DNA of 64,000 bases from Ricordea florida (Eukaryota; Cnidaria; Anthozoa; Corallimorpharia; Ricordeidae). The notes beneath the pieces are model-generated. The model was not told where the DNA came from, ran no database searches, and worked only from the letters and a program-made list of their open reading frames with translations. Below are positions 1 through 64,000 of this stretch, piece by piece; positions within the stretch are counted from its first letter, which is position 1, and the number at the start of each line of letters is the position of its first letter. The stretch covers positions 13,888,236 through 13,952,235 of the forward strand of contig OX453282.1 of assembly GCA_949710005.1 (NCBI GenBank), in the 5' to 3' direction. The position numbers and the translations under genes were made by a program.

Positions 1-2153
1 TAAACTAATTAGGGAAATATATAGTCTTATCAGGTAAATAGTTAGTGTAATCAGGTGTATAAGTGGGCAGATAAGACAAACCCATCAGGCAATAAGGAAA
101 ATAGATAGGCAAATTAGGCAGACATCATCTAATTAGATAAATACATCATATAATTAGAAAAATTTATAGTCTAATCAGGTAAATAGTTGTCACAATCATG
201 TACAAATAGATTAATTAGGCAAATACATAGACTATTTAGATAACAGAATAAACTAGTTAGATAAATAAATAATCTAATCAGGTAAAAGAACAGGCCAAAA
301 AGTTAAGCCCAAGAGCCAAATAATTAAATAGGCTAATCCGGTAAATACATAGACAAATAAATTAAGCATATATGCTTATTAAGTACATACACGAATTAAT
401 CAAGTAAAGTAATTAGGCAATCAGGTAAATAGACAAGCCAATTACCAAATTCATAAGCTAATCAGATAAATAGAAATACTAATTAGGAAAATATATAGGC
501 TAATCAGGGAAATAGATAGCCTAATCAGACATATAAATAGGCTAGTTAGGTAAACCTAACAGGCATTTAGGTAAATATATAGGCTAATTTGGAAAAGACA
601 GGCTAATTAGATAAAACGATAAACTAATGAGACTCATTAGGCAATTAGGTAAATAGATAGGCTAATTAGGACACTACATTGGCTAATTAGATAACTCTAC
701 AAACTAATTAGGGAAATGTATAGGTTAATCAGGTAATTAGTTATTGTCCAATCGGGTAAAAGAATAGGTTAATTAATAGGTTAATAAGATAAATGGATTA
801 ACTAATTAGTTAAATATATAGGCTAAGCAGGTAAATAGACTAATTTAGCAAATAAATAAGCTAATTAGACAAATAGATAAGCTTATTAGAAAGTTAAGCT
901 TATCATGTTTATAAATGGTCTGGTTAGGAAAACTCATAAGGCAATCAGGAAATAGAAAGGCTAATTAGGCAAAAACATACGCTAATTAGATAAATAGATA
1001 TACTATTTAGGGAAATATATAGGCTAGTCAGATAGATAGATAGGCTAGCCAGTTATGTAAGTAGGCTAATTAGGCAAAGAAATAGGCTAATTAGATAAAT
1101 AGATAAACTAATTAAACTGTGTATTCATTTGGCTGTTGGGCTTATTGCCTGATTACTTTACCTAATTAATCTGTAGATGTACCTGATAAGCATATATGCA
1201 TATATTTATGGCCGATTAGACTATAAATTTTCCTTATTAGTTCATCTGTTTATCTAATTAGCCTATGTCTTTGCCTAAATAGCCTATAGATTTACCTGAT
1301 TACCTTAGCAGTCTATCTGACTAGCCATTTATATACCTGATTACTCTAACTATTTCCCTAATTAGTTTACCCATTTACTTGATTAGCCTATATTCTTACC
1401 TAATTACTTTATCTATTTATATTAATAGCCTATGTATTTGCCTACTTGGCCTATCTATTTACCTTATTGAATGAAAACTCTACCTTTTTAATCTATGTAT
1501 GTGCTAGATTAGGATATATGCTTATTTTATTTGTCTATGTATTTACCGGATTAGCCTATGTATCCATTTATTAGACTGTTAGACTTGCCTGATTGGCCTA
1601 CTTATATACCTATTTAGCCTAACTATTCAGTTTATTAAACTACATACTTTTGTAATCAGATTATCGCTTTACCTAATCAGCCTATTTCTTTCCCTAATTA
1701 GCCTATCTAGTTACTTGATAACCTCATGGGTTTACCTGATTCGCCGGATTAGCCTTTGTATTTATTTATTTGGCCTATGGGCCTAGCTGATTGGCCCTAT
1801 TTATATACCTGCATAACTCATCCTTTTACCTGATTAGATTATATAATTATCTAATTTTTTATCTTTTTATCTAATTAGCCTATGCATTTGCCTAATTAAC
1901 CTATTTTTTAAGCCGTTTGGATCACTTATATATCTAACTAGCCTAACTTATTTACCTAATCAAACTTTATATTTTCTTAATTATTTCATCTTATTATGTA
2001 ATCAGCCTATGTAGGGTCTTAATTAGGCTAATTACTTACCTAATTGCCTGATGATTTTATGTAGTTTGCCCATCTATGTACTTGATTACCATACATGCTT
2101 ATTTCATTAGTTTAATTATTTCTCCCCGATTTGCGTATTTATTTGTCTGATTA
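1..2153. repeat. Satellite A block A1 (AT-rich, 20-22 bp monomers)
   Basis: This block is a degenerate tandem array of 20-22 bp monomers. Up to about 1,110 the plus strand reads as TAATTAGGTAAATAGATAGGC-like units (reverse polarity, R). After module P1 at 1,111-1,155 it reads as GCCTATNTATTTRCCTAATTA-like units (forward polarity, F). Recurrent landmarks are CTAATTAG, ATATATTT and GCCTGATGGG. The order of variant monomers after P1 matches the stretches after P2, P3 and P4, so this is part of a longer higher-order repeat and not random low-complexity DNA. The forward arm runs directly into junction J1. The window edge cuts the left end. I see no gene in it. Confidence 0.95.
1111..1155 (+). repeat. 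Module P1: R-to-F polarity switch in satellite A
   Basis: This is a conserved 45-bp stretch where the A monomers change from reverse to forward polarity. It holds ACTGTGTATTCATTTGGC followed by TGTTGGGCTTATTGCC. The same stretch recurs nearly unchanged at every other R-to-F switch in the window. Confidence 0.85.
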
Positions 2154-2314
2154 GCCTATCTTTTGAACTGATTAGCCTTTATATAGTATATAATACGTCT
2201 AGTAGGTTTGGTAGGCGCAGAAAAGGTTCAGTAGTTAGTGTATGACCCCGCAAAATGTCCTGCAATGTCAAGCATCTGGGCTTAAAAATAACTGTAGTGA
2301 ATTGGACAAACAGA
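2154..2314 (+). repeat. Junction element J1 (A to B boundary)
   Basis: This ~160 bp non-tandem element separates satellite A from the 9-bp satellite B. In order it holds the last A-like monomer, a TATA-like stretch (2,179-2,192), a G/C-richer core (GTAGGCGCAGAAAAG), a hairpin whose arms are GGTTCA (2,225-2,230) and TGACCC (2,243-2,248), and a short tail CTGGGCTTAAAA...GAATTGGACAAACAGAA before the first B unit. Here the left arm has one mismatch (GGTTCA for GGGTCA). Three further copies exist. An ATG at 2,255 opens a frame that runs into B, but the copies differ from one another only at amino-acid-changing sites. Confidence 0.9.
2179..2192 (+). promoter_or_regulatory. TATA-like stretch in J1
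   Basis: The sequence TTATATAGTATATA lies about 120 bp before the first B unit. It would place transcription start inside J and send it rightward into B. All four J copies keep the TATATAGTATATA core. A promoter role is inferred only; an AT-rich neighbourhood yields TATA-like matches easily. Confidence 0.3.
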
Positions 2315-2994
2315 AGTAGCTGCAGTAAGTGTAGTAAGTGTAGTAGCTGTAGTATGTGTGGAAGTGTAGTAAGTGTAGTAGCTGTAGTAAGTGTAGTAAG
2401 TGTAGTAGCTGTAGTACGTGTAATAGCTGTAGTAAGTGTGGTAAGTGTAGTAGCTGTAGTTGCTGTAGTAAGTGTAGTAGCTGTAGTAAGTGTAGTTGCT
2501 GTAGTAAGTGTAGTAAGTTTAATAGGTGTAGTAGCTGTAGTAAGTATACTAGCTGTAGTAACTGTAGTTGCTGTAGTAGCTGTAGTAAGTGAAGTAAGTG
2601 TAGTAAGTGTAGTAAGTGTAGTAGCTGTAGTAATTGTAATACCTGTAGTATCTGTAGTAAGTGTAGGATCTGTACTAAGTGTAGTGGCTGTAGTAGCTGT
2701 AGTAAGTGTAGTAAGTGTGGTACCTGCAGTATCTGTAGTAAGTATAGTAGCTGTAGTAAGTGTAGCATGTGTAGTAAGTGTACTACCTGTAGTAAGTGTA
2801 GTAAGTGTAGTAAGTGTAGTAGCTGTAGTAAGTGTAGTAGTTGTAGTAAGTGAAGTGGATGTAATAGCTGTAGTAAGTGTATTAAGTGTAGTAGCTGTAG
2901 TAAGTGTAGTAGCTGTAGTAGGTGTAGTAAGTGTAGTAGCTCTAGTAAGTGTAGTAAGTGTAATAAGTGTAGTATTTGTAGTAAGTTTAGTATG

Positions 2995-3020
2995 TGCAGT
3001 AGTACAGCTGTTAGAGCTAC
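2995..3020. repeat. Module delta1: plus-to-minus switch in B1
   Basis: This is the first polarity switch after J1, reading GCAGTAGTACAGCTGTTAGAGC. The same module follows J3 and, inverted, J4. In those copies it contains the perfect stem AGCTCT/AGAGCT. Here the stem has one mismatch. Confidence 0.75.
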
Positions 3021-5560
3021 AACACTTACTACACTTACTAGAGCTACTACACTCACTAGACTTACTCCAGCTACTACACTTACTGCAGATAGTACACTAC
3101 TGCACTTACTAAACATACTACAGCTACTACACTTACTAAATTTACTTTACTTACTACAGATACTACAGCTACTACAACGACTACACTTACTAAAGTTACT
3201 AGAGCTACTGCAGAAACTACACTTACTACACTTACTACAGCTACTACAGCTACTACACTTACTAAAGATATTACCCTTACTACAGCTACTACATTACTGC
3301 AGCTACTACACTCACTACAGATACTACACTTACTACAGCCACTACACTTACTGCACCTACTACACCATTTATAGCCACTACACTTACTGCGCCTACAACA
3401 CTTGCTACAGCCACTACACCTACTACACTTACAACTGCTACTACACTTACTACAGCTACTAGACCTACTACAGTTTTTACAGTTACTACAGCTACTCAGT
3501 TACTACAGCTACTACGTCTACTACAGACACTACAGGTACTACAGCTACTACACTTGCTACACATACTACACTTACTACAGCTACCACACCTACTACACTT
3601 ACTACAGCTACTACACTTACTACAGATACTAATGCTACTACACTTACTACAGATACTACACTTACTACAGTCACTACCCTTATTGCCCCTACTACACTAC
3701 TGCGGCTACTACACTTACTGCAGCCAGTACACTTACTACAGCTACTACAGCTACTACAGCTTGTAAACGTACTACACTTACAAGAAATACTACACTTACT
3801 ACAGCTCTTACACCTACTACTGATACTACAGGTACTGTAGATAGTACAGGTACAACAGCTACTCTACTTGCTACACTTACTACACTTAGTACATTTACTA
3901 AACTTACTACACTTACTACAGCTACTACACTTACTACACCTACTACAACTACTAAACCTACTCCAGTTGCTACAGCTATTACGGCTGCTTCAGCTACCTC
4001 ACCTAATAAAGATGTCACAGCTACAAAAGCTGCTACACAACTTCTATACTTAGTACAGCTACTACACTTACTACAGCTTCTACAGGAACTACAGCTTTTA
4101 CACGTAGTACACTTACTACAGCTACTGCAGTTACTACAGCTCATACTCTTACTACAGATACTACAGCTACTACACGTTTGATATTTACTACAGCAACTAC
4201 ACTTCCTACATTTACTACAGCTACTACACTTACTACAGTTACTACCGCTCCTACACTTACTACAGTTACTGCACTTACTAAAACTACCACACTTATTACA
4301 TCTACTACACTTACTAAACTTACTACACTTACTGCACCTACTATACTTGCTACAGCAACTACACTTACTACAGTTACAACAGCAACTTCACTTACTAAAT
4401 CTAATTAACTTATTACAACTACTACAGTTAGTGCACTTACTACAGCTACTACAGATACTACAGCTTTTACAGATACTACAGCTACTAAACGTACTAAAGC
4501 TGCAACACCCACTACACATACTACAATTACTACACTTACTACACCTAGTACAGCTACTACAGCTGCAACACTTACTACACATACTACAGCTACTACACTT
4601 ACTAAATCTCCTATTATCACTACAGCTACTACAGTTACTACAGCCACTACACTTACTACAGCTACTACACCTACTACACTTACTACACTTACTACAGCTA
4701 CTACACTACCTACAGCTACTACTGCTACTACAGATACTACAGGTTCTACAGCTACTACACTTGCTACACTTACTACAGCTACTACACTTACTACACTTAC
4801 TACAACTACTACATCTACTGCAGTTACTACATTTACTACGGCTACTACAGCTACTAGACCTAATACAGATGCTACAGCTACCAAACCTACTACACCTACT
4901 ACACTTAGTGCAGCTACTAGACTTACTACAGCTTCTCCACGTAGTACACTTATCACAGCTACTACAGTTACTACAGCTCTTACACTCACTATAGATACTA
5001 CAGCTACTACACGTCCTACACTTACTACAGCTACTACACTTACTACACTTACTAAAGCTACTACACTTACTACACTTACTACAGCTACTACAGCTTCTAC
5101 ACTTATTACACTTACTACAGTTACTACAGCTACTACACGTTCTACTTTTCCTACAGCTACTATACTTACTAAACTTACTACAGCTACTACACTTATTACA
5201 GATACTACACTTACTAAAGTTACTACACTTACTGCACCTACTGCACTTCCTACAGCTACTACACTTACTACAGCTCTTACACTTACTACTGATACTACAG
5301 CTACTACACGTTGTACACTTACTACAGCTACAATAGCTTCCACACTTACTACACTTATTACAGTTACTACAGCTACTACACTTTCTACTTTTACTACAGC
5401 TACTAAATTTACTACGCTTCCTACACCCACTACACTTACTGCACCTACACTTACTACACCTAATACATTTACTACACTTACTACAGCTACTACATTTACT
5501 AAACTTACTACAACTACTACACCTACTGCAGTTACTACAGCAACTACAGCAACTACAGCT

Positions 5561-5628
5561 ACTACAGTTGAAAAACCCTTACTACACATACTACAGTTAC
5601 TAAACTAAAGTTTAGTAGCTGTAGTAAG
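5561..5628. repeat. Module beta1: minus-to-plus switch in B1
   Basis: This conserved stretch has GTTGAAAAACCCTTACT, then CACATACTACAGTTACT, then an inverted repeat ACTAAACT-AA-AGTTTAGT (5,599-5,616) at the exact point where TACTACA units become TGTAGTA units. Confidence 0.8.
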
Positions 5629-7220
5629 TGTAGTAAGTAAAGTAGCTGTGGTTAGTGTAGTAAGCGGAGTAGCTGTAGTAAGTGTAGTAAGCGTAGTGGC
5701 TGTAGAAGCTGTAGTAAGTGTAGTGGCTTTAGTAAGGGTAGTGGCTGTAGTGATGGTACTAGATGTAGTAAGTGTAGTAGGTGTATTATGTGTAGGAAGT
5801 GTTGCCGCCTAAGTAGGTGTAGTAGGTGTATTAAGTGTAGTAACTGTACTATGTGTAGTAAGTGTTTTAGCTGTAATATCTGAGTAGCTTTAGTATCTGA
5901 AGTAACTGTAGTAAGGGCAGGAAAGTGTAGTTAGTGTAGTTAGTGTAGTAGTTGAAATAAGGTTAGTAGCTGTAGTAAGTGTAATAGCTGTTGTAACTGT
6001 AGTAAGTGTATTGGCTGTAGGAAGTGTAGTAGCTGTAGTAAGTGTAGTAAGTGTAGTAGCTGTAGTAAAGGTAGAACAAGTAGTAGCTTTAGTAGCTGAA
6101 GTAAGTGTAGTAAATGTAGAAGCTGTAGTAACTGTAGTGAGTGTAGTACTTGTAGTAAGTGTAGTAAGTTTTGTAGCTGTAGGATTTGTAGAACGTGTAG
6201 TAGCTTTAGTATCTCTAGTAAGTGTAAGAGCTGTAGTAACTGTAGAAGCTGTAGTAAGTGCAGAAGCTGAACTAAGTGTAGTAGGTGTAGTAGCTTTAGT
6301 AGCTGTAGCAACTGTATTAGGTGTAGTAGCTGTAGTTGCCGTAGTAGCTGTAGTAACTGCAGTAGGTGTAGTAGTTGTAGTAAGTATAGTAGCTGTTGTA
6401 AGTGTAGTAGCTGTAGTAAGTGTAGTAAGTGTAGCAAGTGTAGTAGCTGTAGTACCTGTAGTATCTGTAGTAGGCGTAGAAGCTGTAGCAGGAGTAGTAG
6501 CTGTAGTAACTGTAGTGGCTGTATTAACTGTAGTAGCTTTAGTTATGGAAGTAGATGTAGTAAGTGTAGTAGCTGCAGTATGTGTAGTAAGTGTTGCAGC
6601 TGTAGTAGTTGTAGTAAGTGTACTAAGTGTAGTAACTGTAGTATGTGTAGCAAGTGTTTCAGTTGCAGTAGCTTTAGTAGCTGTAGTATCTGTAACAGCT
6701 GTATTACCTGTAGTAGTCTAGTGGCTGTAGTAGCTCTAGTATGTGCAGTAAGTGTAGTAAGTGTAGTAAGTGTAGTAGTTGTAATTATTGTAGTACCTGT
6801 AGTAAGTGTAGTAGCTGTTGTAACTGTAGTAAGTGTACTGGCTGTAGCAGGTGTAGTACGTGCATTCAGTGTTGTTGTTGTATGAAGTGTAGTAGGCACA
6901 GTAAGTGTAGTGACTGTATTAAGTATAGTATCTGTAGTAAGTGTAGTAGCTGTCGTAAGTGTAGTAAGTGTAGTAGCTGTAGTAAAAAAAATCGTGTAGT
7001 AGCTCTAGGCACTGTAGTAAGTGTAGTAAGAGTACAATCTGCAGTAGCTGTATTAAGTGTAAAACGTGTAGTAGCAGTGGTATCTGTAGTAAGTGTACAA
7101 GCTGCAGTAAGTGTAGTAGCTAAAGTAAGGGTAGTACGTGTGGAAGCTGTAGTAGGTGTAGTAGCTGTAGTAAGTGTACTAGATGTAGTAAGTGTAGTTG
7201 GTGTACTAAGTGTAGTAGGT

Positions 7221-7260
7221 GTAGTAAGTATAGTAGCTGTAGCAGCTTACTACAGCTTCT
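7221..7260. repeat. Module alpha1: plus-to-minus switch in B1
   Basis: AAGTATAGTAGCTGTAGCAG is followed at 7,244 by CTTACTACAGCTTCT. The imperfect palindrome AGCTGTAGCAG/CTTACTACAGCT marks the turn. The TACAGGAACTACAGC-like sequence just after it is shared with other alpha copies. Confidence 0.75.
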
Positions 7261-8130
7261 AAAGGAACTACAGCTTTTACACGTTGTACACTTACTACAG
7301 CAACTACAGTTACTACAGCTCTTACACTAACTACAGATACTAGAGCTACTACACGTTCTACACTTGCTACAGCTACTTCACTTACTTAAATTACTACAGC
7401 TACTACACTTACTACAGTTATTACAGCTGTTACATTTACTACACTTATTACACCTACTACACCTACTACACTTACTACAGCTACTAAACTTACTTCACTT
7501 ATTACAGTTAGTACATATCATACATTTACTACACTTACTACAGCTACTACGGCTTCTACACTTATTACACTTACTACCGTTACTACAGCTACTACACGTT
7601 CTACTTTTGCTACAGCTACTACACTTATGACATTTACTACAGCTACTACACTTAGTACAGATATTACACTTACTACAGTCACTACACTTACTGCACCTAC
7701 TACACTTCCTATAGCCACTACACTTACTTCACCTACTAGACCTGCTACAGCCACTACACTTAGTACAGCCAATACACTTAGTATAGCTACTACACTTACT
7801 ACAGATAGTACACTTACTACAGCTACTACAGCTAGTACAGCTTCTACACGTACTACACTTACTACAGCTACTACACTTACTACAGCTCTCACACTTACTA
7901 CGGATACTACAGCTACTACACGTTCTACACTTACTACACGTACTACAGCTACTACACTTTTAACTTTTACTGCAGCTACTAAACTTACTACTTTTACTAC
8001 AGCTACTAAACTTACTACACTTCCTACACTAACTACACTTACTGCACCTACACTTACTACAGCTACTACATTTACTACACTTACTACAACTACTACACTT
8101 ACTGAAGTTACTACGACTACTACAGCTACT

Positions 8131-8185
8131 ACAGTTGAAAAACCCTTACTACACATACTAGAGTTACTACACTACAGTGTAGTTG
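8131..8185. repeat. Module beta2: minus-to-plus switch in B1
   Basis: GTTGAAAAACCCTTACT leads to a perfect inverted repeat ACTACACT-AC-AGTGTAGT (8,166-8,183) at the polarity turn. Confidence 0.8.
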
Positions 8186-10390
8186 CTCTAGTAAGTGTAG
8201 TAAGTAAAGTAGCTGTGATAAGTGTACTAAGCTCAGTAGCTATAGTAAGTGTAGTAAGCGTAGTGGCTGTAGTAGCTGTAGTAAGTGTAGTGGCTGTAGT
8301 AAGGGTAGTAGCTGTAGTGATGGTAGTAGATGTAGTAAGTGTAGTAGGTGTATTATGTGTAGAAAGTGTTGCCGCTTTAGTAGCTGTAGTAGGTGTAGTA
8401 AGTGTAGTAACTGTAGTATGTGTAGTAAGTGTTGTAGCTGTACTATCTGAGTAGCTGTTGTATCTAAAGTAGCTGTAGTAAGTGCAGTAAGTGTAGTTGT
8501 GTAGTTAGTGTAGTAGTTGAAATAAGATTAGTAGCTGTATTAATTGTGGTAGCTGTTGTAACTGTAGTAAGTGTATTGGCTGTAGCAAGAGTAGTAGGGC
8601 GAGTAAGTGTAGTGACTGTAAAAAGTGTAGTATCTGTAGTAAGTGTAGTACCTGTAGTAAGTGTAGTAAGTTTTATAGCTGTAGAAAGTGTAGAACGTGT
8701 AGTAGCTGTAGTATCTGTAGTAAGTGTAAGAGCTGTAGTAACTGTAGTAGCTATAATAAGTGTACTTCGTGTAGAAGCTGCAGTTCCTGTAGAAGCTGTA
8801 GTAAGTGTAGTAGCTGTACTAAGTGTAGTAGGTGTATTAGCCTTAGTAGCTGTAGCATCTGTATTAGGTGTAGTAGCTGTAGTAGCCGTAGTAGCTGTAG
8901 TAACTGCAGTAGGTGTAGTAGTTGTAGTAAGTATAGTAGCTGTAGTAAGTGTAGTAAGTGTAGTAGCTGTAGTAAGTGTAGTAATTGTAGCAAGTGTAGT
9001 AGCTTTAGTACCTGTAGTATCTGTAGTAGGCTTAGTAGCTGTAGCACGTGTAGTAGCTGTAGTAAGTGTAGTAACTGTAGTAGGTGCAGTAGCTTTGGAA
9101 GTGTAGTGGCTGTAGTAAGTGTAGTAGCTGTAGTTATGGAAGTAGATGTAGTAAGTGTAGTAGCTGTGGTATGTGTAGTAAGTGTAGTAGCTGTAGTAAG
9201 TGTATTAAGTGTAGTAGCTGTAGTAAAGGTAGAACGTGTAGTAGCTTTACTAGCTGTAGTAAGTGTAGTAAATGTAAAAGCTGTAGTAACTGTAGTAAGT
9301 GTAGTACCTGTAGTAAGTGTAGTAAGTTTTGTAGCTGTAGTAAGTGTAGAACGTGTAGTAGCTGTAGTATCTGTAGTAATGTAAGAGCTGTAGTAACTGT
9401 AGTAGCTGTAGTAAGTTTACTTCGTGTAGAAGCTGTAGTTCCTGTAGAGGCTGTAGTAAGTGTAGTAGCTGTACTAAGTGTAGTAGGTGTAGTAGCTTTA
9501 GTAGGTGTAGCATCTGTATTAGGTGTAGTAGCTGTAGTAGCCGTATTAGCTGTAGTAACTGCAGTAGGTGTAGTAGTTGTAGTAAGTATAGTAGCCGTAG
9601 TAAGTGTAGTAAGTGTAGTAGCTGTAGTAAGTGTAGTAACTGTAGAAAGTGTAGTAGCTGTAGTAAGTGTAGTAAGTGTAGCAAGTGTAGTTGCTGTAGT
9701 ACCTGTAGTATCTGTAGTAGGCGTAGAAGCTGTAGCAGGAGTAGTAGCTGTAGTAACTGTAGCGGCTGTATTAACTGTAGTAGCTTTAGTTATGGAAGTA
9801 GATGTAGTAAGTGTAGTAGCTGCAGTATGTGTAGTAAGTGTTGCAGCTGTATTAGCTGTAGTAAGTGTAGTAAGTGTAGTAACTGTAGTATGTGTAGTAA
9901 GTGTTGCAGTTGTAGTAGCTTTAGTAGGTGTAGTATCTGTAGCAGCTGTATTACCTGTAGTAGCTGTAGTGTCTGTAGTAGCTCTAGTAAGTGCAGTAAG
10001 TGTAGTAAGTGTAGTAAGTGTAGTAGTTGTAATAAGTGTAGTCGCTGTAGTAAGTGTAGTAGCTGTTGTAACTGTAGTAAGTGTAGTGGCTGTAGCAGGT
10101 GTAGTAGGTGCAGTCAGTGTTGTTGCTGTACGAAGTGTAGTAGGTACAGTAAGTGTAGTGACTGTAGTAAGTTTTGTAGCTGTAGTAAGTGTAGTAACTG
10201 TACAAGCTGCAGTAGCTGTATTAAGTGTAAAACCTGTAGTAGCAGTGGTATCTGTTGTAATGTAAGAGCTGCGGTAAGTGTAGTAGCTGAAGTAAGGGTA
10301 GTACGTGTGAAAGCTGCAGTAGCTTTAGTACCTGTATTAAATGTACTAGATGTAGTAAGTGTAGTAGCTGTACTAAGTGTATTAGGTGTA

Positions 10391-10440
10391 GTAAGTATAG
10401 TAGCTGTAGCAGCTTACTACAGCTTACTACAGCTTCTACA
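10391..10440. repeat. Module alpha2: plus-to-minus switch in B1
   Basis: AAGTATAGTAGCTGTAGCAG runs into CTTACTACAGC, turning near 10,412. This copy carries an extra CTTACTACAG unit compared with alpha1. Confidence 0.75.
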
Positions 10441-12084
10441 GGAACTACAGCTTTTACACGTTGTACACTTACTACAGCAACTACAGTTACTACAGCTCTT
10501 ACACTAACTACAGATACTAGAGCTCTTACACGTTCTACACTTACTACAGCTACTACACTTACTAATCTTACTACAGCTACTACACTTACTACAGTTATTA
10601 AAGCTCCTACATTTACTAATCTTACAACAGCTTCACAAAAACTACAGCTATTACACGTAGTGCACTTACTACAGCAACTACAGTTACTACGGCTCTTACA
10701 CTACTTACAGATACTAGAGCTACTACACGTTCTACACTTACTACAGCTACTACACTTACTACACTTACTACAGCTACTACACTTACTACAGTTATTACAG
10801 CTCCTACATTTACTACACTTACTACAGCTTCTACACTTACTACAGCTACTACACTTACTACAGTTATTACAGCTCCTACATTTACTACACTTACTACAGC
10901 TACTACACGTTCTACACTTACTACAGCTACTACACTTACTACACTTACTACAGCTACTAAACTTACTACAGTTATTACAGCTTCTACATTTACTACACTT
11001 ACTACAGCTACTACAGCTTCTACACTTACTACAGTTACTACATTTACTACAGCTACTACACGTTCTACTTTCACTACAGCTACTACACTTACTACACTTA
11101 CTACAGCTACTACACTTACTACAGCTAAAACACTTACTACACCTACTACAGCTACTACACTTACTGCAGCTACTACACTTACTACAGCTAGTACACGTAC
11201 TACAACTACTACAGCTACTACATCTTCTAAACGTACTACACTTACTACAGCTGCTACACTTACTACAGCTCTTACAGTTACTTCTGATACTAAACCTACT
11301 ACACGTTCTACACTTACTACAGCTTCAACATGTTCCACACTTACTACAGTAACTACAGCTACTACACGTTCTCCTTTTACTACAGTACTACACTTACTAC
11401 ACTTCCTACAGCTACTACACTTAATACAGATACTACACATACTACAGTCACTACACTAACTGCACATACTACACTTGCTAAAGCCTCTACACTTACTACA
11501 GTTATAACAGCTACTACACTTACTACCACCTCTACACTTATCACAGCTACTACAGCAACTACGCTTACTACACTTACTACAACTATTACACCTACTACAG
11601 TTACTACACTTACTACAGCTACTACACCTACTACAGTTACTACATTTACTGCAGCTACTACACTTACTACAGCTACTACAGCTACTACCCCTAATACAGA
11701 TACTACAGGTACTACAGCTACTGCAGAAACTTCAATTACTACACTTTCTACAGCTACTAAATTTTCTACACTTACTAAGGCTACTAGACGTACAACACTT
11801 ACTACAAATACTACGACTACTGCAGTTACTACAGCTACTATAGCAACTAGAGCTACTACACCTAATACAGCTGCTACAGCTACTATACCTATTACACCTA
11901 CTACACTTACTACAGCTACTACACTCACTACAGCTACTATAGTTACTACAGCCACTACACTTACTACAGCTACTACACCTACTACAGTTACTACACTTAC
12001 TACAGCTACTACACTTACTACAGCTACTATGCCTACTACATATACTACAGGTACCACAGCTACTACACTTGCTACACCTACTAC

Positions 12085-12125
12085 ACTTACTACAACAGCT
12101 GTAATAGCTGTAATATCGGTAGTAG
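12085..12125. repeat. Unclassified minus-to-plus switch in B1
   Basis: TACTACA units end at ACTACAACAGCTG and TGTAATA-type plus units follow. The palindrome CAGCTG (12,096-12,101) lies on the turn. It lacks the GAAAAACCC block of beta modules, so it looks like an independent breakpoint. Confidence 0.6.
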
Positions 12126-13897
12126 CTGTAGTAAGTGCAGTAAGTGTAGTAAGTTTAGTAAGTGTAGTATTTGTAATAAGTGTAGTAGCTGCAGTAAGTG
12201 TAGTAGCTGTGGTAACAGTAGTAAGTGTAGAGGCTGTAGCAAGTTTAGTGGGTGCAGTAAGTGTAGTGGCTGTAGGAGGTGTAGTAGGTGCAGTAAGTGT
12301 AGTGACTGTAGTAAGTATAGTATCTGTAGTAAGTGTAGTAGCTGTAGTAAATGAAGTAAGTGTAGTAGCTGTAGTAAAAGTAGGACGCGTAGTAGCTGTA
12401 GTAACTGTAGTAAGTGTAGTAAGTGTACAAGCTGCAGTAGCTGTATTAAGTGTAAAACGTGTAGTAACAGTAGTATCTGTAGTAAGTTTAAGAGCTGCAA
12501 TAAGTGTAGTAGCTGTAGTAAGTGTAGTAGATGAAGTAACTGTTTTAGCTGTAATAGTTGTAGTAGGTGTAGTAAGTGTAGTAGCTGTAGTGAGTGTAGA
12601 AGGTGTAGTAGCGGTTTTAAGTATACAAAGCGGAGTATCTGTAGTAAGTGTAGTAAACGTAGTGGCTGTAGTAGCCGTAGTAGGTGTAGTGGGTGTAGTA
12701 AGTGTAGTAGCTTTAGTGATGGTAGTAGGTGTAGTAAGTGTAGTAGCTGTAGTATGTGTAGTAAGTAGGAGGTTGTAGGAGGTGTAGTAGGTGCAGTAAG
12801 TGTAGTGACTTTAGTAAGTATATTATCTGTAGTAAGTGTAGTAGCTGTAGTAAATGTAGTAAGTGTAGTAGCTGTAGTAAAAGTAGGACGCGTAGTAGCT
12901 GTAGTAACTTTAGTAAGTGTAGTAAGTGTACAAGCTGCAGTAGCTGTATTAAGTGTAAAACGTGTAGTAACAGTAGTATCTGTAGTAAGTTTAAGAGCTG
13001 TAGTAAGTGTAGTAGCTGTAGTAAGTGTAGTAGATGAAGTAACTGTTTTAGCTGTAATAGTTAAAGTAGGTGTAGAAGGTGTAGTAGCGGTGTTAAGTAT
13101 ACAAAGCGAAGTAGCTGTAGTAAGTGCAATAAACGTAGTGGCTGTAGTAGCCGTAGTAGGTGTAGTGGGTGTAAAAAGTGTAGTAGCTTTAGTGATGGTA
13201 GTAGGTGTAGTAAGTGTAGTAGCTGTAGTATGTGTAGTAAGTGTTGCAGCTGTAGTAGCTTTAGTAGGTGTAGTAAGTGTAGTAACTGTAGTATGTGTAG
13301 TAAGTAATGCAGCTGTAGTAGCTTTAGTAGCTGTAGTATCTGTAGTAGCTGGAATATCTGTAGTAGCTCTAGTATCTGTAGTAGCTGTAGTAAGTGCAGT
13401 GTAGTAAGTGTAGTAAGCGTAGTAAGTATAGTAGTTTTAATAAGTGCATTAGCTTAAGTAAGTGTAGTAGCTGTTGTAACTGTAGTAAGTGTATTGCCTG
13501 TAGAAAGTGTAGTAGGTGCACTAAGTGTAGTGACTGTTGTAAGTGTAGTATTTGTAGTAAGTGTAGTAGCTGTAGTAAAAGTAGAACGTGTAATAGCTGT
13601 AGTAACTGTAATAAGTGTAGTAAGTTTAGAAGATGTAGTAGCATTAGTAAGTGTAGCAAATGTAGGAGCTGTAGTAACTGTAGTAAGTGTAGTAGGTGTA
13701 GTAAGTGTAGTAAGTGTTGTAGCTGTAGTAAGTGTAGAACGTGTAGTAGCTGTAGTATCTGTAGTCAGTGTAAGAGCTGTAGTAACTGTAGTAGCTCTAG
13801 TAAGTGTACTACGTCTAGAAGCTGTAGTTCCTGTAGAAGCTGTCGTGAGTGTAGTAGCTGTACTAAGTGTAGTAGGTGTAGTAGCCCTAGTAGCTGT

Positions 13898-13960
13898 AGC
13901 ATCTGTATTAGGTGTAACCTATTTTTTTACCCGATTGGACAAATTCTATACCTAACTAGC
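13898..13960 (+). repeat. Junction element E1 (B to A boundary)
   Basis: Satellite B stops at CATCTGTATTAGGTGTA, and satellite A resumes with CCTATTTTTTTACCCGATTGG and CCTAACTAGCC. E2 joins the same B variant to the same A position, so both boundaries descend from one ancestral junction. Confidence 0.85.
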
Positions 13961-15122
13961 CTAACTAATTACCTGATTAACCTATACATTTCCCTAATTA
14001 GTTTATAGAGGTATCTAATTAGCCGATGTAGTGTCCTAATTAGCCTATCTATTTACCTTATTGCCTAATGAGTCTATCTAGTTTGCCTATGTATGCACTT
14101 GATTACCATGTATGCTTATTTCATTAGTTTATTCATTAACCGGATTAGTCCATGTATTAACCTCTTCGGCTCTTGGGCCCACCTGATTAGCCTATTTATA
14201 TATCTGAATAGATTACTTATTTACATATTAGCCTATATATTTACCTTATTACTTTATCTATTAATTTAAATAGCCTGTGTATTTGACTAATTGTCCTTGC
14301 TATTTACCTCATTACCTGATAACCTTACCTGATTAACCTATGTATGCACTTAATTAGAATATATGCTTATTTTTTTTGTCTATGTATTTACCGGATTAGC
14401 CTATGAATTTATTTATTAGACTGTTGGGCTTTCAAGATTGGCCTAGTTATATACCTATTAAGCCTAATTATTCAGCTTATTAGACTACATCCTTTCGTAA
14501 GCAGTTTATCTCTTTACCTAATCAGACTATGTCTTTGCCTAATTAGCCTATCTAGTTACTTGATAGCGTTATGGGTTTACCTGATTGGCCCATTTATATA
14601 GCTGAATAGTCTAACTATTTAACTCAATACAGTATTTATTTTCCTATTTAGTTTATTAATTTATCCGATTACCCTATGCATTTGCCTAGTTAGCGGTTCT
14701 ATTTACCTGATTAGCCTATAAATTTTCCTAATTATATGATGTATTTATCTAATTAGATTATGTCTTTGCCTAATTAGCCTATCTATTTTCCTGATTGCCT
14801 GATGAATTTATCTGATTGGCCCACTTATACACCTGATTACACTAACTATTTACCTGATAAGACGATATATTTCCCTAATTAGTTTATCTAATTAGCTTAT
14901 GTAATTTTTTAATTCGCCTACGTATTTAATTGATTGCCTGATGGGTTTATCTAGTTAAACTATGTGTTTGCCTAATTAGCCTCTCTATTTAACTGATTGC
15001 ATGATGGGTTTATCTAATGGGCCTGTTTATATATATGATCACCCTAACTATGTACCTGACTAGACTATATATTTTCTTGATTAGCTTATCTATTAATCTA
15101 ATTAGCATATGTAATTGCCCAA

Positions 15123-15194
15123 TTCGCCTATCTGGCGAAGATCATAGCGTATCTAGAGTAATCATAGCGTAATGCAAATGCATAGAGTAATCAG
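15123..15194 (+). repeat. Module Q1: F-to-R switch in satellite A
   Basis: This is a conserved 72-bp element. It opens with the hairpin TTCGCC-TATCT-GGCGAA (15,123-15,139). ATCATAGCGTA follows twice, exactly 20 bp apart (15,141 and 15,161). It ends with ATGCAAATGCAT (octamer ATGCAAAT at 15,172-15,179) and AGAGTAATCAG. It is among the best-conserved sequences in satellite A and marks an F-to-R turn. Confidence 0.9.
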
Positions 15195-16854
15195 ATAAAT
15201 AGATAAAAGAATTAGGTAAATAGATAGGCTAGCTAGGCAAATACATAGGCTTACCCGACAAATAAATAAACTAATCAAGGACATATTTAGTGTAATCAGG
15301 TAAATAATTGGACTAATAAAGTATATAAATTGGCCAATTCGGTAAACCCAGTAGGCAATCAGGTAAATCGGATAAGTAAGTTGTCTTTAGGTAAATATAT
15401 AGGCTAATCAGTTAAAAAGATAGGCTAATCGGACAAATAAATACGCAAATCGGGGAAAAATAATTAAGCTAATGAAATAAGCATGTATGGTAGTCAAGTA
15501 CATAGATGGGCAAACTACATAAAATTATCAGGATATTAGGTAAGTGATTAGCGTAACTAGGACCCTACATAGGATGATTACATAATAAGATAAAATAATT
15601 AAGAATATATAAAGTTTGATTAGGTAAATAAGTTAGGCTAGTTAGATATATAAGTGATCCAAACGGCTTAAAAAATAGGTTAATTAGGCAAACGCATGGC
15701 TAATTAGATAAAAAGATAAAAAATCTAAATCATTATATAATCTAATCAGGTAAAAGGATGAGCTAGGCAGGTATATAAATAGGGCCAATCAGCTAGGCCC
15801 ATAGGCCAAATAAATAAATACAAAGGCTAATCCGCCGAATCAGGTAAACCCATGAGGTTATCAAGTAACTAGATAGGCTAATTAGGGAAAGACATAGGCT
15901 GATTAGGTAAAGCGATAATCTAATTACGAAAACATGTAGTCTAATAAGCTAAATAGTTAGGCTGAATAGGTATATAAGTAGGCCAATCAGGCAAGCCCAA
16001 CACTCTAATAAATAAATACATAGGCTAATCCGGTAAATACGTAGACAAATAAAATAAGCATATATCCTAATCTAGTGCATACATAGGTAAGGTTATGAGG
16101 CAATCAGGTAAGGTTATGAGGCAATCAGTTAATAGATAGGCCAATTAGACAAATACATAGGCTATTAACATAAATAGATAAAGTAATTAGGTAAGAATAT
16201 AGATTAATCAGTAAATAGGTAGTCAGATATATAAATAGGCTAATCAGGTAAGCCCAACGGCCGAAGAGGTTAATACATGGACTAATCCGGTTAATGAATA
16301 AACTAATGAAATAAGCATATATGGTAATCAAGTGCATACATAAGCAAACTAGACTGACTCATTAATCAATTAAGTAAATAGATAGGCTAATTACGACAAT
16401 ACATCGGCTAATTAGATAACTCTATAAACTAATTAGGGAAATGTATAGGTTAATCAGGTAATTGGTTAGCCTAGTCAGGTATATAAATTGTCCAATCGGT
16501 TAAAAGAATAGGTTAATTAATAGGTTAATAAGATAAATGGATTAACTAATTAGTTAAATATATAGGCTAAGCAGGTAAATAGACTAATTTAGCAAATACA
16601 TAATCTAATTAGACAAATAGATAAGCTAATTAGAAAGTTAAGCTTATCATGTTTATAAATGGTCTGGTCAGGAAAACTAATAAGGCAATCAGGAAATAGA
16701 AAGGCTAATTAGGCAAAAACATACGCTAATTAAATAAATAGATATACTATTTAGGGAAATATATAGGCAAGTCAGATAGATAGATAGGCTAGCCAGTTAT
16801 GTAAGTAGGCTAATTAGGCAAAGAAATAGGCTAATTAGATAAATAGATAAACTA

Positions 16855-16899
16855 ATTAAACTGTGTATTCATTTGGCTGTTGGGCTTATTGCCTGATTA
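16855..16899 (+). repeat. Module P2: R-to-F switch in satellite A
   Basis: This copy is nearly identical to P1 and lies at the centre of the A2 inverted repeat. Confidence 0.85.
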
Positions 16900-18152
16900 C
16901 TTTACCTAATTAATCTGTTGTTGTACCTGATAAGCATATATGCATATATTTATGGCCGATTAGACTATAAATTTTCCTTATTAGTTCATCTGTTTATCTA
17001 ATTAGCCTATGTCTTTGCCTAATTAGCCTATAGATTTACCTGATTACCTTAGCAGTCTATCTGACTCACCATTTATATACCTGATAACTCTAACTATTTC
17101 CCTAATTAGTTTACCCATTTACTTGATTAGCCTATATTCTTACCTAATTACTTTATCTATTTATGTTAATAGCCTATGTATTTGCCTACTTGGCCTATCT
17201 ATTTACCTTATTGAATGAAAACTCTACCTTTTTAATCTATGTATGTGCTAGATTAGGATATATGCTTATTTTATTTGTCTATGTATTTACCGGATTAGCC
17301 TATGTATCCATTTATTAGACTGTTAGGCTTGCCTGATTGGCCTACTTATATACCTATTTAGCCTAACTATTCAGCTTATTAGACTACATACTTTCGTAAT
17401 CAGATTATCGCTTTACCTAATCAGCCTATGTCTTTCCCTAATTAGCCTATCTAGTTACTTGATAACCTCATGGGTTTACCTGATTCGCCGGATTAGCCAT
17501 TGTATTTATTTATTTGGCCTATGGGCCTAGCTGATTGGCCCTATTTATATACCTGCCTAGCTCATCCTTTTACCTGATTAGATTATATAATTATCTAATT
17601 TTTTTAGCTTTTTATCTAATTAGGCTATGCATTTGCCTATTTAACCTATTTTTTAAGCCGTTTGGATCACTTATATATCTAACTAGTCTAACTTATTTAC
17701 CTAATCAAACTTTATATTTTATTAATTATTTCATCTTTTTATGTAATCAGCCTATGTAGGGTCCTAATTAGGCTAATTACTTACCTAATTGCCTGATGAT
17801 CTTATGTAGTTTGCCCATCTATGTACTTGATTACCATACATGCTTATTTCATTAGTTTAATTATTTTTCCCCGATTTGCGTATTTATTTGTCTGATTAGC
17901 CTATCTTTTTAACTGATTAGCCTATATATTTACCTAAAGACTTAACCTACTTATCCGATTTACCTGATTGCCTGATGGGTTTACCGAATTGGCCGATTTA
18001 TATACTTTATTAGTCCAATTATTTACCTGATTACACTATATATTTCCCTGATTAGTTTATTTATTTATCGGATAAGCCTATGTATTAGCCTAACTAGCCT
18101 ATATATTTACCTAATTAGCCTATATATTTACCTAATTCCTTTATCTATTTAT

Positions 18153-18224
18153 CTGATTACTCTATGCATTTGCATTACGCTATGATTACTCTAGATACCC
18201 TATGATCTTCGCCAGATAGGCGAA
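18153..18224 (-). repeat. Module Q2 (inverted copy)
   Basis: This is a 72-bp Q element in minus orientation. The hairpin TTCGCC-AGATA-GGCGAA is at 18,208-18,224. One substitution (ATACCC for ATACGC) breaks one of the two ATCATAGCGTA direct repeats. Confidence 0.9.
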
Positions 18225-19566
18225 TTTGGCAATTACATAGGCTAATTAGATTAATAGATGAGCTAATCAAGAAAATATATAGTCTAATCAGGTAAATAGT
18301 TAGGGTGATCAATTATATAAACAGGCCCATTAGATAAACCCATCAGGCAATCAGTTAAGTAGATAGGCTAATTAGGCAAACACATAGGCTAACTAGATAA
18401 ACCCATCAGGCAATCAATTAAATACGTAGGCGAATTAGGCAATTACATAGGCTAATTAGATAAACTAATTAGGAAAATATATAGTCTTATCAGGTAAATA
18501 GTTAGTGTAATCAGGTGTATAAGTGGGCAGATCAGATAAACCCATTAGGCAATCAGGAAAATAGATAGGCAAATTAGGCAGACATCATCTAATTAGATAA
18601 ATACATCATATAATTAGAAAAATTTATAGTCTAATCAGGTAAATAGTTGTCACAATCATGTAAAAATAGATTAATTAGGCAAATACATAGACTATTTAGA
18701 TAACAGAATAAACTAGTTAGATAAATAAATAATCTAATCAGGTAAGAGAAGAGGCCAAAAAGGTAAGCCCAAGAGCCAAATAATTAAATAGGCTAATCCG
18801 GTAAATACATAGACAAATAAATTAAGCATATATGCTTATTAAGTACATACACGAATTAATCAAGTAAAGTAATTAGGCAATCAGGTAAATAGACAAGGCA
18901 ATTACCGAATTCATAAGCTAATTAGATAAATAGAAATACTAATTAGGAAAATATATAGGCTAATCAGGTAAATAGATAGCCTAATCAGACATATAAATAG
19001 GCTAGTTAGGTAAACCTAACAGGCATTTAAGTAAATATATAGGCTAATTTGGCAAAGACAGGCTAATTATATAAAACGATAAACTAATGAGACTTATTAG
19101 GCAATTAGGTAAATAGATAGGCTAATTAGGACACTACATCGGCTAATTAGATAACTCTATAAACTAATAAGGGAAATGTATAGGTTAATCAGGTAATTAG
19201 TTATTGTCCAATCGGGTAAAAGAATAGGTTAATAGGTTAATAAGATAAATGGATCAACTAATTAGTTAAATATATAGGCTAAGCAGGTAAATAGACTAAT
19301 TTAGCAAATACATAATCTAATTAGACAAATAGATAAGCTAATTAGAAAGTTAAGCTTATCATGTTTATAAATGGTCTGGTCAGGAAAACTAATAAGGCAA
19401 TCAGAAAATAGAAAGGCTAATTAGGCAAAAACATACGCTAATTAGATAAATAGATATACTATTTAGGGAAATATATAGGCTAGTCAGATAGATAGATAGG
19501 CTAGCCAGTTATGTAAGTAGGCTAATTAGGCAAAGAAATAGGCTAATTAGATAAATAGATAAACTA

Positions 19567-19611
19567 ATTAAACTGTGTATTCATTTGGCTGTTGGGCTTA
19601 TTGCCTGATTA
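19567..19611 (+). repeat. Module P3: R-to-F switch in satellite A
   Basis: This copy matches P1 across 45 bp. Confidence 0.85.
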
Positions 19612-20605
19612 TTTTACTTAATTAATCTGTTGATGTATCTGATAATCATATATGCATATATTTATGGCCGATTAGACTATAAATTTTCCTTATTAGTTCA
19701 TCTGTTTATCTAACTAGCCTATGTCTTTGCCTAATTAGCCTATAGATTTACCTGATTACCTTAGCAGTCTATCTGACTCGCCATTTATATACCTAATAAC
19801 TCTATTTCCCTAATTAGTGTACCCATTTACTTGATTAGCCTATATTCTTACCTAATTACTTTATCTATTTATGTTAATAGCCTATGTATTTGCCTACCTG
19901 GCCTATCTATTTACCTTATTGAATGAAAACTCTATCTTTTTAATCTATGTATGTGCTAGATTAGGATATATGCTTATTTTATTTGTCTATGTATTTACCG
20001 GATTAGCCTATGTATCCATTTATTAGACTGTTAGGCTTGCCTGATTGGCCTACTTATATACCTATTTAGCCTAACTATTCAGCTTATTAGACTACATACT
20101 TTCGTAATCAGATTATCGCTTTACCTAATCAGCCTATGTCTTTCCCTAATTAGCCTATCTAGTTACTTGATAACCTCATGGGTTTACCTGATTCGCGGGA
20201 TTAGCCTTTGTATTTATTTATTTGGCCTATGGGCCTACCTGATTGGCCCTATTTATATACCTGTCTAGCTTATCCTTTTACCTGATTAGATTATATAATT
20301 ATCTAATATTTTTATCTTTTTACCTAATTAGCCTATGCATTTGCCTAATTAACCTTTTTTTTAAGCCGTTTGGATCACTTATATATCTAACTAGCCTAAC
20401 TTATTTACCTAATCAAACTTTATATATTCTTAATTATTTCATCTTATTATGTAATCAGCCTATGTAGGGTCCTAATTAGGCTAATTACTTACCGAATTGC
20501 CTGATGATCTTATGTAGTTTGCCCATCTATGTACTTGATTACCATACATGCTTATTTCAGTAGTTTAATTATTTTTCCCCGATTTGCGTATTTATTTTCT
20601 GAGTA

Positions 20606-20767
20606 GCCTATCTTTTGAACTGATTAGCCTTTATATAGTATATAGTGCGTCTAGTAAGTTTAGTAGGCGCAGAAAAGGGTCAGTAGTTAGTGTATGACCC
20701 CATAAAATGTCCTGCCATGTCGGGCATCTGGGCTTAAAAGTAACTGTAGTGAATTGGACAAACAGAA
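20606..20767 (+). repeat. Junction element J2 (A to B boundary)
   Basis: This is the second copy of J. The TATA-like stretch is at 20,631-20,644. The perfect hairpin arms GGGTCA (20,677-20,682) and TGACCC (20,695-20,700) flank a 12-nt loop. The tail ends in GACAAACAGAA. The A arm to its left is cut in a different register from the one before J3, so J keeps its identity while flanking A varies. Confidence 0.9.
20631..20644 (+). promoter_or_regulatory. TATA-like stretch in J2
   Basis: TTATATAGTATATA is at the same place as in J1 and J3, about 124 bp before the first B unit, facing into B2. Function is inferred only. Confidence 0.3.
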
Positions 20768-21128
20768 GTAGCTGCAGTAAGTGTAGTAAGTGTAGTAGCT
20801 GTAGTATGTGTGGTAAGTGTAGTAAGTGTAGTAGCTGTAGTAAGTGTAGTAAGTGTAGTGGCTGTAGTACGTGTAGCAGCTGTAGTAAGTGTGGTAAGTG
20901 TAGTAGCTGTAGTTGTTGTAGTTAGTGTAGTAGCTTTAGTAAGTGTAGTTGCTAGAGTAAGTGTAGAAAGTTTAATAGGTGTAGTAGCTGTAGTAAGTCT
21001 AGTAGCTGTTGTAACTGTAGTTGCTGTAGTAGCTGTAGTAAGTGTAGTAAGTGTAGTAGCTGTAGTAATTGTAGTACCTGTAGTATCTGTAGTAAGTGTA
21101 GGATCTGTAGTAAGTGTAGTGGCTTAAG

Positions 21129-21146
21129 AGTAAGTGTACACTTACT
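21129..21146. repeat. 18-bp perfect palindrome at a plus-to-minus turn
   Basis: AGTAAGTGTACACTTACT equals its own reverse complement and lies exactly at the polarity change. The preceding bases GGCTTAAG do not fit the 9-bp unit. Delta, which occupies this place in B1 and B3, is missing, so a deletion that joined a plus unit to a minus unit is likely. Confidence 0.8.
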
Positions 21147-22188
21147 ACAGCCAGTACACTTACTTTAGCTACTACAGCTACTACAGCTTCTAGACGTACT
21201 ACACTTACTAGAGCTACTACACTTACTACAGCTCTTACACCTACTACTGATACTACAGGTACTACAGATACTACAGGTACTACAGCTACTCTACTTGCTA
21301 CACTTACTACACTTAGTACAGCTACTACACTTACTACACTTACTACACCTACTACACTTACTACACTTACTACATCTACTACACCTACTGCAGTTACTAC
21401 AGCTACTACGGCTACTACAGCTACTTCACCTAATACAGATGTCAAAGCTACTAAAGCTACTACACTAACTACAGCTTCTACAGGAACTACAGCTTCTACA
21501 CGTAGTACACTTACTACAGCTACTGCAGTTACTACAGCTCTTACACTTACTACAGATACTACAGCTACTACACTTACTACATTTACTACAGCTACTACAC
21601 TTACTACAGTTACTACCGCTCCTACATTTACTAAACTTACTACAGCTTCTACACTTATTACACTTACTACAGTTACTACATCTACTACACGTTGTACTTT
21701 TACTACAGCTACTATACTTACTACACTTACTACAGCTACTACACTTACTACAGATACTGCACTTACTAAAACTACTAAACATATTACAACTACTACACTT
21801 ACTACACTTACTACACTTACTGCACCTACTACACTTGCTACAGCCACTACACTTACTACAGTTACAACAGCTACTACACTTACTAAAACTACTACACTTA
21901 TTACAACTACTACACTTACTGCACTTACTACAGCTACTACAGGTAATACAGCTGCTACAGATACTACAGCTACTAAAACTACTTCAACTGCAACACTTAC
22001 TACACATACTACAGTTACTACACTTACTACACTTACTACAGCTATTACAGCAGCTACACTTACTAGACATACTACAGCTACTACACTTACTACATCTACT
22101 TTCACAACTATAGCTACTACAATTACTACAGCCACTACACTTACTACAGCTACTACAACTACTACAGTTACTACACTTACTACTTGCT

Positions 22189-22220
22189 ACTACACGTGTT
22201 GTTGCTGTACGACGTGTAGT
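22189..22220. repeat. Module gamma1: minus-to-plus hairpin
   Basis: ACTACACGT and ACGTGTAGT form a 9-bp perfect stem around the 14-nt loop GTTGTTGCTGTACG at the polarity turn. The loop falls outside the B unit pattern. Confidence 0.8.
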
Positions 22221-22400
22221 AGTCACAGTAAGTGTATTGACTGTAGTAAGTATAGCATCTGTAGTAAGTGTAGTAGCTGCAATAAGTGTAGTAGCTAAAG
22301 TAAGGGTAGTACGTGTGGAAGCTGTAGTAGCTGTAGTAGCTGTAGTAAGTGTACTAGATGTAGTAAGTGTAGTAGCTGTACTAAGTGTAGTAGGTGTAGT

Positions 22401-22440
22401 AAGTATAGTAGCTGTAGCAGCTTACTACAGCTTATACAGG
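22401..22440. repeat. Module alpha3: plus-to-minus switch
   Basis: AGTATAGTAGCTGTAGCAG turns into CTTACTACAGC at 22,421. It is followed by ATACAGGAACTACAGC, as in alpha4. Confidence 0.75.
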
Positions 22441-23045
22441 AACTACAGCTTTTACACGTTGTACACTTACTACAGCAACTACAGTTACTACAGCTCTTAC
22501 ACTAACTACAGATACGAGAGCTACTACACGTTCTACACTTACTACAGCTACTACACTTACCACAGTTATTACAGCTCCTATACTTACTACACTTGTTACA
22601 CCTACTACACCTACTACACTTACTGCAGCTACTACACTTACTACAGCTAGTACAGTTACTACAGCTACTACACTTACTACACTTATTACAGTTACAACAG
22701 GTCATACATTTACTACACTTACTACAGCTTTTACAGCTTCTACACTTATTACACTTACTACAGTTACTACAGCTACTACACGTTCTACTTTTGCTACAGC
22801 TACTACACTTACGACACTTACTACAGCTACTACACTTAGTACAGATATTACACTTACTACAGTCACTACACTTACTGCACCTACTACACTTCCTATAGCC
22901 ACTACACTTACCGCACCTACTAGACATACTACAGCTACTACACTTACTACATCTTCTTCCACAACTACAGCTACTACACTTACTACAGCCACTACACTTA
23001 CTACAGCTACTACAACTACTACAGTTACTACACTTACTACTTGCT

Positions 23046-23077
23046 ACTACACGTGTTGTTGCTGTACGACGTGTAGT
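23046..23077. repeat. Module gamma2: minus-to-plus hairpin
   Basis: This has the same 9-bp stem and 14-nt loop as gamma1, exactly 857 bp downstream. Confidence 0.8.
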
Positions 23078-23254
23078 AGTCACATTAAGTTTAGTGACTG
23101 TAGTAAGTATAGCATCTGTAGTAAGTGTAGTAGCTGCAGTAAGTGTAGTAGCTAAAGTAAGGGTAGTACGTGTGGAAGCTGTAGTAGCTGTAGTAGCTGT
23201 AGTAAGTGTACTAGATGTAGTAAGTGTAGTAGCTGTACTAAGTGTAGTAGGTGT

Positions 23255-23300
23255 AGTAAGTATAGTAGCTGTAGCAGCTTACTACAGCTTATACAGGAAC
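23255..23300. repeat. Module alpha4: plus-to-minus switch
   Basis: AGTAGCTGTAGCAG turns into CTTACTACAGC at 23,278. It is the duplicate of alpha3. Confidence 0.75.
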
Positions 23301-24145
23301 TACAGCTTTTACACGTTGTACACTTACTACAGCAACTACAGTTACTACAGCTCTTACACTAACTACAGATACGAGAGCTACTACACGTTCTACACTTACT
23401 ACAGTTACTACACTTACCACAGTTATTACAGCTCCTATACTTACTACACTTATTACACCTACTACACCTACTACACTTACTGCAGCTACTACACTTACTA
23501 CAGCTAGTACAGTTACTACAGCTACTACACTTACTACACTTATTACAGTTACTACAGGTCATACATTTACTACACTTACTACAGCTACTACAGCTTCTAC
23601 ACTTATTACACTTACTACAGTTACTACAGCTACTACACGTTCTACTTTTGCTAAAGCTACTACACTTACGACACTTACTACAGCTACTACACTTAGTACA
23701 GATATTACACTTACTACAGTCACTACACTTACTGCACCTACTACACTTCCTATAGCCACTACACTTACTGCACCTATTAGACTTGCTACAGTCACTACAC
23801 TTACTACAGCCATTACACTTAGTATAGCTACTACACTTACTACAGATAGTAAACTTACTACAGCTCCTACAGCTAGTACAGCTTCTACACGTACTACACT
23901 TACTACAGCTACTACACTTACTACAGCTCTTACACTTACTACTGATACTACAGCTACTACACGTTCTACACTTACTACAGTTACTACAGCTATTACACTT
24001 TTTACTTTTACTACAGCTACTAAACTTACTACACTATGTACACTTACTACACTTACTGCACCTACACTTACTACAGCTACTACATTTACTACACTTACTA
24101 CAACTACTACACCTACCACAGTTACTACAGCTACTACAGCTACTA

Positions 24146-24197
24146 CAGTTGAAAAACCCTTACTACACATACTACAGTTACTACACTACAGTGTAGT
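24146..24197. repeat. Module beta3: minus-to-plus switch
   Basis: GTTGAAAAACCCTTACT is followed by a perfect inverted repeat ACTACACT-AC-AGTGTAGT at 24,180-24,197. Confidence 0.8.
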
Positions 24198-26209
24198 AGC
24201 GGTAGTAAGTGTGGGAAGTAAAGTAGCTGTGGTAAGTGTACTAAGCGAAGTAGCTGTAGTAAGTGTAGTAAGCGTAGTGGCTGAAGTGGCTGTAGTAAGT
24301 GTATTGGCTTTAGTAGCCGTAGTGATTGTAGTAGATGTATTAAGTGTAGTAGGTGTATTATGTGTAGAAAGTGTTGCCGCTTTAGTAGCTGTAGTAGGTG
24401 TAGTGACTGTAGTAACTGTAGTATGTGTAGTAAGTGTTGCAGCTGTAATATCTGAGTAGCTGTAGTATCTGAAGTAGCTGTAGTAAGTGCAGTAAGTGTA
24501 GTTAGTTTAGTTAGTGTAGTAGTTAAAATAAGTTTAGTAGCTGTAGTAATTGTGGTAGCTGTTGTAACTGTAGTAAGTGTATTGGCTGTAGCAAGTGTAG
24601 TAGGTCCAGTAAGTAAAGTGACTGTAGAAAGTGTAGTTTCTGTAGTAAGTGTAGTAAGTGTAGTAGCTGTAGTATTGTAGTAAGTGTAGTACCTATAGTA
24701 AGTGTAGTAACTTTTGTAGCTGTAGTATATGTAGAACGTGTAGTAGCTGTAGTATCTGTAGTAAGTATAAGAGCTATATTAACTGTAGTAGCTGTAGTAA
24801 GTGTACTTCGTGTAGAAGCTGAGGTTCCTGTACAAGCTGTAGTAAGTGTAGTAGCTGTACTAAGTGTAGTAAGTGTAGTAGCCTTAGTAGCTGTTGCATC
24901 TGTATTAGGTGTGGTAGCTGTAGTAGCCGTAGTAGCTGTAGAAACTGCAGTAGGTGTATAAGTTGTAGTAAGTATAGTAGCTGTAGTAAGTGTAGTAAGT
25001 GTAGTAGCTGTAGTTATGGAGGTAGATGTAGTAAGTGTAGTAGGTGTAGTATGTGTAGTAAGTGTTGCAGCTGTAGTAGCTTTAGTAAGTACAGTAAGTG
25101 TAGTAGCTGTAGTAATCGTAGTTAGTGTAGTAGCTGTAGTAAGTGTAGTAAGTGTAGCAAGTGTAGTAGCTGTGGTACCTGTAGTATCTGTAGTAGGCAT
25201 AATAGCTGTAGTAAGTGTAGTAGCTGTAGTAAGTGTAGTAACTGTAGTAGGTGTAGTAGCTGTAGGAAGTGTAGTGGGTTTACTAACTGTAGTAGCTGTA
25301 GTGATAGTAGTAGATTAAGTAAGTGTAGTAGCTGTAGTATGTGTAGTAAGGGTTTCAGCTGTAGTAGCTTTAGTAGCTGTAGTATCTATAGTAGCTGTAA
25401 TATCTATAGTAGCTGTAGTAACTGTAGTAGCTGTAGTAAGTGTACTTCGTGTAGAAGCTGTAGTTCCTGTACAAGCTATAGTAAGTGTAGTTGCCGTACT
25501 AAGTGTAGTAGGTGTAGTAGCTTTAGTAACTGCAGTAGGTGTAGTAGTTGTAGTAAGTATAGTAGCTGTAGTAACTGTAGTAAGTGTAGTAGCTGTAGTA
25601 AGTTTAGTAAGTGTAGTAACTGTAGTATGTGTAGTAAGTGTTGCAGTTGTAGTAGCTTTAGTAGGTGTAGTATCTGTAGCAGCTGTATTACCTGTAGTAG
25701 CTGTAGTGTCTGTAGTAGCTGTAGTAAATGCAGTAAGTGTAGTAAGTGTAGTAAGTGTCGAAGTTGTAATAAGTGTAGTAGCTGTAGTAAGTGTAGTAGC
25801 TGTTGTAACTGTAGTAAGTGTAGTGGCTGTAGCAGGTGTAGTAGGTGCGGTCAGTGTTGTTGCTGTATGAAGTGTAGTAGGTACAGTAAGTGTAGTGACT
25901 GTAGTAAGTATAGTATCCGTAGTAAGTGTAGTAGCTGTAGTAAGTGTAGTAAGTGTAGTAGCTGTAGTAAAAGTAGAACGTGTAGTAGATCTAGGCACTT
26001 TAGTAAGTGTAGTAAGTGTACAAGCTGCAGTAGGTGTATTAAGTTTAAAACGTGTAGTAGCATTAATATCTGTAGTAATCTCGAAGCTGCAGGAAGTGTA
26101 GTAGCTAAAGTAAGGGTAGTAGTTGTGGAAGCTGTAGCAGCTGTAGTAGCTGTAGTAAATGTACTAGATGTAGTTAGTGTAGTAGCTGTACTAAGTGTAG
26201 TAGGTGTAG

Positions 26210-26260
26210 TAAGTATAGTAGCTGTAGCAGCTTACTAGAGCTTACTACAGCTTTTACAGG
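26210..26260. repeat. Module alpha5: plus-to-minus switch
   Basis: TATAGTAGCTGTAGCAG turns into CTTACTAGAGCTTACTAC at 26,231. The ACTAGAGC variant is shared only with alpha8, which lies in inverted orientation. Confidence 0.75.
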
Positions 26261-29200
26261 AACTACAGCTTTTACACGTTGTACACGGCAACTAGAGTTA
26301 TTCAGCTCTTACACTAACTACAGATACTAGAGCTACTACACGTTCTACACTTACTACAGCTACTACACTTACTTAACTTACAACAGCTACTACACTTACT
26401 ACAGTTATTACAGCTCCTACATTTACTACACTTAGTACACCTACTACACCTACTACACTTACTGCAGCTACTACACTTACTACAGCTAGTACACTTACTA
26501 AGGCTACTACAGCAACTACATCTAATACAGATGTTACAGCTACTAAACCTACTACACTTAGTAGAGCTACTAGACTTACTACAGCTTCTACAGGAACTAC
26601 AGGTTTTACACGTAGTACACTTACTACAGCAACTACAGTTACTACAGCTCTTACACTAACTACAGATACTAGAGCTACTACACGTTCTACACTTACTACA
26701 GCTACTACACTTACTACACTTACTACAGCTACTATACTTACTACAGTTATTACAGCTCCTACATTTAGTACACTTACTACAGCTACTACAGCTTCTACAC
26801 TTACTACAGTTACTACAGTTACTACAGCTACTACACGATCAACTTTCACTACAGCTACTACACTTACTACACTTAGTACAGCTACTACACTTACTACAGC
26901 TACAACACTTACTACACCTACTACACCTACTACACTTACTGCAGGTACTACACTTACTACAGCTAGTACACTTACTACAACTACTACACTTACTAGAGCT
27001 CTTACACTTACTACTGATACTAAAGCTAGTACACGTTCTACACTTACTACAGCTACTACATCTCTTACACTTACTACAGTTACTACAGATACTACACATA
27101 CTGCAGTCACTACACTTACTGCACCTACTACACTTCCTACAGCCACTACGCTTACTGCACCTACTACACTTTCTACAGCCACTACACTTACTACAGCTAC
27201 TACAGCAACTACGCTTACTACACTTACTACAGCTACTCTGCTTAGTACACTTTACCACAGCTACTACACTTACTACACTTACTACAGCTACTACACCAAC
27301 TACAGTTACTATATTAACTGCAGCTACTACACTTACTACAGCTACTACAGCTACTACCCCTACTACAGATACTACAGGTACTACAGCTACTGCAGAAACT
27401 ACACTTACTACACTTCCTACAGCTACTAAACTTACTATACTTACTAAAGCTACTAGACGTACTACACTTACTACAAATACTACAACTACTACAGTTACTA
27501 CAGCTACTATACCTACTACACCTACTACTCTTACTACAGCTGCTACACTTACTACAGCTCTTACACTTACTACAGATACTACTGCTACTACACGTTTTAC
27601 ACTTAATACAGCTACTGCAGCTAGTACACTTACTACACTTACTACAGTTGGAACAGCTACTACACGTTCTACTTTTAATACGGCTACTAAACTTACTAAA
27701 CTTACTACAGCTACTACACTTACTACACATACTATACATGCTACAGTCACTACACTTACTGAACCTACTACACTTCCTACAGCCACTGCACTTACTGCAC
27801 CTCTACACTTGCTACAGCCAAATCACTTACCACAATTATAACAGCTACTATACTTACTACAGCTACTACAGTTATTACAACTTCTACACTTACTGCACTT
27901 ACTACAGCTACTACAGATACTACAGCTACTATAGATATTACAGCTACTATAGATACTACAGCTACTTAAGCTACTACAGCTGAAACACTTACTACACATA
28001 CTACAGCTACTACACTTACTTAATCTACTACTATCACTACAGCTACTACAGTTAGTACACCCACTACACTTCCTACAGCTACTACACCTACTACAGTTAC
28101 TACACTTACTACAGCTACTACACTTACTACAGCTACTATGCCTTCTACAGATACTACATGTACCACAGCTACTACACTTGCTACACTTACTACACTTGCT
28201 ACAGCTACTACACTAACTACGCTTACTACAGCTACCACACTTACTACAAGTACTACACCTACTGCAGTTACTACAGCTTCTACGGCTACTACAGCTATTA
28301 CACCTAATACAGATGCTACTGCTACTAAAGCTACTACACCTACTACACTTAGTACATTTTCTGCACTTACTACAAGCTTCAAATGGAACTATAGCTTCTA
28401 TACGAAGTACACTTACTACAGCTACTACAGTTGCTACAGCTCCTACATTTACTACACTTACTACAGCTACCACAGCTTCTACACTTACTACACTTACTAC
28501 AGCTACTACACTTACTACAGCTACTACACCTACTACAGTTACTACACTTACTACAGCTGCTACACTTACTACAGCTACTACGCCTACTACAGATACTACA
28601 GGTACCACACCTACTACTTTTGTTACACTTACTGCACTTACTACAGCTACTAGACTTACTACGCTTAATACAGCTACTACACTTACTACAAGTACTACAC
28701 CTACTGCAGTTACTACAGCTACTACAACTACTACAGCTATTACACCTAATACAGATGCTACAGCTACTAAAGCTACTACACTTACTACACTTTGTACAGC
28801 TTCTACACTTACTACAGCTTCAAATGGAACTATAGCTTGTACACGAAGTACACTTACTACAGCTACTACAGATGCTACAGCTCCTACATTTACTACACTT
28901 ACTACAGCTACTACAGCTTGTACACTTACTACACTTACTACAGCTACTACACTTACTACAGAAACTTCCCTCACAACAATCATTACACTTACTGCACCTA
29001 CTACACTTGCTACAGCCAATACACTTACTACAGTTACAACAGCTACTACACTTACTACAGCTACTAAACTTATCACAACTACTTCACTTACTACACTTAC
29101 TACACTTACTGCACTTACTACAGCTACTTCAGATACTTCAGCTACTACAGATATTACAGCTACTACAGATAATACTGCTACTAAAGGTATTACAGCTGCA

Positions 29201-29464
29201 ACACTTACTACACATATTACAGTTACTATAATTACTACACCTACTACAGCTACTACAGCTGCAACACTTAATACACATACTACAGCTACTACACTTACTA
29301 CATCTACTACCATTACTAAAGCTACTACACTTACTACATCTACTACCATCACTACAGCTTCTACACTTACTACCGCTACTACACTTACTACAGCTACTAT
29401 AGCAACTACGCTTACTACACTTACTACAGCTACTCCGCTTAGTACACTTACCACAGCTACTACA

Positions 29465-29490
29465 CTTACTACAACTGTACTATGTGTAGT
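29465..29490. repeat. Unclassified minus-to-plus switch in B2
   Basis: TACTACA units end at ACTACAACTG and TGTAGTA units begin at about 29,476 (TACTATGTGTAG). There is no conserved switch module and no long palindrome, consistent with a simple breakpoint. Confidence 0.55.
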
Positions 29491-30829
29491 ATGTGTTTCA
29501 GCTGTAGTAGCTTTAGTAGCTGTAGTATATGTAGTAGCTGTTGTAACTGTAGTAAGTGTAGTCGCTGTAGCAAGTGTAGTAGGTGCAGTAAGAGTAGTGG
29601 CTGTAGTAAGTGTAGTAGGCGCAGTAAGTGTAGTGACTGTAGTAAGTGTAGTATCTGTAATAAGTGTAGTATCTGTAGTAAGTGTAGTAAGTGTAGTAGC
29701 TGTAGTAAAAATAAAAAGTGTAGAAGCTGTAGTGACAGTAATAAGTGTAGTAAGTGAAGAAGCTGTTGTACCTGTAGTAAGTGTAGAACGTGTAGTGGCT
29801 GTAGTATTAGTAGTAAGTGTAAGAGCTGTAGTTAGTGTAGTAGCTGTAGTAAGTATAGTACGTGTAGAAGCTGTTGTAGCTGTAGTAGCTGTAGTAAGTG
29901 TACTAGCTGTAGTAAGTGTAGTAGCTGCAGTAAGTGTAGTAGGTGTAGTAGGTGTAGTAAGTGTATTAGCCGTAGTAGGTGTAGTAAGTGTAGTAAGTGT
30001 AGTAAGTGTAAAAGCTGCGGTAGCTGTATTAAGTATAAAACGTGTAGTAGCAGTAATATCTCTAGTAAGTGTAGGAGCTGTAGTAAGTGTAGTAGCTGTA
30101 GTAAAAGTAAAACGCGTAGTAGCTGTAGTAACTTAGTAAGTGTAGTAAGTGTACAAGCTGCAGTAGCTGTATTAAGTGTAAAACGTGTAGTAACAGTAGT
30201 ATCTGTAGTAAGTTTAAGAGCTGTAGTAAGTGTAGTAGCTCTAGTAGATGAAGTAAGTGTTGTAGGTGTAATAGTTGTAGTAGGTGTAGTAAGTGTAGTA
30301 GCTGTAGTAGGTGTAGTAAACGTAGTGGGTGTAGTAGCCGTAGTAGATATAGTGGGTGTAGTAAGTGTAGTAGCTTTAGTGATGGTAGTAGGTGTAGTAA
30401 GTGTAGTAGCTGTAGTATGTGTAGTAAGTGTTGCAGCTGTAGTAGCTGTAGTAGGTGTAGTAAGTGTAGCAACTGTAGTATGTGTAGTAAGTGTTGCAGC
30501 TGTAGTAGCTTTAGTAGCTGTAGTATCTGTAGTAGCTGTAATATCTGTAGTAGCTCAAGTATCTGTAGTAGCTGTAGTAAGTGTAGGAAATGTAGGAGCT
30601 GTATTAACTGTAGAAAGTGTAGTAGCTGTGGTAAGTGTAGTAAGTGTTGTAGCTGTAGTAAGTGTAGAACGTGTAGTAGCTGTAGTATCTGTAGTAAGTG
30701 TAAGAGCTATAGTAACTGTAGTAGCTGTAGTAAGTGTACTACGTCTAGAAGCTGTGGTTCCTGTAGAAGCTGTAGTGAGTGTAAAAGGTTTACTAAGTGT
30801 AGTAGGTGTAGTAGCCTTAGTAGCTGTAG

Positions 30830-30890
30830 CATCTGTATTAGGTGTAACGTATAATTTTACCCAATTCGAAAAATTATATACCTAACTAGC
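30830..30890 (+). repeat. Junction element E2 (B to A boundary)
   Basis: B ends with CATCTGTATTAGGTGTA, and A resumes with CGTATAATTTTACCC, then TATACCTAACTAGCC. It aligns base for base with E1 apart from a few substitutions. Confidence 0.85.
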
Positions 30891-32058
30891 CTAACTAATT
30901 ACCTGATTAACCTATAAATTTCCCTAATTAGTTTATAGAGGTATCTAATTAGCCGATGTAGTGTCCTAATTAGCCTATCTATTTACCTAATTGCCTAATG
31001 AGTCTATCTAGTTTGCCTATGTATGCACTTGATTACCATATATGCTTATTTTATTAGTTTATTCATTAACCGGATTAGTCCATGTATTAACCTCTTCGGC
31101 TCTTGGGCTCACCTGATTAGCCTATTTATATATCTGAATAGCCCACCTATTTACTGATTAGCCTATATATTTACCTTTGTACTTCATCTATTTATTTAAA
31201 TAGCCTGTGTATTTAACTAATTGGCCTTGCTATTTACCTGATTACCTTATAACCTTACCTGATTAACCTATGTATGCACTTAATTAGAATATATGCTTAT
31301 TTTTTTTGTCTATGTATTTACCGGATTAGCCTATGAATTTATTTATTAGACTGTTGGGCTTTCCTGATTGGCCTACTTATATACCTATTTAGCCTAACTA
31401 TTCAGCTTATTAGACTACATCCTTTCGTAAGCAGTTTATCTTTTTACCTAATCAGCCTATGTCTTTGCCTAATTAGCCTAGTTCTATCTAGTTACTTGAT
31501 AGCCTCATGGGTTTACCTGATTGGCCCATTTATATAGCTGAATATTCTAACTATTTACCTGAATACAGTATATATTTTCCTATTTAGTTTATTAATTTAT
31601 CTGATTACCCTATAAATTTGCCTAATTAGCGGTTCTATTGACCTGATTAGCCTATAAATTTTCGTAATTATATGATGTATTTATCTAATTAGATTATGTC
31701 TTTGCCTAATGCGCCTATCTATTTTCCTGATTGCCTGATGGGTTTATCTGATTGGCCCACTTATACACCTGATTACACTAACTATTTACCTGATAAGACT
31801 ATATATTTCCCTAATTAGTTTATCTAATTAGCCTATGTAATTGCCTAATTCGCCTACGTATTTAATTGATTGCCTGATGGGTTTATCTAGTTAAGCTATG
31901 TGTTTGCCTAATTAGCCTATCTATTTAACTGATTGCATGATGGGTTTATCTAATGGGCCTGTTTATATATCTGATCACCCTAACTATGTACCTGATTAGA
32001 CTATATATTTTCTTGATTAGCTCATCTATTAATCTAATTAGCCTATGTAATTGCCCAA

Positions 32059-32130
32059 TTTGCCTATCTAGCGGAGATCATAGCGTATCTAGAGTAATCA
32101 TAGCGTAATGCAAATGCATAGAGTAATCAG
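32059..32130 (+). repeat. Module Q3
   Basis: This is a 72-bp Q element in plus orientation. Its opening hairpin is degraded (TTTGCC-TATCT-AGCGGA). Both ATCATAGCGTA repeats and ATGCAAATGCAT are intact. Confidence 0.9.
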
Positions 32131-33112
32131 AAAAATAGATAAAGGAATTAGGTAAATATATAGGCTAATTAGGTAAATATATAGGCTAGTTAGGCTAATA
32201 TCTAGGCTTATCCGATAAATAAATAAACTTATCAGGGACATATTTAGTGTAATCAAGTAAAGAATTGGACTAATAAAGTATATAAATCGGCCAAGTCAGA
32301 CTGTTGGGCTTGCCTGATTGGCCTACTTATATACCTATTTAGCCTAACTATTCAGCTTATTAGACTACATACTTTCGTAATTAGATCATCGCTTTACCTA
32401 ATCAGCCTATGTCTTTCCCTAATTAGCCTATCTAGTTACTTGATAACCTCAAGGGTTTACCTGATTCACGGGATTAGCCTTTGTATTTATTTATTTGGCC
32501 TATGGGCCTAGCTGATTGGCCCTATTTATATACCTGCATAACTCATCCTTTTACCTGATTAGATTAGATAATTATCTAATTTTTTTATCTTTTTATCTAA
32601 TTAGCCTATGCGTTTGCCTAATTAACCTATTTTTTAAGCCGTTTTGATCACTTATATATCTAACTAGCCTAACTTATTTACTTAATCAAACTTTATATTT
32701 TCTTAATTATTTTATCTTATTATGTAATCAGACTATGTAGGGTCCTAATGAGGCTAATTACTTACCTAATTGCCTGATGATTTTATGTAGTTTGCCCATC
32801 TATGTACTTGATTACCATACATGCTTATTTCATTAGCTTAATTATTTTTCCCCGATCTGCGTATTTATTTGTCTGATTAGCCTATATATTTACCTAAAGA
32901 CTTAACCTACTTATCCGATTTACCTTATGGCCTGATGGGTTTACCGAATTGTCCGATTTATATACTTTATTAGTCCAATTATTTACCTGATTACACTATA
33001 TATTTCCCTGATTAGTTTATTTATTTATCGGATAAGCCTATGTATTAGCCTAACTAGCCTATATATTTACCTAATTAGCCTATATATTTACCTAATTCCT
33101 TTATCTATTTAT

Positions 33113-33184
33113 CTTGTTTTTCTATGCATTTGCATTACGCTATGATTACTCTAGATACGCTATGATCTTCGCCAGATAGGCGAA
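33113..33184 (-). repeat. Module Q4 (inverted copy)
   Basis: This is a Q element in minus orientation with an intact hairpin (TTCGCC-AGATA-GGCGAA). Its outer edge reads CTTGTTTTTC where other copies have CTGATTACTC. Confidence 0.9.
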
Positions 33185-34551
33185 TTGGGCAATTACATAG
33201 GCTAATTAGATTAATAGATGAGCTTATCAAGAAAATATATAGTCTAATCAGGTAAATAGTTAGGGTAATCAATTATATAAACAGGCCCATTAGATAAACT
33301 TATCAGGCAATCAGTTAAATAGATAGGCTAATTAGGAAAACACATAGGCTAACTAGATAAACTTATCAGGCAATCAATTAAATACGTAGGCGAATTAGGC
33401 AATTACTTAGGCTAATTAGATAAACTAATTAGGGAAATATATAGTCTTATCAGGTAAATAGTTAGTGTAATCAGGTGTATAAGTGGGCAGATCAGATAAA
33501 CCCATCAGGCAATCAGGAAAATAGATAGGCAAATTAGGCAGACATCATCTAATTAGATAAATACATCATATAATTAGGAAAATTTATAGTCTAATCAGGT
33601 AAATAGTTGTCACAATCATGTAAAAATAAATTAATTAGGCAAATACATCGACTATTTAGATAACAGAACAAACTAGTTAGATAAATAAATAATCTAATCA
33701 GGTAAAAGAACAGGCCAAAACGGTAAGCCCGAGAGCCAAATAAGTAAATAGGCTAATCCGGTAAATACATAGACAAATAAATTAAGCATATATGCTTATT
33801 AAGTACATACACGAATTAATCAGGTAAAGTAATTAGGCAATCAGGTAAGTAGACAAGCCAAATAGCGAATTCATAAGCTAAGCAGATAAATAGAAATACT
33901 AATTAGGAAAATATATAGGCTAATCAGGTAAATAGATAGTTTAATCAAACATATAAATAGGCTAGTTAGGTAAACCTAACAGGCATTTAAGTAAATATAT
34001 AGGCTAATTTGGCAAAGACAGGCTAATTAGATAAAACGATAAACTAATGAGACTCATTAGGCAATTAGGTAAATAGATAGGCTAATTAGGACACTACATC
34101 GGCTAATTAGATAACTCTATAAACTAATTAGGGAAATGTATAGGTTAATCAGGTAATTAGTTAGGCTAGTCAGGTATATAAATTGTCCAATCGGGTAAAA
34201 GAATAGGTTAATTAAAAGGTTAATCAAATAAATGGATCAACTAATTAGTTAAACATATAGGCTAAGCAGGTAAATAGACTAATTTAGCAAATACATAAGC
34301 TAATTAGACAAATAGATAAGCTAATTGGAAAGTTAGGCCAATCATGTTTATAAATGGTCTGGTCAGGAAAACTAATAAGGCCATGAGGAAATAGAAAGAC
34401 TAATTGGGCAAAAACATACGCTAATTAGATAAATAGATATACTATTTAAGGAAATATATATAGGCTAGTCAGATAGATAGATAGGCTAGCCAGTTATGTA
34501 AGTAGGCTAATTAGGCAAAGAAATAGGCTAATTAGATAAATAGATAAACTA

Positions 34552-34596
34552 ATTAAACTGTGTACTCATTTGGCTGTTGGGCTTATTGCCTGATTA
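34552..34596 (+). repeat. Module P4: R-to-F switch
   Basis: This matches P1 except for GTACTCATTTGG in place of GTATTCATTTGG. Confidence 0.85.
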
Positions 34597-35844
34597 CTTT
34601 ACCTAATTAATCTGTTGAATTACCTGATAAGCATATATGCATATATTTATGGCCGATTAGACTATAAATTTTCCTTATTAGTTCATCTGTTTATCTAATT
34701 AGCCTATGTCTTTGCCTAATTAGCCTATAGATTTACCTGATTACCTCAGCAGTCTATCTGACTCGCCATTTATATACCTGATTACTCTAACTATTTCCCT
34801 AATTAGTTTACCCATTTATTTGATTAGCCTATATTCTTACCTAATTACTTTATCTATTTATGTTAATAGCCTATGTATTTGCCTACTTGGCCAATTTACC
34901 TTATTAAATGAAATCTCTACCTTTTTAATCTATGTATGTACTAGATTAGGATATATGCTTATTTTATTTGTCTATGTATTTACCAGATTAGCCTATGTAT
35001 CCATTTATTAGACTGTTGGGCTTGCCTGATTGGCCTACTTATATACCTATTTAGCCTAACTATTCAGCTTATTAGACTACATACTTTCGTAATCAGATTA
35101 TCGCTTTACCTAATCAGCCTATGTCTTTCCCTAATTAGCCTATCTAGTTACTTGATAACCTCATGGGTTTACCTGATTCCCGGGATTAGCCTTTGTATTT
35201 ATTTATTTGGCCTATGGGCCTAGCTGATTGGCCCTATTTATGAACCTGCCTAGCTCATCCTTTTACCTGATTAGATTATATAATTATCTAATTTTTTTAT
35301 CTTTTTATCTAATTAGCCTATGCATTTGCCTAATTAACCTATTTTTTAAGCCGTTTGGATCACTTATATATCTAACTAGCCTAACTTATTTACTTAATCA
35401 AACTTTATATTTTCTTAATTATTTTATCTTATTATGTAATCAGCCTATGTAGGGTCCTAATTAGGGTAATTACTTACCTAATTGCCTGATGATCTTATGT
35501 AGTTTGCCCATCTATGTACTTGATTACCATACATGCTTATTTCATTAGTTTAATTATTTTTTTTCGATTTGCGTATTTATTTGTCTGATTAGCCTATCTT
35601 TTTAACTGATTAGCCTATATATTTACCTAAAGACTTAACCTACTTATCCGATTTAACTGATTGCCTGATGGGTTTACCGAATTGGTCGATTTATATACTT
35701 TATTAGTCCAATTATTTACCTGATTACACTATATATTTCCCTGATTAGTTTATTTATTTATCGGATAAGCCTATGTATTAGCCTAACTAGCCTATATATT
35801 TACCTAATTAGCCTTTTTTTTACCTAATTCCTTTATCTATTTAT

Positions 35845-35916
35845 CTGATTACTCTATGCATTTGCATTACGCTATGATTACTCTAGATACGCTATGATCT
35901 TCGCCAGATAGGCGAA
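35845..35916 (-). repeat. Module Q5 (inverted copy)
   Basis: This is an intact 72-bp Q in minus orientation. Satellite A continues for only about 20 bp beyond it before the simple repeat at 35,936. Confidence 0.9.
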
Positions 35917-35935
35917 TTGGGCAATTACATAGGCC

Positions 35936-35980
35936 ATTAATAATTAATAATTAATAATTAATAATTAATAATTAATAATT
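35936..35980. repeat. (ATTAATA)6 simple repeat at an array breakpoint
   Basis: There are six perfect 7-bp units plus three bases. The left flank is the start of the R arm after Q5 (ACATAGGCC). The right flank (ACATAATCATTACATAGCC) leads straight into J3. No other A-to-J boundary in the window has it. It looks like filler at a non-homologous join, or an assembly artefact. Confidence 0.95.
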
Positions 35981-35996
35981 ACATAATCATTACATA

Positions 35997-36158
35997 GCCT
36001 ATCTTTTGAACTGATTAGCCTTTATATAGTATATAGTACGTCTAGTAGGTTTAGTAGGCGCAGAAAAGGGTCAGTAGTTAGTGTATGACCCCATAAAATG
36101 TCCTGCAATGTCGAGCATCTGGGCTTAAAAGTAACTGTAGTGAATTGGACAAACAGAA
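35997..36158 (+). repeat. Junction element J3 (A to B boundary)
   Basis: This is the third J copy. The TATA-like stretch is at 36,022-36,035, with hairpin arms GGGTCA (36,068-36,073) and TGACCC (36,086-36,091) and the tail GACAAACAGAA. It aligns with J1 and J2 over its whole length. Its left flank is not a regular A arm but the simple-repeat breakpoint. Confidence 0.9.
36022..36035 (+). promoter_or_regulatory. TATA-like stretch in J3
   Basis: TTATATAGTATATA faces into B3. Function is inferred from position and conservation only. Confidence 0.3.
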
Positions 36159-36854
36159 GTAGCTGCAGTAAGTGTAGTAAGTGTAGTAGCTGTAGTATGT
36201 GTGGAAGTGTAGTAAGTGTAGTAGCTGTAGTAAGTGTAGTAAGTGTAGTAGCTGTAGTACGTGTAGTAGCTGTAGTAAGTGTGGTAAGTGTAGTAGGTGT
36301 AGTTGCTGTAGTAGGTGTAAAAAGTTTAATAGGTGTAGTAGCTGTAGTAAGTATAGTAGCTGTGGTAACTGTAGCTGCTGTAGTAGCTGTAGTAAGTGTA
36401 GTAAGTGTAGTAAGTGTAGTAAGTGTAGTAGCTGTAGTAATTGTAGTACCTGTAGTATCTGTAGTAAGTGTAGGATCTGTAGTAAGTGTAGTGGCTGTAG
36501 TAGCTGTAGTAAGTGTAGTAAGTGTGGTAACTGCAGTACGTTTAGTAAGTGCGGTAAGTGTAGTAAGTGTAGTAAATTTAGTACCTGCAGTATCTGTAGT
36601 AAGTGTAGTAGCTGTAGTAAGTGTAGCATGTGTAGTAAGTGTACTACCTGTAGTAAGTGTAGTAAGTGTAGTAAGTGTAGTAGCTGTAGTAAGTGTAGTA
36701 GTTGTAGTAAGTGATATGGATGTAATAGCTGTAGTAAGTGTATTAAGTGTAGTAGCTGTAGTAAGTGTAGTAGCTGTAGTAAGTGTAGTAAGTGTAGTAG
36801 CTCTAGTAAGTGTAGTATGTGTAATAAGTGTAGTATTTGGAGTAAGTTTAGTAT

Positions 36855-36885
36855 GTGCAGTAGTACAGCTCTTAGAGCTACTACA
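36855..36885. repeat. Module delta3: plus-to-minus switch
   Basis: GCAGTAGTACAGCTCTTAGAGC contains the perfect stem AGCTCT-T-AGAGCT (36,867-36,879) at the turn. It occupies the same place after J as delta1. Confidence 0.8.
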
Positions 36886-38037
36886 CTTACTACACTTACT
36901 ACAGCTACTAAAGCTACTACACTTACTAAAGGTACTACGCTTACTACAGCTACTACATTACTGCAGCTACTACGCTCACTACAGATACTACACTTACTAC
37001 ACCCACTACACTTACTGCACCTACTACACCTTTTATAGCCACTACCCTTACTGCGCCTACAACACTTGCTACAGCCACTACACCTACTACACTTTCAACT
37101 GCTACTACACTTACTACAGCTACTAGACCTACTACAGTTTTTAAACTTACTACAGCTACTCAGTTACTACAGCTACTACGCCTACTACAGATACTACAGG
37201 TACTACAGCTACTACACTTGCTACACATACTACACCTACTACAGCTACCACACTTACTACACTTACTACAGCTACTACACTTACTACAGATACTAATGCT
37301 ACCACACCTACTACAGATACTACACTTACTACAGTCACTACCCTTATTGCACCTACTACACTACTGCGAATACTATACTTACTACAGCCAGTACACTTAC
37401 TACAGCTACTACAGCTACTACAGCTTGTAAACGTACTACACTTACAAGAGCTACTACACTTACTATAGCTCTTACACCTACTACTGATACTACAGGTACT
37501 GCAGATAGTACAGGTACAACAGCTACTCTACTTGCTACAGTTACTACACTTAGTACAGCCTTTAAACTTACTACACTTACTACACTTACTACAACTACTA
37601 CAGCTACTGCAGTTACTACAGCTACTACGGCTGCTTCAGCTACTTCACCTAATACACATGTCACAGCTACGAAAGCTACTACACTCACTACAGATAGTAC
37701 ACTTACTACAGCTACTACAGCTCTTAGAGCTTCAACACGTACTACACTTACTACAGCTACTACACTTACTACAGCTCTTACACTTACTACTGATACTACA
37801 GCTACTACACGTTTTACACTTACTACAGCTACAATAGCTTCCACACTTACTACACTTATTACAGTTACTACAGCTACTACACTTTCTACTTTTACTACAG
37901 CTACTAAACTTACTACGCTTCCTACACCCACTACACTTACTGCACATACACTTACTACAGCTACTACATTTACTACACTTACTACAACTACTACACCTAC
38001 TGCAGTTACTACAGCAACTACAGCTACTACAGCTACT

Positions 38038-38090
38038 ACAGTTGAAAAACCCTTACTACACATACTACAGTTACTAAACTAAAGTGTAGT
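38038..38090. repeat. Module beta4: minus-to-plus switch
   Basis: GTTGAAAAACCCTTACT precedes ACTAAACT-AA-AGTGTAGT, an inverted repeat with one mismatch. Confidence 0.8.
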
Positions 38091-40390
38091 AGCTGTGGTA
38101 AGTGTAGTAAGTAAAGTAGCTGTGGTAAGTGTAGTAAGCGGAGTAGCTATAGTAAGTGTAGTAAGCGTAGTGGCTTTAGTAGCTGTAGTAAGTGTAGTGG
38201 CTGTAGTAAGGGTAGTGGCTGTAGTGATGGTACTAGATGTAGTAGGTGTAGTAGGTGTATTATGTGTAGAAAGTGTTGCCGCTTTAGTAGCTGTAGTAGG
38301 TGTAGTAAGTGTAGTAACTGTAGTATGTGTAGTAAGTGTTGTAGCTGAAATATCTGAGTAGCTGTAGTATCTAAACTAGCTGTAGTAAGTGCAGTAAGTG
38401 TAGTTAGTGTAGTTAGTGTAGTAGTTGAAATAAGTTTAGTAGCTGTATTAATTGTGGTAGCTGTTGTAACTGTAGTAAGTGTATTAACTGTAGCAAGTGT
38501 AGTAGGGCAAGTAAGTGTCGTGATTGTAAAAAGTGTAGTATCTGTAGTAAGTGTAGTAAGTGTAGTAGCTGTAGTAAAGGTAGAACGTGTAGTAGCTGAA
38601 GGAGCAGTAGTAAGTGTAGTAAATGTAGAAGCTGTAGTAACTAAAGTAAGGGTAGTACCTGTAGTAAGTGTAGTAAGTTTTGTAGCTGTAGAAAGTGTAG
38701 AACGTGTAGTAGCTGTAGTATCTGTAGTAAGTGTAATAGCTGTAGTAACTGTAGTAGCTGTAGTAAGTGTACTTCGTGTAGAAGCTGCAGTTCCTGTAGA
38801 AGCTGTAGTAAGTGTAGTAGCTGTACTAAGTGTAGTAGGTGTATTAGCTTTAGTAGCTGTAGCATCTGTATTAGGTGTAGTAGCTGTACTAGCCGTAGTA
38901 GCTGTAGTAACTGCAGTAGGTGTAGTAGTTGTAGTAAGTATAGTAGCTGTAGTAAGTGTAGTAAGTGTAGTAGCTGTAGTAAGTGTAGTAAGTGTAGCAA
39001 GTGTAGTAGCTGTAGTACCTGTATATCTGTAGTAGGCGTAGTAGCTGTAGCACGTGTAGTAGCTGTAGTAAGTGTAGTAACTTTAGTAGGTGTAGTAGCT
39101 ATAGGAAGTGTAGTGGCTGTAGTAAGTGTAGTAGCTGTGGTATGTGTAGTAAGTGTTGCAGCTAGAGTAGCTGTAGTAGGTGTAGTAGGTGTAGTAGCTG
39201 TAGTAAGTGTATTAAGTGTTGTAGCTGTAGTAAAGGTAGAACGTGTAGTAGCTTTACTAGCTGTAGTAAGTGTAGTAAATGTAAAAGCTGTAGTAACTGT
39301 AGTAAGTCTAGTATCTGTAGTAAGTGTAGTAAGTTTTGTAGCTGTAGTAAGTGTAGAACGTGTAGTAGCTGTAGTATCTGTAGTAAGTGTAAGAGCTGTA
39401 GTATATGTAGTAGCTGTAGTAAGTGTACTTCGTGTAGAAGCTGTAGTTCCTGTAGAGGCTGTAGGAAGTGTAGTAGCTGTACTAAGTGTAGTAGGTGTAG
39501 TAGCTTTAGTAGCTGTAGCATCTGTATTAGGTGTGGTAGCTGTAGTAGCCGTATTACCTGTAGTAACTGCAGTAGGTGTAGTAGTTGTAGTAAGTATAGT
39601 AGCCGTAGTAAGTGTAGTAAGTGTAGTAGCTGTAGTAAGTGTAGTAAGTGTAGCAAGTGTAGTAGCTGTAGTACCTGTAGTATCTGTAGTACGCGTAGGA
39701 GCTGTAGCAAGTGAAGTAGGTCTAGTAAGTGTAGTACCTGTAGCAGGTGTAGTTGCTGTAGTAAGTGTAGAGGCTGTAGTAAGTGTAGTAGCTGTAGTTA
39801 TGGAAGTAGATGTAGTAAGTGTAGTAGCTGTCGTATGTGTAGTAAGTGTTGCAGCTGTATTAGCTGTAGTAATTGTAGTAAGTGTAGTAACTGTAGTATG
39901 TGTAGTAAGTGTTGCAGTTGTAGTAGCTTTAGTAGATTTAGTATCTGTAGCAGCTGTATTACCTGTAGTAGCTGTAGTGTCTGTAGTAGCTGTAGTAAGT
40001 GCAGTAAGTGTAGTAAGTGTAGTAGTTGTAATAAGAGTAGTCGCTGTAGTAAGTGTAGTAGCTGTTGTAACTGTAGTAAGTGTAGTTGCTGTAGCAGGTG
40101 TAGTACGTGCAGTCAGTGTTGTTGCTGTACGAAGTAAAGTAGGTACAGTAAGTGTAGTGACTGTAAAAAATTTTGTAGCTGTAGTAAGTGTAGTAAGTGT
40201 ACAAGCTGCAGTAGCTGTATTAAGTGTAAAACGTGTAGTAGCAGTGGTATCTGTAGTAATGTAAAAGCTGCAGTAAGTGTAGTAGCTGAAGTAAGGGTAG
40301 TACGTGTGGAAGCTGCAGTAGCTTTAGTAGCTGTATTAAATGTACTAGATGTAGTAAGTGTAGTAGCTGTACTTAGTGTATTAGGTGTAG

Positions 40391-40440
40391 TAAGTATAGT
40401 AGCTGTAGCAGCTTACTACAGCCTACTACAGCTTCTACAG
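40391..40440. repeat. Module alpha6: plus-to-minus switch
   Basis: AAGTATAGTAGCTGTAGCAG turns into CTTACTACAGCC near 40,412. It is the counterpart of alpha2 in B1. Confidence 0.75.
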
Positions 40441-41360
40441 GAACTACAGCCTTTAAACGTTGTACACTTACTACAGCAACTACAGTTACCACAGCTCTTA
40501 CGCTAACTACAGATACTAGAGCTCTTACACGTTCTACACTTACTACAGCTACAACACTTTTTAAACTTACTACAGCTACTACACTTACTACAGTTATTAC
40601 AGCTCCTATATTTACTACACTTACTACACCTACTACACCTACTACACTTACTGCAGCTACTACACTTACTACAGCTAGTAAACTTACTACAGCTACTACA
40701 GCTTCTACATCTAATACAGATGTTACAGCTACTAAACCTACTACACTTAGTACAGCTACTAGACTTACTACAGCTTCAACAGGAACTAAACCTTCTACAC
40801 GTAGTACACTTACTACAGCTAATACAGTTACTACAGCTGTTACACTTACTACAGATACTACAGCTACTACACGTTTTACACTTACTAGAGCTACTACACT
40901 TACTACACTTATTACAGTTACTACAGGTCATACATTTACTACACTTACTACAGCTACTACAGCTTCTACACTTATTACACTTACTACAGTTACTACAGCT
41001 ACTACACTTAGTACAGATAGTACACTTACTACAGCTACTACAGCTAGTACAGCTTCTACACGTACTACACTTACTACAGCTACTACACCTACTACAGCTC
41101 TTAAACTTACTACTGATACTACAGCTACTACACGTTCAACACTTACTACAGCTACAACAGCTTCTACACTTACTACACTTATTACAGTTACTACAGCTAC
41201 TACACTTTCTACTTTTACTACAGCTACTAAACTTACTATACTTCCTACACTCACAACACTTACCGCACCTACACTTACTACAGCTACTACATTTACTACA
41301 CTTACTACAACTACTACACCTACTGCAGTTACTACAGCTTCTAAAGCTACTACAGCTACT

Positions 41361-41413
41361 AAAGTTAAAAAACCTTTACTACACATACTACAGTTACTAC
41401 ACTAAAGTGTAGT
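41361..41413. repeat. Module beta5: minus-to-plus switch
   Basis: A variant leader, AGTTAAAAAACCTTTACT, is followed by the perfect inverted repeat ACTACACT-AA-AGTGTAGT (41,396-41,413). Confidence 0.8.
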
Positions 41414-42802
41414 AGCTGTAGTAAGTGTAGTATGTAAAAAAGCTGTGGTAAGTGTACTAAGCGGAGTAGCTGTAGTAAGTGTAGTAAGCGTAGTGGCTGT
41501 AGTAGCTGTAGCAAGTGTATGGCTCTAGTAAGGGTAGTAGCTGTAGTGGTGGTAGTAGATGTAGTAAGTGTAGTATGTGTATTATGTGTGGAAAGTGTTT
41601 TCGCTGTAGTAGCTGTTTTAGGTGTAGTAAGTGTAGTAACTGTAGTATGTGTAGTAAGTGTTGTAGCTGTAATATCTGAGTAGTGGTAGTATTTGAAGTA
41701 GCTGTAGTAAGTGCAGTAAGTGTAGTTAGTGTAGTTAGTGTAGTAGTTGAAATAAGATTAGTAGCTTTAGTAAGTGTGGTAGCTGTGTAAACTGTAGTAA
41801 GTGTATTGGCTGTAGCAAGTGTAGTAGGTGCAGTAATTGTAGTGGCTGTAGGAACTGTAGTAGGTGCATTAAGTGTAGTGACTGTAGAAAGTTTAGTATC
41901 TGTAGAAAGTGTAGTAAGTGTAGTAGCTGTAGTAAAGGTAGAACGTGTAGTAGCTGTAGTAGCTGTAGTAAGTGTAGAACGTGTAGTAGCTGTAGTATCT
42001 ATAGTAAGTGTAAGAGCTGTAGTAACTGTAGTAGCTGTAGTAAGTGTACTTCGTGTAGTTCCTGTAGAAGCTGTAGTAAGTGTAATAGCTGTAATAAGTG
42101 TAGTAGGTGTAGTAGCTTTAGTAGCTGTAGCATCTGTATTAGGTGTGGTAGCTGTAGTAGCCGTAGTAGCTGTAGTAAAGTAATAGGTTTTGTAACTGTA
42201 GTAGGTGTGGTAGCTGTAGTAAGTGTAGTGGCTGTAGTAAGTGTAGTAGTTGTAGTTATGGAAGTAGATGTAGTAAGTGTAGTAGCTGTGGTATGTGTAG
42301 TAAGTGTTGCAGCTGTAGTAGCTGTAGCAGGTGTAGTAACTGTAGTAACTGTATTATGTGTAGTAAGTTTTGCAGTTGTAGTAAGTGTAGTAGCTGTTGT
42401 AAATGTAGTAAGTGTAGTGGGTGTAGCAGGTGTAGTAGGTGCAGTCTGTGTAGTTGCTGTACGAAGTGTAGTAGGTACAGTAAATGTAGTGACGGTAGTA
42501 AGTATAGTATCTGTAGTAAGTGTCGTAGCTGTAGAAAGTGTAGTAAGTGTCGTAGCTGTAGTAAAAGTAGAACGTGTAGTAGTTCTAGGAACTGTAGTAA
42601 GTGTAGTAAGTGTACAAGCTGCAGTAGCTGTATTAAGTGTAAAACGTGTAGTAGCAGTTCTATCTGTAGTAAGTGTACAAGCTGCAGTGAGTGTAGTAGC
42701 TGAAGTAAGGGGAGTACCTGTGGAAGCTGTAGTAGCTGTAGTAGCTGTAGTAAGTGTACTAGATGTAGTAAGAGTAGTAGCTGTACTAAGAGTAGTAGGT
42801 GT

Positions 42803-42860
42803 AGTAAGTATAGTAGCCGTAGCAGCTTACTAAGTCTTACTACAGCTTCACAAAAACTAC
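42803..42860. repeat. Module alpha7: plus-to-minus switch
   Basis: AGTATAGTAGCCGTAGCAG turns near 42,824 into CTTACTAAGTCTTACTAC. It is joined to CTTCACAAAAACTACAGC, the same sequence found at 10,629 in B1. Confidence 0.7.
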
Positions 42861-44319
42861 AGCTTTTACACGTAGTGCACTTACTACAGAAACTACAGTT
42901 ACTACAGCTCTTACACTACTTACAGATACTAGAGCTACTACACGATCTACACTTACTACAGCTACTACACTTACTACACTTACTACAGCTACTACACTTA
43001 CTACAGTTATTACAGCTCCTACATTTACTACACTTACTACAGCTACTACACGTTCTACACTTACTACAGCTACTACACTTACTACACTTACTAAAGCTAC
43101 TACACTTACTACAGTTATTACAGCTCCTACATTTACTACACTTACTACAGCTACTACAGCTTCTACACTTACTACAGTTACTACATTTACTACAGCTACT
43201 ACACGTTCTATTTTCACTACAGCTACTACACTTACTACACTTACTATAGCTACTACACTTACTACAGCTACAACACTTACTACACCTACTACACCTACTA
43301 CACTTACTGCAGCTACTACACTTACTACAGCTAGTACACGTACTACAACTACTAGAGCTACTACAGCTTCTAAACGTACTACACTTACTACAGCTACTAC
43401 ACTTACTAGAGCTCTTACACTTACTTCTGATACTAAAGCTACTACACGTTCTACACTTACTACAGCTACAACATGTTCTACACTTACTACGGTAACTAAA
43501 GCTACTACACGTTCTCCTTTTACTACAGTACTACACTTACTACACTTCCTACACCTAGTACACTTAATACAGATACTACACCTACTACACTTGCTACAGC
43601 ATCTACACTTACTACAGTTATAACAGCTACTACACTTACTACCACCTCTACACTTATCACAGCTACTACAGCAACTACGCTTACTACACTTACTACAACT
43701 ATTACACCTACTACAGTTACTACACTTACTACAGCTACTACACCTACTACAGTTACTACATTTACTGCAGCTACTACACTTACTACAGCTACTACAGCTA
43801 CTACCCCTACTACAGATACTACAGGTACTACAGCTACTAAAAAAAACTACACTTACTACACTTCCTACAGCTACTAAATTTACTACACTTACTAAAGCTA
43901 CTAGACGTACTACACTTACTACAAATACTACGACTACTGCAGTTACTACAGCTACTATAGCAACTAGAGCAACTACACCTAATACAGCTGCTACAGCTAC
44001 TATACCTATTACACCTACTACACTTACTACAGCTACTACACTTACTACAGCTACTATAGTTACTACAGCCACTACACTTACTACAGCTACTACACGTACT
44101 ACAGTTACTACACTTACTACAGCTACTACACTTACTACAGCTACTATGCCTACTACATATACTACAGGTACCACAGCTACTACACTTGCTACACTTACTA
44201 TACTTACTACAGCTAATACACTTACTAAGCTTACTACAGCTACTACACTTACTACAAGTACTACACCTACTGCAGTTACTACAGCTTCTACGGCTAATAC
44301 AGCTATTACACCTAATGCA

Positions 44320-44345
44320 GATGCTACAATAACTGTAGTAAGTGT
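44320..44345. repeat. Unclassified minus-to-plus switch in B3
   Basis: Minus units end at GCAGATGCTACAATA and plus units (ACTGTAGTAAGTG) begin. No palindrome or module is present. The plus run that follows is only ~155 bp long. Confidence 0.55.
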
Positions 44346-44467
44346 AGTAGCTGTAGTAAGTTTAGTAAGTGTAGTAACTGTAGTAAGTTTAGAACGTGTA
44401 GTAGCTCTAGTATCTGTAGTTAGTGTAAGAGCTGAGTAACTGTAGTTGCCGTAGTTCCTGTAGAAGC

Positions 44468-44520
44468 TGTAGTAAGCTCTAGTAAGCTGCTACAGCTACT
44501 AAACTTACTACACCTACTAC
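44468..44520. repeat. Module alpha8 (inverted copy)
   Basis: AGTAAGCTCTAGTAAGCTGC then TACAGCTACTAAACTTAC is the reverse complement of alpha5, including its ACTAGAGC variant. The whole neighbourhood from here to beta6 is therefore inverted compared with B2. Confidence 0.7.
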
Positions 44521-46861
44521 ACTTAGTACAGCTACTACACTAACTACATCTAGTACATTTACTACAGCTTCTACAGCTACTACAGCTTCCACACGTACTA
44601 CCCTTACTTCAGCTACTACACTTCCTGCAGCTTCTAGATTACTACAGATACCACTGCTACTACACGTTTTACACTTAATACACCTACTGCAGCTTGTACA
44701 CTTACTACACTTACTCCAGTGCCTAGATCTACTACACGTTTGACTTTTACGACAGCTACTACAGCTACTACACTTACTACGGATACTATACTTACTACAG
44801 TCACTACACTTACTGTACCTACTACACTTCGTACAGCAACAACACTGACTGCACCTACTACACCTGCTACAGCCACTACACTTACTACAGTTACAACAGC
44901 TACTACACTTACTACAGCTACTACACTTATTACAACTACGACACTTACTACACTTACTACACTTACTGCACTTACTACAGCTACTACAGACACTACAGTT
45001 ACTACAGGTAATACAGCTGCTACAGATACTACACCTACTAAAGCTACTACAACTGCAACACTTACTACACATACTACAGTTACTACACTTACTACACTTA
45101 CTACAGCTACTACAGCTGCAACACTTACTACACATACTACAGCTACTACACTTGCTACATCTACTTCCAAAACTACAGCTACTACACTTACTACAGCCAC
45201 TACACTTACTAAAGCAACTGCACCTACTGCAGTTACTACACTTACTAAAGCTATTTCACTTGCTAAAGCTCCTACGCCTACTACAGATACTACAGGTACT
45301 ACAGCTACTACACTTGCTACACTTACTACACTTACTACAGCTACTACACTTACTACAGTTACTACAGCTACTATACTTACTACAACTACTACACCTACTG
45401 CAGTTACTAAAGCTACTACACCTGCTACACTTAGTAAAGCAACTACACTTACTACAGCTTGTACAGGAACTACAGCTTTTACACGAAGTACACTTACTAC
45501 AGTTACTACAGTTACTACAGCTCTTACACTTACTACAGATACTACAGCTACTACACGTTCTACACTTACTACAGCTACAAAACTTACTACACTTACTTTA
45601 GGTACTACACTTACTACAGTTACTACAGCTTTTACATTTACTACACTTACTACAGCTACTAAAGCTACTACACGTTCTACCCTTACTACAGCTACTACAC
45701 TTACTACACTTACTACAGCTACTACACTTACTACACCTACTACAGCTAGTACAGCTGCAAAACTTACTACACATACCACAGCATCTACACTTACTACATC
45801 TACTTTTATAACTACAGCTACTACACTTACTACAGCCACTACACTTACTACAGCTACTACACCTACTACAGTTACTACACTTACTACAGCTACTACACGT
45901 GCTACATCTACTACGCCTACTACAGATACTAAGGGTACTACAGCTATTACACTTGCTACACTTACTACACTTACTAGAGCCTTTACACTTAGTACACTTA
46001 CTACAGCTACTACACTTACTACACTTACTACAGCTACTATACTTACTACAACTACTACACCTACTGCAGCTACTAAAGCAACTACGGCTACTACAGCTAC
46101 CACAGCTAATACAGATGCTACAGCTACTAAAGCTACTACACCTACTACACTTAGTACAGCTACTACACTTACTACAGCTTCTACAGGAACTGCAGCTTCT
46201 ACACGAAGTAAAGTTACTACAACTACTACAGTTACTACAGCTCTTACACTTACTAAAAATACTACAGCTACTACACGTTCTACACTTACTACCGCTACAA
46301 AACTTACTACAGTTACTATAGGTACTAGACTTACTACAGTTACTACAGCTACTACAGCTACTACCCGTTCTACCTTTACTACAGCTACTACACTTACTAC
46401 ACCTACTACAAAAACTACACTTTCTACAGTCAGTACACTTACTGGACTTACTACACTTGCTACAGCAAATACACTTACTACAGTTACAACAGCTACCACA
46501 ATTACTACAGCTACTAAACTTATTTCAACTACTACACTAACTACACTAACTAGACTTACTGCACTTACTACAGCTGCTTCAGATACTACAGCTACTCAGA
46601 TATTATAGCTACAAAACTTACTACACATACAACAGTTACTACACTTACTACACCTACTACAGCTACTAAAGCGGCAACACTTTCTACACATAATACACCT
46701 ACTACACTTACTACATCTACTACAATCACTACAGCTACTACCCTTACTTAAGCCACTACACTTACTACAGTCACGACAGCAACTACGCTTACTACACTTA
46801 CTACAGCTACTCCGCTTAGTACACTTACCACAGCTACTTTACTTACCACACTTACTACAGC

Positions 46862-46920
46862 TACTACACTGTAGTGTAGTAACTGTAGTATGTGCAGTAA
46901 GGGTTTTTTAACTGTAGTAG
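46862..46920. repeat. Module beta6 (inverted copy)
   Basis: The perfect inverted repeat ACTACACT-GT-AGTGTAGT is at 46,863-46,880. The AAAAACCC block lies on its right side as GGGTTTTTTAACTG, whereas in beta1 to beta5 it lies on the left. The module is inverted as a unit. Confidence 0.8.
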
Positions 46921-47021
46921 CTGTAATAGCTGTAGTAACTGTGGTAGGTGTAGTAAGTGTAGGTGCAGTAAGTGTAGTAAGTGTAAAAAGTGTAGTAAGT
47001 TTAGTAGCTGTAGTAAAAGTA

Positions 47022-47386
47022 AACACAAGGAGAAAAAGAACATTTAAGCAGTCTTAAACAGAAATTAATCTTGGCTTAAAGTTATGTTTACTACATTTAA
47101 TTACAGGTTTAAGAAGTTAAAAATATGTTTAATTTCAACTTAAACCCGCCTTAAACACCCTTAAGGCTAAAGCTTAATGCATGTTTAAGTGACCATTAAA
47201 TACAACCAAAATATCTTCTGACTTTTACATTATGTTTAATTAGAACCTTAAACACATTCTAAATGTGTGTAAAAGTCATGTTTAAGGGTAATTAAATGAT
47301 CATAATTATATTGTAATTTTAAAATCTTCACCTTTATCTTTTCGGCCATATTCATTTCATAAGCATCTTTTAATTCACCCACCAAA
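47022..47386. other. Left flank of the island, rich in TTTAAG/CTTAAA
   Basis: No open frame of note. TTTAAG, CTTAAA or TTTAAT occurs roughly every 12-20 bp, in both orientations. A nested inverted repeat lies at 47,220-47,277: outer arms GACTTTTACA and TGTAAAAGTC, inner arms TGTTTAA (47,233-47,239) and TTAAACA (47,248-47,254). The pattern resembles subterminal motifs of DNA transposons but is not diagnostic. Confidence 0.5.
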
Positions 47387-47392
47387 TTTATT
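47387..47392 (-). terminator. Polyadenylation hexamer AATAAA
   Basis: The minus strand reads AATAAA 23 bp beyond the stop codon of the 124-codon frame. That is a plausible place for a compact 3' end. The hexamer is common in AT-rich DNA, so on its own it is weak evidence. Confidence 0.4.
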
Positions 47393-47414
47393 CCTTCATA
47401 GACACTGGTGTTTT

Positions 47415-47789
47415 TTACTTGGTCATTACATGTACAGTGTATATTTCATTTGTTGTTGTATTGTTTGTTGCTTTGTAGCAAACCCACCCAGGCTTGCAGT
47501 AAACTTGTTTGATTATTTCAATAGTAGAACTCCGCCGTGAATTTCTCAAACCACGTAGGTTGCCCTGCTTCTCCTTCTTTTGCAATTCGTTTCTTAATCT
47601 TTCATTCCCCTGTCGCAGGCTTGCATTGGCATCCTCGAGTCTCTTTTGACTGTCACAAATCGTATCCATTCTTCCGCTCATCCTTTCAATAATAAGAAGC
47701 TGTCGTTCCTGTTGAGCACCTAGTAAAGTCATCATTACCGAAAACAGTGAACTGTAACTAAATGTAAAAAACGATCGATCACACGGCAA
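47415..47789 (-). CDS. Hypothetical coiled-coil protein or exon, 124 codons
   Basis: I do not recognise the product. The frame starts at ATG (47,789) and stops at TAA (47,415). Residues 22-75 look like a coiled coil: Met37, Ile44, Leu51, Leu58 and Leu65 are spaced by seven, with many Glu, Lys, Arg and Gln between. A basic stretch (RGLRNSRRSS) follows, and residues 90-124 hold two Cys and several Thr/Asn. Codon and amino-acid use are ordinary, unlike the surrounding repeats. The sequence before residue 15 on the minus strand (a T-rich run ending ATTTAGTTACAG) resembles a splice acceptor, so the true start may be Met19 or Met20, or the frame may be a last exon. An AATAAA lies just past the stop. 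It may instead be a transposon-derived fragment. Confidence 0.4.
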   Translation of the reverse strand: MPCDRSFFTFSYSSLFSVMMTLLGAQQERQLLIIERMSGRMDTICDSQKRLEDANASLRQGNERLRNELQKKEKQGNLRGLRNSRRSSTIEIIKQVYCKPGWVCYKATNNTTTNEIYTVHVMTK

Positions 47790-47867
47790 GAAACGAAGCT
47801 AGAATGCAAACTTCCAAATGACACTAACTACATGAAACATACATCCCGCGATCGACACTCTCGCCTT

Positions 47868-47930
47868 CTGATTGGCTTACTATCGAAAACCAACCAATTG
47901 CAATGAAGCAGAAAAACCAAATGCAAATTA
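47868..47930. promoter_or_regulatory. Inverted CCAAT boxes and octamer (candidate promoter)
   Basis: CCAAT is present on the minus strand at 47,871-47,875 (context GATTGGC) and on the plus strand at 47,894-47,898. An exact octamer ATGCAAAT follows at 47,921-47,928. The stretch lies upstream of the 124-codon frame and is richer in G and C than the satellite. Facing CCAAT boxes are typical of bidirectional animal promoters. Activity is inferred, not shown. Confidence 0.35.
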
Positions 47931-47954
47931 CACTTGAGATAACAATAGGGCCAT

Positions 47955-48236
47955 TCATTGCTCTTGCCGCAAATTAGCCATTACCGATTGCGGTTTTCTT
48001 TGATAATCAACAAAAAGGCCGAAGATTATCCTGAAACAAGTTTCGTCGCAAACACTCCAAGCCCTTTCTTCTGTGATAAGTGGAAACTTGCGGAAAGTCC
48101 TTTGCACATTCATCTTCGTATCGTCGTCACACAAAAACGAAATGTTCTTCTCAATCGCTAAAGCGTCGCCGTCGGCGATTGTGGATTTCCGATGAATGTG
48201 ATGAACAAGATATATTTTTAGTAGCACCGGTATCAA
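47955..48236 (-). CDS. Possible exon or gene remnant, up to ~100 codons
   Basis: I do not recognise this frame. It is open on the minus strand from just after a TAG near 48,268 to TGA at 47,955. It has no ATG until codon 42 of the 93-codon span given, so it cannot be a complete gene as it stands. An upstream AATATAG could serve as a splice acceptor and make it an exon. The translation is mixed in composition, with three Cys and a hydrophobic run near CFRIIFGLF, and shows no named domain. Codon third positions are more GC-rich than in the flanks. A shorter frame on the opposite strand overlaps it, and neither can be preferred firmly. It could be a decayed coding segment. Confidence 0.25.
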   Translation of the reverse strand: MIPVLLKIYLVHHIHRKSTIADGDALAIEKNISFLCDDDTKMNVQRTFRKFPLITEERAWSVCDETCFRIIFGLFVDYQRKPQSVMANLRQEQ

Positions 48237-48834
48237 AATTTTGATGCATAAGCTAATAAAGGTACATGACTATATTAGATTGTATGGACATGGAGACTAC
48301 ATATACGGATAGAATTAAAGTTTCTTTATTCACTTGTCTTAGTGTGATTAGTGAAATATGGTAATTTTTCTTGCCCTGTAGGTTGCAGATGATATTTTTT
48401 CTTAACTGATTATATTCCTTTTTTATTGAACTGAGTTCAAAATGTCAAGACACCTTTATATTTCTTTCATGTTTTGGTGTTATGATTCGTTTATGGAGAA
48501 GAGACAATTTGAAAATACTTAAGCAATGAAGTGCATAGTGATGTTACACAATGGACAATTTTAATTCTTACTATTCCTGTTATACATCAATAAATAGTCA
48601 TTTAGGGGAACCAAAACACAACCATTAATTTAGAGAATGTTTAATCTCCATTTCAGGAACTTAAATGGCTTCAGGTGTATAATGTATGTTTCAGGGGCAC
48701 TTAAACCCCACTATGACAATAGCATTGATTTAACTGATGTTTTAAACAATTAAACTAGACTTAAATGTGGACCCAAGTTCTAGGGTTGTTTAATGCAACT
48801 TAAATGTGATTAAAATGTGGCTTTTGGTCTAGTG
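48237..48834. other. Right flank of the island, no gene seen
   Basis: This is AT-rich single-copy-looking DNA without a supported open frame. From about 48,600 it is rich in TTTAA and CTTAAA, as in the left flank, and ends at GGTCTAGTG before the first B unit. I see no RNA gene, terminator or promoter that I would defend. Confidence 0.5.
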
Positions 48835-51776
48835 GTAGTAGCTGTAGTAACTGTAGTAAGTGTAGAACGTGTAGTAGCTGTAGTATCAGTAGTAAGTGTA
48901 AGAGCTGTAGTAAGTGTAGTAGCTGTAGTAAGTTTAGTACGTGTAGAAGCTGTACTAGCTGTACTAGCTGTAGTAAGTGTACTATCTGTAGTAAGTGTAG
49001 TAGCTATACTAAGTGTAGTGGCTGTAGTAAGTGAAGTGGCTGTAGCAAGTCTAGTAGGTGCAGTAAGTGTAGTGGCTATAGGAAGTGTAGTAGGTGTAGT
49101 AAGTGTAGTGACTGTAGTAAGTGTAATATCTGTACTAAGTGTAGTAGCTGTAGTAAGTGTCGTAAGTGTAGTAGCTGTAGCAAAAGTAGACGTGTAGTAG
49201 TTGTAGTAACTGTAGTAAGTGTAATAAGTGTAGAAGCTGTAGTAGCTGTAGTAATTGTAGTAAATGTATGACCTGTAGTAACTGTAATAAGTGTAGTAAG
49301 TGTAGTAGCTGTAGTAAGTGTAGTAAGTGTAGTAGCTGTTGTAAGTGTAGAACGTGTAGTAGCTGTAGTAAGTGTAAAAGCTGTAGTAACTGTAGTAGCT
49401 GTAATAAGTGTGCTACGTGTAGAAGCTGTAGTTCCTGTAGAAGCTGTAGTAAGTCTAGTAGCCTTACTAAGTGTAATAGGTGAAGTAGGTTTGGTAGCTG
49501 GTAGCTGTACCATCTGTATTAGGTGTAGTAGCTGTAGTAGCCGTAGTAAATGTAGTAACTGCAGTAGGTGTAGCAGTTGTAGTAAGTGTAGTAAGTCTAG
49601 TAGCTGTAGTAAGTGTAGTAAGTGTAAGAGATGTAGTAAGTGTAACAAGTGTAGCAAGTGTAGTAGCTGTAGAACCTGTAGTATCTGTAGTAGGCGTAGT
49701 AGCTGTAGTAAGTTTAGTAGCTGTAGTAAGTGCATTAAGTGTAGTAGGTGTAGTAGTTGTAGTAACTGTAGTGGCTGTAGAAAGTGTAGTAGCTGTAGTA
49801 ATGGTAGGAGATTTAGTAAGTGTAGTAGCTGTAGTATGTGTAGTAACTGTTGCAACTGTAATAGCTCTACGAGGTGTAGTAAGTGTAGTAATTGTAGTAT
49901 GTGTAGTAGGTGTTGCAGCTGTAGTACCTTTAGTAGCTGTAGTATCTGTAGAAGCTGTAGTATCTGTAGTAGCTGTAGTAAGTGCAGTAAGTGTAGTAGT
50001 TGTAATAAGTGTAGTAGCTTTAGTAAGAGTAGTAGCTGTTGTAACTCTAGTAAGTGTAGTGGCTCCAGCGAGTGTAGTAGGTGCAGTAAGTGTAGTAAGT
50101 GTAGTAAGTGTAGTAGTTGTAATAAGTGTATTAGTTTTAGTAAGTGCAATATCTGTAGTAAGTGTAGTAGCTGTAGTAAGTGTAGTAAGTATAGTAGCTT
50201 TAGTAAAAGTAGAACGTGTAGTAGATGTAGTAACTGTAGTAAGTGTAATAAGTGTAGAAGCTGTAGTAGCTGTAGTAAGTTTAGTAAATGTAGGAGCGGT
50301 AGTAACTGTAGTAAGTGTAGTAGCTGTAGTAAATGTAGCAAGTGTAGTAGCTGTAGTAAGTTTGGAACCTGTAGTAGCTGTAGTATCTGTAGGAAGTGTA
50401 AGAGCTGTAGTAACCTACAGTAGTACCTACAACCTAGTAGCTATAGTAAGTGTACTACGTGTAGAAGCTGTAGTTCCTGTAGAAGCTGTAGTAAGTGCTG
50501 TAGAAGGTGTACTAATTATAGAAGTTGTGTAGCAGCTTTTGTAGCTGTGACATCTGTATTAGGTGAAGTAGCTGTAGTAGCCGTAGTAGCTGTAGTAACT
50601 GCAGTAGGTGTAGTAGATGTAGTAAGTGTCGTAAGTGTAGTAGCTGTAGTAAGTGTAGTAAGTGTAGTAGCTGTACTAAATGTAATAAGTGTAGCAAGTA
50701 GAGTAGCTGTAGTACCTGTAGTATCTGTAGTACCTGTAGTATTAGTAGTAGGTGTAAGAGCTGTATTAAGTGTAGTAGCTCTAGTAAGTGTAGTACGTTT
50801 AGAAGCTGTAGTAGCTGTAGTAGCTGTAGTAAGTGTACTGGCTGTAGTAAGTGTAGTAGCCGCAGTAGTGTAGTAGGTGCAATAAGGGTAGTGACTGTAG
50901 TAAGTGTAGTATCTGTAGTAAGTGTAGTAGCATTAGTATCTGTAGTAAGTGTAGTAGCTGTAGTAGCTCTAGTAAGTGTAGGAAGTGTAGTTTCTGCAGT
51001 AGCTCTAGTAACTGAAGTAAGTGTAGTAGTTGTAGTAGCTGTAGTATCTGTAGTAAGCGTAGTAAGTGTAGTAATTGTAGTAGCTGTAGTATGTTTAGTA
51101 ACTGCAGTAGCTGTACTATCTGCAGTAAGTGTAAGAGCTGGAGTAAGTGTGGTGAGTGTAGTAGCTCTAGTAAGAGTAGTAAGTGTAGTAGCTCTAAGAG
51201 CTGTACTACTGCACGTACTACACTTACTACAAATACTACAGTTATTACACTTACTACACATACTAGAGCTACTACACTTACTACACTTACTACAGCTACT
51301 ACACTTAATACACTTACTACAGCTATTACATCCACTTCACTTACTACAACTACTACACTTACTACAGCTACTACACTTACTCCACTTACTACACTTACTA
51401 CAGGTAGTACACTTACTACACATGCTACACTTAGTACAGCTACTACACTTACTACAGATAGTGCAGGTACTACATTTACCACATTTACTACACTTACCGC
51501 ACTTACTAAACTTACTGCAGCTACCACACTTACTACACTTACTACAGCTACAACAGCCACTACACTTACTACAGATCCTACTTTTACTACAGATACTACA
51601 GGTACTACAATTACTCCAGCTACTACACTTACTACACTTACTACACTTACTACACTTACTACAGCTACTACAGCAACTACAGCTACTACACTTACTACAC
51701 TTACAACAGCTACTACACTTACTACACTTACCACACATACTACAGCTACTACACTTACTACACTTACTGCAGCTAC
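48835..51776. repeat. Satellite B block B4 (9-bp TGTAGTA-NN repeat)
   Basis: This 2.9-kb array continues B on the right of the island: plus-type 48,835-51,189, module delta4, then minus-type 51,203-51,776 up to the inverted J4. Read from J4 inward it repeats the order seen from J3 inward (J, ~600 bp run, delta). The block B3-island-B4 is therefore bounded by inverted ends. A short irregular patch near 50,411-50,438 (ACCTACAGTAGTACCTAC) breaks the unit and looks like a tiny inversion. Confidence 0.96.
51180..51215. repeat. Module delta4 (inverted copy)
   Basis: AGCTCT-A-AGAGCT (51,190-51,202) is a perfect stem at the plus-to-minus turn, followed by GTACTACTGC. It is the reverse complement of delta3. 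Confidence 0.8.
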
Positions 51777-51938
51777 TTCTTTTTGTCCAATTCACTACAG
51801 TTACTTTTAAGCCCAGATGCCCGACATTGCAGGACATTTTATGGGGTCATACACTAACTACTGACCCTTTTCTGCGCCTACTAAACTTACTAGACGTACT
51901 ATATACTATATAAAGGCTAATCAGTTCAAAAGATAGGC
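51777..51938 (-). repeat. Junction element J4 (inverted copy)
   Basis: This is the full J element on the minus strand, facing left into B4. Hairpin arms GGGTCA (51,844-51,849) and TGACCC (51,862-51,867) are intact. The TATA-like stretch is at 51,900-51,913. Relative to J3 it differs at only a few sites. Confidence 0.9.
51900..51913 (-). promoter_or_regulatory. TATA-like stretch in J4
   Basis: On the minus strand it reads TTATATAGTATATA, pointing leftward into B4. Function is inferred only. Confidence 0.3.
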
Positions 51939-52936
51939 TACTTAAAAAATAAATACGCAAATCGGGGAAAAATAATTAAACCAGTGAAATAAGCATGTAT
52001 GGTAATCAAGTACACAGATGGGCAATCTACATAAAATCATGAGGCAATTAGGTAAGTAATTAGCCTAATTAGGACCCTTCATAGGCTGATTACATAATAA
52101 GATAAAATAATTAAGAAAATATAAAGTTTGATTAACTAAATAAGTTAGGCTAGTTAGATATATAAGTGATCCAAACGGCTTAAAAAATAGGTTAATTAGG
52201 CAAACGCATAGGCTAATTAGATAAAAAGATAAAAAAATTAGATAATTATATAATCTAATCAGGTAAAAGGACGAGTTATGCAGGTATATAAATAGGGCCA
52301 ATCAAATTGGCCCATAGGCCAAATAAATAAATACAAAGGCTAATCCGGCGAATCAGGTAAACCCATGAGGTTATCAAGTAACTAGATAGGCTAATTAGGG
52401 AAAGACATAGGCTGATTAGGTAAAGCGATAATCTGATTACAAAAGCATGTCGTCTAATAAGCTGAATAGTTAGGCTAAATAGGTATATGAGTAGGTTAAT
52501 CAGACAAGCCCAACAGTCTAATAAACAAATACATAGACTAAAACGGTAAATACATAGACAAATAAAATAAGCATATATCCTAATCTAGTACATACATAGA
52601 TTAAAAAGGTAGAGTTTTCATTCAATAAGGTAAATAGATAGGCCAAGTAGGCAAATACATAGGCTATTAACATAAATAGCTAAAGTAATTAGGTACGAAA
52701 ATAGGCTAATCAAGTAAATGGGTAAACTAATTAGGGAAATAGTTAGAGTAATCAGGTATATAAATGGCTAGTCAGATAGACTGCTAGGGTAATCAGGTAA
52801 ATCTATAGGCTAATTAGGCAAAGACATAGGCTAATGAGATAAACAGATGAACTAATAAGGAAAATTTATAGTCTAATCGGCCATAAATATATGCATATAT
52901 GCTTATCAGGTACATCAACAGATTAATTAGGTAAAG

Positions 52937-52981
52937 TAATCAGGCAATAAGCCCAACAGCCAAATGAATACACAGTTTAAT
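52937..52981 (-). repeat. Module P5 (inverted copy)
   Basis: This is the reverse complement of P1 (GGCAATAAGCCCAACAGCC then AAATGAATACACAG) at an R-to-F turn. Confidence 0.85.
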
Positions 52982-54345
52982 TAGTTTATCTATTTATCTA
53001 ATTAGCCTATTTCTTTGCCTAATTAGCCTACTTACATAACTGGCTAGCCTATCTATCTATCTGACTAGCCTATATATTTCCCTAAATAGTATATCTATTT
53101 ATCTAATTAGCGTATGTTTTTGCCTAATTAGCCTTTCTATTTCCTGATTGCCTAATGAGTTTTCCTGACCAGACCATTTATAAACATGATAAGCTTAACT
53201 TTCTAATTAGCTTATCTATTTGTCTAATTAGCTTATGTATATGCTAAATTAGTCTATTTACCTGCTTAGCCTATATATTTAACTAATTAGTTGATCCATT
53301 TATCTTATTAACCTATTAATTAACCTATTCTTTTACCTGATTGGACAATTTATATACCTGACTAGCCTAACTAATTACCTGATTAACCTATACATTTCCC
53401 TAATTAGTTTATAGAGTTATCTAATTAGCCGATGTAGTGTCCTAATTAGCCTATCTATTTACCTAATTGCCTAATGAGTCTCATTAGTTTATCGTTTTAT
53501 CTAATTAGCCTGTCTTTGCCAAATTAGCCTATATATTTACTTATATGCCTGTTAGGTTTACCTAACTAGCCTATTTATATGTCTGATTAGGCTATCTATT
53601 TACCTGATTAGCCTATATAGTTTCCTAATTAGTATTTCTATTTATCTGATTAGCTTATGAATTTGGTAATTGGCTTGTCTATTTAACTGATTGCCTAATT
53701 ACTTGACTTGATTAATTCGTGTATGTACTTAATAAGCATATGTGCTTAATTTATTTGTCTATGTATTTACCGGATTAGCCTATTTAATTATTTGGCTCTT
53801 GGGCTTACCTTTTTGGCCTGTTCTTCTACCTGATTAGATTATTTATTTATCTAACTAGTTTATTCTGTTATCTAAATAGTCTATGTATTTGCCTAATTAA
53901 TCTATTTTTACATGATTGTGACAACTATTTACCTGATTAGACTATAAATTTTTCTAATTATATGATGTATTTATCTAATTAGATGATGTCTGCCTAATTT
54001 GCCTATCTATTTTCCTGATTGCCTGATGGGTTTCTCTGATCTGCCCACTTATACACCTGATTACACTAACTATTTACTGATAAGACTATATATTTCCCTA
54101 ATTAGTTTATCTAATTAGCCTATGTAATTGCCTAATTCGCCTACGTATTTAATTGATTGCCTGATGGGTTTATCTAGTTAGCCTATGTGTTTGCCTAATT
54201 AGCCTATCTATTTAACTGATTGCCTGATGGGTTTATCTAATGAGCCTTTTTATATAATTGATCACCCTAACTATTTACCTGATTAGACTATATATTTTCT
54301 TGATAAGCTCATCTATTAATCTAAATAGCCTATGTAATTGCCCAA

Positions 54346-54417
54346 TTCGCCTATCTGGCGAAGATCATAGCGTATCTAGAGTAATCATAGCGTAATGCAA
54401 ATGCATAGAGTAATCAG
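54346..54417 (+). repeat. Module Q6
   Basis: This is an intact 72-bp Q with a perfect hairpin, two ATCATAGCGTA repeats 20 bp apart and the octamer. Confidence 0.9.
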
Positions 54418-55670
54418 ATAAATAGATAAAGGAATTAGGTAAATATATAGAATAATTAGGTAAATATATAGGCTAGTTAGGCTAATACATAGGCTTATCC
54501 GATAAATAAATAAACTAATCAGGGAAATATATAGTGTAATCAGGTAAATAATTGGACTAATAAAGTATATAAATCGGCCAATTCGGTAAACCCATCAGGC
54601 AATCAGGTAAATCGGATAAGTAGGTTAAGTCTTTAGGTAAATATATAGGCTAATCAGTTAAAAAGATAGGCTAATCAGACAAATAAGTACGCAAATCGGG
54701 GAAAAATAATTAAACTAATGAAATAAGCATGTATGGTAATCAAGTACATAGATGGGCAAACTACATAAAATCATCAGGCAATTAGGTAAGTAATTAGCCT
54801 AATTGGGACCCTACATAGGCTGATTACATAAGAAGAGGAAATAATTAAGAATATATAAAGTTTGATTAGGTAAATAAGTTAGGCTAGTTAGATATATAAG
54901 TGATCCAAACGGCTTAAAAAATAGGTTAATTAGGCAAATGCATAGGCTAATTAGGTAAAAAGATAAAAATATTAGATAATTATATAATCTAATCAGGTAA
55001 AAGGATGAGCTAGGCAGGTATATAAATAGGGCCAATCAGCTAGGCCCATAGGCCAAATAAATAAATACAAAGGCTAATCCCGCGAATCAGGTAAACCCAT
55101 GAGGTTATCAAGTAACTAGATAGGCTAATTAGGGAAAGACATAGGCTGATTAGGTAAAGCGATAATCTGATTACGAAAGTATGTAGTCTAATAAGCTGAA
55201 TAGTTAGGCTAAATAGGTATATAAGTAGGCCAATCAGGCAAGCCTAACAGTCTAATAAATGGATACATAGGCTAATCCGGTAAATACATAGACAAATAAA
55301 ATAAGCATATATCCTAATCTAGCACATACATAGATTAAAAAGGTAGAGTTTTCATTCAATAAGGTAAATAGATAGGCCAAGTAGGCAAATACATAGGCTA
55401 TTAACATAAATAGATAAAGTAATTAGGTAAGAATATAGGCTAATCAAGTAAATGGGTAAACTAATTAGGGAAATAGTTAGAGTTATCAGGTATATAAATG
55501 GCGAGTCAGATAGACTGCTAAGGTAATAAGGTAAATCTATAGGCTAATTAGGCAAAGACATAGGCTAATGAGATAAACAGATGAACTAATAAGGAAAATT
55601 TATAGTCTAATCGGCCATAAATATATGCATATATGCTTATCAGGTACATCAACAGATTAATTAGGTAAAG

Positions 55671-55715
55671 TAATCAGGCAATAAGCCCAACAGCCAAATG
55701 AATACACAGTTTAAT
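55671..55715 (-). repeat. Module P6 (inverted copy)
   Basis: Identical to P5, 2,734 bp downstream. Confidence 0.85.
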
Positions 55716-57079
55716 TAGTTTATCTATTTATCTAATTAGCCTATTTCTTTGCCTAATTAGCCTACTTACATAACTGGCTAGCCTATCTATCTATCTGACT
55801 AGGCTATATATTTCCCTAAATAGTATATCTATTTATCTAATTAGCGTATGTTTTTGCCTAATTAGCCTTTCTATTTCCTGATTGCCTAATGAGTTTTCCT
55901 GACCAGACCATTTATAAACATGATAAGCTTAACTTTCTAATTAGCTTATCTATTTGTCTAATTAGCTTATGTATATGCTAAATTAGTCTATTTACCTGCT
56001 TAGCCTATATATTTAACTAATTAGTTGATCCATTTATCTTATTAACCTATTAATTAACCTATTCTTTTACCTGATTGGACAATTTATATACCTGACTAGC
56101 CTAACTAATTACCTGATTAACCTATACATTTCCCTAATTAGTTTATAGAGTTATCTAATTAGCCGATGTAGTGTCCTAATTAGCCTATCTATTTACCTAA
56201 TTGCCTAATGAGTCTCATTAGTTTATCGTTTTATCTAATTAGCCTGTCTTTGCCAAATTAGCCTATATATTTACTTATATGCCTGTTAGGTTTACCTAAC
56301 TAGCCTATTTATATGTCTGATTAGGCTATCTATTTACCTGATTAGCCTATATAGTTTCCTAATTAGTATTTCTATTTATCTGATTAGCTTATGAATTTGG
56401 TAATTGGCTTGTCTATTTAACTGATTGCCTAATTACTTGACTTGATTAATTCGTGTATGTACTTAATAAGCATATGTGCTTAATTTATTTGTCTATGTAT
56501 TTACCGGATTAGCCTATTTAATTATTTGGCTCTTGGGCTTACCTTTTTGGCCTGTTCTTCTACCTGATTAGATTATTTATTTATCTAACTAGTTTATTCT
56601 GTTATCTAAATAGTCTATGTATTTGCCTAATTAATCTATTTTTACATGATTGTGACAACTATTTACCTGATTAGACTATAAATTTTTCTAATTATATGAT
56701 GTATTTATCTAATTAGATGATGTCTGCCTAATTTGCCTATCTATTTTCCTGATTGCCTGATGGGTTTCTCTGATCTGCCCACTTATACACCTGATTACAC
56801 TAACTATTTACTGATAAGACTATATATTTCCCTAATTAGTTTATCTAATTAGCCTATGTAATTGCCTAATTCGCCTACGTATTTAATTGATTGCCTGATG
56901 GGTTTATCTAGTTAGCCTATGTGTTTGCCTAATTAGCCTATCTATTTAACTGATTGCCTGATGGGTTTATCTAATGAGCCTTTTTATATAATTGATCACC
57001 CTAACTATTTACCTGATTAGACTATATATTTTCTTGATAAGCTCATCTATTAATCTAAATAGCCTATGTAATTGCCCAA

Positions 57080-57151
57080 TTCGCCTATCTGGCGAAGATC
57101 ATAGCGTATCTAGAGTAATCATAGCGTAATGCAAATGCATAGAGTAATCAG
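57080..57151 (+). repeat. Module Q7
   Basis: Identical to Q6, 2,734 bp downstream. Confidence 0.9.
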
Positions 57152-58404
57152 ATAAATAGATAAAGGAATTAGGTAAATATATAGAATAATTAGGTAAATA
57201 TATAGGCTAGTTAGGCTAATACATAGGCTTATCCGATAAATAAATAAACTAATCAGGGAAATATATAGTGTAATCAGGTAAATAATTGGACTAATAAAGT
57301 ATATAAATCGGCCAATTCGGTAAACCCATCAGGCAATCAGGTAAATCGGATAAGTAGGTTAAGTCTTTAGGTAAATATATAGGCTAATCAGTTAAAACGA
57401 TAGGCTAATCAGACAAATAAGTACGCAAATCGGGGAAAAATAATTAAACTAATGAAATAAGCATGTATGGTAATCAAGTACATAGATGGGCAAACTACAT
57501 AAAATCATCAGGCAATTAGGTAAGTAATTAGCCTAATTGGGACCCTACATAGGCTGATTACATAAGAAGAGGAAATAATTAAGAATATATAAAGTTTGAT
57601 TAGGTAAATAAGTTAGGCTAGTTAGATATATAAGTGATCCAAACGGCTTAAAAAATAGGTTAATTAGGCAAATGCATAGGCTAATTAGGTAAAAAGATAA
57701 AAATATTAGATAATTATATAATCTAATCAGGTAAAAGGATGAGCTAGGCAGGTATATAAATAGGGCCAATCAGCTAGGCCCATAGGCCAAATAAATAAAT
57801 ACAAAGGCTAATCCCGCGAATCAGGTAAACCCATGAGGTTATCAAGTAACTAGATAGGCTAATTAGGGAAAGACATAGGCTGATTAGGTAAAGCGATAAT
57901 CTGATTACGAAAGTATGTAGTCTAATAAGCTGAATAGTTAGGCTAAATAGGTATATAAGTAGGCCAATCAGGCAAGCCTAACAGTCTAATAAATGGATAC
58001 ATAGGCTAATCCGGTAAATACATAGACAAATAAAATAAGCATATATCCTAATCTAGCACATACATAGATTAAAAAGGTAGAGTTTTCATTCAATAAGGTA
58101 AATAGATAGGCCAAGTAGGCAAATACATAGGCTATTAACATAAATAGATAAAGTAATTAGGTAAGAATATAGGCTAATCAAGTAAATGGGTAAACTAATT
58201 AGGGAAATAGTTAGAGTTATCAGGTATATAAATGGCGAGTCAGATAGACTGCTAAGGTAATAAGGTAAATCTATAGGCTAATTAGGCAAAGACATAGGCT
58301 AATGAGATAAACAGATGAACTAATAAGGAAAATTTATAGTCTAATCGGCCATAAATATATGCATATATGCTTATCAGGTACATCAACAGATTAATTAGGT
58401 AAAG

Positions 58405-58449
58405 TAATCAGGCAATAAGCCCAACAGCCAAATGAATACACAGTTTAAT
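58405..58449 (-). repeat. Module P7 (inverted copy)
   Basis: Identical to P5 at the start of copy 3. Confidence 0.85.
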
Positions 58450-59813
58450 TAGTTTATCTATTTATCTAATTAGCCTATTTCTTTGCCTAATTAGCCTACT
58501 TACATAACTGGCTAGCCTATCTATCTATCTGACTAGGCTATATATTTCCCTAAATAGTATATCTATTTATCTAATTAGCGTATGTTTTTGCCTAATTAGC
58601 CTTTCTATTTCCTGATTGCCTAATGAGTTTTCCTGACCAGACCATTTATAAACATGATAAGCTTAACTTTCTAATTAGCTTATCTATTTGTCTAATTAGC
58701 TTATGTATATGCTAAATTAGTCTATTTACCTGCTTAGCCTATATATTTAACTAATTAGTTGATCCATTTATCTTATTAACCTATTAATTAACCTATTCTT
58801 TTACCTGATTGGACAATTTATATACCTGACTAGCCTAACTAATTACCTGATTAACCTATACATTTCCCTAATTAGTTTATAGAGTTATCTAATTAGCCGA
58901 TGTAGTGTCCTAATTAGCCTATCTATTTACCTAATTGCCTAATGAGTCTCATTAGTTTATCGTTTTATCTAATTAGCCTGTCTTTGCCAAATTAGCCTAT
59001 ATATTTACTTATATGCCTGTTAGGTTTACCTAACTAGCCTATTTATATGTCTGATTAGGCTATCTATTTACCTGATTAGCCTATATAGTTTCCTAATTAG
59101 TATTTCTATTTATCTGATTAGCTTATGAATTTGGTAATTGGCTTGTCTATTTAACTGATTGCCTAATTACTTGACTTGATTAATTCGTGTATGTACTTAA
59201 TAAGCATATGTGCTTAATTTATTTGTCTATGTATTTACCGGATTAGCCTATTTAATTATTTGGCTCTTGGGCTTACCTTTTTGGCCTGTTCTTCTACCTG
59301 ATTAGATTATTTATTTATCTAACTAGTTTATTCTGTTATCTAAATAGTCTATGTATTTGCCTAATTAATCTATTTTTACATGATTGTGACAACTATTTAC
59401 CTGATTAGACTATAAATTTTTCTAATTATATGATGTATTTATCTAATTAGATGATGTCTGCCTAATTTGCCTATCTATTTTCCTGATTGCCTGATGGGTT
59501 TCTCTGATCTGCCCACTTATACACCTGATTACACTAACTATTTACTGATAAGACTATATATTTCCCTAATTAGTTTATCTAATTAGCCTATGTAATTGCC
59601 TAATTCGCCTACGTATTTAATTGATTGCCTGATGGGTTTATCTAGTTAGCCTATGTGTTTGCCTAATTAGCCTATCTATTTAACTGATTGCCTGATGGGT
59701 TTATCTAATGAGCCTTTTTATATAATTGATCACCCTAACTATTTACCTGATTAGACTATATATTTTCTTGATAAGCTCATCTATTAATCTAAATAGCCTA
59801 TGTAATTGCCCAA

Positions 59814-59885
59814 TTCGCCTATCTGGCGAAGATCATAGCGTATCTAGAGTAATCATAGCGTAATGCAAATGCATAGAGTAATCAG
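59814..59885 (+). repeat. Module Q8
   Basis: Identical to Q6, within copy 3. Confidence 0.9.
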
Positions 59886-61138
59886 ATAAATAGATAAAGG
59901 AATTAGGTAAATATATAGAATAATTAGGTAAATATATAGGCTAGTTAGGCTAATACATAGGCTTATCCGATAAATAAATAAACTAATCAGGGAAATATAT
60001 AGTGTAATCAGGTAAATAATTGGACTAATAAAGTATATAAATCGGCCAATTCGGTAAACCCATCAGGCAATCAGGTAAATCGGATAAGTAGGTTAAGTCT
60101 TTAGGTAAATATATAGGCTAATCAGTTAAAAAGATAGGCTAATCAGACAAATAAATACGCAAATCGGGGAAAAATAATTAAACTAATGAAATAAGCATGT
60201 ATGGTAATCAAGTACATAGATGGGCAAACTACATAAAATCATCAGGCAATTAGGTAAGTAATTAGCCTAATTAGGACCCTACATAGGCTGATTACATAAG
60301 AAGAGGAAATAATTAAGAATATATAAAGTTTGATTAGGTAAATAAGTTAGGCTAGTTAGATATATAAGTGATCCAAACGGCTTAAAAAATAGGTTAATTA
60401 GGCAAATGCATAGGCTAATTAGGTAAAAAGATAAAAATATTAGATAATTATATAATCTAATCAGGTAAAAGGATGAGCTAGGCAGGTATATAAATAGGGC
60501 CAATCAGCTAGGCCCATAGGCCAAATAAATAAATACAAAGGCTAATCCCGCGAATCAGGTAAACCCATGAGGTTATCAAGTAACTAGATAGGCTAATTAG
60601 GGAAAGACATAGGCTGATTAGGTAAAGCGATAATCTGATTACGAAAGTATGTAGTCTAATAAGCTGAATAGTTAGGCTAAATAGGTATATAAGTAGGCCA
60701 ATCAGGCAAGCCTAACAGTCTAATAAATGGATACATAGGCTAATCCGGTAAATACATAGACAAATAAAATAAGCATATATCCTAATCTAGCACATACATA
60801 GATTAAAAAGGTAGAGTTTTCATTCAATAAGGTAAATAGATAGGCCAAGTAGGCAAATACATAGGCTATTAACATAAATAGATAAAGTAATTAGGTAAGA
60901 ATATAGGCTAATCAAGTAAATGGGTAAACTAATTAGGGAAATAGTTAGAGTTATCAGGTATATAAATGGCGAGTCAGATAGACTGCTAAGGTAATAAGGT
61001 AAATCTATAGGCTAATTAGGCAAAGACATAGGCTAATGAGATAAACAGATGAACTAATAAGGAAAATTTATAGTCTAATCGGCCATAAATATATGCATAT
61101 ATGCTTATCAGGTACATCAACAGATTAATTAGGTAAAG

Positions 61139-61183
61139 TAATCAGGCAATAAGCCCAACAGCCAAATGAATACACAGTTTAAT
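61139..61183 (-). repeat. Module P8 (inverted copy)
   Basis: Identical to P5 at the start of copy 4. Confidence 0.85.
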
Positions 61184-62547
61184 TAGTTTATCTATTTATC
61201 TAATTAGCCTATTTCTTTGCCTAATTAGCCTACTTACATAACTGGCTAGCCTATCTATCTATCTGACTAGCCTATATATTTCCCTAAATAGTATATCTAT
61301 TTATCTAATTAGCGTATGTTTTTGCCTAATTAGCCTTTCTATTTCCTGATTGCCTAATGAGTTTTCCTGACCAGACCATTTATAAACATGATAAGCTTAA
61401 CTTTCTAATTAGCTTATCTATTTGTCTAATTAGCTTATGTATATGCTAAATTAGTCTATTTACCTGCTTAGCCTATATATTTAACTAATTAGTTGATCCA
61501 TTTATCTTATTAACCTATTAATTAACCTATTCTTTTACCTGATTGGACAATTTATATACCTGACTAGCCTAACTAATTACCTGATTAACCTATACATTTC
61601 CCTAATTAGTTTATAGAGTTATCTAATTAGCCGATGTAGTGTCCTAATTAGCCTATCTATTTACCTAATTGCCTAATGAGTCTCATTAGTTTATCGTTTT
61701 ATCTAATTAGCCTGTCTTTGCCAAATTAGCCTATATATTTACTTATATGCCTGTTAGGTTTACCTAACTAGCCTATTTATATGTCTGATTAGGCTATCTA
61801 TTTACCTGATTAGCCTATATAGTTTCCTAATTAGTATTTCTATTTATCTGATTAGCTTATGAATTTGGTAATTGGCTTGTCTATTTAACTGATTGCCTAA
61901 TTACTTGACTTGATTAATTCGTGTATGTACTTAATAAGCATATGTGCTTAATTTATTTGTCTATGTATTTACCGGATTAGCCTATTTAATTATTTGGCTC
62001 TTGGGCTTACCTTTTTGGCCTGTTCTTCTACCTGATTAGATTATTTATTTATCTAACTAGTTTATTCTGTTATCTAAATAGTCTATGTATTTGCCTAATT
62101 AATCTATTTTTACATGATTGTGACAACTATTTACCTGATTAGACTATAAATTTTTCTAATTATATGATGTATTTATCTAATTAGATGATGTCTGCCTAAT
62201 TTGCCTATCTATTTTCCTGATTGCCTGATGGGTTTCTCTGATCTGCCCACTTATACACCTGATTACACTAACTATTTACTGATAAGACTATATATTTCCC
62301 TAATTAGTTTATCTAATTAGCCTATGTAATTGCCTAATTCGCCTACGTATTTAATTGATTGCCTGATGGGTTTATCTAGTTAGCCTATGTGTTTGCCTAA
62401 TTAGCCTATCTATTTAACTGATTGCCTGATGGGTTTATCTAATGAGCCTTTTTATATAATTGATCACCCTAACTATTTACCTGATTAGACTATATATTTT
62501 CTTGATAAGCTCATCTATTAATCTAAATAGCCTATGTAATTGCCCAA

Positions 62548-62619
62548 TTCGCCTATCTGGCGAAGATCATAGCGTATCTAGAGTAATCATAGCGTAATGC
62601 AAATGCATAGAGTAATCAG
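62548..62619 (+). repeat. Module Q9
   Basis: Identical to Q6, within copy 4. Confidence 0.9.
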
Positions 62620-63872
62620 ATAAATAGATAAAGGAATTAGGTAAATATATAGAATAATTAGGTAAATATATAGGCTAGTTAGGCTAATACATAGGCTTAT
62701 CCGATAAATAAATAAACTAATCAGGGAAATATATAGTGTAATCAGGTAAATAATTGGACTAATAAAGTATATAAATCGGCCAATTCGGTAAACCCATCAG
62801 GCAATCAGGTAAATCGGATAAGTAGGTTAAGTCTTTAGGTAAATATATAGGCTAATCAGTTAAAAAGATAGGCTAATCAGACAAATAAATACGCAAATCG
62901 GGGAAAAATAATTAAACTAATGAAATAAGCATGTATGGTAATCAAGTACATAGATGGGCAAACTACATAAAATCATCAGGCAATTAGGTAAGTAATTAGC
63001 CTAATTAGGACCCTACATAGGCTGATTACATAAGAAGAGGAAATAATTAAGAATATATAAAGTTTGATTAGGTAAATAAGTTAGGCTAGTTAGATATATA
63101 AGTGATCCAAACGGCTTAAAAAATAGGTTAATTAGGCAAATGCATAGGCTAATTAGGTAAAAAGATAAAAATATTAGATAATTATATAATCTAATCAGGT
63201 AAAAGGATGAGCTAGGCAGGTATATAAATAGGGCCAATCAGCTAGGCCCATAGGCCAAATAAATAAATACAAAGGCTAATCCCGCGAATCAGGTAAACCC
63301 ATGAGGTTATCAAGTAACTAGATAGGCTAATTAGGGAAAGACATAGGCTGATTAGGTAAAGCGATAATCTGATTACGAAAGTATGTAGTCTAATAAGCTG
63401 AATAGTTAGGCTAAATAGGTATATAAGTAGGCCAATCAGGCAAGCCTAACAGTCTAATAAATGGATACATAGGCTAATCCGGTAAATACATAGACAAATA
63501 AAATAAGCATATATCCTAATCTAGCACATACATAGATTAAAAAGGTAGAGTTTTCATTCAATAAGGTAAATAGATAGGCCAAGTAGGCAAATACATAGGC
63601 TATTAACATAAATAGATAAAGTAATTAGGTAAGAATATAGGCTAATCAAGTAAATGGGTAAACTAATTAGGGAAATAGTTAGAGTTATCAGGTATATAAA
63701 TGGCGAGTCAGATAGACTGCTAAGGTAATAAGGTAAATCTATAGGCTAATTAGGCAAAGACATAGGCTAATGAGATAAACAGATGAACTAATAAGGAAAA
63801 TTTATAGTCTAATCGGCTATAAATATATGCATATATGCTTATCAGGTACATCAACAGATTAATTAGGTAAAG

Positions 63873-63917
63873 TAATCAGGCAATAAGCCCAACAGCCAAA
63901 TGAATACACAGTTTAAT
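63873..63917 (-). repeat. Module P9 (inverted copy)
   Basis: Start of the fifth, incomplete 2,734-bp unit. Confidence 0.85.
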
Positions 63918-64000
63918 TAGTTTATCTATTTATCTAATTAGCCTATTTCTTTGCCTAATTAGCCTACTTACATAACTGGCTAGCCTATCTATCTATCTGA

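Follow-up and report, generated by a model that had tools for sequence, protein, structure and literature searches.

The 64,000-bp stretch of DNA analysed here (the window) probably represents part of a (peri)centromeric satellite domain of contig C11, with chromosome-specific macro-repeats built on an A-J-B-E cassette and with satellite B near the middle of most chromosomes. The window lies within an array of ~576 kb, read in part, on the 29-Mb contig C11 of a 538-Mb anthozoan genome. In this genome the GFP family PF01353 has 61 matches, against none in any of 14 control genomes, and the nearest solved proteins to one of the exons include the coral proteins Azami Green and EosFP as well as ancestor reconstructions. 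TRF and segmentation of the window and of further C11 and C6 sequence revealed a composite super-repeat, in which a 21-bp AT-rich satellite (A) alternates with a 9-bp satellite (B) across two transition zones, J and E. The orientation map was obtained by 7-mer Viterbi segmentation and the 21-bp rows by TRF, giving the following layout of the window.

1–2311: satellite A block, module end; A− at 1–1179, A+ at 1180–2311 (7-mer Viterbi segmentation, TRF)
2154–2330, +: J copy 1, A-to-B transition zone, 177 bp (full-length match)
2312–13946: satellite B block 1, 9-bp units, seven orientation segments (+−+−+−+; segmentation)
13861–14140, +: E copy 1, B-to-A transition zone (full-length match)
13947–20763: satellite A block 2, five orientation segments (segmentation)
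20606–20782, +: J copy 2, 93.8% identity to copy 1
20764–30871: satellite B block 2, nine orientation segments (segmentation)
30791–31070, +: E copy 2, 95.7% identity to copy 1
30872–36154: satellite A block 3, six orientation segments (segmentation)
35997–36173, +: J copy 3, 96.0% identity to copy 1
36155–47015: satellite B block 3, left of insert, J end in + direction (segmentation)
47016–48825: non-satellite insert of 1.8 kb inside B block 3 (segmentation state O)
48826–51906: satellite B block 3, right of insert, J end in − direction (segmentation)
51762–51938, −: J copy 4, inverted, 94.3% identity to copy 1
51907–64000: satellite A block 4, a tandem of a ~2.73-kb A−/A+ inverted pair, repeats ~99.4% identical

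The alternation of two satellites with J and E as boundaries, proposed in a preliminary description of this DNA, is borne out in the window, as are the three forward J copies that it placed at 2,154, 20,606 and 35,997; the inverted J that it reported is also present, but the start given for it, 51,777, falls inside the copy. Since J bounds B block 3 at both ends on opposite strands (35997, +; 51762, −), two modules meet head to head within this block. The spacing between successive J copies in the window, 18.45 and 15.39 kb, agrees with the 15–18 kb described before, whereas spacing elsewhere varies. In A block 4, self-BLAST aligns 54641–64000 with 51908–61266 at 99.37% identity. Judged by eye, J is partly unlike either satellite. 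The 124-aa ORF of the 1.8-kb insert has no Pfam match.

Full-length J and E copies, collected from 294 kb (the window, C11:13.60–13.80 Mb and C6:16.10–16.13 Mb) plus three 8-kb edge loci (L029–L031), have a single order and polarity in 27 of 27 cases, and a search of the assembly for J or E as a single occurrence found both to be multi-copy. Because J, E and their neighbours keep a fixed order on two chromosomes, the data support amplification of the composite as one unit, as had been suggested for the J-B-E-A module. The amplification is not clean, however: module length and direction vary, and the B blocks are collinear over about half of their length. Specifically, with minimum values of 100 bp and 85% identity per stretch, B1 and B3 share 52% of B1 at 88.7% identity, less than the largely common variant order claimed earlier; the values for B1–B2 and B2–B3 are 48% and 44%. 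The two satellites appear unrelated, in accordance with the first reading; a common origin of A and B was considered and rejected, as the local score of 25, obtained for one pair of 1.28-kb stretches, was reached by 30 of 60 two-base-block shuffles.

In addition to these features, we found frequent strand flips within A and within B, which the preliminary description did not contain. Segmentation of C11 and C6 places flips in all 20 complete blocks, A and B alike, typically at intervals of 1–2 kb and mostly 1–4 kb apart. Of 27 segmented A/B borders, 26 follow the polarity rule; the last segment of A block 3 (35896–36154), which contains an (ATTAATA)n microsatellite, breaks it. The flip sites recur. 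Clustering of 138 sites at an 85% threshold gave clusters of 38 and 1 (39 sites) for A(+,−), of 24, 8, 5 and 2 (39 sites) for A(−,+), of 11, 9, 4, 3, 2 and 1 (30 sites) for B(+,−), and of 10, 7, 6, 2, 2, 1, 1 and 1 (30 sites) for B(−,+), with C6 and C11 copies together in the same clusters. The two strands are near-equal in totals and less balanced in single blocks (up to ~1.7 to 1). B+/B− totals are 17,763/17,922 in the window, 43,543/38,974 at C11:13.6–13.8 Mb and 9,047/9,205 on C6, and the corresponding A+/A− totals are 13,804/12,695, 33,337/38,207 and 4,639/5,998.

Local hairpin formation does not characterise the flip sites in general, since predicted folding was better than all 200 shuffles at only two of five sites (z −3.4 and −2.5), and 30, 23 and 48 of 200 shuffles folded equally well at the other three. 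Fresh perfect palindromes at the flips were likewise rejected: the best 40-bp arms average 42–63% identity by kind of site, with a maximum of 80%, values that carry no shuffled baseline. Nor are flips a general requirement, because C3 (101 matches listed) and C8 (22) have one strand throughout among the matches listed.

In the assembly as a whole, the J pattern has 34 copies, all of them on C11 (25) or C6 (9). The C6 copies diverge from those of the window by 7.3% (J) and 3.9% (E), and the two arrays most likely share one ancestral A-J-B-E cassette. Seventeen scored E copies on C6 give E-to-E intervals of 15.4–29.7 kb plus one of 48.1 kb, any unscored E lengthening an interval, and 6 of the 16 intervals measure 20.2–20.5 kb. 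Repeat length differs by chromosome: 131,042 bp on C2, where the repeat shift is exact, ~28.6 kb on C5 and often ~20.4 kb on C6. On C11, J-centred segments related by a shift of 55,352 bp are 100.0 and 99.7% identical. Among the matches listed, which for an A pattern number 100 of 335, A co-occurs with B on C2, C6 and C11 and is also present on C15; on C2, the 171 typed A and B matches fall into 41 runs, and none of 20,000 shuffles gave as few.

The chromosomal position of the satellites points to a (peri)centromeric domain. Contigs C1–C16 span 24.7–48.6 Mb, with telomere-type repeats at the sampled ends of C6, C9, C10, C13, C14 and C16, and B forms one near-central cluster of at least three matches on 11 of the 16, with C15 added by A matches only. 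The 12 cluster centres lie at fractional positions 0.41–0.65, and under uniform placement the chance that all would be this central is 5.9e-7, for limits chosen after seeing the data. With per-chromosome intervals of 0.08–0.78 Mb drawn from the matches themselves, 67 of 69 and 83 of 85 matches fall inside one interval per chromosome in the complete lists. For patterns with partial lists, the corresponding counts are 100 of the 100 listed out of 196, 86 of the 100 listed out of 111, and 60 of the 100 listed out of 5,270, the last covering C1 and C2 alone; reversed control patterns gave no match. The positions are consistent with metacentric and submetacentric chromosomes, C3 and C13 being submetacentric-like, and the available excerpts on two coral karyotypes describe metacentric and submetacentric chromosomes, though in 14 pairs (PMC12355185, PMC9005458). 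On the other hand, in the available text on Atlantic Acropora, putative centromeres are associated with LINE peaks (PMC11577847), which counts against a satellite centromere here. The same position could equally mark pericentromeric heterochromatin adjoining the true centromere.

A non-centromeric macrosatellite or heterochromatic knob, in which B expanded in low-recombination parts of the chromosomes, captured A on some of them and was amplified there by unequal crossing-over, is unlikely but is the strongest alternative. It fits C1, the largest contig, which has 17 matches of a 33-mer in seven places and no large B cluster, and it fits the B loci on chromosome arms (for example C1:46.37, C2:35.25 and 36.14, C6:24.15, C10:4.30 and C11:6.21 Mb). 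Chromosome-specific repeat lengths, as on C2, C5 and C6, are also predicted by drift with local homogenisation. Also against the (peri)centromeric reading, C9 and C12 have one mid-chromosome match each among the 100 listed of 111 and none in the complete lists, C14 has no match in the complete lists, and C15 has A and no B in them. Against the knob reading stand the near-central clusters themselves, post hoc as their probability is, which include those of C3 and C13.

It is considerably less probable that the assembler created the order of the modules, the flips and the long exact copies in arrays that do contain both satellites. The exact long-range copies on C2 and C11 are of a type that assemblers can misplace, but most flips lie close enough together to fall inside one long read, the 294 kb of assembly read contains no N, and both the divergence of the C6 J and E copies from those of the window and the mixing of C6 and C11 copies in flip-site clusters argue against it.

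Foldback elements have inverted arms made of short tandem repeats. A decayed giant or foldback-like element, copied by transposition, would have comparable inverted tandem-repeat arms and could account for the part of J that is unlike A or B, but this origin is very improbable, as the J copies found lie in two local arrays and are not dispersed and the long ORFs in B are mechanical. These ORFs occur on both strands because the 9-bp unit is open in five of six frames, and a protein-coding role of B was rejected for the same reason.

For the preferred (peri)centromeric reading, the assembly shows amplification in which the junctions are conserved, flip sites that recur, strands that nearly balance in total, a single near-central cluster on 11 of 16 chromosomes, and segments copied recently. 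Within the centromeric region, unequal exchange and segmental duplication may have spread the cassette, and C6 and C11 may have exchanged it. With its alternating orientation, the array could form large dyad structures or, if transcribed, dsRNA, and we hypothesise that these might contribute to establishing or maintaining (peri)centromeric chromatin.

Several known systems share part of this organisation. Fission yeast centromeres contain large inverted repeats, with one core between two arms; the arrays here are similar in having large inverted repeats and differ in the dozens of flips within satellites. On human Yq12, the satellites DYZ1 and DYZ2 alternate. As described in the excerpts available, DYZ1 (HSat3) and DYZ2 (HSat1B) likewise occupy the same heterochromatic domain without being related in sequence, but that domain is restricted to a single chromosome, consists of Mb blocks and lies off the centromere, with no mention there of a fixed cassette with recurring internal inversion sites (PMC12240836). 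MA-13C (Micromussa chromosome 13, PMC12355185) and FP-9X (Favites chromosome 9, PMC9005458) are FISH centromere marks of a single coral chromosome; set beside A and B by description, neither is presented in the available text as a satellite array or composite. The portions of the coral literature examined describe no centromeric satellite array, and a literature text search with three satellite letter strings returned no match.

The closest published system is the major/minor macro-dyad cassettes (TmSat1/TmSat2) of the beetle Tribolium madens (PMC13081366), and the arrays here resemble that organisation in another phylum and with unrelated sequences. According to the excerpts of that article available, TmSat1 and TmSat2 intermingle in putative (peri)centromeres, and their subarrays run for several kb before the orientation switches. 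The inversion sites are highly conserved, and so are two transition zones, which mostly flank the minor satellite on opposite sides. The same features, namely intermingled satellites, opposite subarrays, conserved inversion sites and transition zones in putative (peri)centromeres, occur on C11 and C6, and intermingling also on C2. The differences, as far as those excerpts go, are several. TmSat1 and TmSat2 both go back to an ancestor of 110 bp, whereas A and B are unrelated; the basic units are 225 and 704 bp there and 21 and 9 bp here; Tribolium transition zones lack extrinsic elements, in contrast to the partly dissimilar J; and Tribolium arrays are multi-Mb, against the sub-Mb intervals here. 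Furthermore, some chromosomes here (C3 and C8) are one-directional, unlike T. madens, and repeat lengths depend on the chromosome, whereas T. madens monomers lack pronounced contig-specific clustering. In the same excerpts, macro-dyad arrays are called exclusive to, or documented solely in, Tribolium, and it is proposed that repeat organisation, in the form of macro-dyad symmetry, could outweigh sequence (PMC13081366).

We tentatively suggest, at somewhat below even chances, that interleaved satellites in fixed cassettes with alternating strand are an animal (peri)centromere architecture with separate origins in cnidarians and in beetles, on unrelated sequences, in which organisation and not sequence is kept, with units down to 9 bp. 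Centromere DNA changes fast and is not known to follow a common sequence rule. An unrelated anthozoan case with recurring flip sites and cassettes would make the idea of organisation over sequence testable across phyla, and the arrays provide a candidate centromere satellite and FISH probes for this anthozoan group. One genome moreover offers natural contrasts, with one-strand arrays on C3 and C8, single-axis dyads on C4, C10 and C13, and multi-axis composites on C6 and C11.

The window alternates between A, a 21-bp AT-rich satellite, and B, a 9-bp satellite, an arrangement claimed by the preliminary description and borne out by TRF and 7-mer segmentation. The 177-bp A-to-B transition zone J and the B-to-A zone E were matched in the window where it placed them, with the fourth J inverted, and its main point, a composite of two satellites, is real and correctly described. 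Each of the 27 full-length J and E copies whose sequence was examined (14 J, 13 E; short or partial matches excluded) separates A from B with constant polarity. A 27-mer J pattern, allowing up to 3 mismatches, reveals at least 34 copies in the genome, 25 on C11, the chromosome-size contig that holds the window (13.64–14.20 Mb), and 9 on C6 (16.03–16.40 Mb); this count is a lower bound, because a further, more diverged copy was found at C6:16.044 Mb. For E, at least 40 sites scored (C11, 23; C6, 17). J copy 1 (window 2154–2330) and E copy 1 (13861–14140), otherwise unlike, have the 10-mer ATTGGACAAA in common, which may be chance, since E copy 2 does not carry it.

We compared J-centred segments of 1.7 kb for 13 of 14 copies, the remaining one running past its locus. 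The C11 segments show 82.9–100% pairwise identity. C6 copy 16401226 is 85.9–96.1% identical to the C11 copies, and C6 copy 16110473, which has a 1.1-kb non-satellite stretch on its A side, only 62.6–82.5%. Nearly identical copy pairs on C11 are linked by a 55,352-bp shift, which argues for a partly recent amplification of the array.

Beyond the preliminary description, our analysis adds genome-wide position and strand flips, that is, strand switches inside A or B. Segmentation of 294 kb (the window, C11:13.60–13.80 Mb and C6:16.10–16.13 Mb), with runs below 60 bases merged, gives 30 minus-to-plus and 30 plus-to-minus switches in B, and 39 of each in A. Median run lengths are 2.0 kb (plus) and 1.7 kb (minus) in B, with a maximum of 3.97 kb, and 1.4 and 1.2 kb in A, with a maximum of 2.0 kb; the shortest runs retained are 0.1–0.3 kb. 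None of the 20 complete blocks lacks a flip, and in 18 of them the segment count is odd, as expected if both block borders keep one polarity. One polarity is kept at 26 of 27 A/B borders, the exception being the microsatellite-bearing border at J3. Plus and minus totals are near balance, with single blocks less even, up to about 1.7 to 1.

The flip sites recur as sequence. Specifically, 38 of the 39 plus-to-minus sites in A fall in one sequence cluster, which takes in the C6 sites, since its only outlier sits on C11; C6 sites are also present in the largest minus-to-plus cluster and the two largest plus-to-minus clusters of B. The flips might act through cruciform or hairpin formation, or through dsRNA. 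The B block within which the modules reverse direction holds a 1.8-kb non-satellite insert (window 47016–48825), whose 124-aa ORF has no Pfam match.

Orientation differs among chromosomes. It is mixed on C2, C5, C6, C7 and C11. On C4 (60 B matches), C10 (31) and C13 (10) there is a single switch each, from minus at left to plus at right, which holds whichever way the contig is read. These single-axis loci lie at C4:18.516–18.523, C10:13.752–13.912 and C13:18.701–18.835 Mb, and on C4 two pairs of marker matches have one common mirror point. All 101 B matches listed on C3 are minus and all 22 on C8 are plus, which suggests that flips are dispensable on some chromosomes.

The genome comprises 537.8 Mb in 48 contigs (C1–C16, 24.7–48.6 Mb; C17, 86 kb); C11 spans 28.96 Mb, and the window, at C11:13888236–13952235, contains no N. 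From its GFP-family genes we regard the genome as anthozoan, most likely from the stony corals or a group close to them. Among 20 stretches of 300 bases (18 contig starts and two ends), telomere-type repeats were seen at C6 (end), C9, C10, C13, C14 and C16, and a degenerate TTAGGG-rich repeat on C12; the remaining stretches were N or other sequence.

A B 33-mer pattern has 5,270 matches in the genome and its reversed control none. The 100 matches listed, which reach C1 and C2 only, comprise 17 in 7 scattered places on C1, 60 in the C2 interval and 23 elsewhere on C2. For two B patterns with complete lists, 67/69 and 83/85 matches fall inside one interval per chromosome, as do 100 of 100 listed for another (196 in all) and 86 of 100 listed for a fourth (111 in all), the intervals being defined from the same matches that were counted. 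Intervals with at least three B matches are present on C2, C3, C4, C5, C6, C7, C8, C10, C11, C13 and C16, and C15 is marked by A at 13.43–13.54 Mb (9 of 12 matches). These 12 cluster centres lie at 0.41–0.65 along their contigs; the chance of all 12 being that central under uniform placement is 5.9e-7, the limits having been chosen post hoc. At C2:20.74–21.45 Mb A and B are interleaved (171 typed matches in 41 runs; 0 of 20,000 shuffles gave as few), with an exact 131,042-bp repeat shift and no match to the J pattern at up to 3 mismatches. An A pattern has 335 matches, the first 100 listed all on C2; chromosomes besides those with observed A may also hold it. On C13 (18834842–18858060), three identical 33-base matches exactly 11,593 bp apart form another chromosome-specific macro-repeat.

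One near-central satellite site on most chromosomes, together with chromosome-specific macro-repeats, makes it fairly probable that the satellite domain is centromeric or pericentromeric. This reading is weakened by the lack of a large B array on C1, by B loci in chromosome arms, and by C9 and C12 (a single B match each among the matches listed), C14 (none seen in the complete B lists) and C15 (A only, with no B match in those lists). The linking of putative Acropora centromeres to LINEs (PMC11577847) also counts against it.

The nearest described system is that of Tribolium madens (PMC13081366), four structural features of which were tested and found on C6 and C11: intermingled satellites, opposite subarrays, conserved inversion sites and conserved transition zones. 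As to presence in the putative (peri)centromeres of all chromosomes, B clusters were seen on 11 of 16 and A on C15. The C6 and C11 arrays may work like the beetle system; we treat them as a parallel case, because nothing in the organisation compared suggests common descent. DYZ1 and DYZ2 alternate along human Yq12. They are a further case in which two satellites share a domain (PMC12240836). Among the literature matches listed, the term 'macro-dyad' occurs in the Tribolium paper only (PMC13081366).

The array also contains longer inserts. A 4.3-kb insert in a B block (C11:13753532–13757872) has a single 1,294-aa ORF of Ty1/copia type, in which RVT_2 (E 7.1e-78) is accompanied by gag and integrase domains. 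A 17-kb insert with many ORFs in an A block (C11:13683241–13700162) and a similar gene set just outside the array (C11:13603106–13618656) are presumably Polinton/Maverick-like. One ORF of the insert matches the packaging ATPase family of poxvirus A32 type (Pfam PF04665, E 7.7e-12), whereas Pfam gave nothing for the 1,541-aa and 558-aa ORFs of the insert. In the outside set a single capsid match was weak (PF16903, 18.7 bits, below the cut-off of 24). In addition, a GFP-like family, with 61 exon matches in this genome versus matches in 0 of 14 control genomes, is large on C11, where 57 of the 61 lie at 8.97–19.75 Mb, several in close series; among proteins of solved structure, those closest to one exon are coral-type fluorescent proteins.
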